The notes below the pieces were generated by a model that had not been told where the DNA came from, ran no database searches, and saw only the letters and a list, made by a program, of their open reading frames with translations. 51,207 nucleotides of DNA from a virus, in the IMG/VR virus record IMGVR_UViG_3300020407_000005, positions 1 through 51,207 of that record. One strand, written 5' to 3'. Positions 1 through 51,207 of the stretch are shown in pieces. The first letter of the stretch is position 1. Each line of letters begins with the position of its first letter. Position numbers and translations under genes: made by a program.

Positions 1-77
1 GGTGGCTGTAGCTCAGTTGGTAGAGTCCCAGATTGTGATTCTGGTCGTCGTGGGTTCGAGTCCCATCAGCCACCCCA
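1..77 (+). tRNA. tRNA-His (GTG anticodon), complete, CCA encoded
   Basis: This is a complete cloverleaf. It has the extra 5' G typical of tRNA-His paired to the discriminator C at 74, an acceptor stem GTGGCT/AGCCAC, the anticodon GTG at 35-37, a T loop GTTCGAG, and an encoded CCA at 75-77. The layout matches bacterial tRNA-His genes base for base over most of its length. It is the attachment gene of the prophage: its 3' 47 bases recur at the far end of the prophage. Confidence 0.98.
31..77 (+). other. attL core, 3' part of tRNA-His
   Basis: These 47 bases, from the anticodon stem to the CCA end, are repeated without mismatch at 50136-50182. The flanking bases differ on both sides (A30 against T50135, A78 against T50183), which fixes the limits of the duplication. 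The integrase gene lies next to this end, as expected when the phage attP restores the 3' end of the tRNA it integrates into. Confidence 0.95.
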
Positions 78-90
78 AAAAACGCAACGC

Positions 91-124
91 CGACAAGGAC
101 TTAGGCCCTTCGGGGCCTTTGTCG
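91..124. terminator. Bidirectional Rho-independent terminator between tRNA and prophage
   Basis: A GGCCC-TTCG-GGGCC hairpin (104-117) lies inside a longer imperfect stem closed by CGAC/GTCG. It is followed on the plus strand by T-rich sequence including TTTTT at 125-129, and on the minus strand by the complement of the A run at 77-82. It can end tRNA transcription from the left and the leftward prophage operon from the right. Confidence 0.7.
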
Positions 125-163
125 TTTTTGGGCCGTGGGAAAATAAAGCGGCCCCGTGGGAAA

Positions 164-478
164 TCAACTGTGCCCCGAGTGAGCGAAGCAATACCCGCCA
201 CGCGAACAGGCTTCCAGCCATTCAGGCACGTTGTCCACAGGTTGGCCTGGCACACGGCCCAGGCAAGGCTTGCCTTTTGATGTCCTAGACGAGCATGGAA
301 CCAAGCCACCAGCTGCAAGCCACGCCGCGTGCTGTACCTCGGTGAATCCGAATGCCTCGGCGAATACTGCGCCGGGCTCCAGTTCGTAGCGTTTCGCCTG
401 TTCGTGCGTCAAGGTGGCAACCGGGCCGTCTCCGTGGAGCCCTTGAGTTGCGATGCAACAGGACAGCCGGTGACGCAT
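164..478 (-). CDS. Small Cys/His-rich protein downstream of integrase
   Basis: This 104-residue protein is unknown. Its C-terminal third has the pattern C-x9-C ... C-x2-H (residues about 62, 72, 97 and 100) with the segment RTSKGKPCLG, which resembles a small zinc-binding motif seen in many phage and bacterial proteins. The ATG at 478 lies three bases after the integrase stop, so the two genes are probably cotranscribed and this is the last gene of the leftward operon. Function is not known. The zinc-binding idea rests only on Cys/His spacing. Confidence 0.65.
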   Translation of the reverse strand: MRHRLSCCIATQGLHGDGPVATLTHEQAKRYELEPGAVFAEAFGFTEVQHAAWLAAGGLVPCSSRTSKGKPCLGRVPGQPVDNVPEWLEACSRGGYCFAHSGHS

Positions 479-480
479 CG

Positions 481-1512
481 TCACAGTGACCTCCGCTTTA
501 TGTGCCTCGTCCGGTCGTAGACCCGGGCCGTGGTGCCAGGATCGGCGTGCATCTCGGGTAGGGCACCGTGCTCGAGCTTGTGGTACGTCGTGTAGTGCGC
601 CCGCAGGTCGTGGAAGGTGAAGCGCTCGAGCACCACCCGCTCGGCCAGCGCCTTGTCCATCAGCCGCGCCCACATGGCCTTGAACCCCGGCTCGCTGTAC
701 GGGTTGCCGGTCCGAGGTGCGGCGAACACCGGCCCCATCGGGTTGAACTCCGGCCGGGCCCGCATCCGCTCGAGCACCACGCGCAGGCGGTCGCTGATCG
801 CCACCAGCTCGCGCTTTCCCCTCGAGCCTCGCTGCTTGGCCCGCTGCAGCCTGACCAGCTCGTCGTCCACCTGCGGCCAGTGCAGGCGCAGGAACTCAGC
901 GCGGCGGTTGCCGGCCAGGGCAGCAAACTCGGCCATCGACACCAGCACCACGGCGCTGTCGCCCTGCCGCAGCGCCCAGGCGGCGAACGCCTCGAGTTCG
1001 TCTCGCTCCACCAGCCGGCCGCGCGGTTCCTCGCGGTTGCGGCGCACCTCTTTGCACGGGTTGCGGTCGATGTCGCCCCGCTCGACCGCCAGGTTGAACA
1101 GGTTCGACAGCAGGGCCACTTCCCGGTTCGCAGACACCGGCGCGTCGGCACGCTCCACGCGCAGGTACTTGGCCACGTCGGCCGGCCGCACGGCGCTCAC
1201 CACGGCGCCGGCCCACACCTTCTCCACGATGCGCCACTGCTCGGCGTAGACCCGGCGCGTGCTCTCGGCCAGACGCTTCCACTGCGCGCTGTCCTGGTAC
1301 AGGCGCCACATCTGGCCGATGGTGCCCTGGTCCGTGGCCCGAGCGTTCAGGTCCAGCACCTGGCGCAGCGCGGCTTCCCGGTCGGTGCCCAGGCGCAACC
1401 ATTTGCCGTCGTGCTGCAGGAACCGGTAGGTGATCAGCCCGTCCTTGCGCGGGCGGGCCTCCATGCGCGGCAGCAGGCCGGCGCTGCTCGAGCGGTCGCG
1501 GGGGCGGGTCAT
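481..1512 (-). CDS. int: Tyrosine recombinase, phage integrase
   Basis: This 343-residue integrase joins attP with the 3' end of tRNA-His. The catalytic set is visible: the first Arg in GNRRAEFLRLHW (about residue 205), a Lys in the following beta-hairpin region, HDLR with His at about 301, and the nucleophile Tyr in RVYDRT at about 332. An N-terminal SAM-like core-binding domain precedes these (about 65-165). The reading frame is open further upstream, but the ATG at 1512 overlaps the stop of the preceding DUF4224 gene (ATGA), so that start is chosen. Placing int last in the early leftward operon and beside attL is usual for temperate phages. Confidence 0.95.
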   Translation of the reverse strand: MTRPRDRSSSAGLLPRMEARPRKDGLITYRFLQHDGKWLRLGTDREAALRQVLDLNARATDQGTIGQMWRLYQDSAQWKRLAESTRRVYAEQWRIVEKVWAGAVVSAVRPADVAKYLRVERADAPVSANREVALLSNLFNLAVERGDIDRNPCKEVRRNREEPRGRLVERDELEAFAAWALRQGDSAVVLVSMAEFAALAGNRRAEFLRLHWPQVDDELVRLQRAKQRGSRGKRELVAISDRLRVVLERMRARPEFNPMGPVFAAPRTGNPYSEPGFKAMWARLMDKALAERVVLERFTFHDLRAHYTTYHKLEHGALPEMHADPGTTARVYDRTRHIKRRSL

Positions 1513-1730
1513 GCTGCTCTGCGGCTCCAATTGATGCCGTTGGCGGCCTGCTGCGGCGCCGCGATGCCGCTGATGGCGGCTTGGAAGGCGGCGCGGCCGA
1601 CCAGCAGTGTGCCATCCGGCCGGCGCCGGTACGGCACGCCCCAGCGCGCCAGCACTTTGGCCTGCGATGTGGGCCGGCGGCGCGCCGTGGCCGCTGCCAG
1701 TTCGTCGTCGCTCAGGAACAGGTCGGTCAC
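1509..1730 (-). CDS. DUF4224 family protein, integrase partner
   Basis: A 73-residue protein with the DUF4224 pattern: an N-terminal LSDDELAAATARRRPTSQ segment, then KVLARWGVPYRRRPDGTLLVGRAAF, which is a helix-turn-helix-like fold followed by a beta wing. DUF4224 proteins are commonly encoded directly before phage integrases and are thought to act as excisionase-like DNA-binding partners; that role is inferred here. It starts with GTG overlapping the stop of the upstream gene (GTGA) and ends in an ATGA overlap with int, so the three genes are translationally coupled. Confidence 0.8.
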   Translation of the reverse strand: MTDLFLSDDELAAATARRRPTSQAKVLARWGVPYRRRPDGTLLVGRAAFQAAISGIAAPQQAANGINWSRRAA

Positions 1731-1876
1731 TGCATCCCCTCCCTGCTCGGCGGCGGCTCATCCCTTTCGGGCACGTCCTTGGCCTCGATGTCGTCATCTC
1801 GCTCTTCCTGCCACGGTGCCCAGCGCTCGGCGTCGCGCTGCTGGCGCTGCTCGCGGATGTCCCTTTTGCGCATCAT
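1727..1876 (-). CDS. Small highly charged protein
   Basis: This 49-residue protein begins MMRKRDIREQRQQRDAERW and continues with an acidic, proline-containing tail. Nothing indicates a function. It is supported by four-base overlaps at both ends: its ATG overlaps the stop of the upstream membrane protein (ATGA at 1873-1876) and its TGA overlaps the GTG of the DUF4224 gene. Such tight packing is found through the whole operon. Confidence 0.6.
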   Translation of the reverse strand: MMRKRDIREQRQQRDAERWAPWQEERDDDIEAKDVPERDEPPPSREGMQ

Positions 1877-1965
1877 TCGCTCCCTTGCCCGGCCACGTAT
1901 CCAATCAGGAATGCCAGCGCCACAAGGAAGATCAAGAACGCAATCTGGTCGCTCGTAAAGTCCAT
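1873..1965 (-). CDS. 30-residue single-pass membrane protein
   Basis: The peptide MDFTSDQIAFLIFLVALAFL plus about ten further residues is one hydrophobic helix with a short acidic N-terminus. The ATG at 1965 lies one base after the stop of the upstream gene, and the stop overlaps the next ATG (ATGA). Function is unknown. Coupling and a clear transmembrane helix support it as a real gene. Confidence 0.55.
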   Translation of the reverse strand: MDFTSDQIAFLIFLVALAFLIGYVAGQGSE

Positions 1966-1966
1966 C

Positions 1967-2455
1967 TCAATCCCCTTCCTTGCGAGCGTTGTTGATCAGC
2001 GTTTGCGCGCGGATCAGCGCTTTGCAGGCCATGCAGCCGTTGTCGCGCGACTCGTGGCCGGTCATGTGGTCCGGGCACAGACTCACGAAATCATGCTGGA
2101 GGCGGCCAGAGCCAACGGCGATCAGGTCTTCAAGGGCAAGCGACGTTTCCGCCGCATCAGCCCGCAGCGCCTCTACCTGCGCCTGCAGCTCGTCACGCTC
2201 TGCTGTGAGTGACGCAATGGCATCGTGGAGGGTCTGTGCGAGCTTGTGCTTTTCACCGGGCCATGCATGCTCGCGCAGCACATAGCCATTCCTTGCCACG
2301 TAGTCGGCTTGATCGCGCATCCAGGCGTCCGCTTCATGCTTGTAAGAAAACCCAATGCAGTACGCCGACTCGTCGGGCGTCATCACGTACCAGCGCCTTG
2401 CCGGCGCCGTGATTTCCAGCAGCCTCAGTGCTGCCTGTGTGGTGGTGTCGGTCAT
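1967..2455 (-). CDS. Unknown phage protein with central coiled coil
   Basis: A protein of 162 residues. The N-terminal half (RRWYVMTPDESAYCIGF to about residue 70) is probably globular. A coiled coil follows (LTAERDELQAQVEALRADA), then a C-terminal segment with Cys/His residues (LCPDHMTGHESRDNGCMACK) that may bind a metal ion. Similar mosaic proteins occur in the accessory end of the left operon of many lambdoid phages (Ead/Ea22-like genes). The ATG at 2455 overlaps the stop of the upstream gene, which decides against the longer open frame. Confidence 0.65.
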   Translation of the reverse strand: MTDTTTQAALRLLEITAPARRWYVMTPDESAYCIGFSYKHEADAWMRDQADYVARNGYVLREHAWPGEKHKLAQTLHDAIASLTAERDELQAQVEALRADAAETSLALEDLIAVGSGRLQHDFVSLCPDHMTGHESRDNGCMACKALIRAQTLINNARKEGD

Positions 2456-2697
2456 TGCACGGTCTCCAGGCGCTGCGGGAACTGCGGGCCGTTCTTGCGG
2501 ATGAAGGCGGCGGTTCCTTCCAGCCGCTGCGCCGCGATCTCCCGCCCTTCGTTGCAGGCCATGAGCAGGCCGGTCACGCTGGCCAGCTTCATGAGCACGT
2601 TGCCGATGTCTTCCCTGGACTGCATGTCGCAGGCGTTCAGGTACTCGGTGATGGCCTTCGTGGCGAGGGCCTCGGCCTGTTGCTGGGTAACGGTCAT
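2452..2697 (-). CDS. Unknown small helical protein
   Basis: An 81-residue, mainly helical protein beginning MTVTQQQAEALATKAITEYL, with a segment ASVTGLLMACNEGREIAAQRLEG that resembles parts of other phage accessory proteins. Function is unknown. Both ends overlap neighbours by four bases (ATGA). Confidence 0.6.
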   Translation of the reverse strand: MTVTQQQAEALATKAITEYLNACDMQSREDIGNVLMKLASVTGLLMACNEGREIAAQRLEGTAAFIRKNGPQFPQRLETVQ

Positions 2698-2879
2698 GTC
2701 GTCTCCTTGATGCTGGGCGCCGGGTGCTGGGATCGGTCATCAACCCGGTGACAGTGGAACGTCTTGCGCCCGACGAAGAAGCTGCCCAAGTGCTCGCACT
2801 CGCTGGCGATGGTGCTGTGAGCCCAAAGCCAGCCGACAAAGACGCCAATGGCAAACGTTGCGATCAGCCATCCCATCAC
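2694..2879 (-). CDS. Small membrane protein
   Basis: A 61-residue protein with one N-terminal transmembrane helix (about residues 3-20, WLIATFAIGVFVGWLWAH) and a polar C-terminal tail containing Cys/His residues (ECEH, FHCH). Function is unknown. It is coupled to both neighbours by overlapping start and stop codons, and it is one of several tiny membrane proteins in this operon. Confidence 0.6.
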   Translation of the reverse strand: MMGWLIATFAIGVFVGWLWAHSTIASECEHLGSFFVGRKTFHCHRVDDRSQHPAPSIKETT

Positions 2880-3775
2880 CGCTCTCCTTCGCCGTGCGGG
2901 GCTGCGTCAGCCTCATGCAGCGGTCCTGTGCAGTACGGGTCGCGCTGCAGGCGGGCCATTGCTTCGCGGATGGCCTGCCGTGGATCGTCCCGGTACACCT
3001 CACTCGCCACGCGCTCCGCTGGTCGGCCCTGATGGTGCTGCACCGTCCGCCAGCCCACGTCGTCGTCGCCCAGGCTGAAGCAGCGCAAGTCCAGCGACTC
3101 AGAGCCCAGGAAGTCCAGCAGCTGCGAGTCCTCTGCCTGCGGCACTTGTGCGGCCCCCTGCGCAGCAGAGCGTGCTGCCAGCAGAGCCTTGCGCAGCTGA
3201 GGGATGCGCTTGTCGCGGAGGTTGGTGAACGTCTCGTACACGTCGTCCGGCATCGCCTTGCCCATGTACTCGGCGTGCAGCTGTGTGCGGTAGCCGGACG
3301 CCTGCTCAAAGTCCGTCAGCAGTTGCTCGAACGCCTCTCGCTCTCCCTGCGCCACAGGCTGCGCAGCTACACCGGCGGCGATGGCCCGCGCCTCGTCCAC
3401 CTTGGACTGCGTGACATGGCCGGCCGCCACCAGCAGCTGCGGCACGTAGGCATCGCCGGCAGGCTGCGCAGCGGGTGGGTGGGCGTAGAGCGATGTGACC
3501 ACCAGCGCAGGCAGGGGAAAGCCGCCTTGGGTCGTCGCAAACCGCACGTCCTCATCGGTGGGCCTGGTGGTCCACAGGGCCTGCTGCTTGATGGGCTCGC
3601 CCGGGAGGCCGACAGCCCAAGCCACAGGCTGCTGCTCCCCGAGCCGCGCCAGTAGTGCGCGCTCGGTGGCCCGGATCAGGTCAGCACCGGTAGACCCATC
3701 GGTTCCGTACCACTCGATTTCAAGCGCTTCAACCTCGGCCGCGGTCAGCAGCTCTGCGTGTGGGGTGGGGGTCAT
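2876..3775 (-). CDS. Unknown mosaic accessory protein, Ead/Ea22-like
   Basis: A 299-residue acidic, Ala-rich protein. The N-terminal 90 residues contain the segment ALLARLGEQQPVAWAV and a downstream LWTTRP motif, a modular combination that recurs in phage accessory proteins of the Ead/Ea22 kind. The middle third (GEREAFEQLLTDFEQASGY) looks helical. No enzyme motif is visible. The ATG at 3775 overlaps the upstream stop (ATGA), which is why the open frame's earlier ATG at 3790 was not used. Function is unknown. Confidence 0.6.
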   Translation of the reverse strand: MTPTPHAELLTAAEVEALEIEWYGTDGSTGADLIRATERALLARLGEQQPVAWAVGLPGEPIKQQALWTTRPTDEDVRFATTQGGFPLPALVVTSLYAHPPAAQPAGDAYVPQLLVAAGHVTQSKVDEARAIAAGVAAQPVAQGEREAFEQLLTDFEQASGYRTQLHAEYMGKAMPDDVYETFTNLRDKRIPQLRKALLAARSAAQGAAQVPQAEDSQLLDFLGSESLDLRCFSLGDDDVGWRTVQHHQGRPAERVASEVYRDDPRQAIREAMARLQRDPYCTGPLHEADAAPHGEGER

Positions 3776-4047
3776 TGCGGTGCCTCCCAAGGGCGATTGA
3801 GGTTGCAGGCCGGCCCGGTCACTGGCTTGTCGGTCAGCAGCCCTTGCCGCTTGCAGAGGTGGCGTAGGTAGGCAATCGCCTCGGAGCCCTTGACGACGAA
3901 GATCGCCGCCTCGGTGTCTGCCACAGTGCAGCCGCCCATGAACACGCTCACCGCGTCGGTGTCCTTCTCGGCCGCCTCAAGAAGCTGCGTCACCGTTCTG
4001 CGGTCGCTGCGCAAAACGCTTTCGCGGCTCGTCTTGTCTGTGCTCAT
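3772..4047 (-). CDS. Unknown small protein
   Basis: A protein of 91 residues with an N-terminal polar helix (SRESVLRSDRRTVTQLLEAA) and a region VFMGGCTVADTEAAIFVVKG that looks like alternating strand and helix. No known domain is recognised. It overlaps both neighbours by four bases and belongs to the accessory segment of the operon. Confidence 0.6.
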   Translation of the reverse strand: MSTDKTSRESVLRSDRRTVTQLLEAAEKDTDAVSVFMGGCTVADTEAAIFVVKGSEAIAYLRHLCKRQGLLTDKPVTGPACNLNRPWEAPQ

Positions 4048-4274
4048 GATTGCACCTTGGTGGCGTCGATCTTCTCGACGGTGATGCGGTAGGTGGGCAC
4101 GCCGTTGACCGACACGTCAACCGACTTGCCGCTGTGCAGGACGTGCTCGATGACTGCGCCGCAGGCCGGGCCTGTCACGTCCTGTTTGCTCGCCCAGGTG
4201 GCTCCATCCTTGGCCACGGTCCCCGCGTAGATGCGGCCGGTAAGCGGCGATGTGCCGACATGCAGGGGCTTCAT
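4044..4274 (-). CDS. Unknown small protein, likely beta-rich
   Basis: A 76-residue protein (MKPLHVGTSPLTGRIYAGTV...) with alternating short strands and the C-terminal segment GVPTYRITVEKIDA. It resembles small phage proteins of unknown function found beside NADAR or DUF551 genes, but no domain can be named with confidence. The start at 4274 is chosen because it overlaps the stop of the NADAR gene (ATGA). The open frame extends upstream inside that gene. Confidence 0.6.
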   Translation of the reverse strand: MKPLHVGTSPLTGRIYAGTVAKDGATWASKQDVTGPACGAVIEHVLHSGKSVDVSVNGVPTYRITVEKIDATKVQS

Positions 4275-6055
4275 TGCTGCTCCTTGGGGGTGGTACCGGC
4301 AGGGGTGATGCCACGCAGCCCTGCGCGCACTTCCATCCACAGCTTGCCGAGCATGTTCTGGCCGTCGCGGTTCGGCCCCCAGCCCCAATAGTCGTCGCGC
4401 CAGGAGTCTTCGATCAACTCGCGGTCGCCGGTCTCCAGCAGCTTGCGGCGCACGTACTCGTGCTGCGACGCCTTCGCGCGGAGGATCTCCCGCATGATGT
4501 CCACCTTGACCGCATCCCAGTCGGCGCGGCGGTAGCCCTTCCAGCGCTCAGCGAGCTTGAATGCCCAGTGGGCTGAGGGTGCTTCCTTGATGGACATGGC
4601 GAGGTTGCGGCGCTGGAAAGCGTCGTTGACGGATTCGCCGACCCGCTCATAGGCGAACTTCTCGTAGTGGTAGGCGTGCTCGCTCGTCGGGAACGTCAAG
4701 CCGTTGAACTTCAGGTTGAAGGCGCTGAAGTTGGACAGGACGTAGAAGTCCTGCTCGTAGAAGAAAACCTGCTGGTCGTTGTCCAGCTTGTGGTGATCGG
4801 TCAGCGGCACCAGCGCGGGTGCCTGCGGGCTTGGTGCGGTGTCCACAAGGGCCAGCCCACCGCATACGTCCAACACCATCATCGCCATGTTGGCCACATC
4901 GGCGCTGTACTCCTGAATGCCGGGGCCGTCGTTGTTCTTGACGGCTTTCTGCAGCTTGGCGAGGTGGTGGTACACCTCCAGAAGCGCGGTGCTGGCCGAC
5001 ATCTGAAGCCACCCTGGGCGGTCGCCCTTGCCGCTGTTGGCGTGCAGCTCGCGGCGCATCAGAGACAGGAACGGCATCAGCACGTCGTCGTACTTGTCGC
5101 CCACCGGCTGCGCTGCAGTGGGTGCGGCCTGGGGTGCGGGAGGGGCAGCGAGATCGTCATGCCGCGGCCCGATGAGCGATTCGGGGTCACCTCCGGCAAA
5201 GCGGATCACCTGGCGCCACACGCCATCCAGTGTCCGGCGGTGCACGTTCTGGATGGGCCGGTCCTGCACCTGCTCTTTCCAGCGGCCAACGGCCCAATCC
5301 ACCACGTCCGCTGGCATCGGGTGCACGGGCGTCACCGCGCCAGTGCCGGGGATCGGCAGCCAGCCGATGGGCTTGCCCTCGCCACGGCAGTAGCAGTCAT
5401 GGTGCCAGGACCAGCCGGCAAAGTGCCACGCCGGATCTTCCTTGGGGCCGCCATCGACGCCGTAGGAACCGATACTGACGCTCATCGTCTCGTCGTAAAG
5501 CGGGTGCTCGTTGTCATCGATCAGCAGCAGCACGGGCGTGCCGTCCGTCGGTGCCGTTGCCATCGGATTCCACGGCACCGTGGCCGCTGCATCCTGCGCA
5601 GGGGTGGGCTGGGATGCGCGGGCGGCGCGCAGAGCCTCTCGATAGGCAAACGCACCGTCTAGGAATGCCCCGGTGAACTTAGCGGCCATGTTCTGGCACT
5701 CCACCTCACGCCCCCGATAGAGCTGCTGCTTCCCGTCGCCCGCAACCACCGCATGCCTGTGGAACATGCTTTGGTCCGAGGCCACGGCCTGGTATCGATG
5801 GGCGGCTTCAGCCTCTAGGGCCCGCATCGGATCGCGCAAAGCATCCTCGTAGAGCGGAAGCCCGGCCGGCGCATCCTGTGCTGCTGACAGTGCAGCGCGG
5901 GCGGCTTCGCGCACTCGCCGGATGGCGAGGCTCACAGCCGTCGGCATGCGCATCGCGTACGGGTCGAAACCGGATCGCGTCGGCTGCTCCTCCAGCACGC
6001 GATCGAGTTCTTGAGCGGCCAGAAGCAGCTCAGGAGTTGAGGTGGCGTCGCTCAT
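4271..6055 (-). CDS. Three-part protein: DUF551-like, MazG/DUF550-like and NADAR domains
   Basis: This 594-residue protein appears to be a fusion. The segment at about 160-235 (WNPMATAPTDGTPVLLLI ... GKPIGWLPIPG) matches the DUF551 pattern. The segment at about 320-400 (MRRELHANSGKGDRPGW, then EVYHHLAKLQKAV, then EYSADVANMAMMVLDV) matches the MazG-like DUF550 pattern. Residues about 430-580 form a NADAR (YbiA-like, DUF1768) domain, with YVLSNFSAFNLKFNGLTFP, SEHAYHYEKF, LLETGDRELIEDSW, WGWG and GQNMLGKLWMEVR. NADAR enzymes are N-glycosidases; some remove ADP-ribose from guanine and so counter DarT1-type DNA-modifying toxins. Here that role, and any nucleotide pyrophosphatase activity of the middle part, is inference. 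The ATG at 6055 overlaps the upstream stop. Confidence 0.8.
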   Translation of the reverse strand: MSDATSTPELLLAAQELDRVLEEQPTRSGFDPYAMRMPTAVSLAIRRVREAARAALSAAQDAPAGLPLYEDALRDPMRALEAEAAHRYQAVASDQSMFHRHAVVAGDGKQQLYRGREVECQNMAAKFTGAFLDGAFAYREALRAARASQPTPAQDAAATVPWNPMATAPTDGTPVLLLIDDNEHPLYDETMSVSIGSYGVDGGPKEDPAWHFAGWSWHHDCYCRGEGKPIGWLPIPGTGAVTPVHPMPADVVDWAVGRWKEQVQDRPIQNVHRRTLDGVWRQVIRFAGGDPESLIGPRHDDLAAPPAPQAAPTAAQPVGDKYDDVLMPFLSLMRRELHANSGKGDRPGWLQMSASTALLEVYHHLAKLQKAVKNNDGPGIQEYSADVANMAMMVLDVCGGLALVDTAPSPQAPALVPLTDHHKLDNDQQVFFYEQDFYVLSNFSAFNLKFNGLTFPTSEHAYHYEKFAYERVGESVNDAFQRRNLAMSIKEAPSAHWAFKLAERWKGYRRADWDAVKVDIMREILRAKASQHEYVRRKLLETGDRELIEDSWRDDYWGWGPNRDGQNMLGKLWMEVRAGLRGITPAGTTPKEQQ

Positions 6056-6645
6056 GGCAGAGCCTTTCGGTATGCGTCGTTGATCTCGGCCATGCGCGCC
6101 GGGTCGCCACCGCGGTCCGGGTGGTGCTGGCTGGCCAGGCGGCGGTAGGCGTCGCGGATCTCGGTCGGCGTGGCGCCGGCGGGCACGCCCAGCACCTCCC
6201 ACCAGCTGCGCGCCGCACCCGGTGCCGGCAGCGCGGTGAAGCCGGTGAACGCGGCTTCAAGCATGTCGCCCGTGCCCCAGCGCGCGATGCCGCGCAGCGC
6301 CTCGATGGTCTTCGCGATGGCCTGCATGTTGTGCTCGATGCGGTCCCACCGGTCGCACGCGAACGACATCTGGCGCTTCTTGTGGAGGAAGTAGACGGCC
6401 ACGCCCGGGTCGTCCGGCTGGCGCTGGTTGGCCAGCGGCAGGCCGTCGCGGCGCAGCGCGATGTTCGTGCTGATCACGACCTCGGGGTCGCGCGCGAACC
6501 GGCCGCCGGCGAGCAGGGTGACCTCCCGCACGATGTTGTCGCGCGCCCGGGCGAACGTCGTTTCGAACTTGGCGCGCTCGCGGCGCCAAGCCTCGGTGCG
6601 GGGCCGGCCTGCGGGCCAGGCCAGGGGGTAGGCCTCGACGGTCAT
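6052..6645 (-). CDS. J-domain (DnaJ-like) protein
   Basis: A 197-residue protein with a C-terminal J domain (about 145-197): SWWEVLGVPAGATPTEIRDA, then YRRLASQHHPDRGGD with the diagnostic HPD at about 177-179, then MAEINDAYRKAL. J domains stimulate the ATPase of Hsp70 (DnaK). The first 140 residues are not recognised and may bind a phage substrate or DNA replication component. Unlike DnaJ itself there is no Gly/Phe region or zinc domain, and the J domain is at the C-terminus. It is coupled to the NADAR gene (ATGA overlap). Confidence 0.85.
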   Translation of the reverse strand: MTVEAYPLAWPAGRPRTEAWRRERAKFETTFARARDNIVREVTLLAGGRFARDPEVVISTNIALRRDGLPLANQRQPDDPGVAVYFLHKKRQMSFACDRWDRIEHNMQAIAKTIEALRGIARWGTGDMLEAAFTGFTALPAPGAARSWWEVLGVPAGATPTEIRDAYRRLASQHHPDRGGDPARMAEINDAYRKALP

Positions 6646-6836
6646 GACACGACGTCCAGCTCGCCGCCCTCGCTGTCGCTCTCGTCGTGCTCGGGCCCGG
6701 CGGCCTCATGCACGGCTTCCGGCGACAGCCCTAGGGCCTGGGCTACGGCCAGGGCTGCCGCATCGCGGTCCGGGACCAGCTCCAGCGCGCGGGTCATGGC
6801 GGCTTGCACGGTGGTGCGTTCGACGATCTGCACCAT
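6642..6836 (-). CDS. Small acidic protein
   Basis: A 64-residue protein with a helical N-terminal part (VQAAMTRALELVPDRDAAAL) and a very acidic tail (EHDESDSEGGELDVVS). Function is unknown. The stop overlaps the start of the J-domain gene. Its position beside the recombination genes suggests a role in early DNA metabolism, but nothing in the protein shows it. Confidence 0.55.
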   Translation of the reverse strand: MVQIVERTTVQAAMTRALELVPDRDAAALAVAQALGLSPEAVHEAAGPEHDESDSEGGELDVVS

Positions 6837-6839
6837 GGG

Positions 6840-7526
6840 TCAGCCCTCCGCGCTGTCGTCGTCGCCGCGCGCGCCCGGCAGGTCCAGGAAAGCCCGAGTC
6901 GCACGGTCGGCCGCAACGCTGGCCGGGTCTTCATCGAACAGGCTGCCCGTGTCATCGCCACCGGTGGTGCCATCAGCGCCCGGATGATCGGCGTGGAATG
7001 CCGCCAGGCTGCCGTCGATGGCATCCGGCTTGCGCTCGGGGGCCAGCAGCTTCAGCTGGATCTCGTGCTTGTTCAGCATGGCCAGCCGGCCGGCCTTGAG
7101 CTCGTCCAGGTCGCTGCTGCCGATACGCAGGCCCAGTTCAATGCTGCCGCCCTCGTGTGGCGTGACGACAAAGCCGTCAATCTTGGCGCCGCCCAGCTTG
7201 ATGTCGCTGGTTTCGTCGATGCCGAAGTCGATGATGACCGTGTAGCCGTTCAGTTCGCCCTTGAGCGCCAGGCGGTCGATGACGTTGTCACGCCGCAGCG
7301 GCAGCGCGATCCGCTCCATGCCGTCAAACTCCGGCTGCGGTTCCGGTTCCTCGGGCGACTTGTAGAGCTGGGCGCACAGGCCCTGGCTCAGCTGGTCCAG
7401 CAGCGTGTTGGCGGTGGTGATACGGATGCCGAGGGTAACGGCCGGCACGTCCTGGTCGCCGTGCTTTTCGGTGCGGTTGGTGACGGTGGCCAGCTTGGCC
7501 GGGGTGGCGTCGAGCAGTTGGAACAT
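6840..7526 (-). CDS. Unknown protein of the recombination cassette
   Basis: A protein of 228 residues. Most of it (1-160) is beta-rich, with phrases such as NGYTVIIDFGIDE and IELGLRIGSSDLDELKAG. The last 60 residues are acidic and disordered (GDDTGSLFDEDP, GARGDDDSAEG), as in single-stranded-DNA-binding proteins, but no OB-fold signature is clear. It follows the recT/exonuclease genes with only the HNH gene between. Function is unknown; an ssDNA-related role is a guess from position and the acidic tail. Confidence 0.7.
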   Translation of the reverse strand: MFQLLDATPAKLATVTNRTEKHGDQDVPAVTLGIRITTANTLLDQLSQGLCAQLYKSPEEPEPQPEFDGMERIALPLRRDNVIDRLALKGELNGYTVIIDFGIDETSDIKLGGAKIDGFVVTPHEGGSIELGLRIGSSDLDELKAGRLAMLNKHEIQLKLLAPERKPDAIDGSLAAFHADHPGADGTTGGDDTGSLFDEDPASVAADRATRAFLDLPGARGDDDSAEG

Positions 7527-7528
7527 GA

Positions 7529-8077
7529 TCAGCCTTTCGGGATGGTGGTGCTTTGGTCGCGGGGCGTTTTGAGCAGGTTGTGGGCGGTGGTGACGCTTAC
7601 GGAAAGGGCTGCAGCGATCTGCCTCAGCACGGCGCCCGAGGCGCGCATAGCACGCGCGCGCTCCTGGTACGCGGGTGGAAGGCGCCGATAGGTGCGGAGG
7701 CCTGTCTCAACGGCATGCCTGTTGTTGTGCGCGCGGTCGCACCACTCAAGGTTGGATGCTCGGCAGTCCGCTCGATCACCGTTCAAGTGATTCACATCGG
7801 TGAAAGTCTCAGGTGATGCGTTTGGCACCCAAGCCAGAGCAACGGCCCGGTGAACGCGACACATACATTGGCGCTGTCCGATGAACAGTGCGACCGTGGG
7901 GTAGCCGTGGGAGAGAGCCGCACGCAGCCAGCGGCCTCCGTGCCTGCTCTTTCCCATGGTCTTGGCAAACGACCAAATGCGTCCGCACTCGGTTACGGCA
8001 TAGCGACCTTCAAAGCCGGGGATCGTGCGAACCGGCATGTCTGGCTCAACGATGGGTATGTGCTTGCGCTTGGTCAT
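7529..8077 (-). CDS. NUMOD4/HNH homing-type endonuclease
   Basis: A 182-residue free-standing endonuclease. The N-terminus carries a NUMOD4 DNA-binding motif (IPGFEGRYAVTECGRIWSF). The HNH core follows: VHRAVALAWVPN, VNHLNGDRADCRASNLEW and HNNRHAVETG, with the catalytic His in VNH and the Asn-Leu-Glu-Trp turn typical of this group. A C-terminal helix-turn-helix (AAALSVSVTTAHNLL) probably reads target DNA. The ATG at 8077 lies one base before the stop of the upstream gene. It is not overlapped by its neighbours as the rest of the operon is, which fits a later insertion of a mobile gene. It may nick or cut allelic sites in competing phages. Confidence 0.88.
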   Translation of the reverse strand: MTKRKHIPIVEPDMPVRTIPGFEGRYAVTECGRIWSFAKTMGKSRHGGRWLRAALSHGYPTVALFIGQRQCMCRVHRAVALAWVPNASPETFTDVNHLNGDRADCRASNLEWCDRAHNNRHAVETGLRTYRRLPPAYQERARAMRASGAVLRQIAAALSVSVTTAHNLLKTPRDQSTTIPKG

Positions 8078-8078
8078 A

Positions 8079-8291
8079 TCAACGCGCCGGCATGCCCAGA
8101 CGGGCCCAGCCGACGATCTCTTCCTGGTGCTGGTGCAGCACCTTCCGCGGCTTGTCCGACACCGCGCAGTCGCTGATGACCTGCTGGCTGCCGGCCACGA
8201 AGGCACGCTGCAGCCAGCGCTCGATCTCCTCGGGCTTGACCACCGGAGAGACCTCGGCCGCGTACTGCCGGGCGCTGTCGATGAGGGTCAT
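8079..8291 (-). CDS. Small unknown protein between exonuclease and HNH gene
   Basis: A 70-residue, mainly helical protein (MTLIDSARQYAAEVSPVVKP...EEIERWLQRAFVAGSQQVI). Its ATG overlaps the stop of the exonuclease gene. No domain is recognised. It may be a small accessory of the recombination system, judged only from position. Confidence 0.6.
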   Translation of the reverse strand: MTLIDSARQYAAEVSPVVKPEEIERWLQRAFVAGSQQVISDCAVSDKPRKVLHQHQEEIVGWARLGMPAR

Positions 8292-8887
8292 GCGGCCCTC
8301 CGTTCGACCTCTGCGACCATCGCCTGCAGCTCGCCCTCGAACTGGCGGCAGGCCGCGATCAGCCGCGCGATGTAGGCGTCGTCACGCTCGATGCGCTGGG
8401 TGTAGAGGCGGAAGCGCTCGCTCTGCCGCGGGTCGTAGCTGGTGAAGAGCCACCAGCTGCGGCCGTGCACAGCCATGTTCCCCTGCACCTGGGCGCGGTG
8501 ATCGGCCGGCATGCCGTCCAGCCACGTGGCGATGTGCACCGCCTCGTCGTGCGGGCACTTGTTCTCCCATCCGCCGTCGGGCTCGATGAGGCCGTCAGCG
8601 CTGGCGCCGATGAACGGGTACGCCGGGTGCAGCTTGAACGCGGCAGCTTCGATGATGTGGCCGGTGGCCAGCTCTGCCGCGGCCTTGGCGAAGGGCTCCA
8701 GGTCGGTGCCCCAGGCCAGGGCCTTGCCGGTCACCGAGTGCTTGGCTGCAGCGGCCAGGCGCTCGAAGCACAGCTCACGCATGTACTTCTGGCGCGCGGC
8801 CGGCGAGCCCAGTACGTCGTTGAACCGGCTGGCTGTGATCTTGCCGGCACGCTGCAGGTGCCAGTCCTCGGTGCGCTGCTCGATCAC
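8288..8887 (-). CDS. YqaJ-family (lambda exonuclease-like) recombination nuclease
   Basis: A 199-residue nuclease that should resect double-stranded DNA ends 5' to 3' and hand single strands to the RecT-type protein encoded just upstream. YqaJ features are visible: QRTEDWHLQRAGKITASRF at the N-terminus, the metal-binding Asp98 in GASADGLI, and Glu108 and Lys110 in WENKCP (the D...ExK pattern), followed by Q in HRAQVQGNMAVHG. Length matches the family. It starts with GTG overlapping the recT stop (GTGA), so production is coupled to the annealing protein. Confidence 0.92.
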   Translation of the reverse strand: MIEQRTEDWHLQRAGKITASRFNDVLGSPAARQKYMRELCFERLAAAAKHSVTGKALAWGTDLEPFAKAAAELATGHIIEAAAFKLHPAYPFIGASADGLIEPDGGWENKCPHDEAVHIATWLDGMPADHRAQVQGNMAVHGRSWWLFTSYDPRQSERFRLYTQRIERDDAYIARLIAACRQFEGELQAMVAEVERRAA

Positions 8888-9876
8888 GATGCGGCGCCCT
8901 CGCCAGTGGCGCCCGCAGCTGCAGCATCGGCTGCGGCCACCTCGGCCATCTTGCGGTCGGTTTCCTGACCGATGGCGCCGATGCGGTCACGCTCGCCCAG
9001 GCCGATGGCGGCGCGGTCTTCCTTGGGCAGCTTGCCCCAGGCTGCCTTGAATGCCTCGAAGCCGTTGTTGTAGGCCTCCAGCTCCAGCTGCTCGATGATC
9101 TTGTCGTGGGCCGGCGTGCGGTCGGGCTTGGACGCGGCGGCAGCAGCACCGACCACGGCGGCCGGTGCGTTGCGCGGCGGCGGTGCGGTGGTGGCGCCGA
9201 TGCCCGCTGCAGCGCCTTCCTCCAGCTCGTCGGGGGTGTACACGCCCAGGATGACGTCGGGCGCATGCAGGCGGCCCCAGCGCTTGGCGGCCAGGTAGGC
9301 GATCTGCTGGCGCGGGTCGGCTGCCCAGTTCGGCGAGTTGCGCACGCTGCCCACCTGGGCCATCGTGACTTCCAGCAGCCGCGGCTTGCCCTCGCCGCGC
9401 ATCGTGGCCCACACGCGCACGCCGCGGTCTGCGCTCTTGTCGGCCTTGCCGTCGACGTTGGTCCAGGTGCCGAACCACTCGAAGTCCAGCCGGGTGGCCA
9501 GGGCCTTGCTGTTGTTCAGCACCGCGATGATGAGCTGCGCCTCGTAGCCGAGGGCGCCGTTCACCAGGTGCGTCTTCTGCGCGACGGCGTTGTGATCCAT
9601 GCCCCAGCGCATGGCCTGGCCGATGACGGCCGCGCAGTCGCCGACGTTGCCCTGCAGGTGCTTCGGGCAGGTGATGCGGCTGGAGGCCATCACCTCGGCC
9701 AGGCGCATCACCTTGTCCAGCATGTCGTCCTGCAGCAGGTCGCGCACGCTGAAAGGCTGCTGGCGCAGCAGGCGGTCGAGTTCGGACGAGGCACCGGTGG
9801 CCTCGTGTGCAGCGGCGGCGATCTCGCCGGTCTTCGGGTCAGCCTGCTGTGCGGCGGTCATGGTGGCGGTGGTCAT
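8884..9876 (-). CDS. recT: RecT-family single-strand annealing protein
   Basis: A 330-residue annealing protein. Family marks are FSVRDLLQDDMLDKVMRLAE, ITCPKHLQGNVGDCAAVIGQ, AMRWGMDHNAVAQKTHLVNG, LGYEAQLIIAVLN, and RQQIAYLAAKRWGRLHAPDV. The C-terminal 100 residues are Ala-rich and variable, as usual. It acts with the YqaJ nuclease in phage homologous recombination and genome repair. The start is ATG, with a second in-frame ATG six codons later; the preceding 47 bases are a short spacer containing a plausible ribosome-binding site. Confidence 0.92.
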   Translation of the reverse strand: MTTATMTAAQQADPKTGEIAAAAHEATGASSELDRLLRQQPFSVRDLLQDDMLDKVMRLAEVMASSRITCPKHLQGNVGDCAAVIGQAMRWGMDHNAVAQKTHLVNGALGYEAQLIIAVLNNSKALATRLDFEWFGTWTNVDGKADKSADRGVRVWATMRGEGKPRLLEVTMAQVGSVRNSPNWAADPRQQIAYLAAKRWGRLHAPDVILGVYTPDELEEGAAAGIGATTAPPPRNAPAAVVGAAAAASKPDRTPAHDKIIEQLELEAYNNGFEAFKAAWGKLPKEDRAAIGLGERDRIGAIGQETDRKMAEVAAADAAAAGATGEGAAS

Positions 9877-9923
9877 CGTGGTAGCTCCATGCCCGGAGAC
9901 TCAGCCCGGGCGTCGGTTGGGAT

Positions 9924-11093
9924 TCAGTAGGCGAGGGTGTCCAGGTCGTCGGCGACCGTGGCGGCGGCGATGGCTTCTTCGCGGGCGTGGCGGGCGTTCT
10001 GCAGTTCGTCGGCATCGCCGCTGGCATCGGCGGCCTGCCACTGCTTCAGCGCGTCCAGCATCAGCGGCGCGGCATCGCGCACGCGGCGGCAGGCGGCTTC
10101 CTCGGCCTCGCGCTTCGCGCGCGCCGCAGCTTCGGCCGCTTCACGCTCGGCCCGGGCCTTGGCCTCGGCGGCTTCACGTGCGGCACGCTCGCGGGCTTCC
10201 TGCTCTTCGCGCAGGCGGCGCAGCTCAGCGGCTTCAGCATCGAGTCGGCGCTGCTCGGCTTCGTGGGCTTCACGGGCCATGCGGTCGGCCTCGGCGCGCT
10301 CCGCAGCCGCCTTGCGGTCGGCTTCCTCGCGGGCGGCGCGGGCCTCGGCCTGCTCACGCTCGAACGCCGCGCGCTCTTCGGCCAGGCGCTGGCGCTCGGC
10401 TGCGGCTTCGGCAGCCTGACGCTCACGCTCCACACGCTCGCGCTCGGCCTGCTCGGCGCGCAGTCGGTCCAGCTCGGCACGCTCGGCCGCCGCGCGGGCC
10501 GCATCGGCTTCGCGCTGCACCGCGGCGGCATGCTGGGCGCGCAGGCTGGCCAGCACCTTCGTGCGCGAGGCCTCGGCCTGCTGCTCGAATTCCTGGAAGC
10601 TTTCGTCGATCTTCAGCGCCACCAGGGCGGTGATGCGCTGTTCGATGTCGCAGGCTTCGCCGTCGCCCACCAGGGCCATGTCGGCGATCTCGGCGACGCG
10701 CTGCTGCAAGGCCGCCACGCGGCGCTGTTCCTCGGCCGCCTTGCGCTGGCGCTCGGCTTCCTTGCGCTGCTCTTCGGCCTTGATGGCTGCATCGACCGGG
10801 CCTTCCAGCTTCTCGATCTCGCCGGTGATGCGCTTGGCCTCGTCGTTGCGAGCCTTGATGCGCGCCTGGTCGTCGGCGTTGAGCTGCAGGCGCATTTTGT
10901 CGAGCGAGGTGCGCAGGCTCACCAGTTCTTTGCGCACGGCCCGCGCGTCACGGTCACCGCTGGCGGTGCTGCAGTCCCACACCACACCGGCATACCGGCG
11001 CTGCAGGTCGGCCAGCGCCGCCGCGGTGCGGGTGTACTCGGCAATCTGGGTGGTGGTGGCCGAGTCGTCGGCCTCGATGACGGTCTGTTCCAT
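9924..11093 (-). CDS. Long coiled-coil protein upstream of recT
   Basis: A 389-residue protein. The first 115 residues are a mixed helical domain (IAEYTRTAAALADLQRRYAG, then VRKELVSLRTSLDKMRLQLN); a coiled coil of Ala, Glu, Arg and Gln then runs nearly unbroken from about 120 to 350. Such proteins are often encoded next to recT in phages and may organise recombination complexes; that is inference. The coding strand's composition produces long spurious open frames on the opposite strand here. Confidence 0.8.
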   Translation of the reverse strand: MEQTVIEADDSATTTQIAEYTRTAAALADLQRRYAGVVWDCSTASGDRDARAVRKELVSLRTSLDKMRLQLNADDQARIKARNDEAKRITGEIEKLEGPVDAAIKAEEQRKEAERQRKAAEEQRRVAALQQRVAEIADMALVGDGEACDIEQRITALVALKIDESFQEFEQQAEASRTKVLASLRAQHAAAVQREADAARAAAERAELDRLRAEQAERERVERERQAAEAAAERQRLAEERAAFEREQAEARAAREEADRKAAAERAEADRMAREAHEAEQRRLDAEAAELRRLREEQEARERAAREAAEAKARAEREAAEAAARAKREAEEAACRRVRDAAPLMLDALKQWQAADASGDADELQNARHAREEAIAAATVADDLDTLAY

Positions 11094-11096
11094 AGG

Positions 11097-11360
11097 TCAG
11101 TCCTTGGTGATGGAGTTGTTCTCTGCCGCCCGCTGCGCAGCGAAGCGCTCGGCCTGCCGGCGCGCGCGCTCGTCCCACTGCTCGGGCGTCAACATCGCGT
11201 AGCCCTTGCGGTTGCCCAGGCGCGGGTGGCACAGCTCGGTGATCTGCTCCAGCAGCTCGCCGAAGCACAGCTGCTGCGTCTCGCGGCCGTACTCGTCGAT
11301 GACGTTGAAGCTGTGGCCGCCGAACTCATTGGTGCCGGCCTCGATGACAAAGCGCCGCAT
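11097..11360 (-). CDS. Small unknown protein
   Basis: An 87-residue protein starting MRRFVIEAGTNEFGGHSFNV, with a beta-rich first half and a charged helical second half (WDERARRQAERFAAQRAAE). The ATG at 11360 shares one base with the upstream stop (TGATG), preferred over an in-frame ATG four codons earlier. Function is unknown. Confidence 0.6.
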   Translation of the reverse strand: MRRFVIEAGTNEFGGHSFNVIDEYGRETQQLCFGELLEQITELCHPRLGNRKGYAMLTPEQWDERARRQAERFAAQRAAENNSITKD

Positions 11361-11665
11361 CACCACCCCCACCGAAACGTGTCGCGCCAGGCGCTGCGCA
11401 CGGCATCCGCGGCCAGCCGCAAGAACGACGGCCGGAGGTAGATCTCGACCGCAGCGGCGCGCTCATCGGCAAAGGCTTCGCTGGTGGACCGTGGATAGCG
11501 CCGCGTCGTCGGGCAGCCGTAGCGCTCGGCGATGTGCCGATCGACGTCGGCTTCGGTGAGCGCGCCGATGCCGCAGTCGCACGGGCCGCGGCCCTGGCTG
11601 CAGGTGCCGCCGCAGGCGGGGAGGGTGGCCACGCGGTGCGTGGACAGGGTGTAGACGGTTCCCAT
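11360..11665 (-). CDS. Small Cys-containing protein
   Basis: A 101-residue protein with a cysteine cluster near the N-terminus (PACGGTCSQGRGPCDCG, about residues 17-33), followed by a helix (LTEADVDRHIAERYG) and a helical C-terminus (AAAVEIYLRPSFLRLAADAV). The cluster may bind zinc or another metal. The ATG at 11665 is one base downstream of the preceding stop. Function is unknown. Confidence 0.6.
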   Translation of the reverse strand: MGTVYTLSTHRVATLPACGGTCSQGRGPCDCGIGALTEADVDRHIAERYGCPTTRRYPRSTSEAFADERAAAVEIYLRPSFLRLAADAVRSAWRDTFRWGW

Positions 11666-11666
11666 G

Positions 11667-11825
11667 TCAGGCTCCAAACCACGGGCCGGGCCTGGCAGCC
11701 GAGCCCGCGATGGTTGCGAGGAAGACGAACAGGCCAAGGGCGGCCTGCCCGCGGCGCTGCCACACGAAGCGGCCGACGGCGACCAGCGCCACCAGCAGCA
11801 ATTCCAGGAAGAGGGCCACCTTCAC
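11667..11825 (-). CDS. 52-residue membrane protein
   Basis: The peptide VKVALFLELLLVALVAVGRF and the following QRRGQAALGLFVFLATIAGS give two hydrophobic helices joined by a short basic loop. It starts with GTG overlapping the upstream stop (GTGA). Function is unknown. Confidence 0.55.
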   Translation of the reverse strand: MKVALFLELLLVALVAVGRFVWQRRGQAALGLFVFLATIAGSAARPGPWFGA

Positions 11826-11947
11826 AGCGACCACCACACGCCCGCGAGGGCAAGGGCAACGGCCGCCAGGGCCTGGGCCACGGTCAGCGCGATGTCGCGC
11901 ACGCGGCGGTGATGGGCCATGAAGCGCAGGTCTTGGTCGGTGGTCAT
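11822..11947 (-). CDS. 41-residue membrane protein
   Basis: A basic N-terminus (MTTDQDLRFMAHHRRVRD) is followed by a single hydrophobic helix ending VWWSL. Start and stop overlap both neighbours by four bases. Function is unknown. It and the next gene form a pair of small membrane proteins. Confidence 0.55.
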   Translation of the reverse strand: MTTDQDLRFMAHHRRVRDIALTVAQALAAVALALAGVWWSL

Positions 11948-12414
11948 GCCTTAAACCGCGCCCGCTGCGCGTCCTCGTAGGCCTTCTCCAGCGTCGGCAG
12001 CATCTCCGCATGCCGGCGCTTCGCTTCGTCCAGCGCGATGTCGGCGTTGTGCGCCTTGATGCGCTCGCGCAGCACCACCACGGCCGGCAGCACCTGGTCG
12101 TTCGTGCCGCCGCCCACGATGGCCAGCAGCGTGTCGAAGGACTGCGCGGCCATGTCGGTGATGCCGTCGAGCTTCACCGCGTCAGTGGTGTCGGTGCACA
12201 GCTTGCTGATGGTCCAGGCCACCAGGTCGGGCGTGCGCAGCTGCTCGTCGGCCACGTCCTCGGCCAGCTGCTCGACGGTGGGCACCGAGGCCTCGATGTC
12301 GTCGGCGTCGTTGCGCGGGTCGTTCGGGTTCATGGTCGGCGCCGCGTGCAGGTCAGCGTCGAAGCAGTGCGGGCCGCGCCAGGCCAGCATGGCGCTGGTG
12401 AGGATGGCGCTCAT
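11944..12414 (-). CDS. Unknown acidic protein
   Basis: A 156-residue acidic, helical protein. The region PTVEQLAEDVADEQLRTPDL to about residue 100 looks like a compact helical domain; the C-terminus (DEAKRRHAEMLPTLEKAYED) is a long charged helix. The start at 12414 overlaps the previous stop (ATGA); an internal ATG 27 codons on (MNPNDPRND) is a weaker alternative. Function is unknown. Confidence 0.6.
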   Translation of the reverse strand: MSAILTSAMLAWRGPHCFDADLHAAPTMNPNDPRNDADDIEASVPTVEQLAEDVADEQLRTPDLVAWTISKLCTDTTDAVKLDGITDMAAQSFDTLLAIVGGGTNDQVLPAVVVLRERIKAHNADIALDEAKRRHAEMLPTLEKAYEDAQRARFKA

Positions 12415-12605
12415 TGCAGCCGCTCCAGGCCGTTGTGGGGCACGAAGCGGTAGCGGCGCTGCTCGTTCTTGCCCAGGCCAACCAGGATGTACGCGTCAGG
12501 CTTGTAGTCGCCCGGCGTGGCTTCCTTGGCCGCCACGCGCAGGCTGAGGAAGCCCACGCGCACGGTCTCGCCGATCTCCCATGTCTGCTTGCTGTTGCTG
12601 ATCAC
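12411..12605 (-). CDS. First gene of the leftward operon, small unknown protein
   Basis: A 64-residue protein, probably a small beta barrel (ETVRVGFLSLRVAAKEATPG, then DAYILVGLGKNEQRRYRFVP). It lies about 25 bases downstream of the predicted start of leftward transcription, so it would be the first protein made from that promoter. Function is unknown. Confidence 0.6.
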   Translation of the reverse strand: MISNSKQTWEIGETVRVGFLSLRVAAKEATPGDYKPDAYILVGLGKNEQRRYRFVPHNGLERLQ

Positions 12606-12637
12606 AGTGCTCTCTCCATCGGGGTGTCGATGTCGAG

Positions 12638-12666
12638 AGGTTAAGCGCGCCGCTTCTACAAGTCAA
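12638..12666 (-). promoter_or_regulatory. Predicted leftward early promoter
   Basis: On the minus strand a -35 box TTGACT (12661-12666) is followed after exactly 17 bases by TAACCT (12638-12643). The -35 matches consensus at five of six positions; the -10 is weaker. The two 13-bp operators overlap the spacer and the -35 box, so bound repressor would block RNA polymerase. Transcription would start near 12631 and read the long early operon towards int. Confidence 0.6.
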
Positions 12667-12677
12667 GCGCGCCGCTT
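12643..12677. promoter_or_regulatory. Pair of 13-bp operators, left side
   Basis: Two identical dyads AAGCG-CGC-CGCTT lie at 12643-12655 and 12665-12677, centres 22 bp apart, about two turns of the helix. The same AAGCG-N3-CGCTT dyad occurs twice, again 22 bp apart, at the rightward promoter (13712-13746). This is the arrangement expected for the operators of the phage repressor and Cro protein. Confidence 0.8.
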
Positions 12678-12688
12678 ATGACTTGGGC

Positions 12689-12711
12689 AAAAAATATCCG
12701 CCCGCAGGCGG
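12689..12711 (-). terminator. Rho-independent terminator of the repressor operon
   Basis: On the minus strand a CCGCC-TGCG-GGCGG stem-loop is followed by ATATTTTTT. It lies just past the stop of the membrane protein gene at 12731 and directly before the leftward promoter, so it separates repressor transcription from the early operon. Confidence 0.75.
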
Positions 12712-12730
12712 ATGGGCTGCAGCGTGTCCG

Positions 12731-13030
12731 CTACAGCAGCGTGCGAATTTCCGGCGCTCCGGCGGCGCTGAACATGCAGCAGAGCAGGGCGGCCCAGAAG
12801 AACGCCGAAGGCCCCAGGGCCGGCTGCGTGCCCCGCCAGCGTTGCACCGCGTTGGCGAAGGCCATGATGCCCAGCACCAGCAGCGCCAGCGCAACAGCCT
12901 TCACCGAGTGAAACACCAGCAGTTCAGCCCAGTGCACGCGGTCGGTGGCGTCGCCGCGCATGCCGGCGGCCGAGGTGATGGCGGCAAAGAAGACCAGAAC
13001 GGCCGCGGTGTGGATGGCACGCAGCGTCAT
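12731..13030 (-). CDS. Three-helix membrane protein downstream of repressor
   Basis: A 99-residue protein with hydrophobic segments at about 8-22, 43-63 and 75-92. It is in the repressor operon, between the repressor gene and its terminator, so it should be made in the lysogen. Genes in this place often alter the host surface or exclude superinfecting phages; that role is only inferred here. No family is recognised. Confidence 0.65.
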   Translation of the reverse strand: MTLRAIHTAAVLVFFAAITSAAGMRGDATDRVHWAELLVFHSVKAVALALLVLGIMAFANAVQRWRGTQPALGPSAFFWAALLCCMFSAAGAPEIRTLL

Positions 13031-13034
13031 GACT

Positions 13035-13121
13035 TCAGGCTCTGGTGCGGGCGGGCGGCGCCTGCCGCGTGCCGCAGTCGTTGCACCGCCCGTGCTCGGT
13101 TAGGCACCACGAGAACCACAT
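13035..13121 (-). CDS. Possible 28-residue zinc-ribbon-like peptide
   Basis: The peptide begins MWFSWCLTEHGRCNDCGTRQ. The spacing C-x6-C-x2-C with a nearby His resembles half of a zinc ribbon. It sits in the repressor operon between the repressor and the membrane protein. It is short and the C-terminal half is Pro/Arg-rich, so it could be chance. Confidence 0.4.
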   Translation of the reverse strand: MWFSWCLTEHGRCNDCGTRQAPPARTRA

Positions 13122-13180
13122 GCACCCCCTAGAAGCTTGGTGAAAAGTGGCGTTGTGGGGTTTGTGCGTCACAAGTAACC

Positions 13181-13675
13181 TCAAGTTGGGCCACCTGTTG
13201 CCGACGCGCGACTGCCTTTTTCTGTAGACCGCCGCTGCGCTGCCAGCGCCTGGTACTGCTCGACCAGCCCGCGCAGCCGGCCCTGGATCTCAAGGATGTC
13301 GTTGTGGGACAACCCCTCAAACGCCTCTGGGCCCAAGTCGGGGAAGGGCCATCCCGGTAGCTGGTTGATCCGCCGCAGCGGGATAGGCGCCGCTGGTGCC
13401 GGTGAAAAACCTCCCAGCACCGCCTGCATCGGCTCCGCCAGCTCGCGCGGGCTGTCCATCCAGCCGGCGGGCTTGCCCATGCACGCCTCCAGCTTGCGCG
13501 CCATGCGGCTGCCCATCTCGCGCTCGCGGCCCGTCTTGGTGTCCCGCGCGCGGTTGCGGATCTGGCTGAGGTAGACGGCATTTGTGTTGGCCAAGTCGGC
13601 CAGCCGCTCGGCCGAGCCAACCTCGTTGATCAGGATCTCCAGCGCTTGGCGGCGGTATTCGGCAGTGGTGCTCAC
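13181..13675 (-). CDS. CI-like prophage repressor without peptidase domain
   Basis: A 164-residue DNA-binding protein. Residues about 1-60 look like an XRE-type helix-turn-helix domain: AEYRRQALEILINEVGSAER, then LADLANTNAVYLSQIRNRAR, with the segment MARKLEACMGKPAGWMDSP typical of phage repressors. The C-terminal part (about 85-164) is short and helical, lacking the Ser/Lys S24 peptidase found in LexA-cleaved repressors. The GTG at 13675 is chosen because the frame's earlier ATG (13729) lies inside the operators. It is transcribed away from the cro-like gene and should hold the operators at both early promoters. Confidence 0.82.
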   Translation of the reverse strand: MSTTAEYRRQALEILINEVGSAERLADLANTNAVYLSQIRNRARDTKTGREREMGSRMARKLEACMGKPAGWMDSPRELAEPMQAVLGGFSPAPAAPIPLRRINQLPGWPFPDLGPEAFEGLSHNDILEIQGRLRGLVEQYQALAAQRRSTEKGSRASATGGPT

Positions 13676-13686
13676 CCGTGCATTGC

Positions 13687-13746
13687 AACCAGCGCGCTTA
13701 AACGACGCCACAAGCGTCACGCTTGCCATAGCAAAGCGACGCGCTT
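13687..13746. promoter_or_regulatory. Operator set between repressor and cro-like gene
   Basis: Two clear dyads, AAGCG-TCA-CGCTT (13712-13724) and AAGCG-ACG-CGCTT (13734-13746), have centres 22 bp apart, the same spacing as the left pair. A weaker third copy, AACCA-GCG-CGCTT (13687-13699), keeps one perfect half-site. A separate perfect inverted repeat GCGCTTA-AGA-TAAGCGC (13741-13757) overlaps the rightmost operator and ends at the cro-like start codon. The layout resembles the three-operator right region of lambda. Confidence 0.75.
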
Positions 13747-13751
13747 AAGAT
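13723..13751 (+). promoter_or_regulatory. Predicted rightward early promoter
   Basis: TTGCCA (13723-13728, five of six consensus bases) is followed after 17 bases by TAAGAT (13746-13751). The operators at 13712-13724 and 13734-13746 overlap both boxes. The expected start of transcription, six or seven bases past the -10 box, falls on or next to the ATG at 13758, so the first message may have no 5' leader. Confidence 0.6.
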
Positions 13752-13757
13752 AAGCGC

Positions 13758-14051
13758 ATGGACCTGCACACATACGCATCAGAGCGCGGACGCCTGAGCG
13801 CCCTCGCACAAGAGATCGGCGCGCAGCCGCAACTCGTTTGGCAGTGGGCGAATGCCGTGCGGCGTGTGCCGCAAGAGCGGTGCCCGCTGATCGAGCGTGC
13901 GACCGGCGGACAGGTGACCTGCATGGACCTGCGCCCAGACGTTGCCTGGCACCGCATCCCGTGTGCGGATTGGCCGTGGCATCCCGAAGGTAAGCCGCTG
14001 ATCGACCCGACGGCGGCCGTCCCCACCGCTGAAGCGCAGCAGGCGGCCTGA
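13758..14051 (+). CDS. YdaS/Cro-family DNA-binding protein
   Basis: A 97-residue protein whose first 60 residues match the YdaS/Cro-like pattern: helix LHTYASERGRLSALAQEIGA, recognition helix QPQLVWQWANAVRRVPQERC, then PLIERATGGQVTCMDLRPDV and the W-H-R-I-P end typical of the family. Such proteins, the counterpart of lambda Cro, bind the same operators as the repressor and favour lytic growth. No Shine-Dalgarno sequence precedes the ATG, in keeping with a leaderless message. The C-terminal 30 residues are variable. Confidence 0.88.
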   Translation: MDLHTYASERGRLSALAQEIGAQPQLVWQWANAVRRVPQERCPLIERATGGQVTCMDLRPDVAWHRIPCADWPWHPEGKPLIDPTAAVPTAEAQQAA

Positions 14052-14052
14052 C

Positions 14053-14349
14053 ATGGACAACTGTGCGCGTTGCCGCTTCGCCGCCCTGTACGCCGACGTC
14101 GGGCTGATCGACACCTCACGTCGCGGTGCTACCCCACAAGAAAGCGGCGCATGTGCGTCGCTTGCTCCTCCAGGTACTCGAGGTACTTGTCTTTGCGACC
14201 GTCCTTCTTCGCCTGTGGGTACATGGACAGGACTGCTTCGTCGAACTCGTTCAGCGCTGCGCTCTTGTTTGGCAGGTGCTGCGCAACGACTGCGATCGCT
14301 AGTCGCTGCACTTCGAGATGCGCGTCGATCCGGTCGAAGCGAGAAATGA
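14053..14349 (+). pseudogene. Doubtful or decayed small gene overlapped by an opposite-strand gene
   Basis: The frame starts one base after the cro-like stop and opens with MDNCARCRFAALYADVGLID, which looks like a small C-x2-C phage protein. After about residue 35 it turns into Cys/Arg/Pro/Ser-rich sequence typical of a wrong frame. The opposite-strand gene at 14129-14368 lies inside it. The likely reading is the 5' remnant of a small rightward gene whose end was replaced; a wholly spurious frame is also possible. Confidence 0.3.
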
Positions 14350-14368
14350 ACTCGTCGGCGTTTTCCAT
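14129..14368 (-). CDS. Isolated minus-strand gene in rightward early region
   Basis: A 79-residue helical protein: MENADEFISRFDRIDAHLEV at the N-terminus, a middle VVAQHLPNKSAALNEFDEAV, and a charged C-terminus (KDKYLEYLEEQATHMRRFL). Composition is that of a real soluble protein, unlike the plus frame it overlaps. It is transcribed against the early operon. Its upstream side carries a perfect 9-bp inverted repeat (14369-14377 with 14420-14428), which may be an operator or attenuator. This suggests an independently controlled cargo gene. Function is unknown. Confidence 0.6.
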   Translation of the reverse strand: MENADEFISRFDRIDAHLEVQRLAIAVVAQHLPNKSAALNEFDEAVLSMYPQAKKDGRKDKYLEYLEEQATHMRRFLVG

Positions 14369-14472
14369 GGGTGCCCTCCGTGGGCTGGTGGCTGTAGGGG
14401 CGACCAGCGTAGCCGCGGCAGGGCACCCGCCCATCCCCACGCGGGCGGCAACTTTTCACCGGGGGGCCTGAC

Positions 14473-14565
14473 ATGGGCGCCCTCCTGTTCCTCATGGTGG
14501 TGTTCTGGCCCGTCATCGAGCTGGCCTTCCTGGCCGGCCTGGTGCCGTCGCGGGGTGCGCGATGA
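14473..14565 (+). CDS. 30-residue membrane peptide
   Basis: The peptide is one hydrophobic helix (MGALLFLMVVFWPVIELAFL) with a short basic end. The stop overlaps the next start (ATGA). The upstream sequence GGGGGGCCTGAC offers only a weak ribosome-binding site. Function is unknown. Confidence 0.5.
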   Translation: MGALLFLMVVFWPVIELAFLAGLVPSRGAR

Positions 14566-14783
14566 CCGGCGCCCTTGACGCTCAGATCCTGGCCGCCGTG
14601 CGCCACACGCCCGTGAGCGCCCAGCGCCTGGCCAGCACCCTGGCCGACCACATCCAGCCCGTCGCCCGCGCAGCCGGCGCCCGGCCCACCGATGTCCTCG
14701 CGCAGCACCTGCTCCAGCTCAACGACGCCGGCCGCATCCGCTACCTCGCCAAGGCCGAGGGGTGGGTGCAGGTGCGCGGCTGA
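14562..14783 (+). CDS. Small winged-helix-like protein
   Basis: A 73-residue protein with the pattern of a small winged helix: DAQILAAVRHTPVSAQRLAS (first helices), then VLAQHLLQLNDAGRIRYLAK (recognition helix and wing) and a closing GWVQVRG strand. It may be a DNA-binding regulator or replication accessory. It is coupled to the upstream membrane peptide. Confidence 0.6.
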   Translation: MTGALDAQILAAVRHTPVSAQRLASTLADHIQPVARAAGARPTDVLAQHLLQLNDAGRIRYLAKAEGWVQVRG

Positions 14784-14813
14784 TCCACCGACCCCCACGA
14801 AAGGCCCATCGCC

Positions 14814-15110
14814 ATGCAGCAGCAACGCAAGTCCTTCCGCCAACACGTGGCCAACATGCTGGCCACCACCATGCAGCGCGCACCCACCGTGCCGCTGCAC
14901 CAGCCGGAGCGCGGCGCCACCGAGTCGCTGGCCGACTACCACCAGCGCCGCCGCGACAGCCAGGCCGCCGTGAAGGCGCTGCAGAACCTGGGGCCGTCGG
15001 CGCCCGCGAGCCGCGAGCGCATCCAGCGCCGTCGCATGGTCCGGGCCTATGGCCGCAGATACCTGCGACGGAACTACATCCGGGTGCTGCAGGCGGCCTC
15101 GCCGTTCTGA
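14814..15110 (+). CDS. Unknown basic protein
   Basis: A 98-residue Arg/Gln-rich helical protein (QRKSFRQHVANMLATTMQRA, then SRERIQRRRMVRAYGRRYLR). The basic C-terminus suggests nucleic-acid binding. It is followed after about 65 bases by a Rho-independent terminator. Function is unknown. Confidence 0.6.
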   Translation: MQQQRKSFRQHVANMLATTMQRAPTVPLHQPERGATESLADYHQRRRDSQAAVKALQNLGPSAPASRERIQRRRMVRAYGRRYLRRNYIRVLQAASPF

Positions 15111-15174
15111 CCCATGAATGTCTCCGGCGCGCGCACCCAAACCGCGGATCTCCTCCCCGCGGCCGCGCGCCTTC

Positions 15175-15201
15175 GCCTGGGGCTCCGGCCCCGGGCCTTT
15201 T
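15175..15201 (+). terminator. Rho-independent terminator in rightward early region
   Basis: GCCTGGGGC-TCCG-GCCCCGGGC forms a nine-pair stem (one T-G pair) with a tetraloop, followed by CTTTT. It lies between the first group of rightward genes and the regulator and replication genes, as tR1 of lambda lies between cro and the cII/replication genes. Passage of polymerase here may need antitermination. Confidence 0.7.
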
Positions 15202-15530
15202 CTCAAGACGGCTCGCTGCGGATGCGCATGGCAGATGCGCGCAGCGTGCTGCGCCCCGGGCATTGGGCGACCAAGGACACCCCCGTACAGGGTGACGAAT
15301 CTGCCGGTACCCGGGGCGCGGCGGATACGCGCACCAACAACCGCTTCCTGATGAGTCTGCTCGCAATGCCCGCTTCGGCGGGGGCCTCCGCTGTTGTGGG
15401 TGGTGTGGGTCGGGCTCATCAGGAAGGGCTGTCTCTGCTGGTTCACGGTCCCTTCAGCTTCGCCCCTGTGCGACCGGTGCATCAACCGGTTCGGCCATGG
15501 GATTTTTCAATCTGCTCCCCGGAGGCCCCC
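15202..15530 (+). other. Gene-free structured stretch before the regulator gene
   Basis: About 330 bases with no convincing gene. An open frame spans it but gives unlikely protein. It holds two long-range perfect inverted repeats: GCGCCCCGGG at 15251-15260 with its complement at 15310-15319, and CTTCCTGATGAG at 15344-15355 with its complement at 15415-15426. Inside the second is a tight CCCGC-TTCG-GCGGG hairpin (15369-15382). The end has a good ribosome-binding site (GGAGG, 15521-15525) for the next gene. It may be a leader or encode a small RNA. Confidence 0.45.
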
Positions 15531-15884
15531 GTGGAACAAGCGTTCCTGCCGCTGCTGGGACGGATCGACGCACCAGCTGTCGTTCCGCCCGACCTGTTCA
15601 AGACCATCCGCACCTATCGCGCTGCCGTCCGCCTGTGCTGGGCGCTGCGTCGCGCCAAGGGCCTGCGCCCCATCGACCTGGGCCGCGACTTCGGCTTCAC
15701 GCGCCAGCACGTGACCGACTACCTGCACGACGACGACGCGCCAACCCGCCGCAGCCTGCCTGCCGAGCGCATCGCCGAGTTTGAAGACATCTGCGGCAAC
15801 ACCGCCATCACGCAGTGGCTCGCCCAGCGCGCGCAGCTGACGGTGCTGGAAGAGATGCAGGCTGCAAGGCGGGCTGCAGCATGA
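15531..15884 (+). CDS. Helix-turn-helix regulator in the cII position
   Basis: A 117-residue protein. Residues about 25-70 (PDLFKTIRTYRAAVRLCWAL, then GLRPIDLGRDFGFTRQHVTD) look like a helix-turn-helix with recognition helix FTRQHVTDYL, and the C-terminus is helical. The GTG at 15531 is preceded by GGAGG at six bases, which decides against the much longer open frame. It lies after a terminator and before the replication genes, where lambda has cII, so a role in the lysis/lysogeny choice or in replication control is possible but not shown. Confidence 0.7.
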   Translation: MEQAFLPLLGRIDAPAVVPPDLFKTIRTYRAAVRLCWALRRAKGLRPIDLGRDFGFTRQHVTDYLHDDDAPTRRSLPAERIAEFEDICGNTAITQWLAQRAQLTVLEEMQAARRAAA

Positions 15885-16666
15885 GGACGCCGCAATTCAT
15901 CCTGCCCCTGGCCGACGAGCTGGTGGTTGACTTGTTCGCTGGTGGCGGCGGCGCCAGCACTGGCATCGAGGCCGCAATCGGCCGACACGTGGACATCGCC
16001 GTCAACCACGACCCGGAGGCCGTCAGCCTGCACCAGGTCAACCACCCGCAGACCGAGCACCACGTCAGCAATGTGTGGGAGGTGGACCCGCGCACCGTGT
16101 GCCGCGGCCGGCCGATCGGCCTGCTGTGGGCCAGCCCGGACTGCACTTTCCACAGCAAGGCCCGCGGCGGCAAACCGCACCGAGACCGCAACAAGGCGCG
16201 CCGGCGCCGCGGCCTGGCCAGCGTGGTGGTCAAGTGGGTGCGGCTGCTGAAGCCCACCGACCAGCACCCGCGCGTGATCCACCTTGAGAACGTCGAAGAG
16301 TTTCAGTTCTGGGGGCCTCTGCTGCCCGATGGCACGCCCTGCCCCGAGCGGCGCGGCACCAGCTTCCAGCGCTGGGTGGCGCAGCTGCGCAACCTGGGCT
16401 ACCAGGTCGAGAACCCCGCCGAAGGGCCGGCCGAGGCTTCGTATGAGGCCTATCTCTGCCGCGGCCTGCTGCAGCTGCTGACGTGCGACACCGTGGCGCT
16501 GTTGCCGGGCTGGGAGCGCTCGCGCGGCGCCCGTATCGAGCACCAGGTGGCACGGGCGCTGGGCATGCGCATCGAGACGCTCAGCGGGGTTGTGCCGCAG
16601 CCCGTGTGCGCACCGGTGGTCTTGGCCCCCGCATCTCGGCTCTTCATGTCGTCGACAGCGGCCTGA
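15881..16666 (+). CDS. Chimeric gene: truncated C5 methyltransferase joined to DUF4406 C-terminus
   Basis: A 261-residue product. Residues 1-175 are the N-terminal half of a phage cytosine-C5 DNA methyltransferase: motif I VDLFAGGGGAS (16-26), the catalytic-loop region ASPDCTFHSKARGG with Cys88, and motif VI VIHLENVEEF (132-141). Motifs VIII-X and the target recognition domain are missing. From about residue 178 the sequence becomes the C-terminal part of a DUF4406 (nucleoside 2-deoxyribosyltransferase-like) protein: NPAE, YEAYLCRGLLQLLTCD, VALLPGWERSRGARIEHQV and ARALGM. The join lies in LRNLGYQVE, a phrase both families can share. The methyltransferase is probably inactive. It starts in an ATGA overlap with the regulator gene. 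Confidence 0.85.
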   Translation: MRTPQFILPLADELVVDLFAGGGGASTGIEAAIGRHVDIAVNHDPEAVSLHQVNHPQTEHHVSNVWEVDPRTVCRGRPIGLLWASPDCTFHSKARGGKPHRDRNKARRRRGLASVVVKWVRLLKPTDQHPRVIHLENVEEFQFWGPLLPDGTPCPERRGTSFQRWVAQLRNLGYQVENPAEGPAEASYEAYLCRGLLQLLTCDTVALLPGWERSRGARIEHQVARALGMRIETLSGVVPQPVCAPVVLAPASRLFMSSTAA

Positions 16667-16690
16667 GCATCGGCGTAGAGGAGACGTGCC

Positions 16691-16891
16691 GTGATCGATC
16701 TGGATGCCATCAAGGCCTCGGGCCTGAATAGCGATGCGGTGTCGGTGCGCATGCTGGCCGATCACGAGTATCGGCAGCGCATCGAGCTGCTGGCGGCCAT
16801 GGTGCAGGAGCACCGGCGCTGCCACCCCGAGGCGACCGACAAAGACATTGAGCAGTACCGCCTGCGGGCTGCTGTGGAGGTAGGGCTTTGA
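16691..16891 (+). CDS. Small unknown protein before replication gene
   Basis: A 66-residue helical protein (VIDLDAIKASGLNSDAVSVR...) starting with GTG seven bases after GAGGAGA, a strong ribosome-binding site. The stop overlaps the TTG start of the replication protein (TTGA). Function is unknown; coupling suggests a role with the replication protein. Confidence 0.6.
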   Translation: MIDLDAIKASGLNSDAVSVRMLADHEYRQRIELLAAMVQEHRRCHPEATDKDIEQYRLRAAVEVGL

Positions 16892-17730
16892 GCGACAAGC
16901 CTGACAAGCGGCCGGCGTTCCAGTTCTACCCGGGCGACTGGCGAAAGGACGTGCAGCTGCGTTCGTGCTCGCTGGCGGCCCGTGGGCTGTGGATAGACCT
17001 GATGTGCGTCATGCACGACTGCGAGCCGTACGGGCACTTGGTGCTGAACGGCCACCCGATGACGCCCGCCAAGATCAGCGGCCAGATCGGCGTGGCGCCG
17101 TCCGTGATCAAGAAGCTGCTGGCTGAGCTGTTGGAGAACGGTGTGGCCAGGGAGACGCCAGAAGGCGTGATCTACAGCAAGCGCATGGTCGACGACGAGC
17201 GCAAGCGGAACGCCCGCGCGGCAGGTGGTGCGGCAGGTGCCGAACACGGATCGAAGGGCGCAGAACACGGCAAGAAGGGGGGGCGTCCAGCCGCTTCAAA
17301 GGGGGGTTCTGAAACCCCCCTTCTAACCCCCCTTGAGGACGCAAAAAAACCCCCCCCTTCATCTTCATCTTCATCTTCAGAAGAAAGAAAGGATGGTTCT
17401 GATGCGCAAGCTGAGGCTCGCGCTGGGCTCGACGACGAGCCGCCGGAGACCGTCGGGCACCAGCCGACCGCTGCCGGAGCGGCGTGCCGAGCCATGCGGA
17501 TGCAGGGCCTGTCCTCGACGAACCCCAGCGACCCGAGGCTGAAGGCGTTGATCGATCAGGGAGCCACTGCCGACGAGTTCGCGGCAGTGGCCAAGGAGGC
17601 TGTGGAGCGGGGCATTGCCAACGGCTGGGCATGGGTGCTGAAGGTGGTCGAAGCCCGCCGCGCTGATGCCGCGCGGGTCCGCCTCGCGCCAAAGCCGGAG
17701 TCCAAGCCGGCATGGGAAGGCGCGGCATGA
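16888..17730 (+). CDS. Phage replication protein with DUF1376/YdaU-like N-terminal domain
   Basis: A 280-residue protein. The N-terminal 110 residues match the DUF1376-like winged-helix domain of phage replication proteins: FQFYPGDWRKDVQLRSCSLA, ARGLWIDLMCVMHDCEPYGH, and ISGQIGVAPSVIKKLLAELL. A low-complexity linker follows (KKGGRPAASKGGSETPLL, then PPPSSSSSSSEERK). The C-terminal 80 residues (MRMQGLSSTNPSDPRLKALI ... GWAWVLKVVEARRADA) are helical, as in helicase loaders. The start is the unusual TTG overlapping the previous stop. The DNA encoding the linker carries repeated AACCCCCCTT units and may contain the replication origin, as gene O of lambda does. Confidence 0.82.
   Translation: MSDKPDKRPAFQFYPGDWRKDVQLRSCSLAARGLWIDLMCVMHDCEPYGHLVLNGHPMTPAKISGQIGVAPSVIKKLLAELLENGVARETPEGVIYSKRMVDDERKRNARAAGGAAGAEHGSKGAEHGKKGGRPAASKGGSETPLLTPLEDAKKPPPSSSSSSSEERKDGSDAQAEARAGLDDEPPETVGHQPTAAGAACRAMRMQGLSSTNPSDPRLKALIDQGATADEFAAVAKEAVERGIANGWAWVLKVVEARRADAARVRLAPKPESKPAWEGAA
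17299..17359. other. Candidate replication origin: iteron-like repeats in replication gene
   Basis: Inside the linker region of the replication gene the 10-bp unit AACCCCCCTT occurs once inverted (17299-17308), twice direct (17313-17322 and 17325-17334), and once with two extra C (17348-17359). The first two form a perfect 8-bp hairpin with loop CTGA. An A7 run adjoins the last unit and TTCATC-type repeats follow. Clustered repeats in the middle of the initiator gene are the layout of the lambda origin. No experiment or search backs this here. Confidence 0.45.
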
Positions 17731-18065
17731 AGGGGCACCACGCGCTCATCTCCATGCGGCTGCGCGGCCGCCATCCGAGGGCTGTGTTCATCGAGCCCGA
17801 CGAAGACATCGGCGGCATCTCGAAGCACTGGCAGGAGCACGGCACCGGCATCGCCACGCTGGTGCTGGAGCCCGGCGAAAACATCGGCCGGCTGGACCTG
17901 CGCTGCGTGATGGGCCTGCGGGTTCACCTGCACACGACGACGGAACAACGCATCACGGCGCTGGTGACCGCCTGCCTCGAAGCCGGGGCGGCGCAGGTCA
18001 TCGGCATCACCGACGAAGAGGCGATCGTGATCGCCACGGAAGGAGCAACGACATGGCACAGATGA
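17727..18065 (+). CDS. Unknown protein between replication genes
   Basis: A 112-residue protein with alternating strands and helices (HALISMRLRGRHPRAVFIEP, then IATLVLEPGENIGRLDLRCV). The second half (TLVTACLEAGAAQVIGITDE type phrases) looks like a small alpha/beta fold. The ATG overlaps the replication protein's stop, and the next gene begins before this one ends. Probably a replication accessory, from position only. Confidence 0.65.
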   Translation: MKGHHALISMRLRGRHPRAVFIEPDEDIGGISKHWQEHGTGIATLVLEPGENIGRLDLRCVMGLRVHLHTTTEQRITALVTACLEAGAAQVIGITDEEAIVIATEGATTWHR

Positions 18066-19003
18066 TCGACGAGCGGGACATCGACTTCGCGGGCTACTAC
18101 CGCGAGACCGAGCCGAAGGTGAAGGTGCGCCGGGCATCGGTCTTCATCGACGAGCTGAAGGCCGAGTTCGACCACAGCGCCCGCAAGAAGGCGGCCTCGA
18201 TGACCAGCACGAAGCTGGGCCGCGTGATCGAGTTCCGGTCTGGCGAGGTGACTGCCTGGGCCGGCTACAACGGCCACCGCAAGAGCATGTTCACCGGCCA
18301 GGCGGCGCTCGACCTGTGCATGGCCGACGAGCCGACGCTCATCGTCAGCCTGGAGATGCAGCCGGCCCGCACGCTGGCCCGCATGGCGCGGCAGGCCTAC
18401 GGGCTGCCGAAGCCGCCCACCTGGTGGCTGGAGCAGTTCGCGACGTGGACCGACGGCCGCCTGTGGCTGTTCGACCACCTGGGGCGAATCACGCCGGATC
18501 TGTGCATTGCCGTGCTGCGGTACTTCGCCGAGGAACTGCACGGCCGTCACGTGTTCATCGACTCGATGATGATGGTCTGCGCCAGCGAAGAGAAGATGGA
18601 CGAGCAGAAGCAGCTCATCACCGACCTGGTTCGCGTGGCGCAGGAAACCGGGCTGCACATCCACCTGGTGACGCACTGCCGCAAGCCGCAAACGGGTGAG
18701 GACAAGCCGCCGACCAAGTACGACCTGCGGGGCTCCGCGGCGATCAGCGACCAGGTGGCCAACGTCATCACGGTGTGGAAGAACGGCACGAAGAAGGTCA
18801 AGCGCGACGAGGCCCGTGCGGCCCGTCGTGACCTGAACGAGCACGACATTGCCGACCAGCCCGACGCCCTGGTGTCGGTCGAGAAGCAGCGAAACGGCGA
18901 CTGGGAAGGCAAGCTGCAGATGTGGTTCGACGAGGGCAGCCTGCGGTTCATGAACGACCGCAGCAGCCCGGTGGAGGCGTATGCGATTGGGGCGCCGCTG
19001 TGA
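18053..19003 (+). CDS. DnaB-like replicative helicase/RecA-fold ATPase
   Basis: A 316-residue protein with the RecA-fold core of DnaB-type phage helicases. Visible marks are a Walker A region GYNGHRKS (71-78), the SLEM motif (99-102) typical of DnaB, Walker B HVFIDS (about 166-171), LVTHCRKP, and DLRGSAAISDQVANVITVWK. The Walker A has Arg where the second Gly of GxxxxGK[ST] is expected. There is no DnaB N-terminal domain, so it may rely on the preceding replication protein for loading, or act as a RepA/Gp4-like hexamer. The ATG is preceded by GGAGCAACGAC, a good ribosome-binding site. Confidence 0.85.
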   Translation: MAQMIDERDIDFAGYYRETEPKVKVRRASVFIDELKAEFDHSARKKAASMTSTKLGRVIEFRSGEVTAWAGYNGHRKSMFTGQAALDLCMADEPTLIVSLEMQPARTLARMARQAYGLPKPPTWWLEQFATWTDGRLWLFDHLGRITPDLCIAVLRYFAEELHGRHVFIDSMMMVCASEEKMDEQKQLITDLVRVAQETGLHIHLVTHCRKPQTGEDKPPTKYDLRGSAAISDQVANVITVWKNGTKKVKRDEARAARRDLNEHDIADQPDALVSVEKQRNGDWEGKLQMWFDEGSLRFMNDRSSPVEAYAIGAPL

Positions 19004-19074
19004 TCGCCGCTTCGAGCGCGCGCGCGCATTTGCCCCTGCCCAACGCAACCCGACAAACGGAGGCCGCCCAGTGA
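19000..19074 (+). CDS. Possible 24-residue coupling peptide
   Basis: A tiny frame (VIAASSARAHLPLPNATRQT plus four residues) starts with GTG overlapping the helicase stop and ends in a GTGA overlap with the next gene. The double overlap would carry ribosomes across an otherwise empty 67-base gap. The peptide itself has no recognisable feature. Confidence 0.35.
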   Translation: MIAASSARAHLPLPNATRQTEAAQ

Positions 19075-19547
19075 GAAAGCGCAGCACCTACCGACCCAAG
19101 CCGGTGAGTCTCAACCCGCTGGGCTTCATGCAGCCGGCGCCGGCCGCTGATCGCGAGGCCGTCATGGCCCGGTTCCTGACCGCGCTGGACGCCATGGCCC
19201 GTGGCGATCACCCGGGCACCGCCGAGTGGCAGGACCTGTCCGACGCCATCAACACCGTCGAGACGATGGCCCTGCACCTGCGCATGCTGGACCCGGCCGA
19301 GGTCATGCCGACCGTGAACGCGGCCATCGCCGCAATGGTGGAGGCGGCACGCCGGCACCAGGCTGGCCAGCGCATGGGGCTGAGCGGTCCGGGCCTGCAG
19401 ACGCTGCGCGACGTGCTGGCGATCTACGAGCAGTGCCTGGAGGGCTACACGGCCCACCAAATGGCCAAGGCGCAGGCCGAGACGCAGCGCCGGCTCAATG
19501 CGATCCTGCACGGGCATCGCGATGACCGCACTGTGGTGGCGCTGTGA
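19071..19547 (+). CDS. Unknown helical protein
   Basis: A 158-residue, mainly helical protein. After a basic start (VRKRSTYRPKPVSLNPLGF) come long helices including WQDLSDAINTVETMALHLRM and GLQTLRDVLAIYEQCLEGYT. The GTG is preceded by GGAGG, so this start was taken rather than the longer frame. Similar proteins are often found beside phage resolvase genes, but function is unknown. Confidence 0.7.
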   Translation: MRKRSTYRPKPVSLNPLGFMQPAPAADREAVMARFLTALDAMARGDHPGTAEWQDLSDAINTVETMALHLRMLDPAEVMPTVNAAIAAMVEAARRHQAGQRMGLSGPGLQTLRDVLAIYEQCLEGYTAHQMAKAQAETQRRLNAILHGHRDDRTVVAL

Positions 19548-20089
19548 TCGCCTGGGGCATCGACATCGGACTGACGGGCGCACTGGCCCGCATCGACCAC
19601 CGCGGCGCTGTCGTGGTGCTGGACATGCCCGTGACGGCCGACGGCGCCAAGGGCAACCGCATCAGCGGCCGCCAGCTGGCTCGGCTGATCCGCCTGCACA
19701 CGCCGGCCGACGAGGCCGTGACCATCGTCATGGAAGACGTGCGGCCGCGGCCCAACCCGCTGCGAGGAACCAGCATCGTGACCGAGGGCAGTCTCATGCG
19801 CAGTCGCGGCGCCATCGAGTCTGTGCTCGACGTGCTGGGTGTGCGTGGGCACGTGGTGCAGCCGCAGACCTGGAAGCGGCACTTCGGCTTGCTCAAGGCC
19901 GAGAAGGACGCCAGCCGCCAGAAGGCGCTGGTGCTGTACCCGGCCGCCAGTCACGACCTGGCGCGCAAGAAGGACCACAACCGAGCCGAGGCCGTGCTGC
20001 TGGCGCACTACGCCATGACGGTGGTGGCTGGTGTGCCGGTGCGAGGTGAACTGGTGGCGCAGCGAGAGCTGCAGGAGGCTGCGGCGTGA
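19544..20089 (+). CDS. RuvC-like Holliday junction resolvase
   Basis: A 181-residue RNase H-fold resolvase. The first acidic residue is Asp7 in WGIDIGLTGALARID, the second Glu64 in IVMEDVRPR, and C-terminal acidic residues sit in KKDHNRAEAVLLAHYA (Asp144, Glu149). This matches phage RuvC-type enzymes that resolve branched DNA before packaging. Length is close to bacterial RuvC. It starts with GTG overlapping the previous stop and is coupled to the next gene in the same way. Confidence 0.85.
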   Translation: MIAWGIDIGLTGALARIDHRGAVVVLDMPVTADGAKGNRISGRQLARLIRLHTPADEAVTIVMEDVRPRPNPLRGTSIVTEGSLMRSRGAIESVLDVLGVRGHVVQPQTWKRHFGLLKAEKDASRQKALVLYPAASHDLARKKDHNRAEAVLLAHYAMTVVAGVPVRGELVAQRELQEAAA

Positions 20090-20334
20090 CTCAACCGAAA
20101 CGTGCGAATGACCTCAACACGGTCCCTTGCTGGAAAGTCCGTGTGTGCCTAAAGGGAGGCGGCATGCTGCACTTCCTTGCAAAGACCGAGCCTGTGGTTG
20201 TCCGCGATGGGGCCGCACTGATGGACGTTCGGATGGACTGCATCACGGACACAGAACACGGCGATGCCCTGGGATTCATTGACTGGACCTCGGTGTCTGC
20301 CGTGACGTGGCGCTACGCGCCTTTGGCGTTATGA
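20086..20334 (+). CDS. Small unknown protein
   Basis: An 82-residue protein, probably beta-rich (CWKVRVCLKGGGMLHFLAKT, then GFIDWTSVSAVTWRYAPLAL). It starts with GTG overlapping the resolvase stop. No domain is recognised. Confidence 0.6.
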   Translation: MTQPKRANDLNTVPCWKVRVCLKGGGMLHFLAKTEPVVVRDGAALMDVRMDCITDTEHGDALGFIDWTSVSAVTWRYAPLAL

Positions 20335-20399
20335 CCAGCCACGACTGCACCACCGCCATGCCTGCACCGCAGCACCAACCCGAGGACCAATCGACATGA
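20331..20399 (+). CDS. Possible 22-residue coupling peptide
   Basis: The frame MTSHDCTTAMPAPQHQPEDQ plus two residues overlaps the upstream stop and the downstream start, each by ATGA. As with the frame at 19000-19074, it fills an otherwise non-coding gap and may serve mainly to keep ribosomes moving. No function can be read from the peptide. Confidence 0.35.
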   Translation: MTSHDCTTAMPAPQHQPEDQST

Positions 20400-20797
20400 A
20401 CAAGGGAGTTAGGAGCCTGCAGCAATACGCCCGCGTGGTGCGCGACGTGGTACGCGACGAACCGCCGGACCCCATCGAGATCCGGGCGTGTCACCGCATC
20501 CTTCGCAGCGACCTGCGGAACTTGCGCATGCGCCCCGACCGGGACACGCTCGAGTACTTGGCGTGGGTGAAGCGGGACCTCTGCGCGCAGCTCGTGGATG
20601 AGCTGGTCAAGAAGCTGGACCTGCTGAGCGACGACCGGCTGATGAACGGCGGGGAAATGATCGAGGTCGGCGTGGTGCTCCACGACCTCAACGCCTATGA
20701 GCGCTGGCACGCCCGCGGCTCAATGGAGGGCGCCGCGGACGAGCGCAAGCGGCAGGAGGCGGCGCGGCCTTACGGCCTGGACGAGGTCTACGAATGA
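20396..20797 (+). CDS. Unknown helical protein
   Basis: A 133-residue protein composed mostly of charged helices (LQQYARVVRDVVRDEPPDP, RDTLEYLAWVKRDLCAQLVD, LNAYERWHARGSMEGAADER). It is coupled to neighbours at both ends by ATGA overlaps. No family is recognised. Confidence 0.6.
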   Translation: MNKGVRSLQQYARVVRDVVRDEPPDPIEIRACHRILRSDLRNLRMRPDRDTLEYLAWVKRDLCAQLVDELVKKLDLLSDDRLMNGGEMIEVGVVLHDLNAYERWHARGSMEGAADERKRQEAARPYGLDEVYE

Positions 20798-21072
20798 AGG
20801 TCATCACCCCCGGCCTGCTGCTGTGGACGCCGAGCGAGGGCCTGCATCTTAGTGGCTGGTGCTTTGATGGCGAGGGCGTCTGCTATGAGAGCAGCGCTGC
20901 CATGCAGCGAGCCGCGGCATCGGCGGCCCTGGTGCACATTGCGCGGTCCTGCCAGCTGCAGGGCGTGGCTGTCGAGCAGCCGGCCGCCGAGCCCGAGCCG
21001 ATGGACCTGGACAGCGAGCGCGCGGCGCTGGACGTGATCGCGATGGCGCGGCGGCGGGAGCAGGGCACGTGA
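20794..21072 (+). CDS. Unknown small protein
   Basis: A 92-residue protein with a beta-rich N-terminus (VITPGLLLWTPSEGLHLSGW) and a helical, acidic C-terminus (PEPMDLDSERAALDVIAMAR). It is coupled to both neighbours. Function is unknown. Confidence 0.6.
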   Translation: MKVITPGLLLWTPSEGLHLSGWCFDGEGVCYESSAAMQRAAASAALVHIARSCQLQGVAVEQPAAEPEPMDLDSERAALDVIAMARRREQGT

Positions 21073-21233
21073 CCGTGATCCTCAAGCCCACCGGCCGCGG
21101 CAACTGGAAGCCGATGCGCCTGCACTACGACGGCCAGCACCTGGTGCCGCTGTTCGTGCGCGTCGGCGCGCTGCTGGACTTCGGCGGCCTCAAGTGGCGC
21201 GTGTGCCAGGTACTCGATGGAGGCAAGGACTGA
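21069..21233 (+). CDS. Unknown 54-residue protein
   Basis: A small, strand-rich protein (VTVILKPTGRGNWKPMRLHY, then LVPLFVRVGALLDFGGLKWR). It starts with GTG overlapping the upstream stop, and its TGA shares a base with the next ATG (TGATG). Function is unknown. Confidence 0.55.
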   Translation: MTVILKPTGRGNWKPMRLHYDGQHLVPLFVRVGALLDFGGLKWRVCQVLDGGKD

Positions 21234-21664
21234 TGGCAAAACAGCGCCAGTCCGATCCGCGTCAACTGGACATGTTTGGCATGCCCAGAGGGACGGAACT
21301 CGCGCTGCCCAACAAGCGGCTCAAGGCGTCTAAGCCGCCACCAACGACCAACTTCGCACTGCGCTCAGTGTTTGAGTTCGGGCTTGCCGAGCTGGTCAAG
21401 ATCGTCAAGGAGCGGTGGATTGGACCGAAGCGGCGCAGTGGCATCAACTGGTCGCAAATGATCCGCGACCTAGAGCATGCAGGCATGAAGTTGAGCGACA
21501 TCGGCATGCGCTGCGGACAGAAGAAAGCGAACGCCCGTTCCTGGGCACACAGGATCAAAAACCTTCCTGGGACGGAACCCAGAATCCTTCACGGCGCTGC
21601 CCTGCTGGTGCTGTGGATGGAGAAGACTGGCCAGCAGGCGGCGGATGCGCCGAAGGAAGACTGA
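21233..21664 (+). CDS. Helix-turn-helix-like protein near the end of the early operon
   Basis: A 143-residue basic protein. The second half carries a likely helix-turn-helix: NWSQMIRDLEHAGMKLSDIG, then RCGQKKANARSWAHRIKNLP, followed by GTEPRILHGAALLVLWMEKT. A DNA-binding protein near the end of the early genes could control late transcription, as Q does in lambda, but it shows no similarity I recognise to known Q proteins. The start shares a base with the preceding stop. Confidence 0.65.
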   Translation: MAKQRQSDPRQLDMFGMPRGTELALPNKRLKASKPPPTTNFALRSVFEFGLAELVKIVKERWIGPKRRSGINWSQMIRDLEHAGMKLSDIGMRCGQKKANARSWAHRIKNLPGTEPRILHGAALLVLWMEKTGQQAADAPKED

Positions 21665-21667
21665 ACG

Positions 21668-22525
21668 ATGCAACTCGCGATGACCCGGTACCGCCGCTAC
21701 AGCGGCAACGACAGGCACTTCGGCCCGTTCATCACCCTGAGCCGACACGGCAATGAACACTGGCGCCCGTTTGGCGTGGTGCTCGACAGCGGCGACGGCG
21801 ACGACTACAAGGGCTGCAACCTCGCCTTCCATGCCTGCGGCCGCACACTGATCATCGAGCTGCCGCCCATCCTGAAGCCGTGGCGACAGTGGGTGCCCAC
21901 GGGACACTACCACTGGGCGAAGTCTCCCGATGACGGCTACTGGGACACGCATCGCCGCGAGTTCGGGTTCCGCTACAGCGGCGACACGGGATTCCTGCAG
22001 GTGTTCCTCGGCGCGCAGACCCACGACAGCACAACCACGAAGAGCTGGTGCAAGTCGCTGCCGTGGAAGCAATGGCGGCACGTGCGGCACAGCATGTACG
22101 GCCTCGGCGGCGAGCATCACTTCACCCAACTGGATGCCGACCGGCGCAAGGGCGGCGATCACTGGGACGCGCGCCAGGCCGCCGAGAAGTCCTGCCCCAC
22201 CGCCAAGTTCCTGTTCCGCGACTTCGACGGCATGTTCATCGTCGCCACCGCCCGGATGGAAGAACGCGAGTGGCACTTCGGCGAAGGCTGGTTCAAGTGG
22301 CTGTCGGTGTTCCGCAAGCCGCGCGTGCACCGGTCGCTGGACCTGGAGTTCAGCCAGGAGGTGGGCAAGGACAAGGGCTCATGGAAAGGCGGCACGCTGG
22401 GCCACGGCATCGAGATGCTGCCCGGCGAGGATCACGAGGCCGCATTCCGCCGGTACTGCGCGGCGGGGTCCACGTCGAAGCATGGGCCCGGCGAGCTGAC
22501 GTTTGTGCGGCGGCTGGAGGAATGA
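21668..22525 (+). CDS. Conserved phage protein of unknown function
   Basis: A 285-residue protein rich in Trp, His and Gly. It reads like a beta-rich phage protein that recurs in many tailed phages (phrases RYRRYSGNDRHFGPFITLSR, FGFRYSGDTGFLQVFLGAQ, and a C-terminal LEFSQEVGKDKGSWKGGTLG followed by HGIEMLPGEDHEAAFRRYC). The biochemical role is unknown. The last codons overlap the next gene (ATGA). Confidence 0.75.
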   Translation: MQLAMTRYRRYSGNDRHFGPFITLSRHGNEHWRPFGVVLDSGDGDDYKGCNLAFHACGRTLIIELPPILKPWRQWVPTGHYHWAKSPDDGYWDTHRREFGFRYSGDTGFLQVFLGAQTHDSTTTKSWCKSLPWKQWRHVRHSMYGLGGEHHFTQLDADRRKGGDHWDARQAAEKSCPTAKFLFRDFDGMFIVATARMEEREWHFGEGWFKWLSVFRKPRVHRSLDLEFSQEVGKDKGSWKGGTLGHGIEMLPGEDHEAAFRRYCAAGSTSKHGPGELTFVRRLEE

Positions 22526-22719
22526 TGGTGGAGGGCCTCTATGCCGCCATGGCGCAATTGGTGCTGTCTGCGGCAATCCGAAAGCCGCGCATCTACAGGA
22601 ACCCGAGCCAGTCGATAGGCCGGCAGTGGGTGTGTGTTGGCAGCGGGTACGTAGGCTTCGGATGCACCCCGGCCGACGCTTACGCCGAGTGGGCCGTTGC
22701 GAAGAGGCTGCTGCGATGA
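22522..22719 (+). CDS. Small unknown protein
   Basis: A 65-residue protein with the C-terminal pattern VCVGSGYVGFGCTPADAYAE followed by WAVAKRLLR, a motif common in small phage proteins where the ending helix follows a strand. It is coupled to both neighbours. Function is unknown. Confidence 0.6.
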   Translation: MMVEGLYAAMAQLVLSAAIRKPRIYRNPSQSIGRQWVCVGSGYVGFGCTPADAYAEWAVAKRLLR

Positions 22720-23063
22720 GACAACCCGGCTACGAAGACCGAGAAGAGGTCATCGCGCAGATCCGCTTCGGCAACCTCTCCCGAGGCGATCAGCATGCCC
22801 TGCTGCAGGCTTATGCGCTGCGCCAGCAGGCCCAAGGCCACCAGCGGCTGGCTGACCTCGTGGGCCGCCGCGTCACCGTCGAGTTCGCGCTGCCGCTGTC
22901 TGAGTGGCCGTTCCCCGGCACGCCGGCCCACCTGCACGTCTACGGCGTCGAAGGCCCGCTGATCAGCCTGGAGTATTCGCCGTCCTACGGCTCCACGCCG
23001 CCGCAGCCGAAGTGGTTCTCGCTGGGCATCATCAAGTCGATCACGGCCTTCGGCCAGCAGTAG
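22716..23063 (+). CDS. Unknown protein, last gene of the rightward early operon
   Basis: A 115-residue protein with a helical N-terminus (EVIAQIRFGNLSRGDQHALL) and a strand-rich second half (VTVEFALPLSEWPFPGTPAH, LISLEYSPSYGSTPPQPKWF). It is followed by a strong hairpin that probably ends early transcription. Function is unknown. Confidence 0.65.
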   Translation: MRQPGYEDREEVIAQIRFGNLSRGDQHALLQAYALRQQAQGHQRLADLVGRRVTVEFALPLSEWPFPGTPAHLHVYGVEGPLISLEYSPSYGSTPPQPKWFSLGIIKSITAFGQQ

Positions 23064-23085
23064 CCCCACCCACTCACCCCACCCA

Positions 23086-23108
23086 GGCCCGCCCAGCGCG
23101 GGCCTTGT
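23086..23108 (+). terminator. Hairpin terminator between early and late regions
   Basis: GGCCCGC-CCAGC-GCGGGCC (23086-23104) is a perfect seven-pair stem followed by TTGTCGTT, a weak T tract. It lies 23 bases after the last early stop codon and just before the first copy of the 19-bp dispersed repeat. Confidence 0.55.
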
Positions 23109-23125
23109 CGTTCCCAGCCCCGATT

Positions 23126-23144
23126 TGTCCGGGATTCACGACGC
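23126..23144 (+). repeat. 19-bp dispersed repeat, copy 1
   Basis: TGTCCGGGATTCACGACGC is found three times in the window, all on the plus strand (also 29570-29588 and 45023-45041). Here it lies just after a terminator and 57 bases before the first late gene. Copies 1 and 2 share three further bases on the 5' side (ATT before TGTCC). Confidence 0.85.
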
Positions 23145-23201
23145 TCAGCCGTCCGATGCTCCGCGCCGACCGCAACAGCGGCAAACGCAGGAGCCAGCCC
23201 C

Positions 23202-23771
23202 GTGACGACGAACACGCAACGACGCATCCAGACGCCCGGCGCCCCCACGCCGGCTGCGGCACCCACCCAGGCCGAGCAGGCCGCCGCCGCGGCTGCAGCT
23301 GCTGGCGATGACCTGGACCAGTACGACGGCGACGAGCTGCCGCCGGCCACCGGTGCGGTCGAGACCAAGGCCTATGCCGACGGCACCACGGCCACCGGCA
23401 CCGCGCCGCTGCCCGAGCAGTCGCCGACGGCCGACAAGCCCAAGACCCGGAGCCGCGCCGCCAGCGCCCCCGCCGCGCAGCCGGTGGCCAGCGCTGCCGA
23501 ATTCACGCCCGAGCAGCAGGCGCTGATCGCGCAGATGATCGACAGCGCCGTGCGTGCCAGCAAGGCCAGCCAGAACCCGCGCACCGCCGCGATGCTCGCG
23601 GCCGGCGCCGACCGCACGAAGGCCGTGCCGCTCGACGTGGCCGTGGCCACCGCCGAGAACAGCGTGGCCGCCGGCCAGCGCCCGCGGCCCATCCTGACGC
23701 CGGAAGGCTGGTACGTCCACCCGGATTACGCCCGGGTCGCCAACCCCGACGTGGCCCGCCTGGGCGGCTGA
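23202..23771 (+). CDS. First gene of the virion region, unknown structural-type protein
   Basis: A 189-residue protein, Ala/Pro-rich and apparently disordered up to about residue 100 (PGAPTPAAAPTQAEQAAAAA), then helical (EFTPEQQALIAQMIDSAVRA) and ending in RPILTPEGWYVHPDYARVAN. Proteins of this make-up precede the portal gene in several podoviruses. Function is unknown. The GTG start follows CAGGAGCCAGCCCC. Confidence 0.65.
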   Translation: MTTNTQRRIQTPGAPTPAAAPTQAEQAAAAAAAAGDDLDQYDGDELPPATGAVETKAYADGTTATGTAPLPEQSPTADKPKTRSRAASAPAAQPVASAAEFTPEQQALIAQMIDSAVRASKASQNPRTAAMLAAGADRTKAVPLDVAVATAENSVAAGQRPRPILTPEGWYVHPDYARVANPDVARLGG

Positions 23772-23788
23772 GCGCGAGGACGGCCGCC

Positions 23789-24073
23789 ATGTGCATCTCT
23801 GCAGCCGCAATCGGTCTTCTGACCGCTGGCGTCACCGCTGCCAGCTCCATCTACGCGGCCCGTCAAAACGCCAAGGCCGCCGACTCGCAAGCCGGCGCCG
23901 CCGCCAAGTCGGACACGATGGCCGCGCAGAGCAGCAACGCCCGGCTGGCCATGCGCCGCCGGGCGCTGGCCGCCAACAGCCTGGCCACCGGCGCCAGCGA
24001 CCCGACCACGGGCAGCGGCACCGGCGCCAGCGGCGTGATGGGTGGCATGGGTCAGCAGACGCTGGGCGGGTGA
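23789..24073 (+). CDS. Small virion-type protein (internal-protein-like)
   Basis: A 94-residue protein beginning MCISAAAIGLLTAGVTAASS, with a helical Ala-rich body (KAADSQAGAAAKSDTMAAQS) and a Gly-rich end. The hydrophobic start and helical body resemble the T7 gp14-like protein at 34415-34951, which also starts with a short Met-Cys motif. It could be a small internal virion or portal-associated protein. That assignment is tentative. Confidence 0.55.
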   Translation: MCISAAAIGLLTAGVTAASSIYAARQNAKAADSQAGAAAKSDTMAAQSSNARLAMRRRALAANSLATGASDPTTGSGTGASGVMGGMGQQTLGG

Positions 24074-24077
24074 GCGT

Positions 24078-25691
24078 GTGGCAGTCGACACCGCCAAGCT
24101 CAAGGCCCGGCTGAACGCCAAGAAGGGCGAGCGCGCACCGCACGAGCAGATCTGGCGCGACTGCGCCGACTACAGCCATCCGCATCTGGGCGCGGGCTTT
24201 AGCGGCCAGATCCTCGGCGCCACCGAACTGCAGACCAAGAAGGCCCGGCTGCTCAACGGCGCGGGCACCGATGGCGTGACCACCTCGGCCGACGGCTTCA
24301 TGGGCGGCATGACGCCGGCCAATGCGCTGTGGTTCGGCCTGGACGCGGGCCGCGAGACGGACGAAGAGAAGTCCTGGCTCAGCGACTCGGCCATGACGAT
24401 CTGGGAAAACATCCACGCGTCCAACTTCGATGCCGAAGGCTACGACGCCGTGCTGACGTTCATCGTCTGCGGGTGGTTCGCGCTCTACATCGACGAGGAC
24501 GACAACGGCGGCTACTACTTCGAGAACTGGCCGCTGAGCCAGTGCTACATCGGCAGCTCGCGCCCGGGCAAGCCGGTGGACACGATCTACCGCGAGTGGG
24601 AGGCCACGGTCTCCGAGCTGGTCGAGCAGTACGGCATGGCCGGCGTCAGCGAGACCGTGCGCCGCCTGGCCGAGGCCGGCAAGGTGGATGCCACGGTGCC
24701 CGTGCTGTGGGCCATCGAGCCGCGGCGCGACTGGCTGCCCGGTGCCGCGGTCTCCACGCGGCTGCCGTTCGCCAGCGTGAAGATGGAGCTCAACACCGGG
24801 CACATGCTCAGCGAGAGCGGCTTCCACGAGTTCCCCTGCATCGTGCCGCGCTGGCGCCGCATCCCCGGCACGCCCTACGCGCTGGGCCCGATGAGCGATG
24901 CGCTGCCCGACTGCAAGAGCGCCAATGAGGTGGCCCGCTGGGAGTTCGCGGCGGCCGAGACCGCCATCGCGCCACCCATGATCGCCGAAGACGACGGCGT
25001 GCTGAACCCGCGCACGATCAAGCTGGGCCCGCGCAAGATCATCGTGGCCAACAGCGTCAACAGCATCAAGCCGCTGGTCACCGGCGCCAACGTGCAGTTC
25101 GGCCAGATGAAGGTGACCGAGCTGGAAGCCAAGGTGCGCCGCGCGCTGATGGCCGACCTGTTCGACAAGGTGCTGAACGACCCGCGGATGACGGCCACGC
25201 AGGTGCAGGCCATCCTGGGCATGCTGCGCCAGCGCATGGGCCCGCGCTTCGGCCGCCTGCAAGCCGAGTGGCTGCAGCCGCTGGTCGAGCGCTGCTATGG
25301 CCTGGCGCTGCGTGCCGGCGCACTGGGCCGGCCGCCCGAGACGCTGCTGCAGCGCAACTACACGATCCGCTACCTGTCGCCGCTGGCGCGCGCCCAGAAG
25401 CTGGACGAGGTGGCGTCGATCGAGACGCACGAAGCCTCACTGCTGCAGGAGGCGCAGGCCGTGCCGCAGGTGATGGACACCTACGACTGGGAAAGCGGCG
25501 CCCGCAAGAAGGCCGAGCTGCGCGGCGTGCCCGCCGACCTCGTGCCGTCGCGCCGCGCCGTCGAGCAGATGCGCGAGCAGCGCGCGCAAGCACAGGCCGC
25601 CGCACAGCAGGCGGCACAGCAACAACAGGTTGGCCAGGCCGCGCAGATGGCGTCGGCTGAGGCCATGGCTTCGCAACTGGCGCAGGCCTGA
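24078..25691 (+). CDS. Portal protein, head-tail connector (T7 gp8/BPP-1 type)
   Basis: A 537-residue portal forming the ring through which DNA enters and leaves the head. Marks of the podovirus Head_Tail_con family are APHEQIWRDCADYSHPHLGA at the N-terminus, LLNGAGTDGVTTSADGFMGG with the MTPANALWFGL segment, VLTFIVCGWFALYIDEDDNG, and MLRQRMGPRFGRLQAEWLQP. The C-terminal 45 residues are a Gln/Ala-rich tail. The GTG at 24078 is chosen because it follows the upstream stop by four bases; the open frame runs back into that gene. Length is typical. Confidence 0.93.
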   Translation: MAVDTAKLKARLNAKKGERAPHEQIWRDCADYSHPHLGAGFSGQILGATELQTKKARLLNGAGTDGVTTSADGFMGGMTPANALWFGLDAGRETDEEKSWLSDSAMTIWENIHASNFDAEGYDAVLTFIVCGWFALYIDEDDNGGYYFENWPLSQCYIGSSRPGKPVDTIYREWEATVSELVEQYGMAGVSETVRRLAEAGKVDATVPVLWAIEPRRDWLPGAAVSTRLPFASVKMELNTGHMLSESGFHEFPCIVPRWRRIPGTPYALGPMSDALPDCKSANEVARWEFAAAETAIAPPMIAEDDGVLNPRTIKLGPRKIIVANSVNSIKPLVTGANVQFGQMKVTELEAKVRRALMADLFDKVLNDPRMTATQVQAILGMLRQRMGPRFGRLQAEWLQPLVERCYGLALRAGALGRPPETLLQRNYTIRYLSPLARAQKLDEVASIETHEASLLQEAQAVPQVMDTYDWESGARKKAELRGVPADLVPSRRAVEQMREQRAQAQAAAQQAAQQQQVGQAAQMASAEAMASQLAQA

Positions 25692-25727
25692 CAGCACCAC
25701 TGAACCACACCACCACAGGGAAACACC

Positions 25728-28319
25728 ATGGGACGCCGCGGAGATTTCGGCTCTGGCATCACGCAGAAGCCTCGCGCAAACACCGACGTATGGGTCAATT
25801 CAATCGGAGATTTCGTCGATCAATCGGGGACCGTCGTCGGCGGGTTGCGCGATTTCCGAGACCTTCAACGAGCCGCCGCCGATCTGTTCAATGCCGACAC
25901 TGTGGTGCCGCTGACGGTGGCAAAGGGCTCTGCGATCACGCTGGAGTCCCCGCTGGTAGTAAACCACGCCACTCTGAATCTGGACCTCGCCGGCAGCACT
26001 GTCGAGGCCGGCAACATTGACGGGAACTACAAGGCGATTACCGCTGGCAACTCGTTCAACGATTACACGGGATACCGGAAGTACGACTTCTCGCGACCGT
26101 TCCTGCGCAACGGCACGATCAAGGGCCGTGGTCCCAGCGCCAACTTCGCCAGCCTGATCCGCAACGGTAAAGGCACCGCAGGCCTGTACTTCAACGGCAC
26201 CCGAGGCACGCCCAACAAGGTCATCCGGCCGACCACCGAAAACTTGGTCATCACGGGGTTCGACACCGGCATTGACGGCAAGACTGGCTTCTTCTTGGGC
26301 AACTTCAGCCGCACCGTGGTCTATGACTGTGCGCTGGGGTTCCGCCAACGCCGCGGCCTCGACGCTGGCGAGCGCATTGTGTTCAGCAATCGCTGCCTCA
26401 TGCAGCGCGTCCGCCTGGCTTTCCTGCTGGAAGACGATTCGTCTGAACTGCATTACGACGGCTCGCTCGACTACCTGATGCAGTGGATCATTGCGAATCC
26501 CGCATCCGGGTGGTGTCGAGCCACTTTCGACATCCACTACGAGACCTACTACACCAACAGCGGCAACGACAGCGGTTGGTATGTCGCCCAGGGCCGCGGC
26601 AATGACAACCGGCTGATCTACCCGTGGCTGGATAGCCCGGTTGACATGAACGGGGATGGGTCAGCGATCTGGATTCGCGCCGGTAGCTCGCTGGATCACA
26701 ACACCAACAACCTGGATGTGCCTATCGTCGGCACCACACCCAGCGCGACCAACGACCACTTCATCCATCTTCGCCATCGCAACAGCTGGGGTGTGATCGA
26801 CAAGGTGTCGGCGCAGAGCCTGAGCAACATCAGCAACACGCTGAAGCGGGGACCTGGCGTGCTGCGCAAGGAGTTTGTGGCACCGGCTTTCCCCAGCCGG
26901 CTGACCATCCCCTCCAAGGTGTCGAACAACCCGATGGATAACATGTTTGTCAGCCCGGCAATCAGCGATCTGTCGAGCGACCTGCTGTCTATTACGCACG
27001 ACGGCAAGGAAATTACCGATCGCTTCACTGGCTTGAACCTCACCCTGACCAGGGACAACACCGTGCGTCCCGGCGGGCAGGGCGATGGCACCGTTGGTGC
27101 CGTCACGTTGTCGGTCGATCCGGCGACTCAGATCACCACCTACATCACCGCGGCGGCCCCGATCTCCGGCAACAGCTGTGTGCTCACCGAGCCCTGGGCA
27201 TACCCCACCGGGACTTACACGCTGACCTTCTCCAACGGCGCCACGCGCACTGTGACGCTCAACAATGATTCGTCCGCCGTCAGCTGGGGTGGTGGTGGGG
27301 TGGTGGCCGACGCAGATATCGACGTGTCTGGCGGCATTCCGTCAGTGCAGCCGGCCGATGGATCGGTCCCTGCAGATGGCACCTACCGCGTGGTCTTCTA
27401 TGGCGACTCGGCCGGCACCTTCTGGCTGGAGACGGCAAACTATGAGTGTCTGGGCGTCGGTGTGGCCGGCACTCCGTTCGCAACCCGTGGCTTTGCATTT
27501 ACGGTGACCGCCGGCTCCATCCCGTTCGGCCCCTACGACACGGTGACCATCACGGTGGCCGGCGGTGTGGCAACTCGCAACGGAAGCCCAGCCGGCAAGC
27601 CAACTTCGAGCGGCGCTTCTCTCAAGGTCACGAAGAACGCGCAGACCTCTCTCACCTTTACGGGCGCTCTGTCCGCTGCCACCAGCGGCACGCTGACGGC
27701 GGCCTGGGCCGGGGCAACCGGGGTGTACGCAGTGACCTTCAGCGACAACTCGGTCAGGTCGGCCGTGCTGACCAACGGCAGCACCGCGGTCACCTGGACC
27801 GGTGGCGCCGTCACAGCCACTGCCAGCGCGACGATCCGCAACGATGCGAAGTGGAGCTGGATTCTGCCGGTGCAAAGGGGGCGAATGGTCTCGTTCGAGA
27901 TCCTGTCGCTGGTCCCTTCTGTCGGTGGTGCATCCGGTCCGGTGTCCCTGGCCTACCGTTTCGTCAAGCTCGGAACGCAGAAGGTCGGGGCGCTCACGGC
28001 GACGGCGACGGATGGCGCCGTTCGCGCTGGCCACAGCCAGCTGGTGCCGTCATTCGGGGCGCCCGACACCGGCTCCGCTGGGGGCTTCGACCTGGGCTTT
28101 TCGCGTTCCGGCGGCGACGTGCGCCTAGTCACCATCGACAGCAGCGCTGGCAATCTGGATCGTTGGACCGTCAACTATCTGACCATCGGCAATCCCTCGG
28201 TCAGCACCAGCGACATGGTGTGTCCCGACTGGGCTGATGCTGTGCAGGTGATCGGTGGCCATGACAACGCCGTGTCCGGGGCAGTGCACTTCGCATTGCC
28301 AAACGGTGCTCCGCTGTAG
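25728..28319 (+). CDS. Tailspike-like protein with beta-helix
   Basis: An 863-residue protein. After an N-terminal 60 residues that may attach it to the virion (NTDVWVNSIGDFVDQSG), a beta-helix region (about 55-400) shows spaced turns such as ATLNLDLAGSTVEAGNIDGN, TENLVITGFDTGIDGKTGFF and NLDVPIVGTTPSATNDHFIH, as in pectate-lyase-like spikes that cut or bind surface polysaccharide. The C-terminal half has two copies of a beta module (TYTLTFSNGATRTVTLNN and VYAVTFSDNSVRSAVLTNGS). No catalytic residues can be assigned. It lies between portal and scaffold genes, an unusual place for a receptor-binding protein; the other fibre is at 45151. Confidence 0.8.
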   Translation: MGRRGDFGSGITQKPRANTDVWVNSIGDFVDQSGTVVGGLRDFRDLQRAAADLFNADTVVPLTVAKGSAITLESPLVVNHATLNLDLAGSTVEAGNIDGNYKAITAGNSFNDYTGYRKYDFSRPFLRNGTIKGRGPSANFASLIRNGKGTAGLYFNGTRGTPNKVIRPTTENLVITGFDTGIDGKTGFFLGNFSRTVVYDCALGFRQRRGLDAGERIVFSNRCLMQRVRLAFLLEDDSSELHYDGSLDYLMQWIIANPASGWCRATFDIHYETYYTNSGNDSGWYVAQGRGNDNRLIYPWLDSPVDMNGDGSAIWIRAGSSLDHNTNNLDVPIVGTTPSATNDHFIHLRHRNSWGVIDKVSAQSLSNISNTLKRGPGVLRKEFVAPAFPSRLTIPSKVSNNPMDNMFVSPAISDLSSDLLSITHDGKEITDRFTGLNLTLTRDNTVRPGGQGDGTVGAVTLSVDPATQITTYITAAAPISGNSCVLTEPWAYPTGTYTLTFSNGATRTVTLNNDSSAVSWGGGGVVADADIDVSGGIPSVQPADGSVPADGTYRVVFYGDSAGTFWLETANYECLGVGVAGTPFATRGFAFTVTAGSIPFGPYDTVTITVAGGVATRNGSPAGKPTSSGASLKVTKNAQTSLTFTGALSAATSGTLTAAWAGATGVYAVTFSDNSVRSAVLTNGSTAVTWTGGAVTATASATIRNDAKWSWILPVQRGRMVSFEILSLVPSVGGASGPVSLAYRFVKLGTQKVGALTATATDGAVRAGHSQLVPSFGAPDTGSAGGFDLGFSRSGGDVRLVTIDSSAGNLDRWTVNYLTIGNPSVSTSDMVCPDWADAVQVIGGHDNAVSGAVHFALPNGAPL

Positions 28320-28346
28320 ATCCCGGCCGCTGCAATTCAACGCTTT

Positions 28347-28601
28347 ATGAGCGCAGACCTTGCCCCCCTCTACCGCGACATCTTCGATCTCGACCGCCGC
28401 GGTACCGCCATCCTGGAAGACCTGGTGCAGCGCTTCGGCGGCGCCCGTGTCTACACGGAAGGCGGCACCGACGCGGTGCTGAAGACCTACCAAGCCGCTG
28501 GCCGGCGCGAGGTCGTGGACTACATCCTGCGCCAGATCAACAACGCGAACGGCGCCCCAGATCCCCAACCCCCTGAAGAAGGAGACCCCAGCCATGAGTG
28601 A
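28347..28601 (+). CDS. Bbp19-like protein
   Basis: An 84-residue protein matching the small Bbp19-type proteins encoded before the scaffold gene in Bordetella phage BPP-1 relatives: LYRDIFDLDRRGTAILEDLV, then QRFGGARVYTEGGTDAVLKT and GRREVVDYILRQIN. The role is unknown, presumably in head assembly. It ends in an ATGA overlap with the scaffold gene. Confidence 0.75.
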   Translation: MSADLAPLYRDIFDLDRRGTAILEDLVQRFGGARVYTEGGTDAVLKTYQAAGRREVVDYILRQINNANGAPDPQPPEEGDPSHE

Positions 28602-29502
28602 AGCCGCCACCGCTCCCGCCGCTGCGCCGGCACCTGCCCCCGCTCCCGATGCTGGCGCCGCTGCGCCGGCTGCAGCACCTGCTGCGCCTGCCGCTGGCGC
28701 GCCTGCAGCTGCACCAGCACCTGCCGCCCCGGAAAGCCTGATCCACGGCGACCCGGCAGCAGCACCGCCGGCCAGCCCCGACGGCAAGACCGACACGCCG
28801 CCGGCCGGCACGCCCGACCCGCTGGCCGACCTGCTGGCCAAGCTGCCCGAGAAGTTCCAGGTCAAGGCCGGCGACAAGCTGGACGCGGCGGCCAGCCTGG
28901 CCAAGGCGCTGGAGCACCGCGACCACCTGGAGAAGCGGCTGGGGGCCGGTGACCTGCCGCCCAAGAGCGAGGCCGAGTACGCGTTCCAGCCGCCCGAGGA
29001 GTTCAAGGACTTCACCTTCAAGGAAGACCGCCTCAACGCCTTCAAGAAGGAAGCCCTGGCGGCTGGCGTGACCGGCAAGCAGTACGAGTTCATGATGAAC
29101 TCCTACCTCAAGGCCTTGCCCGACCTGATGGAAGGCGCCGCGGCCATGAGTGCCGCCGAGGCCCGGGCCGAGCTGGGCAAGGTGTGGACCACGCCCGACC
29201 AGTTGCAGACCGGCCTGGCCGATGCGCAGCGCGCACTGCGCGGCTTGCCGGCCGACCTGCAGGAAGCCACGCGCGAGTTCGGCACCAACCCCGCCTTCCT
29301 GCGCGCCATGGCCCACATGGGCGCACAGATGCGCGAGGACCGGCCGCCGGCCAGCACCTCGGCGCCGACCGCCGCAGCCGCTGACGTGCAGACCCTCATG
29401 AAGCACCCGGCGTACACGGACCCCAAGCACCCCGAGCACGCGACCGTCAGCGCCAAGGTGCGCCAGTTCTACGCCCAGGCCCACGGCACGCAGCCGCTGT
29501 AG
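28594..29502 (+). CDS. Capsid scaffold protein
   Basis: A 302-residue acidic protein. The first 70 residues are an Ala/Pro-rich disordered stretch. Then come PDPLADLLAKLPEKFQVKAG and a helical core (EFKDFTFKEDRLNAFKKEAL, AAMSAAEARAELGKVWTTPD), ending with HPEHATVSAKVRQFYAQAHG. This pattern fits scaffold proteins that guide capsid assembly and are lost before DNA packaging. Its position directly before the capsid gene supports the call. It is followed by a terminator. Confidence 0.8.
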   Translation: MSEAATAPAAAPAPAPAPDAGAAAPAAAPAAPAAGAPAAAPAPAAPESLIHGDPAAAPPASPDGKTDTPPAGTPDPLADLLAKLPEKFQVKAGDKLDAAASLAKALEHRDHLEKRLGAGDLPPKSEAEYAFQPPEEFKDFTFKEDRLNAFKKEALAAGVTGKQYEFMMNSYLKALPDLMEGAAAMSAAEARAELGKVWTTPDQLQTGLADAQRALRGLPADLQEATREFGTNPAFLRAMAHMGAQMREDRPPASTSAPTAAAADVQTLMKHPAYTDPKHPEHATVSAKVRQFYAQAHGTQPL

Positions 29503-29523
29503 CCCAGGCCGCACCCCAGCACC

Positions 29524-29548
29524 AAGCCGCCCACCGAGGCGGCTTTTT
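29524..29548 (+). terminator. Rho-independent terminator before capsid gene
   Basis: AAGCCGCC-CACCGA-GGCGGCTT with TTTTT is a textbook hairpin and T tract. It lies 22 bases after the scaffold stop and would limit transcription into the capsid gene unless there is a new start downstream. Confidence 0.85.
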
Positions 29549-29569
29549 CACGTCCGCTCAACGCGCATT

Positions 29570-29588
29570 TGTCCGGGATTCACGACGC
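29570..29588 (+). repeat. 19-bp dispersed repeat, copy 2
   Basis: The same TGTCCGGGATTCACGACGC as at 23126 and 45023. It follows a terminator by 21 bases and precedes the capsid gene by 177 bases. The stretch from here to the capsid start holds no convincing gene: a frame that begins in the repeat continues into capsid sequence out of frame and looks spurious. Confidence 0.85.
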
Positions 29589-29765
29589 CCCCCGGCAAGA
29601 CCATGCCGGCCATCGACAGGCCCGCCATGGCAAGCGGATCACCTGCAACCCGCCCGCGGCAGCGCTTCACAAGGCAGAGCGCACAGCCCGTAGAGCAGGC
29701 CCGAAGCGCAGTGCGACGGATCACCTGAAAGCCGAACGCCGGAACCACTTTCAGGAGCACTCAAC

Positions 29766-30638
29766 GTGTCCGATTCGATCCCGCAAAGCTTTGTCCAGCA
29801 GTTCGACACTTCGCTGCGACTGCTGGCCGCCCAGATGGACAGCCGGCTCAAGCCGTGTGTCACCGACCGCGGCATGATCACCGGTGAATCCTTCACCATC
29901 GCCAACATCGACCCGAGCGGCGACCTGCCGGCGGACAACGTGCGCCACGGCGACACGGAGTTCTCGGACATCGCGCACACCACCCGCGTGGTGCCCATGA
30001 AGGACTTCTTCGATGCGCTGCCGCTGGACCGCAGCGACATCCCGAAGATGCTGGTCAACCCGGTGACGGGCGGCCACTACATGCAGACCCTGGTGGGCAA
30101 GCGCAACCGCAAGGTCGACAACCTGATCTATCGCGCCTGCCGCGATGCGCAGCTGCTCAAGGACGGCACCAGCCAGGCGCTGCCCAGCGGCCAGAAGATC
30201 GCTGCCGGCGGCACGGGCTTCACCAAGGCCAAGGCCATCCAGGCCCGCAAGCTGTTCCGCGCGAACGAGAAGGACCAGCACGGCATGCCCGGCGAGAAGC
30301 TGTTCATCGCCTACACCGCCGACATGGTCGAGGACATCATGTCCGACACCACGCTGACCAGCGCCGACTATCTGGCCAACAAGTTCCTGCAGCAGGGCGA
30401 CGTCAGCGGCGACTGGCTGGGCTTCACCTGGATCCCGTTCGAGAGCATCGACGTGTCCGGCGGCACCTACTACACGGTGGCCTGGGCCAAGTCGGCGATC
30501 CACTACGGCGAAGGCTCCTTCGAGGGCCGTGTCGACCGCCGGCCCGACAAGAAGAACCTGTGGCAAACCGCCATGAACTGCTCGATGGCGGCTGGCCGCC
30601 AGGACGAGAAGGGCGTGGTCGAGATCGCCTACGTCTGA
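29766..30638 (+). CDS. Major capsid protein
   Basis: A 290-residue protein in the capsid position of BPP-1-type podoviruses. Typical features are an N-terminal helix (SFVQQFDTSLRLLAAQMDSR), the E-loop-like segment GESFTIANIDPSGDLPADNV, a spine helix (FTKAKAIQARKLFRANEKDQ), and a C-terminal A-domain region ending in WQTAMNCSMAAGRQDEKGVV. The phrase GEKLFIAYTADMVEDIM is common in this capsid family. It should form the icosahedral shell together with the next protein. The GTG start is preceded by AGGAGCACTCAAC. Confidence 0.9.
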   Translation: MSDSIPQSFVQQFDTSLRLLAAQMDSRLKPCVTDRGMITGESFTIANIDPSGDLPADNVRHGDTEFSDIAHTTRVVPMKDFFDALPLDRSDIPKMLVNPVTGGHYMQTLVGKRNRKVDNLIYRACRDAQLLKDGTSQALPSGQKIAAGGTGFTKAKAIQARKLFRANEKDQHGMPGEKLFIAYTADMVEDIMSDTTLTSADYLANKFLQQGDVSGDWLGFTWIPFESIDVSGGTYYTVAWAKSAIHYGEGSFEGRVDRRPDKKNLWQTAMNCSMAAGRQDEKGVVEIAYV

Positions 30639-30659
30639 CCCTGAAGGAGCACAAGCACC

Positions 30660-31118
30660 ATGGCTGAAATCACTTCCCGTCAAGCCGCCGCGATTGCCTC
30701 GCGCGGCAAGATGAGCCCGTCGAGCGCTGGCGTGATGCGCGTCAGCGTCATCCGCAGCCCGGCCACCGTCACCTGGGCGCAGAACGACACCTGCGGCAAT
30801 CGCGACCGCATCCCGGCGGGCTCGCGCATCCTGGGCTCGTTCATCAGTTCGGCTGCCGCCGGTGCCAGCGTCACGCTGAGCGTCGGCCTGCGCGCCTGGA
30901 CCGCGGACGGCTCCGGCACCGTGGTGGACGCAGCGGCGATCAACAACGCTGTGGCGGCCAGTTCGGCCATCAACGGCTTCAACGCCGGCGGTGTGCTGGT
31001 CACGTCCGGCGCCGAGTACGTGACCACGCAGGACACCGAGCCGTTCTTCACGCTGGGCGGTGCCACCCCCACCGCCAACGCCCAGGTGGTGGTGACCGTC
31101 GTCTACATCGCCCCCTGA
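30660..31118 (+). CDS. Probable capsid decoration (cement) protein
   Basis: A 152-residue beta-rich protein (VMRVSVIRSPATVTWAQNDT, ASVTLSVGLRAWTADGSGTV, AQVVVTVVYIAP). Its place directly after the capsid gene is that of the BPP-1 cement protein. No sequence motif proves it. A ribosome-binding site AAGGAGCACAAGCACC precedes the ATG. A strong terminator follows. Confidence 0.65.
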   Translation: MAEITSRQAAAIASRGKMSPSSAGVMRVSVIRSPATVTWAQNDTCGNRDRIPAGSRILGSFISSAAAGASVTLSVGLRAWTADGSGTVVDAAAINNAVAASSAINGFNAGGVLVTSGAEYVTTQDTEPFFTLGGATPTANAQVVVTVVYIAP

Positions 31119-31165
31119 TCGCAGGAGCACGGCCGGCGCTGGATGGGGATGCTGGCCGAGGCATT

Positions 31166-31200
31166 GAGAGGGGGCCCACGCGGTCCCCTCTCTTTTTTTT
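31166..31200 (+). terminator. Strong Rho-independent terminator after the capsid genes
   Basis: GAGAGGGG and CCCCTCTC form a perfect eight-pair stem around an eleven-base loop, followed by eight T. It separates highly expressed capsid genes from the tail genes, whose first ATG lies only 15 bases later, so partial read-through is expected. Confidence 0.92.
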
Positions 31201-31214
31201 GAGAGGCCCGCCGC

Positions 31215-31784
31215 ATGTCTTCGTCCGCCGTCTCGATTTGCTCGAATGCCCTGCTGGAGCTGGGCGACAAGCCGATCGCCTCGTTCAGCTACAGCGAGGG
31301 CGAGCGCGCCCGCACCGCTGGCAATCTGTGGCCCCAGGTGCGCGACTACCTGCTGCGCAAGCACGCATGGCCCTGCGCACGCCGCCGACTGATCCTGGCG
31401 CCCGAGAGCACCACGCCCGACTTTGACTGGGGCTACAGCTTCGCGTTGCCCGGCGACTGGCTGCGCACGCTGCAGGTCGGCAAGCGCGGCGAGCGGCTGG
31501 ATTACGAGGTGGAGGGCCGGAAGATCCTGGCCAACACCAACGTGCTGCCGCTGGTGTACGTGTGGCGCAACGAAGACCCGGCACTGTGGGACACCTCGCT
31601 GTGCGATGCGGCGGCGGCCGAGATGGCGGCGCGCCTGGCCTACCCGATCACGCAGAGCGCCAGCCTGGTGCAGCTCAAGCGGCAGATCGCCGACCAGGCG
31701 CTGAAGGAAGCCAAGGCGCTGGCGGGCCAGGACAACGAGCCCGAGGATTGGGGCGACAGCCCCTTCACTGACGTGCGGTACTGA
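31215..31784 (+). CDS. Tail tubular protein A (T7 gp11-like)
   Basis: A 189-residue protein of the podovirus tail-tube A family. Marks are VSICSNALLELGDKPIASFS, ARTAGNLWPQVRDYLLRKHA, WPCARRRLILAP, FDWGYSFALPGDWLRTLQV, and the C-terminal AAAEMAARLAYPITQSASL. It joins the portal to the nozzle. Two possible ATG codons are not an issue here, as the frame begins at this ATG. Confidence 0.92.
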   Translation: MSSSAVSICSNALLELGDKPIASFSYSEGERARTAGNLWPQVRDYLLRKHAWPCARRRLILAPESTTPDFDWGYSFALPGDWLRTLQVGKRGERLDYEVEGRKILANTNVLPLVYVWRNEDPALWDTSLCDAAAAEMAARLAYPITQSASLVQLKRQIADQALKEAKALAGQDNEPEDWGDSPFTDVRY

Positions 31785-31785
31785 C

Positions 31786-33951
31786 ATGCCGCGCCAGGAC
31801 ACTCTCCAGACCGGCTTTACCTCCGGTGAGCTGACCCCGCGGCTGGCTGGCCGCGTGGACGTGGCCAAGTACGCGCAGGGCGTCAAGCGCGGCCGCGACG
31901 TGGTGATCTACCAGCACGGTGGCGCCACGCGCCGGCCCGGCTCGGACCTGCTGGCCAGCACCAGGAGCGACGGCCAGGCCCGCCTGGTGCCGTTCGTGGC
32001 CAGCTCCACTGCTGCCTACATGCTCGAGTTCGGGGCGGGCTACATCCGCTTCTGGCGCAACGGCGCGCTGCTGGGTGCACCTTACGAGGTGGCCACGCCC
32101 TACAGCATCGATCAGGTGTGGACCCTGGACTTCACGCAGGGCGCGGACACCATGTTCATCTTCCACCCAGCCCTGCAGCCCTACCGGCTGCGGCGCTTCG
32201 GTGACACGCGCTGGTCGCTGGAGGTGGCGCCCATCGACCCACTGCCGTTCGACGAGATCGGCCGGCGCCAGGCCACCGCCATCACGCTCGGTGCGACGGG
32301 CACCGGCAGCACGTCGGCCACGGCCGGCGCCGCGGCTTTCCTGGCCGCCGACGTGGGCCGCACGATCACGCACAACGGCGGCGAAGCGACCATCACCGCG
32401 GTGGGCAGCAGCACCGGCGCCACGGTCAACGTCACCTCGCCATTCGCCGGCGCCACACTGCCAGCCAGCGAGTGGGTGATGACCGGCAGCCCGCAGACGG
32501 CGTGCAAGCCCTCCGACAAGGAGCCCATCGGCAAGATCACCACGCTGACGCTGACCGACGCTGGCTGGCGCAGCGACGACGTGGGCCGCTTCGTCAGCCT
32601 CAACGACGGCTTGCTGCGCATCACCGCGGTGTCATCCGACACCATCGCATCGGCCCGCATCGAGCAGGTGCTGGCCTCCGACATCGCGGCCGAGGCCAGC
32701 GCCTGGACGCTGGAATCTGCGGTGTGGAACGCGCAGGACGGCTACCCCTGCACCGGCACGCTGCACCAGCAGCGCCTGGTGGCCGGCGGCACGCCGCGCT
32801 ATCCGCAGACCATCTGGGGCTCGCGCGTCGGCCTGTACCTGGACTTCCAGAAGGGCACGCTCGACGATGACGCCTACAGCCACGAGCTGGGCAGCGACGA
32901 GATCCAGCCCATCCGCTACCTGCAGAGTGCTCGCGACCTGATGGCCATCACCTACGGCGGCTGCTGGACGCTCAGCGGCGGCATCGAAAAGCCGATCACC
33001 GCCACCAACGTGCGGGCCATGCAGCAGAGCAACGTGGGCGCCGCCGGCTGCCGGCCCGAGCAGGTCGACAACGACCTGTTCTACGTGCAGCGCGGCAAGT
33101 CCCATCTGCGCAGCGTGTTCTACAGCGTGGAACTGGCAGGCTACGACGCCGACGAGATGAGCACGCTGAGCGAGCACCTGGTGCAGGGAGGCATCATGGC
33201 GATGACGTTCCAGCAGAGCCCCGAGCGGGTGCTGTGGATGGTCAAGGCCGACGGCACGTTGGTGACGTTGACGCACTCGCGCAAGCAGCAGATCAGCGCT
33301 TTCGTGGCCGGCAGCATGGCCGGCGGTGGCGTCATCGAGTCCATGGCCACCATCCCCGAGGGCGGCGAGGACCAGACCTACATGGTGGTGCGCCGCACGA
33401 TCAACGGCAGCACGCGCCGCTACGTCGAGCGCATGAACTGGGCGGCCTGCCAGGACTGCCGCACGGTGCGCGCGCTGTCACCGGCCAGCGCCACCATCAC
33501 CGGGCTGACGGCTTACGCCGGCGCCAGCGTGGCGGTGGTGGCCGACGACGTGGACCTGGGTGACTTCACGGTGACGGCCGGCGGCCAGATCACGCTGCCG
33601 CGCACTGCCTCGCAGGTCACGGTCGGGTTCCGGTCCACGCCCACCATCAAACTGCTGCCCCCAGAAGTGGGCACCGGGATGGGGGCATCGTCTGGCCGGT
33701 CGGTGCACAACGGCAAAACGTCGGTGCTGTTCCAGCACACGCTGGGCTGCGAGGTCAACGGCCAGGCGCTGGGCTTCCGGCAGCTGGGCGAAGGAATCAT
33801 CGGCAACCCCATCGACCCCATTGACGGTTGGATCAACGTGTCCGACGCTGGCTGGGACATCGATGCCGGCGAAGTCGAGATCACGCAGCCGCGCTGCTAC
33901 CCCTGGACCATCCTCGCGGTGGTCCGCCGCATCACCTCCAACCCCGGATGA
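31786..33951 (+). CDS. Tail nozzle protein (tail tubular protein B, T7 gp12-like)
   Basis: A 721-residue nozzle protein. The N-terminus TGFTSGELTPRLAGRVDVAK and the following YQHGGATRRPGSDLLA are highly typical of the gp12-like family, as are FVASSTAAYMLEFGAGYIRF and PQTIWGSRVGLYLDFQKGTL. It forms the tip of the short tail, to which fibres attach. It starts one base after the stop of the tail-tube gene, and its own stop overlaps the acetyltransferase start (ATGA). Confidence 0.93.
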   Translation: MPRQDTLQTGFTSGELTPRLAGRVDVAKYAQGVKRGRDVVIYQHGGATRRPGSDLLASTRSDGQARLVPFVASSTAAYMLEFGAGYIRFWRNGALLGAPYEVATPYSIDQVWTLDFTQGADTMFIFHPALQPYRLRRFGDTRWSLEVAPIDPLPFDEIGRRQATAITLGATGTGSTSATAGAAAFLAADVGRTITHNGGEATITAVGSSTGATVNVTSPFAGATLPASEWVMTGSPQTACKPSDKEPIGKITTLTLTDAGWRSDDVGRFVSLNDGLLRITAVSSDTIASARIEQVLASDIAAEASAWTLESAVWNAQDGYPCTGTLHQQRLVAGGTPRYPQTIWGSRVGLYLDFQKGTLDDDAYSHELGSDEIQPIRYLQSARDLMAITYGGCWTLSGGIEKPITATNVRAMQQSNVGAAGCRPEQVDNDLFYVQRGKSHLRSVFYSVELAGYDADEMSTLSEHLVQGGIMAMTFQQSPERVLWMVKADGTLVTLTHSRKQQISAFVAGSMAGGGVIESMATIPEGGEDQTYMVVRRTINGSTRRYVERMNWAACQDCRTVRALSPASATITGLTAYAGASVAVVADDVDLGDFTVTAGGQITLPRTASQVTVGFRSTPTIKLLPPEVGTGMGASSGRSVHNGKTSVLFQHTLGCEVNGQALGFRQLGEGIIGNPIDPIDGWINVSDAGWDIDAGEVEITQPRCYPWTILAVVRRITSNPG

Positions 33952-34412
33952 TCCCCACCATGATCAGAGAAGCCATCCCCTCCGACATCCCGCGCATGGT
34001 CGACCTGGGCCGCGTCATGCACGCCGAGAGCCCACGCTTCAGCCGCATGGCGTTCGACGGCGATCGAGCCGCGGCCACCATCGCGCGGCTGATCGACATG
34101 CCCGAGGGCTTCGCCTGGGTCTACGAAGATGCCGACGGCCAGGTGGTGGGCGGCCTGCTGGGGCTGGTCATGCCGCAGTGGTTCAGCCACGAGCTGACGG
34201 CCTGCGACATCGCGCTGTTCATCGAGCCCGCGCACCGCGGCAGCATGGCGGCCGTGCGGTTGGTCAACACCTACCGGGCCTGGGCGCATGACCAAGGCGT
34301 CGAGCCGGGCATGGTGCAGATCGGCATCCTCACCGGTGTGGAGGTGGAGGGCACCGAGCGCCTGCTGCAGCGCCTGGGCTGGCAGCGCGCCGGCCTGGTG
34401 ATGGAGGCCTGA
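33948..34412 (+). CDS. GNAT-family N-acetyltransferase
   Basis: A 154-residue protein resembling GNAT acetyltransferases: an N-terminal REAIPSDIPRMVDLGRVMHA, core strands GFAWVYEDADGQVVGGLLGL, and a possible CoA-binding loop near EPAHRGSMAAVRLVNTYRAW (the usual Q/R-x-x-G-x-G/A pattern is degenerate). The ending LLQRLGWQRAGLVMEA is the usual last strand. GNAT-like genes often sit among podovirus tail genes; the substrate is not known. Two Met codons are possible (33948 and 33960); the first gives an ATGA overlap. Confidence 0.85.
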   Translation: MIPTMIREAIPSDIPRMVDLGRVMHAESPRFSRMAFDGDRAAATIARLIDMPEGFAWVYEDADGQVVGGLLGLVMPQWFSHELTACDIALFIEPAHRGSMAAVRLVNTYRAWAHDQGVEPGMVQIGILTGVEVEGTERLLQRLGWQRAGLVMEA

Positions 34413-34414
34413 CC

Positions 34415-34951
34415 ATGTGCGTGCAACTTGCAAACGCCGCGATGGCGATGGGCGGCGACCTGGCCGGCGCCAACGGCGCCATCCAGCAGGGCGGCACCAT
34501 GCAGGCGCTGTCGGGCGGGCTGGGTGCGCTGGGTGACCTGGCCATGGGCGCCACGCGCGCCAAGGCTGCCCGGGCCGATGCCGCCGCTGAACGCGCCGCG
34601 GGTCAGCAGCGCGCGAGCCGCATCCGCGATGCCGGCGCTGAGACGCTGGGCGCCGCCCGCGCGCAGCTGGCCGCCAGTGGCGTCAAGGTCGGCGCCGGGT
34701 CCGCGCTGGACATCGAACGCCGCATCGTGCGCAATGTCGAGCAGGATGCAGGCGTGGCCATCCTCACCGGCGAGCGGCGGGCGCAGGCCCTGGATGCACA
34801 GGCCCGCTACAGCCAGGCCGCCGGCATCAACAGCGCGCTGGACGGCCTGGGCGGCGCGGTGGACAACTGGAAGCGCAGCCGGCGGGCCACCGAAGGCCCG
34901 GGCGGGTCCGCGCTCGATGCGTTCTGGCGCACCGGCACCACGGGGGATTGA
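34415..34951 (+). CDS. Internal virion protein, T7 gp14-like
   Basis: A 178-residue Ala-rich protein beginning MCVQLANAAMAMGGDLAGAN and continuing with a long helical section (AARADAAAERAAGQQRASRI, then GAETLGAARAQLAASGVKVG). The segment ASGVKVGAGSALDIERRIVRN is characteristic of gp14-like core proteins ejected first into the host to help build the DNA channel across the envelope. Confidence 0.8.
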   Translation: MCVQLANAAMAMGGDLAGANGAIQQGGTMQALSGGLGALGDLAMGATRAKAARADAAAERAAGQQRASRIRDAGAETLGAARAQLAASGVKVGAGSALDIERRIVRNVEQDAGVAILTGERRAQALDAQARYSQAAGINSALDGLGGAVDNWKRSRRATEGPGGSALDAFWRTGTTGD

Positions 34952-34954
34952 GGC

Positions 34955-36997
34955 ATGGCACGGATCGATGCAGGCGGCCAGTTCGGCCGCGACGTGGCGC
35001 CCGCCACCAACCTGGCCAGCGTGCCGACGCCGCGGGCCGCCTTCGGCTCCACGCAGTCGATGGACCAGGCCGGCCAGCAGGTGATGAACGAGGGCCTGCG
35101 GCAAGAGCGCCAGCAACTGCACGAAGCGGACATGGCGCGCAAGGCCGCCGACCGGTTACAGGCCCAAGCTCAGTTCTACACGTACAAAGACCGTCTTGAC
35201 GACGCGATGAAGCAGCTTGGATCTGATATCCAGCAGGGCGCCATCGACAAGACCAAAGCTGCAAACGAGTGGAACGCCCGCTCCAAGGACATCTTGGCTG
35301 GCGCGCTCGATGGCGTTCCTGATCGGGAACGAGAGGCTGTTGGCCTCGAACTGCAGACCCATGCACAGCGCATCACCAGCAAGGTTGGTGATCTGGTTCG
35401 CGAGCGTGATCAGCAGGATGTGGTTACCGCGATCAACACGACCCTGGAATACACGCAGCGGCTGGCGGTCACGGATCCAGAGATGGCACGGTCGATCGTG
35501 CAAAAAACGCTTGCTGCTGCCGGCCCATTCTCCGGATTGAAACCCGACCAGCTGCGCAAAGCGGAACAGGGCTGGGTCGAAGAGACGGCCTACACGCGGG
35601 CCTTCACGGCGGTCAACGCGGCCAAGAGCGACAACAAGGCGCTGTCCACGGTGGAGCAGGGCCTGGCGCAGAACACCGACCTGGACCCGCAGCGCAAGGC
35701 GGCGCTGCTGGCGCAGATCGACGGATACCGCGCCAACAACGAGGCGCGCGCCATCCGCGAAGCGCAGCGTGCCGAGATCGCCGCGCAGCGCGCACAGCGT
35801 GAGTCGTCGCAGGCCTTCAGCGTGCTGTCGAGCTGGGCGCTGTCGGGCAAGGCCGCGAACCCCGACGCCAACGCCAGCCTGGTCGCGCGGCTGACGCCGG
35901 CCGACCGCGAGGCGTACAAGGCCCTGGCCGCCGAAGTGCCGATGCGCGCCGCGGCTGCGATGCTGCCGCTGGACACGCAGCAGCAGCAGATTGACACCCT
36001 CAAGGCACAGCGCAACCAGTTCGGCACCGATCAGCGGCTGGAGCAGGAGATCAACCGCCGCGAGCAGGTGCTGAACGATGCCCGGCGCGAGTACCAGCAA
36101 GACCCGCTGCGGGCAGCGCAAGAGCGCGGCATCCTCGACCAGCCGCTGCAGCCGCTGCGCACCGACAGCATTGACGGCTTGGTGTCAGGCATGGCCGTGC
36201 GCGTGCAGCAGGCCCAGACCACGGCCACGCGCGTGGGCCGGCCGGTGTCGCCGCTGCTGAGCGAAGAAGCCGGCCGCCTGGGCGACATGCTGAACGCCCT
36301 GGCGCCGGCCCAGCGCTCACGAAGCATCGCTTCGCTCGCCGCAGTGATGCCGCCATCCATGGCACAGGCGCTTGCCGAGCAAATGAACGACAAGGACCGC
36401 GCGACTGCGCTGGCATTCAGCATGGCTGGAAGCCGCACCACCAACAACCGATTTGCTTCGGAGCTGCTGCTGCGCGGCGCACAGGCCAAGAAGGACGGCA
36501 CGAGCACCAAGGGCGAGAAGGAGCCGGCGCTCAAGGCTGCCCAGTGGCAGGCCAACATCGCCGCGCAGCTCGAAGGAGTGTTTCCCCAGCAGACCTTCAC
36601 CGACCAGGCCCGGGATGCCGCGGTGCTGGTGGCCCACGGGATCGCGGCAGAGCAGGGTGGGGCGTTGAGCAAGGATGACCTTCAGCGTGCCGTGCGCTTG
36701 GCCATCGGTGGCTCGCTCGAGGAGGTCAACGGGCGCCGTGTCCCAATCCCGGCCGGCTTCTCGCGGGCCGATTTGGAGAAGAGGCTCCGCACTGTCTCAA
36801 CGGAGGAAATCAGGGCGCAGGCGGGCCCTACGGTGCGCGCCGCAGGAGCAGAAATTCCGGTTGCCGAGTTCGTGAAACGGCTGCCGGCCGCTGAGCTGAT
36901 GCCGATGAAGCCGGGGCAGTACGTGGTGCTGGCCGAAGGGCGCCCGGTGGTGTCGCCAACCGGCCGGCCGGTGGTGATTGGACTTGGGGTGCGCTGA
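34955..36997 (+). CDS. Internal virion protein, T7 gp15-like
   Basis: A 680-residue, helical protein beginning MARIDAGGQFGRDVAPATNL. It has coiled-coil-like blocks (GLRQERQQLHEADMARKAAD, LDTQQQQIDTLKAQRNQFG) and a central region NALAPAQRSRSIASLAAVMP, in keeping with the internal core and ejection proteins of podoviruses. The C-terminus ends in a strand-rich MKPGQYVVLAEGRPVVSPTG. It follows the gp14-like gene and shares a base with the next start (TGATG). It should be ejected with the DNA. Confidence 0.8.
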   Translation: MARIDAGGQFGRDVAPATNLASVPTPRAAFGSTQSMDQAGQQVMNEGLRQERQQLHEADMARKAADRLQAQAQFYTYKDRLDDAMKQLGSDIQQGAIDKTKAANEWNARSKDILAGALDGVPDREREAVGLELQTHAQRITSKVGDLVRERDQQDVVTAINTTLEYTQRLAVTDPEMARSIVQKTLAAAGPFSGLKPDQLRKAEQGWVEETAYTRAFTAVNAAKSDNKALSTVEQGLAQNTDLDPQRKAALLAQIDGYRANNEARAIREAQRAEIAAQRAQRESSQAFSVLSSWALSGKAANPDANASLVARLTPADREAYKALAAEVPMRAAAAMLPLDTQQQQIDTLKAQRNQFGTDQRLEQEINRREQVLNDARREYQQDPLRAAQERGILDQPLQPLRTDSIDGLVSGMAVRVQQAQTTATRVGRPVSPLLSEEAGRLGDMLNALAPAQRSRSIASLAAVMPPSMAQALAEQMNDKDRATALAFSMAGSRTTNNRFASELLLRGAQAKKDGTSTKGEKEPALKAAQWQANIAAQLEGVFPQQTFTDQARDAAVLVAHGIAAEQGGALSKDDLQRAVRLAIGGSLEEVNGRRVPIPAGFSRADLEKRLRTVSTEEIRAQAGPTVRAAGAEIPVAEFVKRLPAAELMPMKPGQYVVLAEGRPVVSPTGRPVVIGLGVR

Positions 36998-38148
36998 TGG
37001 ACTTCGACAACACGCAGGCGATCAATGAGCTGATCGCCAACCCGCCGCCGCTGAAGCCTGTGGCCACTACCCAGAAGTGGAACGCCTGGACCGCGCCACT
37101 ACGGGCTGTGGCTGCCGGCGTGGCAGAAATGGCGGGCACCCTCTCTTCGGTGCAGCCGCAGATGGACGCCAACCGGCCCATGCCGGAGATCCTCCTGGAA
37201 GAGCAGCGGCGGTGGCAGCAGCGCTACGGTGACCGAACCGAGTCGCAGGTCATGCGGGACGTCGCGCGCGATCTGAGGCCCGATCCAAACACAGCTGGCG
37301 TCGCAGAGAACATCGTCTTTGGCCTGGGCCGAGGCCTGACCAAGGGTGCGCTGTACCTGGGGGCGGGTGGTCCGATCCTGGGCGCCGCCGCCTTTGGCGT
37401 TGACGAAGGCGCGACCACCATGGCTGACCTGCAACAGCAGGGCGTCGATGCCAACACCGCGCTGAAGGCAGGTGTTGCTGCTGGCGTTGGTGGCACCGTA
37501 GGTTTGGCGCTGCCCATGGCCGGCTCTACCGTGGGGCGCACAGTCGGGCTATGGGCCGTGGGCGGTCCCGGCGCCTTCGTTGCCCAGCAGGCAGCGACGC
37601 AGAAGATCCTGCGTGATGCCGATTACGGGCGCATCGCGGAAAGCTACGATCCGCTGGACCCGGTAGGGCTGGCTGTCGCGGCACTGGTGCCAGGCGTCTT
37701 CGCCGGCCTGCATATCAGGGGACTGCGAAGACCTGGAGAGGCCGCGCCGACGCCAGAGGCCGCCCCACCCCGCCCAGCCGTGGACCTGGATGCCGTCGAC
37801 GCCGCGATGACGCACAACCTGACCGCTCAGGCAGACGCACTGGCAAAACTGCCGCCGGAAACCTTGCCGGACGATGCCCCGCTCCCAGGTCCTGTCGCAA
37901 AGCTGAAGCCTGAGCCGGAACAGGGGCTGACGCCAGAAGCGGCCCGGCCTGCCGCTGAGCAAGCCATCGACCTGCAGACCGTTTCGCCAGACTTGCCTGT
38001 GCGGGTGTCCGATGACGGGCGTCTGGTGACGGTGGACGAAGAGATGAACGCGGTGCGCCAAGACGCCCGCAACGGGTCCGACTTTGAGCTGGGCCACGAC
38101 GACGCGCCGCTGCTGCAGGTCGCGGCGGAGTGCTTTCTTACGCTGTGA
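36997..38148 (+). CDS. Internal virion protein-like component
   Basis: A 383-residue protein. The first 100 residues are helical; a Gly/Ala-rich hydrophobic section follows (TKGALYLGAGGPILGAAAFG, GVAAGVGGTVGLALPMAGST), which could cross a membrane; the last part is Pro/Ala-rich and ends in PLLQVAAECFLTL. Membrane-seeking regions are expected in ejection proteins. In relatives this part may be joined to the next large protein. Here a minus-strand gene separates them. The function is inferred from position. Confidence 0.7.
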   Translation: MDFDNTQAINELIANPPPLKPVATTQKWNAWTAPLRAVAAGVAEMAGTLSSVQPQMDANRPMPEILLEEQRRWQQRYGDRTESQVMRDVARDLRPDPNTAGVAENIVFGLGRGLTKGALYLGAGGPILGAAAFGVDEGATTMADLQQQGVDANTALKAGVAAGVGGTVGLALPMAGSTVGRTVGLWAVGGPGAFVAQQAATQKILRDADYGRIAESYDPLDPVGLAVAALVPGVFAGLHIRGLRRPGEAAPTPEAAPPRPAVDLDAVDAAMTHNLTAQADALAKLPPETLPDDAPLPGPVAKLKPEPEQGLTPEAARPAAEQAIDLQTVSPDLPVRVSDDGRLVTVDEEMNAVRQDARNGSDFELGHDDAPLLQVAAECFLTL

Positions 38149-38335
38149 GCAAGAAAGGTAAGGCCAAGATCAGCATCAGGACACAGAGCGCCAGCAGCAC
38201 ACCGACGAAGAGGCCGTATTCCTTGATGGCACTGATAGCGCCCTTCATCGAATTGCCGCCTGCAAGATAGCCAAGGAATGCAATCCACAGCACCCCGACA
38301 AGGGCCGCTCCACCGAATATGAGGAATTGACGCAT
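38138..38335 (-). CDS. Minus-strand two-helix membrane protein inside the late operon
   Basis: A 65-residue protein with two transmembrane helices: about 4-24 (FLIFGGAALVGVLWIAFLGY) and 41-62 (GLFVGVLLALCVLMLILALP), joined by a polar loop with NSMKGAISAIKEY. It is transcribed against the late genes. Its start and that of the next plus-strand gene lie in one palindrome CATGGCCATG, so the two genes diverge from the same bases. A second ATG (38341) is possible. This may be a lysogeny-expressed cargo gene (superinfection exclusion type) or a membrane regulator. Function is not known. Confidence 0.6.
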   Translation of the reverse strand: MRQFLIFGGAALVGVLWIAFLGYLAGGNSMKGAISAIKEYGLFVGVLLALCVLMLILALPFLLTA

Positions 38336-40877
38336 GGCCATGGATCCGAAGTGTAGGGCCGCCGTCCGCGCGGCCGCTGCAGGGCGCCAAATCAGCGACG
38401 CGAAGATCGATCTGATCGAGCAGCAACTGAGAGAGACAGGGCAGATGCTGGCCCGCCAAGACCCAGAGCGCTGGATCGGCCTGACGACGGCCCAGCGAAC
38501 GCGCGAGATTGCAGCGGCAGCCATGGACCAAGTCAAAGCCGAGGCGCTGCGGAAGGAGTGGCGCGCCTCTCTGCAGGTCACGCGGTCCGCGCAGGCCGGC
38601 GCGCGCATAGAGGCCGCAATGGCGCTGAACCAGCTGACGCGCTCGCAAGGCCTGATCCGCGACATCGAGAACACCGGCCACAACATCGAAGCGGTGCGCA
38701 ACGAAGCCATGTCAGGCCTGGGCGACATGATCGACGCCGCCGAGTCGGCCGACGGCACCGGGGCGCTGCGCCGCCTGGGCATGCGCTTGTTCGACCTGGA
38801 CAACCCTCGCATGACCGCCGACGTGGTGCGCGAGATCTTCCGCAACGCCGACGGATCAACTGGCAATGCGGCGGCGCGCGCGGGGGCCAAGGCCTGGTTG
38901 GCCACGATCGAGCGCATGCGCGTCCGCTTCAACGAGAGCGGCGGCAACATCGGGCGCTTGGCCTACGGCTACCTGTCGCAGGCTCACGATCAGGTGAAGG
39001 TGCTGACCGCCGGTGCCGAGGCCTGGGCTGACGCGGTGCTGCCGCTGCTGGACCGCCGGCAGTACGTGAACGCCGACGGCTCGCGCATGACCGACGCGCA
39101 GGTGGGTGAACTGCTGCGCAACGCCTGGAAGACCCTGGCCACCGGTGGAGACAACAAGGTGGATCCCGGGCAGTTTCGCGGCCAGGGTGCGCGTGCCAAC
39201 CGTGGCAGCGATCACCGCGTGCTGCACTTCGCGGACGGCGATGCGTGGATGCGGTACATGGAGCAGTTCGGCCAGGGCTCGCTCTACGACGCCATGGTGG
39301 GGCACGTCGGACGCATGGCGCGGGACATTGGCTTGGTCGAGGCTTATGGGCCAAACCCCGAGCAGACGTTCCGCGTGTTGAACGACCTGGCCCGCCGCGA
39401 CGATGCCAAGGGCAAAATCGGTGACTTCCTTTCCAACCGCAGCGCCGGCAACACCCCGCAGGCCTACTGGGATCTGGTGTCCGGCGTGACGGGCACGCCA
39501 GTCAATCCGGCGCTGGCGCGAGCCGGCCAGAGCACTCGCAACGTTTTGACGGCCGCAAAGCTGGGCGGCGCGGTGATCAGCTCGTTGACGGATGTGGCCA
39601 CCATCGCCCAGGCGCTGCACTTCAACCGCCTCGGCTATTTCGAGATGCTGCAGAACGTGAAGGGCCAGGCGGATCCGCAAGTGCGCGATTTCCTCCAGGC
39701 ACACGGGATCATCGCCGAATCGCTGGCCAGCTCTTTGGGGCGATGGAGTGGAGAGGCTGTGACCAGCGGCATTTCTGCGCGCTTTGCAGGAGCTGTGATG
39801 AAGGTGCAACTGCTGGGCGTGTGGACCGACGGGCTCCGCGGCGCCTTCTCGCAGACGCTGATGGCAGGCCTCGCGCGCACCGCGAAGAAGAACTGGGCGC
39901 AGCTGGACGAGTGGGATCGCTACCTGCTGCAGCGAAAAGGCTTGACCGAGGACGACTGGAACATCATCAGCAAGGCCCAGCCGACTGAGTTCGAGGGGCG
40001 CACCTACCTGACCGGTGAGGCAGTGCGGGCAACCGGCCTGCCCGGCGCCGACCAGGCGGCCACCAAGCTGCTCGGCTTCATCGTGGACGAAGGCCAGTTC
40101 GCTGTGACGAACCCGGACATGGCAACGCGAGCCATCACCACGGCCGGCGGCCGGCCGGCTGGCACGGTGGGCGGGGAGCTTGCGCGCAGCGTGGCTCAGT
40201 TCAAGAGCTTCCCGCTGGCGCAAATCACCCGCCACTGGCGCCGCATGTTGGAGACCCCGCAGGGCCTGGAGGGCGCGCCAGCGTTGTACGGTGCGAACAC
40301 GCGCATGGGTGCACTGAGCAACCGCATGATGCTGCTGGCCGTGGCGAACGTCACAGGCATGATGCTGGGCGCCGTGGTGTTGCAGGTGAAGTCGCTGCTG
40401 CAAGGCAAAGACCCGGCCGACATGACCGAGGGCAAGTTCTGGCTTCGCTCGCTGGCGCAAGGCGGTGGCATGGGGTACCCCGGCGACCTCCTGCTGAAGG
40501 ATCCGACCGAGTCGCGGTCCAACACTGCGCAGCAGGCGGTCGGCTCGGTGCTGGGGCCGACGGCCGGGACTGCTGCCGGCATCTTGGGCGACCTGGTTGT
40601 CACCAATGCCTGGCAAGCGGCCAAGGGCAAGGACACGGATCTTGGCGCTGAAGCGCTGCGGATGGGTATTGGTCTGGTGCCAGGCAACAACCTGTGGTGG
40701 AGCCGACCGCTGTTCGATCGCTGGTTTTTGTTCGCTGCGCAAGAAGCGTTGAATCCAGGCTACTTGGGGCGCATGCAGCAGCGCGCGATGAAAGACTACG
40801 GCCAAGGCTTCTGGTGGTCTCCAGACGAGGCCTTGCCGGACCGCGCCCCGAACTTCGAGGGCATGGTCGGGCAGTGA
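38334..40877 (+). CDS. Large internal virion protein, T7 gp16-like position
   Basis: An 847-residue protein, helical for most of its length (GRQISDAKIDLIEQQLRETG, VKAEALRKEWRASLQVTRSA). Further blocks include NVLTAAKLGGAVISSLTDVA and MMLLAVANVTGMMLGAVVLQ, a hydrophobic stretch near 660-690. Position and size fit the large ejection protein. I see no transglycosylase signature in it. The C-terminal LGRMQQRAMKDYGQGFWWSP is common in large podovirus core proteins. The stop abuts the opposite-strand Arc-like gene with no gap. Confidence 0.75.
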   Translation: MAMDPKCRAAVRAAAAGRQISDAKIDLIEQQLRETGQMLARQDPERWIGLTTAQRTREIAAAAMDQVKAEALRKEWRASLQVTRSAQAGARIEAAMALNQLTRSQGLIRDIENTGHNIEAVRNEAMSGLGDMIDAAESADGTGALRRLGMRLFDLDNPRMTADVVREIFRNADGSTGNAAARAGAKAWLATIERMRVRFNESGGNIGRLAYGYLSQAHDQVKVLTAGAEAWADAVLPLLDRRQYVNADGSRMTDAQVGELLRNAWKTLATGGDNKVDPGQFRGQGARANRGSDHRVLHFADGDAWMRYMEQFGQGSLYDAMVGHVGRMARDIGLVEAYGPNPEQTFRVLNDLARRDDAKGKIGDFLSNRSAGNTPQAYWDLVSGVTGTPVNPALARAGQSTRNVLTAAKLGGAVISSLTDVATIAQALHFNRLGYFEMLQNVKGQADPQVRDFLQAHGIIAESLASSLGRWSGEAVTSGISARFAGAVMKVQLLGVWTDGLRGAFSQTLMAGLARTAKKNWAQLDEWDRYLLQRKGLTEDDWNIISKAQPTEFEGRTYLTGEAVRATGLPGADQAATKLLGFIVDEGQFAVTNPDMATRAITTAGGRPAGTVGGELARSVAQFKSFPLAQITRHWRRMLETPQGLEGAPALYGANTRMGALSNRMMLLAVANVTGMMLGAVVLQVKSLLQGKDPADMTEGKFWLRSLAQGGGMGYPGDLLLKDPTESRSNTAQQAVGSVLGPTAGTAAGILGDLVVTNAWQAAKGKDTDLGAEALRMGIGLVPGNNLWWSRPLFDRWFLFAAQEALNPGYLGRMQQRAMKDYGQGFWWSPDEALPDRAPNFEGMVGQ

Positions 40878-41435
40878 CTAAGGAAGCTTTGGAGGCTTTG
40901 GAGGCTTTGGAGGCTTTGGCTGCGCTGCGCGGTCAGCTCTCAAAGTATCGATCATGGCTTGGCGCCCGAGCTTCGCGTAGCGCTGCACCCCACGCTCCAT
41001 CATCTCCCGAAGATCCTCTGGGGTGTTGGGCGGCAAACGTCCAGTGCTGGCCTCGAGGGACTTGCTCAAGGCCTGCCGCCGCACTGCCTCATTGAGCTCT
41101 CGCCACTGCGGGATGTCTTTGGCAAATCGCGTCAAGGCTTCGGAGCTTGGCGGCAGGGCCTCAAGGATGCGTTCAAAGTGCATCGCGATCAAACCAGCCA
41201 AATACAACCCGCCCTCTGTGCGCGACTTCTCAACTTCCAGGGCGCGCTCAAGATCCTCAACGCGGGAAGCGTCGGCGCGCCCATCCAGTGACGCTTGAAG
41301 CCGGGCGACGATCTCCGAGTTCATCGATCGGCCCGCCGCCTTGGCGGCATCTGCGATGCGTTCGCGCATCCCATCCGGAAGCCGGAGCATGAACTTGTCC
41401 GCAGCGTCAGAGGGAAATGTTTTGGAGGTAGCCAC
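40878..41435 (-). CDS. Arc-family ribbon-helix-helix repressor with long C-terminal extension
   Basis: A 185-residue protein. Residues about 10-50 match the Arc ribbon-helix-helix: [20 protein letters not shown], then [20 protein letters not shown]. Arc itself is about 53 residues, so the following 130 residues are an extra helical part ending in the repeated Pro-Lys tail. It is transcribed opposite to the late genes and diverges from a second Arc-like gene, with shared operator sequences between. The GTG start at 41435 lies about seven bases after a likely -10 box, so its message may be leaderless. It probably represses the antirepressor operon. Confidence 0.85.
40884..40919. repeat. Tandem 9-bp repeat encoding a Pro-Lys tail
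   Basis: CTTTGGAGG is repeated about four times. On the minus strand it encodes [13 protein letters not shown], the C-terminal tail of the Arc-like repressor. Copy number could change by slippage, altering tail length without a frameshift. Confidence 0.8.
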
Positions 41436-41446
41436 AGCCTATTGTA

Positions 41447-41545
41447 GTGGCGACTCGCTATAGCTAAAAACGATAGCGATTCGCCACCATCAGACGTGGA
41501 CTCAATAGAGTCAAGTCGCTATCATGAAAGCGTGTCGAGTCGCTA
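41447..41545. promoter_or_regulatory. Operator region between the two Arc-like genes
   Basis: A large inverted repeat pairs GTGGCGACTCGCTA (41447-41460) with TAGCGATTCGCCAC (41474-41487), 13 of 14 bases matching. To the right, GTCGCTA occurs twice as a direct repeat (41515-41521 and 41539-41545), the first touching the -10 box of the rightward promoter. These are good candidates for binding sites of the two ribbon-helix-helix proteins, which bind such half-sites in P22. Confidence 0.7.
41497..41525 (+). promoter_or_regulatory. Predicted promoter of the antirepressor operon
   Basis: TGGACT (41497-41502) and TATCAT (41520-41525, five of six consensus bases) are separated by 17 bases. A GTCGCTA half-site overlaps the -10 box. 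Transcription would start near 41532 and read the small Arc-like gene, then the antirepressor. Confidence 0.6.
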
Positions 41546-41564
41546 CCACTTCGAAGGAGAGAAC

Positions 41565-41738
41565 ATGGCAACCAGCGCAACCCAAGACGACTACGCAAAG
41601 ACCGCGCTTCGACTTCCCCGCGACCTGCACAGGGCCGTGCATGAGGCGGCCAAGCAGCAGGACCGCAGCTTCAACGGCCAGATCGTGGCGCTGCTGCGCG
41701 CCGCGCTCGCGCCGGTGAAGCAAGGGGCTTCGCAATGA
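41565..41738 (+). CDS. Small Arc-like ribbon-helix-helix protein
   Basis: A 57-residue protein of Arc size. The domain is DDYAKTALRLPRDLHRAVHE (strand and first helix), then AAKQQDRSFNGQIVALLRAA (second helix). The ATG at 41565 is preceded by AAGGAGAGAAC, a good ribosome-binding site, and is preferred over an ATG further upstream in the frame. As the first gene of the antirepressor operon it probably turns down its own promoter, as Arc does in P22. Confidence 0.85.
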   Translation: MATSATQDDYAKTALRLPRDLHRAVHEAAKQQDRSFNGQIVALLRAALAPVKQGASQ

Positions 41739-41992
41739 AGCCCACCAAGATCAACCCCAGCGCCTTCATCGAGTTCGATGCTGAGGGCGACGACGCGGCC
41801 AACGGCAACGTTGTGGGCATGGATGCATGGACGAGCCTGGCTGAAGGCAAGACGCCAGACGAAGCCGCGAAGGCCATGACCGAGGCGCTCATGGAGGCGG
41901 CGATGTTCGAAGAACGTCCCACGGCCGCCGCCGTGATCTACGGCGCCGTGCATCTGCTGCTCGAGGTCGCCCAACGCCCGAAGGTGGCTTGA
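41735..41992 (+). CDS. Unknown acidic protein in antirepressor operon
   Basis: An 85-residue acidic protein (INPSAFIEFDAEGDDAANGN, then GKTPDEAAKAMTEALMEAAM). It lies between the Arc-like gene and the antirepressor and overlaps both by four bases. It could modify the antirepressor or repressor; no domain is recognised. Confidence 0.6.
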   Translation: MKPTKINPSAFIEFDAEGDDAANGNVVGMDAWTSLAEGKTPDEAAKAMTEALMEAAMFEERPTAAAVIYGAVHLLLEVAQRPKVA

Positions 41993-42519
41993 TGAACCCC
42001 CTCACCATCGCGGGCACCGAGATCCGGATGGACGGTGACGGACGGTTTTGCCTGAATGACCTGCACCGAGCCGCCGGCCGTGCACGGAAGGACCAGCCGA
42101 ACCACTTCCTTGCGCGCAAGGAAACCCAAGACATGGTGGCCGAGTTGCTGTCCGAGCAAGGCTCGGAGGGGCCTCCCGGAATTCCGGGAGGCCCCATCAA
42201 TGTCCTCAATGACGGGCACAACAACGGCACCTACGTGGTCAAGGAGCTGGTCTACGCCTACGCGATGTGGATCAGCCCCAAGTTCAGCCTCCAGGTCATC
42301 CGGGCTTACGACTCCATGGTCATGGACGAGTTGGGCCGACTGAACGGACTCCAGTGCAAGGCGATGCGCGCTGAGCTCGAATTCCTGAAGGGCATGCAGG
42401 AAGCCAGCCGGTGCGGCTTGGCGCTGCGCCGGTGGCAGCAGTCCAAGCCAGCGCTCGAGCAGACGATGGAAGAACTGCTCAACGAGCTGCAGCCCGGCCT
42501 GTTTCGGGCAGACCACTGA
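41989..42519 (+). CDS. KilA-N domain antirepressor
   Basis: A 176-residue protein whose first 105 residues are a KilA-N domain: IRMDGDGRFCLNDLHRAAGR, PNHFLARKETQDMVAELL, then GTYVVKELVYAYAMWISPKF followed by SLQVIRAYDSMVM. Phage antirepressors of this sort inactivate the prophage repressor or other regulators. The C-terminal part (ELEFLKGMQEASRCGLALRR) is helical. The domain is interrupted by a GPPGIPGGP stretch encoded by a perfect 28-bp palindrome, which may be an insertion in the loop. The Arc-like genes beside it should keep it silent in the lysogen. Confidence 0.88.
   Translation: MMNPLTIAGTEIRMDGDGRFCLNDLHRAAGRARKDQPNHFLARKETQDMVAELLSEQGSEGPPGIPGGPINVLNDGHNNGTYVVKELVYAYAMWISPKFSLQVIRAYDSMVMDELGRLNGLQCKAMRAELEFLKGMQEASRCGLALRRWQQSKPALEQTMEELLNELQPGLFRADH
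42151..42195. repeat. Two adjacent perfect hairpins inside the antirepressor gene
   Basis: TCCGAGC-AAG-GCTCGGA (42151-42167) is followed without a gap by a perfect 28-bp palindrome (42168-42195), whose left half is GGGGCCTCCCGGAA and right half its exact complement. In mRNA both would fold into very stable stems in the coding sequence. They encode SEQGSEGPPGIPGGP. Confidence 0.9.
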
Positions 42520-42599
42520 TGCCCCAAAAGGAGAAGCCCCGGCGCTGGCAGGCGTCGAGGCTTCGAGGTGAAACCACTCTGACGAGAGAAGGAATCGAC

Positions 42600-42905
42600 A
42601 TGGAAAGTACCACAAACGTGATCGCGCTGCCAACGGCGGCCCCAGAACGGGTCGTCAACCAGGTTCCCAGAGGCCGGCGCGCGCGCGGCGGCAAGGTGAC
42701 GCTGGCCTGCGACCTGGTGCGCCGCCGCTACCAGCGCACACAGGCCGCGCGCAAGGCTGAAACGACGAGCGAGGCGGCCGATGCCTTCAAGCGCGGCTAT
42801 GAGATGCAGAAGCTGGAATCCGCGCTCGCTGCGGCGCTGCTGGGTGATCCCGTTGTTCGCCGCGTTGTCATGGACATTGTCGGCGGCAACCTGCGATTCA
42901 ACTGA
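42600..42905 (+). CDS. Unknown basic protein after antirepressor
   Basis: A 101-residue protein with an Arg-rich N-terminal part (VPRGRRARGGKVTLACDLVR, RRRYQRTQAARKAETTSEAA) and a helical C-terminus. The ATG at 42600 has the ribosome-binding site AGAAGGAATCGAC. An in-frame ATG at 42519, overlapping the antirepressor stop, would add 27 residues and may be used instead. Possibly DNA- or RNA-binding; function unknown. Confidence 0.6.
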   Translation: MESTTNVIALPTAAPERVVNQVPRGRRARGGKVTLACDLVRRRYQRTQAARKAETTSEAADAFKRGYEMQKLESALAAALLGDPVVRRVVMDIVGGNLRFN

Positions 42906-43007
42906 GGTATGCACATAGCCACCACAGAGACCGAGCCCGAAACCTCCACTCCTTCTTTCTTGCTCCCTGCGGCCCGACAATCCAGCCGGTGACAAGGAGC
43001 GTGTGAC

Positions 43008-43409
43008 ATGCGTGCTGACCAGTTCGAGAAGCTGCAGCGGCTGGAAGAAAAGCTGATCGACGTGTTCATCGAAGAGGCCGACCCGGCCGGCTGGCCTGGC
43101 CAGGGCCTGAAGCTGGGCGCCATGGATTCGCAGACGCGAGGTGATCTGTACTGGACCCGCAAGACCGCCGCGTCGGTGCTGGTGCTGGCGCAGAAGGTCG
43201 GTGGCCTGGTGTCCACCGCGCAGCAGCGCGCCGCCGGCACATTGCCGCCGGCAGGCGAGGGCGGCGAACAGCCGGCCGGCGAGGACGAAGGCGCCCAGCT
43301 CGACACGCTGGTCGACAGCGCCGAGCGCGAGGCCCTGCGCCTGATGCGCGAGCTGCAGGGCGCCGGTGGCAAAGCAGCCTTCGACCGGAAGGTGCATGGC
43401 CGAGGCTGA
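43008..43409 (+). CDS. Probable small terminase subunit
   Basis: A 133-residue protein directly before the large terminase gene, in the place of the small subunit. It is helical (ADQFEKLQRLEEKLIDVFIE, then GDLYWTRKTAASVLVLAQKV) with an acidic disordered linker (PPAGEGGEQPAGEDEGAQ) and a final helix. Such proteins recognise phage DNA and start packaging. The match is by position and size; sequence similarity to known small subunits is weak. The ribosome-binding site is AAGGAGCGTGTGAC. Confidence 0.65.
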   Translation: MRADQFEKLQRLEEKLIDVFIEEADPAGWPGQGLKLGAMDSQTRGDLYWTRKTAASVLVLAQKVGGLVSTAQQRAAGTLPPAGEGGEQPAGEDEGAQLDTLVDSAEREALRLMRELQGAGGKAAFDRKVHGRG

Positions 43410-45105
43410 AGCCCCGGCACCTGACGCGCCGGCCGCACCACGGCCGCCGGTGAGCTTTCTCACGTTCTTCGTGCTGTGGGCGCGGCACATGGGCTGGACC
43501 GTGCCTCTGCTGCACGTGCGCATCTGCCTGTGGCTGGAGACCTGCACGGCGCCCGAGCGGGTGCTCATGGTCTTCCGCGGCGCGGCCAAGTCTACGATCT
43601 ATGCGGTCTACAAGGCCTGGAAGCTGTACCGCAACCCGTCGCGCCGCTCGCTGGTCTGGTCGGCTGACGGCCCCACCGCCGAGATGCTGACGGCCGACGT
43701 GATCAACGTGCTGCGCAACCACCCGCTGACCGGGCACCTGCTGGGAGGCCGCAAGCCGGGCCGCAAGCGCTTCTGGGTGAACGGCGCCAGCGACATGCGC
43801 AATGCAAGCATGCGGTCGGTGGGCGTGGACTCCAACGCCACCGGCGCGCGGGCCGACGATGTGGACTTCGATGACATCGAGGTGCCCGGCAACATCGAGA
43901 CGCCCGAGGCGCGCCAGAAGCTGCGGTACCGGATCAGCGACAGCACGCACATCCTGGTGCCGGGCGGCCAGGCGACGTACATCGGCACGCCGCACACCAT
44001 GGACTCGATCTACCCCGAGCAGATCGCCGGCGGGGCCGAGGTGCTGACGATCCCGCTGTTCGAGCACATGGTGCGGCACAGCGAGACGGCCGAGCGCACG
44101 CGGTACCGCTTCGACTTCACGCCTGGTGCTGACGGCCTGTACGTGATGACCGGCATCTACCAGGGCGCCAAGCTGCTGGTGCAGGGCCGTGATTACCTCG
44201 TCGAGGGCAACGAGGTGGTGTTCCCGGCGCCGCCTGGCGCAGTGGTCGACATCTGCGCGGGCTGCGCCTGGCCGGAGCGCTTCACGCGCGACGAGATCCA
44301 GCTGCGCCGCCGCAAGACGCGCACGCTGAACGCCTGGGACAGCCAATACTTCCTCAAGGCCAAGCCGCTGACCGACATCCGGCTGGACCCGGACCGCCTG
44401 CCGCTGTACGACTGCGAGCCCGAGTTCCGCACCGCCAACAAGCGGCTGCAGCTGTGGCTGGGCACGGCGCGCATCGTCGGCGCCGCGCTGCGGTGGGACC
44501 CGTCCAGCGGCAAGACCAAGAGCGACGTGAGCGCGCTGGCCCTGGTGCTGCAAGACGACCGCGGCTGCCGGTACTGGCACCGTGCCATCGCGCTGGAGGG
44601 CAACGTCGCCGACTACGACGAGCGCACCGGCAAAGAGATCGTCGGCGGCCAGGTGTGGGCCATCTGCGGGGTGGTGGCCAAGTTCGGCGTGCGCCGCATC
44701 ACCGTGGAGACAAACGGCGCCGGCACCTTCGCGCCGGCCGTGCTCAAGGCGGCGCTCAAGCAGCTCGGGCTGGTGTGCGGGGTCAAGGAGATCCACGCCA
44801 CCGAGAACAAGAACCGGCGCATCTTGGAGGCCATGGAAGGCCCGATCCAGTCCGCCATGCTGTGGGCGCACGTCAGCGTGGCCGACGGCCCGGCGTTCCC
44901 GCAGATGCGCAGCTGGAACCCCGCGGTGCGCGAGCAGCCCGACGATCACCTGGACGCCTGCGCGGGCGCGATCGACGACCAGCCCGAGCGCCTGATCCCG
45001 CAGGCTGGCGCGGCCGGGCAAATGTCCGGGATTCACGACGCGCCCCAAAACGAGGATTGGCGCCCGGCAACCGGGGTGTTCGAGGCCGAGCTGGAAATGG
45101 ACTGA
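43396..45105 (+). CDS. Terminase large subunit (T7 gp19/BPP-1 type)
   Basis: A 569-residue packaging motor. Marks are a Walker A MVFRGAAKSTIYAV (58-71), an adenine-contact region SLVWSADGPTAEM, a Walker B-like RADDVDFDDIEV (152-163), and a coupling segment YRISDSTHILVPGGQATYIG. The nuclease domain has RWDPSSGKTKSDVSALALVL with a metal-binding Asp, then ITVETNGAGTF, and QPDDHLDACAGAI. The ATG at 43396 overlaps the previous gene; one at 43366 is also in frame. Near the C-terminus the DNA carries the third copy of the 19-bp repeat (MSGIHDAP in the protein). Confidence 0.93.
   Translation: MAEAEAPAPDAPAAPRPPVSFLTFFVLWARHMGWTVPLLHVRICLWLETCTAPERVLMVFRGAAKSTIYAVYKAWKLYRNPSRRSLVWSADGPTAEMLTADVINVLRNHPLTGHLLGGRKPGRKRFWVNGASDMRNASMRSVGVDSNATGARADDVDFDDIEVPGNIETPEARQKLRYRISDSTHILVPGGQATYIGTPHTMDSIYPEQIAGGAEVLTIPLFEHMVRHSETAERTRYRFDFTPGADGLYVMTGIYQGAKLLVQGRDYLVEGNEVVFPAPPGAVVDICAGCAWPERFTRDEIQLRRRKTRTLNAWDSQYFLKAKPLTDIRLDPDRLPLYDCEPEFRTANKRLQLWLGTARIVGAALRWDPSSGKTKSDVSALALVLQDDRGCRYWHRAIALEGNVADYDERTGKEIVGGQVWAICGVVAKFGVRRITVETNGAGTFAPAVLKAALKQLGLVCGVKEIHATENKNRRILEAMEGPIQSAMLWAHVSVADGPAFPQMRSWNPAVREQPDDHLDACAGAIDDQPERLIPQAGAAGQMSGIHDAPQNEDWRPATGVFEAELEMD
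45023..45041 (+). repeat. 19-bp dispersed repeat, copy 3 (inside terminase gene)
   Basis: TGTCCGGGATTCACGACGC again, on the plus strand, inside the last 28 codons of the terminase gene and 109 bases before the tail-fibre start. It is read as MSGIHDAP in frame. The three copies match over 19 bases, whereas flanking bases do not. Confidence 0.85.
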
Positions 45106-45150
45106 TCCGACAGCGCCTGCCCCGCGCGCCACAGCGCACAAGGGCACAAC

Positions 45151-47337
45151 ATGGCGGTCGGATCGGGCACCCCGTACAACATTCACATCGGCAACGGCGT
45201 CACCAGGACGTTCGGCTACGGCTTCACGCTGCTGGATGCCGACGACCTGGTGGTCACCATCGACGGTGTGGCCACCAGCGCCTACACCATCACGGGCCTG
45301 GGCGTGGCTGCCGGCGGCACGGTGGTGTTCAGCACGGCACCGGCCAGCGGCGCCAAGATCATCCTGCAGCGCGTCATCCAGCTGGTGCGCGCCACCGACT
45401 ACCAGGACGACGGCGACCTGCTGGCCGACACGCTGAACGACGACTTCAACCGCCTGTGGATGGCGGTGCAGGGGGTCAGCGCAGGAGACGCCCGCTCGAT
45501 TCGAGCGCCGTTCCCCGAGGTGCTCAACGACCTGCCCGCGGCGGTGGATCGGGCCGACAAGATCCTGACGTTCAACTCCGCCGGGCAGCCCATCTTGACG
45601 GCACCAGTGGCTGGGACCGCGGGCGCATTGGCCACCGACTTGGCCAGCACCGCCAGCGCCACCAAGGGCGCCGGCATGGTGTACCTCAACGTTGCGCTGT
45701 CGTACCCCGCCGGCTCTCTGGGCGCGCACGCCTGGAACAAGGTGTATGTCAGCAGTTTCCCGTTCTTGGCGACTGGTGATGGAACCACTGACGACTCGGC
45801 CGCTTTTGCATCCGCTGTAGCTTTTGTCGCAGCCAACGGCGGGGATCTCCATCTGGACCGTGGCAAGAACTACAAGATCACGACTGGCAACATCGAAGGC
45901 AGCCATGTTGCGCGCCTGATTGGCGACGAATCTCGCTCGTCGCGCATCACCTTCACCGGTTCAGGAACGCTGTTTCATAACCTAGGCGGCGCTTACGGAT
46001 TCAGCATCTACGGCAACAACAAAGCTGGCGCGCAAATCGGCATCAAAAACGAAGACTGGTATCGCGAGCGAATCAGCAACTGTGAATTTCACCTGCTTGG
46101 CAAGGGCATCCAGATTTCAGGCTCCGGCCAAACAGTAGAAGATAACTACTTCAGTTATTGCGGCATCGGTCTGCATGTGTATCGGCAGACAAGCCTGGCG
46201 GCTGCGACCACCACGTTCACGTCACGGAAGAACTGGTTTGAAGGGAACAACAAGGGCTTGTGGTTCGACTCTGCCGGCTTGGCTGACGGGGTGCTCGCAT
46301 GCCAATCCGTTGACGACATCTTCCAGCTCAATACCGGCTATGGCTTGCTGATCGACAAGGCGAACTTCCCCTTCATCCTCATCAACCCATACACGGAGCA
46401 GAACTGCACAACGCCGGGCTGGTACGCCATCGCCTGCACGGATGCAAGTTACATCATCTGGGACGGCGGCTACCAGATGGCCGGCGATGTGAACAGCTTT
46501 GGAACGACCTCGGTCGTCATTCGCCGCACGATCGACGGCATTTCAGCCAAGGGTCGCTATCGCATCACCAACGCGGACGGAACAAAGGTTTTCGTGGATG
46601 TGCAGCCCGATGTGAATCTCACGACGCTGCTGGCCAAGACTGGTACTCAGCGGATGCTGTTCTCCGGCGGCGCATACTCCGAGACGGGGACCGGCCGCGT
46701 GGAGATCCAGGGCGGCATCGGTGACGTTGGTTTCCGATACGGCAACTATTGGCAAAGCGCACGCACCAGCACGACCAGCGACGGCTGTGTGATGTCGCTA
46801 GGTGTCATCACGCGCGGCTCTGTCACCGACAGCTACACCGACCTGCTTGCCATTGATGACGCAGGCCCGGTGTACCCCGGATTCGACAACTCGCAGACCC
46901 TGGGCAAGTCCGGCAAACGCTGGTCTCAGCTTTACGCCGGCACGGCCACGATCAACACGTCGGACGAACGCGAGAAGCAGGACATCGGTGCCATTCCCGA
47001 CGCGTGGCTTGATGCGTGGGCTGATGTGCAGTGGGTCCGGTTCAAGTTCAAAGACGCGGCAGTCAGCAAGGGTGCTGATGGTGCGCGCTGGCACATCGGC
47101 ATGGTGGCCCAGCGGGTTCGAGATGCGTTTGCTGCCCGCGGGATCGATGCACTTGCCATCGGCCTACTGTGCTACGACGAGTGGCCGGGCTCACCTGAGG
47201 TGCTGGACGACGAGGGCACCGTCACCATGCCCGCCGCGCCTGCCGGCAACCGCTGGGGCATCCGCTACGAAGAAGCGCTGGCGATGGAAGCCGCGTTGAT
47301 GCGCCGCGAACTGAATCGGCTGAAGGCTCAACACTGA
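45151..47337 (+). CDS. Tail fibre/spike with gp17-like N-terminus and S74 chaperone domain
   Basis: A 728-residue receptor-binding protein. The N-terminal 130 residues match the T7 gp17-like attachment domain (VGSGTPYNIHIGNGVTRTFG, GYGFTLLDADDLVVTIDG, and GDLLADTLNDDFNRLWMAVQ). A beta-helix-like central part runs from about 200 to 500 (TTDDSAAFASAVAFVAANGG; SNCEFHLLGKGIQISGSGQT). From about 604 lies the intramolecular chaperone Peptidase_S74 domain: SDEREKQDIGAIPDAWLDAW, then WHIGMVAQRVRDAFAARGID and RYEEALAMEAALMRRELNRL. That domain helps trimerisation and is cut off in many fibres. The middle part probably determines host range. Confidence 0.92.
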   Translation: MAVGSGTPYNIHIGNGVTRTFGYGFTLLDADDLVVTIDGVATSAYTITGLGVAAGGTVVFSTAPASGAKIILQRVIQLVRATDYQDDGDLLADTLNDDFNRLWMAVQGVSAGDARSIRAPFPEVLNDLPAAVDRADKILTFNSAGQPILTAPVAGTAGALATDLASTASATKGAGMVYLNVALSYPAGSLGAHAWNKVYVSSFPFLATGDGTTDDSAAFASAVAFVAANGGDLHLDRGKNYKITTGNIEGSHVARLIGDESRSSRITFTGSGTLFHNLGGAYGFSIYGNNKAGAQIGIKNEDWYRERISNCEFHLLGKGIQISGSGQTVEDNYFSYCGIGLHVYRQTSLAAATTTFTSRKNWFEGNNKGLWFDSAGLADGVLACQSVDDIFQLNTGYGLLIDKANFPFILINPYTEQNCTTPGWYAIACTDASYIIWDGGYQMAGDVNSFGTTSVVIRRTIDGISAKGRYRITNADGTKVFVDVQPDVNLTTLLAKTGTQRMLFSGGAYSETGTGRVEIQGGIGDVGFRYGNYWQSARTSTTSDGCVMSLGVITRGSVTDSYTDLLAIDDAGPVYPGFDNSQTLGKSGKRWSQLYAGTATINTSDEREKQDIGAIPDAWLDAWADVQWVRFKFKDAAVSKGADGARWHIGMVAQRVRDAFAARGIDALAIGLLCYDEWPGSPEVLDDEGTVTMPAAPAGNRWGIRYEEALAMEAALMRRELNRLKAQH

Positions 47338-47346
47338 GAGGCAAGC

Positions 47347-47496
47347 ATGCTCACCTACATCCTGATCGCATCCGCATCCGCCCTAGTCGGCGGTGGCATC
47401 GTGGCCTGGCGCCTGCGCGGTGACCGCTCCCTGATGGAAACCGGCAAGGCCGTGATCCTCGGCGGCGGTGGCCCTGGCCCGAGGCAGCCGAAGTGA
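47347..47496 (+). CDS. Small membrane protein at the start of the lysis block
   Basis: A 49-residue protein with one N-terminal transmembrane helix (MLTYILIASASALVGGGIVA) and a Gly/Pro-rich tail. Its stop overlaps the GTG of the next gene. It could be a holin-related peptide; no motif proves it. Confidence 0.6.
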   Translation: MLTYILIASASALVGGGIVAWRLRGDRSLMETGKAVILGGGGPGPRQPK

Positions 47497-47864
47497 GCGC
47501 GCTGCTGCTGCTGGTCGGCGTGTGGTGGGCGCATTACGCCTACTACCGCTGGCCCAGCTCTGGCGATCAGCAGTGGGCGCACTACATCGGCTCGCATGCG
47601 CTGCTGGTGCTTGCCCTGGTGCTGCTGGTGCCGCAGGCGGCCCGGTCACGCTGGGCGGTAGCCGCGGTGATCGGTCCCATCGCCTGCTGGTGGGGCGCCA
47701 TCGAGTCCGCGCAGGCCGCTGTGTGCGGCTACATGCAGTGGGGCACGCTGCCCGCCGCTGACCTGTGCGTGTCAGCGCTGGGCGTGTGGCCCTATGCCCT
47801 GGCCGCGGCCCTGTCCATCGCCACCCTGGTGGTGGCCCATGTCTGGAGGCGCCGTCATGGCTGA
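47493..47864 (+). CDS. Multi-pass membrane protein in the lysis block
   Basis: A 123-residue protein with about four hydrophobic helices (near residues 1-15, 34-50, 55-74, 92-115). It starts with GTG overlapping the previous stop. Its end overlaps the next gene. Phages of this kind carry a set of small membrane proteins here, some acting as holin or antiholin; which one does so cannot be told. Confidence 0.65.
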   Translation: MSALLLLVGVWWAHYAYYRWPSSGDQQWAHYIGSHALLVLALVLLVPQAARSRWAVAAVIGPIACWWGAIESAQAAVCGYMQWGTLPAADLCVSALGVWPYALAAALSIATLVVAHVWRRRHG

Positions 47865-48204
47865 GCCACACGCAACCGGCGGCGCGGCGCTGCTCGTCGT
47901 CGCCACCGCGGCCCTCGGCCCCATCGCGGGCGAGTGGACGCTGATCCTGGTGGGCGGCTTCCTCGGCGGCTGCCTCGCGGCCACGTCGGCAGAGACGGCC
48001 GGCCTGCGCGCCGCGGTGACCGTCCTGGCGCGCGGCATGGTCGCTGCCACGCTCTTCACCAGCATCGCGGCTGTTGTAGCCGCATCGCTGACAAGCATTT
48101 CGGTGGACGCACTGCTGCTGCCTGTCTCCGGCGCCATGGCCTGGCAGTTCGACCGGCTCAAGGATCTGGCGCTGGGCTTTCTCGGCCGCCGCGGAGGTGC
48201 CTGA
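47857..48204 (+). CDS. Putative holin
   Basis: A 115-residue protein with three likely transmembrane helices: about 10-24, 28-43 (WTLILVGGFLGGCLAATSAE), and 60-85 (GMVAATLFTSIAAVVAASLT), and a short charged C-terminus with RLKDLALGFLGRR. This size and layout fit small phage holins, which open the cytoplasmic membrane so that endolysin can reach the wall. The identification rests on topology and position. Start and stop overlap both neighbours. Confidence 0.65.
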   Translation: MAEPHATGGAALLVVATAALGPIAGEWTLILVGGFLGGCLAATSAETAGLRAAVTVLARGMVAATLFTSIAAVVAASLTSISVDALLLPVSGAMAWQFDRLKDLALGFLGRRGGA

Positions 48205-48533
48205 TGGACTGGATCAACATCATGTTAGGCGCCGGGATCATCTGGACCTGCCTCTGCCGGATCAAGCGCATGAGCGCCGCAAGCACGCTGGCCACCGTGC
48301 GCTACAGCGTGTCGCTGCTGGCTGCGGCCGGCCTGGTGCTAATCCTGGCCGCCACGGTGCGCCCGCACTGGCACGACACGGCGCTGACGTTCTTGGCGCT
48401 GGCGATGCTCTGCGTACAGGCCAGCACATCGCGCCTGTGGCGCCATCGAGTGCCCGAGCCATTCAGCCGGCCCGGCGGCCTGGACGAGATCGATTCGGAC
48501 TGGCTGCCCAGCATCACCGGAGGCAAGAAGTGA
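48204..48533 (+). CDS. Membrane protein, possible holin partner
   Basis: A 109-residue protein with hydrophobic helices at about 5-17, 37-52 and 60-74 (VSLLAAAGLVLILAATVRPH) and a polar C-terminal part (HRVPEPFSRPGGLDEIDSDW). Its ATG shares a base with the upstream stop, and its stop overlaps the endolysin start. Three-helix proteins beside a holin may act as an antiholin or second holin; not shown. Confidence 0.65.
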   Translation: MDWINIMLGAGIIWTCLCRIKRMSAASTLATVRYSVSLLAAAGLVLILAATVRPHWHDTALTFLALAMLCVQASTSRLWRHRVPEPFSRPGGLDEIDSDWLPSITGGKK

Positions 48534-48892
48534 AGCTCAACGACCGAAGTGAAGACCGCCTGAAAGGCGTCAACGACGACTTGGTGCGCGTGGTGCGTCG
48601 GGCCGCCGAAATCACCGACGTGGATTTCGTGGTCACCGAAGGCCTGCGCACGAAGGAGCGGCAGGCGCAACTGGTGGCCAAGGGTGCCAGCCGCACCATG
48701 AACAGCAAACACATCGTCGGCCGGGCCGTTGACTTGGCCGCCGTGGTGGACGGCGAAGTGCGCTGGGACTGGCCGCTGTACCACAAGCTGGCCGACATCA
48801 TGAAGCGCGCGGCGGCTGAACTGAGCGTGCACATCGCCTGGGGCGGTGACTGGGTGACGTTCAAGGACGGCCCGCACTTCGAGCTGCCATGA
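48530..48892 (+). CDS. Endolysin, M15-type (VanY/D-Ala-D-Ala) peptidase
   Basis: A 120-residue zinc peptidase that should cut peptide bridges in the cell wall. Zinc ligands are visible in the order H-x6-D ... H: His61 and Asp68 in SKHIVGRAVDLAA and His116 in DGPHFELP. The N-terminal segment VTEGLRTKERQAQLVAKGAS is typical of L-alanyl-D-glutamate endopeptidases of phage T5 type. It starts with GTG overlapping the previous stop (GTGA). No signal peptide is present, so release would depend on a holin. Confidence 0.92.
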   Translation: MKLNDRSEDRLKGVNDDLVRVVRRAAEITDVDFVVTEGLRTKERQAQLVAKGASRTMNSKHIVGRAVDLAAVVDGEVRWDWPLYHKLADIMKRAAAELSVHIAWGGDWVTFKDGPHFELP

Positions 48893-49392
48893 CCCCGCTG
48901 CGCTACGCCGCCGCCGGCCTGCTGGTGCTGCTGCTGGGCCTGCTGGCCGTGCAGACCGGCCGCCTGCAGCGCGCCGAGACCGCGATCCAGACCGAGCGCG
49001 CCGGCCGCGCGCAGGACAAGGCCGCCGCTGCCATGGCCGCCGCGAGTGCCGTGATGGCCGCCCGGGCCGAGGAACAGCGGCGCACCGCCGCGCAACAGGA
49101 GGCCGCCCATGCTGCCCAGACCGATGCCGCGCGTGCGCGCGCTGATGCCGTTGCTGCTGCTGGCAGCGCTGACCGGCTGCGCCAGCACGTCGCCGCCCTT
49201 GCCGCCAGTTGTGGTGACGCCGCCAGCGATTCCGCCGCTGCCGCGGGAAGCGCGCCAGCCGCCGGTGCCGGCCTGGTGCTCGCCGACCTGTTCCGCAGGG
49301 CTGACGAGCGCTCGGGACAGCTGGCTGAGTACGCCGATCAAGCTCGGATCGCCGGCCAGGCCTGCGAGCGGGCCTATGACGCCCTGAGGTAG
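48889..49392 (+). CDS. Inner-membrane spanin (Rz-like)
   Basis: A 167-residue protein with one N-terminal transmembrane anchor (AAAGLLVLLLGLLAVQTGRL) and a periplasmic Ala-rich coiled coil (ERAGRAQDKAAAAMAAASAV and so on), the build of an i-spanin (DUF2514-like). It should bridge to the outer-membrane lipoprotein encoded within it in another frame, and fuse the membranes at lysis. It starts in an ATGA overlap with the endolysin. Confidence 0.85.
   Translation: MTPLRYAAAGLLVLLLGLLAVQTGRLQRAETAIQTERAGRAQDKAAAAMAAASAVMAARAEEQRRTAAQQEAAHAAQTDAARARADAVAAAGSADRLRQHVAALAASCGDAASDSAAAAGSAPAAGAGLVLADLFRRADERSGQLAEYADQARIAGQACERAYDALR
49109..49387 (+). CDS. Outer-membrane lipoprotein spanin (Rz1-like), nested in Rz
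   Basis: A 92-residue protein fully inside the Rz-like gene in another frame, the classical Rz/Rz1 layout. The signal sequence RALMPLLLLAALTGC ends in a lipobox LTGC (Cys about 24), followed by the Pro-rich SPPLPPVVVTPPAIPPLPRE of Rz1-type proteins. The exact start may be this ATG or one a few codons later. It should be lipidated and sorted to the outer membrane. Confidence 0.85.
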   Translation: MLPRPMPRVRALMPLLLLAALTGCASTSPPLPPVVVTPPAIPPLPREARQPPVPAWCSPTCSAGLTSARDSWLSTPIKLGSPARPASGPMTP

Positions 49393-49394
49393 CC

Positions 49395-49559
49395 ATGCCC
49401 TGCGCGCTCTGCGGTTCCTGGGAGCAGAACCGGTCGTCGTGCCCACTGGAGTGCGGCCTGCCGCGCGCAGACGACTTGCTGGACCTGATCGAACTGGGCG
49501 AGGTACTCGACGCCCCGCCGGCCCCGCCGCCAGACCGTCAGGAGAAACCATGCCGATGA
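49395..49559 (+). CDS. Small zinc-ribbon-like protein
   Basis: A 54-residue protein with four cysteines in MPCALCGSWEQNRSSCPLEC (residues 3, 6, 16, 20), the spacing of a small metal-binding knuckle, followed by an acidic helix (ADDLLDLIELGEVLDA). The end overlaps the next gene by ten bases. Function is unknown. Confidence 0.6.
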   Translation: MPCALCGSWEQNRSSCPLECGLPRADDLLDLIELGEVLDAPPAPPPDRQEKPCR

Positions 49560-49894
49560 TCCGGCACGAGGTGACCACCTCCATCCTGCGGTTCTACGAA
49601 CGGGAGAGCAGCGCCAGCACGCCGCCGTTCGACGCCACGTGCGTGGTGCAGTGGGAGACGCCCCGCATCGTGTGGCTGAAAGCGTTCCACGGCCGGCTGA
49701 CGCGCTCGCTGCTGCGCTGCCTGCTGGAGTGGCTTGCCGAGAACGGCATCCACACCGTGAAGGCGTACCGCGATGCGGCCCACCACCTGCCCTTTGGGCG
49801 GCTGCAAGACGATGGGTCTACGGTAATCGACGTGGCCGACCTCGTGGACCGCTTCACGCGGCGCACGGCCAGCACCTGGGGCGACCTGACGTGA
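49550..49894 (+). CDS. Unknown late phage protein, possible acetyltransferase-like accessory
   Basis: A 114-residue protein, mixed alpha/beta (RFYERESSASTPPFDATCVV, then WETPRIVWLKAFHGRLTRSL and TVKAYRDAAHHLPFGRLQDD). The beta-alpha-beta flavour recalls phage proteins of unknown role encoded after spanins. The ATG is preceded by AGGAGAAACC, a good ribosome-binding site, and was chosen over an upstream ATG in frame. Confidence in function is low. Confidence 0.6.
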   Translation: MPMIRHEVTTSILRFYERESSASTPPFDATCVVQWETPRIVWLKAFHGRLTRSLLRCLLEWLAENGIHTVKAYRDAAHHLPFGRLQDDGSTVIDVADLVDRFTRRTASTWGDLT

Positions 49895-50025
49895 TGCCTG
49901 ACCGGGATGCGGTGCGCCAGGCCACCGAAGCCGCGGCGCGCGAGGGCCGTCCGTACTGCCCGCACGATGCCTGGGCTGTGAGCCGGGCGGCGCTGCTGGC
50001 TGAGATGTGGGCGGCGCGGCGGTGA
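49894..50025 (+). CDS. Last prophage gene, 43-residue protein
   Basis: A short helical protein (MPDRDAVRQATEAAAREGRP, then DAWAVSRAALLAEMWAARR). Its ATG shares a base with the upstream stop (TGATG). Function is unknown. About 110 bases without a gene separate it from attR. Confidence 0.5.
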   Translation: MPDRDAVRQATEAAAREGRPYCPHDAWAVSRAALLAEMWAARR

Positions 50026-50110
50026 TTTCACCGGGAAAGCCACCTCGCGAGGCCGCATGAATGCTCGGCCCCATCGCGCGTCTGTATTCCCACGGACAGC
50101 CCGCAAACCC

Positions 50111-50131
50111 GCATGGATGCTCGATCCATGC
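50111..50131. repeat. Perfect hairpin beside attR
   Basis: GCATGGA and TCCATGC form a seven-pair stem around TGCTCGA, four bases before the attR core. A related sequence GCATGAATGCTCG occurs about 55 bases upstream. The pair may be arm-type integrase sites of attP, or a transcription terminator without T tract. Confidence 0.45.
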
Positions 50132-50135
50132 CTTT

Positions 50136-50182
50136 GATTGTGATTCTGGTCGTCGTGGGTTCGAGTCCCATCAGCCACCCCA
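50136..50182 (+). other. attR core, partial copy of tRNA-His
   Basis: The 47 bases equal to 31-77 of the complete tRNA gene. Only the 3' part is present, so no functional tRNA is encoded here. It marks the right end of the prophage and probably also the left attachment site of the element carrying the integrase gene at 50355. Confidence 0.95.
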
Positions 50183-50294
50183 TCCCAGCGTTTCATCAGG
50201 TCCCATGCCGGACCGAACTTCCCGCTAAATCAACGACTTAGACAGTCGCTTGAGTCAGGAAGGCTCCTGCCGTCCCACGGCAGCGCAGCGAAGT

Positions 50295-50354
50295 TGGGGG
50301 AACATCTGGGGGAACAAATGGCGTGTTCGCAGCCATTTGATGTTTTGTTCCCCC
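50295..50354. promoter_or_regulatory. Repeats upstream of second integrase gene
   Basis: TGGGGGAACA occurs twice directly (50295-50304 and 50307-50316) and once inverted at the start codon (50346-50355). Between them CAAATGGC (50315-50322) and GCCATTTG (50332-50339) form a perfect inverted repeat. Such sites directly before an integrase gene may be arm-binding or autoregulatory sites of the second element. Confidence 0.55.
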
Positions 50355-51207
50355 ATGCTCACCGACAAGCAGTGCAAGAACGCGAGTTGCGACGCGGGTA
50401 GGCCCCGCGTGCGCCTGGCCGATTCCGGCGGTCTGTACCTGGAGGTCTCGCCCTCTGGGTCCAAGCGCTGGTTCTGGAAGTACCGCTTCGACGGGAAGGA
50501 GAAGCGCCTTGCCCTCGGGGGCTATCCAGATCTGGGTCTGAAGGAGGCCAGAGTCGCACGTGATGATGCGCGCAAGCAACATCAGTCGGGCGCAGATCCG
50601 GTGCTCTCGCGGCAGGTGGAGCGCCTCAGTTCCCGGTTCGACGCCAACGCCAGCTTCGAGGTGACCGCGCGCGAGTTCCACGCGACAAAGAAGGTCGGCT
50701 GGAGCGATCACTACGCCAAGCGCTGGATGGAGCGCCTCGAGAAGGACATCTTCCCCTGGCTGGGCAAGCTTCCGCTCTCCCAGATCGGCGCACCGATGCT
50801 GCTGCAGACGCTGCGGCGCGTCGAGGCACGTGGCACGCGCGAACTGCCTCACTCTCTGCTGGAAGCCTGCGGGCAAGTGTTTCGATACGGCGTTGCGACC
50901 GGGCGTTGTGAGCGCAGCCCCGCTTCGGATCTGCGCGGCGCACTGAAGCCGGTGCTGACGAGGCACGTCTCGGCGATCGTCGAACCGGATCAGGTCGGCG
51001 ACTTGATGCGCGCGATCGACGGCTACCACGGTCACCCCGTCACCCGGGCGGCACTGCTTCTGTCGGCGCTGCTCTTCCAGCGGCCAGGGAACATCCGGCA
51101 GATGGAGTGGGCCGAGCTGGATCTCGAGGCAAGGATGTGGGCGATACCCTCCGCCAAGATGAAGCGGACAAAGCGGGAGAAGATCAACGGAAGGCCGCAT
51201 CTGGTTC
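50355..51207 (+). CDS. Second tyrosine integrase, P4-type, cut by window end
   Basis: The first 284 residues of an integrase with the DUF4102 arm-binding domain at the N-terminus: LTDKQCKNASCDAGRPRVRL, then DSGGLYLEVSPSGSKRWFWK and KRLALGGYPDLGLKEARVAR. The core-binding domain follows (about 100-195), then the start of the catalytic domain with Arg in LLFQRPGNIRQMEW. The remaining catalytic residues lie outside the window. It is unlike the prophage integrase at 481-1512 and belongs to a different element (genomic island or P4-like) next to attR. There is no stop codon before the end of the window. Confidence 0.93.
   Translation, partial: MLTDKQCKNASCDAGRPRVRLADSGGLYLEVSPSGSKRWFWKYRFDGKEKRLALGGYPDLGLKEARVARDDARKQHQSGADPVLSRQVERLSSRFDANASFEVTAREFHATKKVGWSDHYAKRWMERLEKDIFPWLGKLPLSQIGAPMLLQTLRRVEARGTRELPHSLLEACGQVFRYGVATGRCERSPASDLRGALKPVLTRHVSAIVEPDQVGDLMRAIDGYHGHPVTRAALLLSALLFQRPGNIRQMEWAELDLEARMWAIPSAKMKRTKREKINGRPHLV

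Follow-up and report, generated by a model that had tools for sequence, protein, structure and literature searches.

In phage lambda, the promoters PRE, PI and PaQ are turned on by CII, a small helix-turn-helix (HTH) activator encoded by the phage, whose site straddles the −35 region of weak promoters with a −10 element that is read by sigma70. Phage factors are also at work at the middle promoters of T4, where a MotA box at −30 replaces the −35 element in front of a plain −10 and host sigma70 is kept, and in P2/186 and Mu, whose activators Ogr and C serve several dispersed late operons through shared dyad sites. In epsilon15, dyad sites (ATTACC...GGTAAT) precede several late units. How the virion genes are switched on in the large temperate phage group treated here has apparently not been described so far, and literature searches on the box sequence reported below and on late activators of this group returned nothing on point; in a search that was not systematic, no Q-like antiterminator was recognised either. 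Here, we present sequence comparisons suggesting that a temperate podovirus-like prophage quite probably carries three late promoters, each with a 22-bp box over its −35 region and activated by an HTH protein. The analysis yields precise predicted promoter positions and start sites together with one candidate regulator.

The prophage and its repeated box

The window, i.e. the whole stretch of 51,207 nt that was analysed, is a complete, tRNA-integrated prophage, as seen from a 47-bp direct repeat including the tRNA 3′ end (31–77 and 50136–50182) and an integrase gene (481–1797). Its virion module comprises genes for the portal protein (24042–25691, PF12236), the major capsid protein (29766–30638, plus strand, PF19821), the large terminase subunit TerL (43366–45105, plus strand, PF22530 and phrog_38) and a tail fibre or spike with an S74 peptidase domain (45151–47337, plus strand, PF13884). 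The kin of this module are YeP4-6, Piluca and Acinetobacter phages, with epsilon15 and HTVC010P as distant kin.

Three plus-strand copies of the 19-bp word TGTCCGGGATTCACGACGC had been predicted, at 23126, 29570 and 45023, and a search allowing 0–3 mismatches finds exactly these three, all of them exact, against 0.02 expected in shuffles. No further degenerate copy exists in the window within 5 mismatches, the best other match having 6, and in a scan with a 21-mer allowing ≤8 mismatches nothing else rose above the reversed-sequence control. These counts cover the prophage alone, the record being without host flanks, and the exact 19-mer was found in no second record of viral_contigs. Copies 1 and 2 have 22 bp in common, i.e. 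ATTTGTCCGGGATTCACGACGC, and the boxes as defined from here on are located at 23123–23144 (P1), 29567–29588 (P2) and 45020–45041 (P3), all on the plus strand. The distances of 57, 177 and 109 bases to the next start in the original prediction are exact, and virion genes lie downstream in each case: P1 precedes an operon whose first gene (23202–23771, plus strand, GTG start) is followed by the portal gene, P2 precedes the major capsid gene, and the tail fibre gene is the first past P3. A fourth promoter in front of terS or the lysis genes was looked for in the window and none was found.

Two of the copies had been said to follow terminators. Hairpins of 8 bp are indeed present 5′ of copy 1 (23085–23106, plus strand; −16.2 kcal/mol, z −2.4) and of copy 2 (29524–29547, plus strand; −14.5 kcal/mol, z −4.9), but a terminator is likely only at copy 2 and weaker at copy 1, because only the second hairpin is followed by a proper T run, the tail of the first being T-poor, and neither was picked up by a consensus terminator scan. 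In the relatives compared at P2, a hairpin with a T run also lies directly 5′ of the box.

Copy 3 does lie within the terminase gene, at the 3′ end of terL, where it is in frame and encodes QMSGIHDA. Since terL of the relatives has a box of its own at this spot, and since the C-terminal motif WRP.TGV.EAEL downstream of copy 3 is conserved in Piluca and TPWB-05, the terL C-terminus is not disrupted.

Boxes at the same places in related phages

Relatives were collected by alignment-based portal searches, which yielded 80 loci from viral records and 24 from bacterial genomes; an alignment query was required, as a single portal protein returned 0 loci. These relatives were found in Enterobacteriaceae, Pseudomonas, Acinetobacter, Alcaligenes and Comamonas, and their portal proteins are about 45–50 % identical to that of the window. 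While the 19-mer itself is absent from their loci, they carry repeats of their own at the places that it occupies in the window. The commonest of these, the class-1 box GTC[GA]GGANNCCGAC, is present in 3–6 copies per genome, essentially all late-directed, and is found about 500–950 bp before the portal gene, 160–190 bp before the capsid gene, within the 3′ end of terL ahead of the tail fibre gene, and often also some 60 bp ahead of terS and in front of the lysis genes. In the nearest kin of the window, the box variants GTCAGGAACGTAGAC (contig G001) and GTTCGGGAACTTGAC and GTTCGGGATTTGAGAC (a Comamonas testosteroni contig) occupy the same positions as in the window, to the extent that the contigs cover them, and the Acinetobacter and Alcaligenes relatives carry an unrelated class-2 box, ACACCCAACAAACC.

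The class-1 box of the relatives is an inverted repeat with arms GTCRG-N4-CCGAC (GTC-N10-GAC in the window box), whereas class 2 has no inverted repeat. The boxes always face one way and have an asymmetric centre. Within each phage the box sequence is uniform; between phages of related hosts, it differs.

It had been considered that the copies might be recombination joints between phage modules. They do lie at module borders, and an 863-aa gene between copies 1 and 2 is missing at that spot in relatives. Yet the positions are kept with different box sequences, even inside terL, and a recombination scar would not hold a −10 element at a fixed distance (see below); joints are thus an extremely improbable explanation.

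Promoter geometry

For a view of the flanking sequence, 82 non-redundant class-1 sites were picked on the box alone and then aligned. Downstream of the box, A was found at +28 in 80 of the 82 sites and T at +32 in 79, the next best downstream column reaching 66 % and the neighbouring columns being near-random. The two conserved columns correspond to the second and sixth bases of a −10 hexamer, NANNNT, which lies 17 bp after the GGANNC box centre, with the box core at −39 to −26. The hexamer was present at this exact spacing in 197/202 late-strand cores versus 0/10 other-strand cores; three of the five late-strand misfits have a spacing one base shorter, and one-base variation was seen in L039, L060, L078 and G001. 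The class-2 box shows equal −10 geometry (A in 30/32, T in 27/32).

As the relatives had set the expected offset in advance, the three copies in the window are a test of a preset spacing. All three have A...T at +28, which is the sole such offset within −60 to +79, and with the spacing fixed beforehand by the relatives the chance of three out of three in the window is about 1.2e-5. The predicted −10 hexamers, all on the plus strand, are GATGCT for P1 (23155–23160), GACCAT for P2 (29599–29604) and GAGGAT for P3 (45052–45057), with predicted starts at about 23167, 29611 and 45064, respectively, so that the P1 box would span about −44 to −23.

A consensus promoter scan of 22900–30000, which covers P1 and P2, called none. 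There is no −35 hexamer, GGANNC being located at −35, and an extended −10 (TG) was found in 0/82 sites; therefore, these late promoters most likely depend on an activator. The proposal of a late promoter or activator site is strongly supported by the fixed-distance −10 in the window and at about 200 related sites, and the boxes are very probably part of late promoters.

Across 63 sites, predicted folding shows a peak close to the predicted start (about −5 to +2), and late messages thus appear to begin with a stem-loop. The box itself might instead act as an RNA hairpin, i.e. a processing, stability or antitermination site, as the inverted repeat of the relatives could fold into a stem of 5 bp capped by a GANN loop. 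Against the processing site of the original prediction, 95 % of shuffles fold better than the window box, and the stem pairs 3–10 and 0–13 are broken without compensation in 21/82 and 9/82 sites, respectively, a test limited by the search pattern. Furthermore, the class-2 box is no inverted repeat and a hairpin would leave the fixed −10 unexplained, which makes an RNA function of the box very improbable.

Leader RNA of the capsid gene

Downstream of P2, the capsid mRNA has a structured leader (29608–29765, plus strand), a conserved and covarying tandem-hairpin RNA. Two independent alignments gave the same plan, i.e. two hairpins broken by a 1x4 internal loop (AYAC) around a central stem, with compensatory changes in 14/23 and 7/22 pairs. 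In the window, the two hairpins are closed by CAGG/CCTG and the internal loop reads ATCA. No Rfam family matches the leader.

A candidate activator linked to the first box

Upstream of the first box, the window encodes a small HTH protein of 143 aa (21233–21664, plus strand; PHROG 16553/17493), which had been put forward as a binding partner and is the best candidate for this role, nearly all relatives encoding a homologue immediately 5′ of their first box. The label of PHROG 16553 is ‘transcriptional repressor’ and that of 17493 unknown; no Pfam or NCBIfam family was assigned to the protein, with no Pfam match at E 0.1. A profile built from the window, G001 and Comamonas proteins matched in almost all relatives. 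Among the 53 class-1 loci with ≥2.5 kb of upstream sequence, 51 have a homologue close upstream of the first box (median 217 bp); of the two exceptions, L042 has its homologue further upstream and L029/G009, a near-complete genome with boxes present, has no recognisable homologue. In class-2 loci, a homologue is likewise located upstream of the first box. Beyond the relatives, BcepC6B gp01 is a homologue (no shared box was recognised in BcepC6B), BPP-1 gives a weak family match only, to its Cro-like gene, and epsilon15 has neither the HTH family nor the box.

Structure models of the protein (pLDDT 80 and 77) look XRE-like. Their PDB matches are nearly all of XRE type and weak (E 0.016 at best), including C proteins of restriction-modification systems (C.EcoT38IS, C.BclI and C.Esp1396I, among the closest), HipB, P22 c2 and SinR. 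Lambda CII chains in the PDB show a weak HMM profile similarity to the HTH family (E about 0.2).

The promoters could also be real and served by an unlinked or host factor, such as an alternative sigma factor or a host activator. In this direction point the boxes of G009 in a genome without a recognisable HTH homologue, the position of GGANNC, which occupies precisely −35 to −30 and leaves a 17-bp spacer, and the box sequence, which follows the phage clade better than the HTH sequence: in partial Mantel tests, box divergence correlated with portal divergence (partial r 0.64) and less with HTH divergence (0.16, permutation p about 0.025), and coevolution therefore does not single out the HTH protein. 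On the other hand, linkage of the HTH gene holds in almost all relatives and the −10 retains the sigma70 A/T signature. A phage-encoded factor also fits because the box varies between phages of related hosts while being uniform in each phage. We therefore regard an unlinked or host factor as unlikely, and the HTH protein is likely the factor of these promoters.

Another possibility is that the late promoters are real, but that the boxes are bound by a repressor, either the HTH protein or that of the prophage, which keeps the late genes silent in the lysogen. The boxes are dyads over −35, PHROG 16553 carries a repressor label, and the sites of epsilon15 are annotated as repressor sites, in front of late genes as well as within the immunity region. 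In the window, by contrast, no box lies in the immunity region, where an epsilon15-type operator was searched for near the repressor gene (13181–13729) and no copy was found, and the boxes of the relatives are nearly all in the late region. Moreover, the box centre is asymmetric with a single orientation, and promoters with neither a −35 element nor an extended −10 would have little basal activity to repress. Since immunity-region copies are absent and the bare promoters would be weak, repression as in epsilon15 is disfavoured and appears quite unlikely, and the factor acts with high probability as an activator rather than a repressor.

Proposed late switch

Based on these comparisons, we propose that the HTH protein would be made early, its gene lying at the end of a delayed-early operon, and would bind the box at about −44 to −23, recruiting host sigma70 RNA polymerase to promoters that would otherwise be silent, their only element being a minimal sigma70-type −10. 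In this way, three late units may be switched on at once, i.e. portal and scaffold genes from P1, capsid, tail and terminase genes from P2, and, from P3 within the terL coding sequence, tail fibre and lysis genes. The likely terminator before P2 would isolate the late units from upstream transcription, the hairpin at P1 being weaker.

It is tempting to extend this model to a widespread late switch of temperate podoviruses, in which an HTH protein of PHROG 16553/17493 would activate all late operons through a box that replaces the −35 element, two or more unrelated classes of box having arisen in a single family of homologous regulators and each late mRNA carrying a 5′ stem-loop; we lean towards this wider reading. 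In such a switch, activator and box would diverge while promoter geometry stays constant, and, if true, two PHROG families, one labelled unknown and the other repressor, would gain a function.

Comparison with known systems

Epsilon15 shares a related virion module and dyad sites before several late units with the prophage described here, but differs in the additional immunity-region sites, their annotation and the missing HTH family. The restriction-modification C proteins, among the closest folds to the models, are dimers of XRE type for which a box close to −35 can serve in activation; they are, however, cellular regulators of restriction-modification systems with GACT/AGTC boxes and have no demonstrated sequence relation to the HTH protein.

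With P2/186 Ogr and Mu C, the proposed switch has in common the dispersed late operons under a phage activator, whereas their sites lie upstream of −35 (near −55 for Ogr) and the proteins are not XRE-like HTH proteins. The resemblance to T4 middle promoters lies in a phage-factor box that would take the place of the −35 element; MotA, however, has a different fold and acts with AsiA, and both box sequence and gene class differ.

The system also resembles lambda CII in its small HTH protein, here a predicted activator, its box over −35 and its plain −10. No CII-family Pfam match was obtained for the HTH protein at E 0.1, and the TTGC-N6-TTGC direct repeat is not present in the box. Thus, CII acts on direct repeats in the service of lysogeny, whereas the promoters described here face the late virion genes and, in class 1, have an inverted repeat as their box.

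The major capsid protein (MCP) gene of the window (29766-30638) is preceded by a structured RNA leader (29608-29765), which is conserved in the related loci L007, L087 and L011, among others. Its common plan is a tandem hairpin pair in which a 1x4 internal loop (AYAC/ATCA) accompanies a covarying stem at the centre, compensatory changes being seen in 14 of 23 and 7 of 22 pairs in two separate alignments. No Rfam family matched the leader. It could serve in translational autoregulation.

A further RNA feature concerns the terS and lysis promoters of L111-L129. Before terS, the predicted late transcripts open with a hairpin that resembles a terminator, its U run lying immediately 5' of the ATG; this hairpin may stabilise the 5' end or act as an attenuator.

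Between the portal and scaffold genes, the window carries an inserted gene for an 863-aa protein (25728-28319), which relatives lack at this position. The protein matched nothing in Pfam or PHROG; possibly, it is an extra spike or moron gene product.

A 47-bp direct repeat including a tRNA 3' end (31-77 and 50136-50182) represents the attL and attR sites that bound an intact prophage, around 50.1 kb long.

The near-complete phage genome G009 (L029) has class-1 boxes, the commonest late-promoter box type among relatives, with no recognisable homologue of the helix-turn-helix protein upstream. In the distantly related phage epsilon15 (L131), ATTACC...GGTAAT sites annotated as repressor sites (12-27, 2931-2947, 19895-19911 and 32479-32632) are present in the immunity region as well as upstream of the late units.
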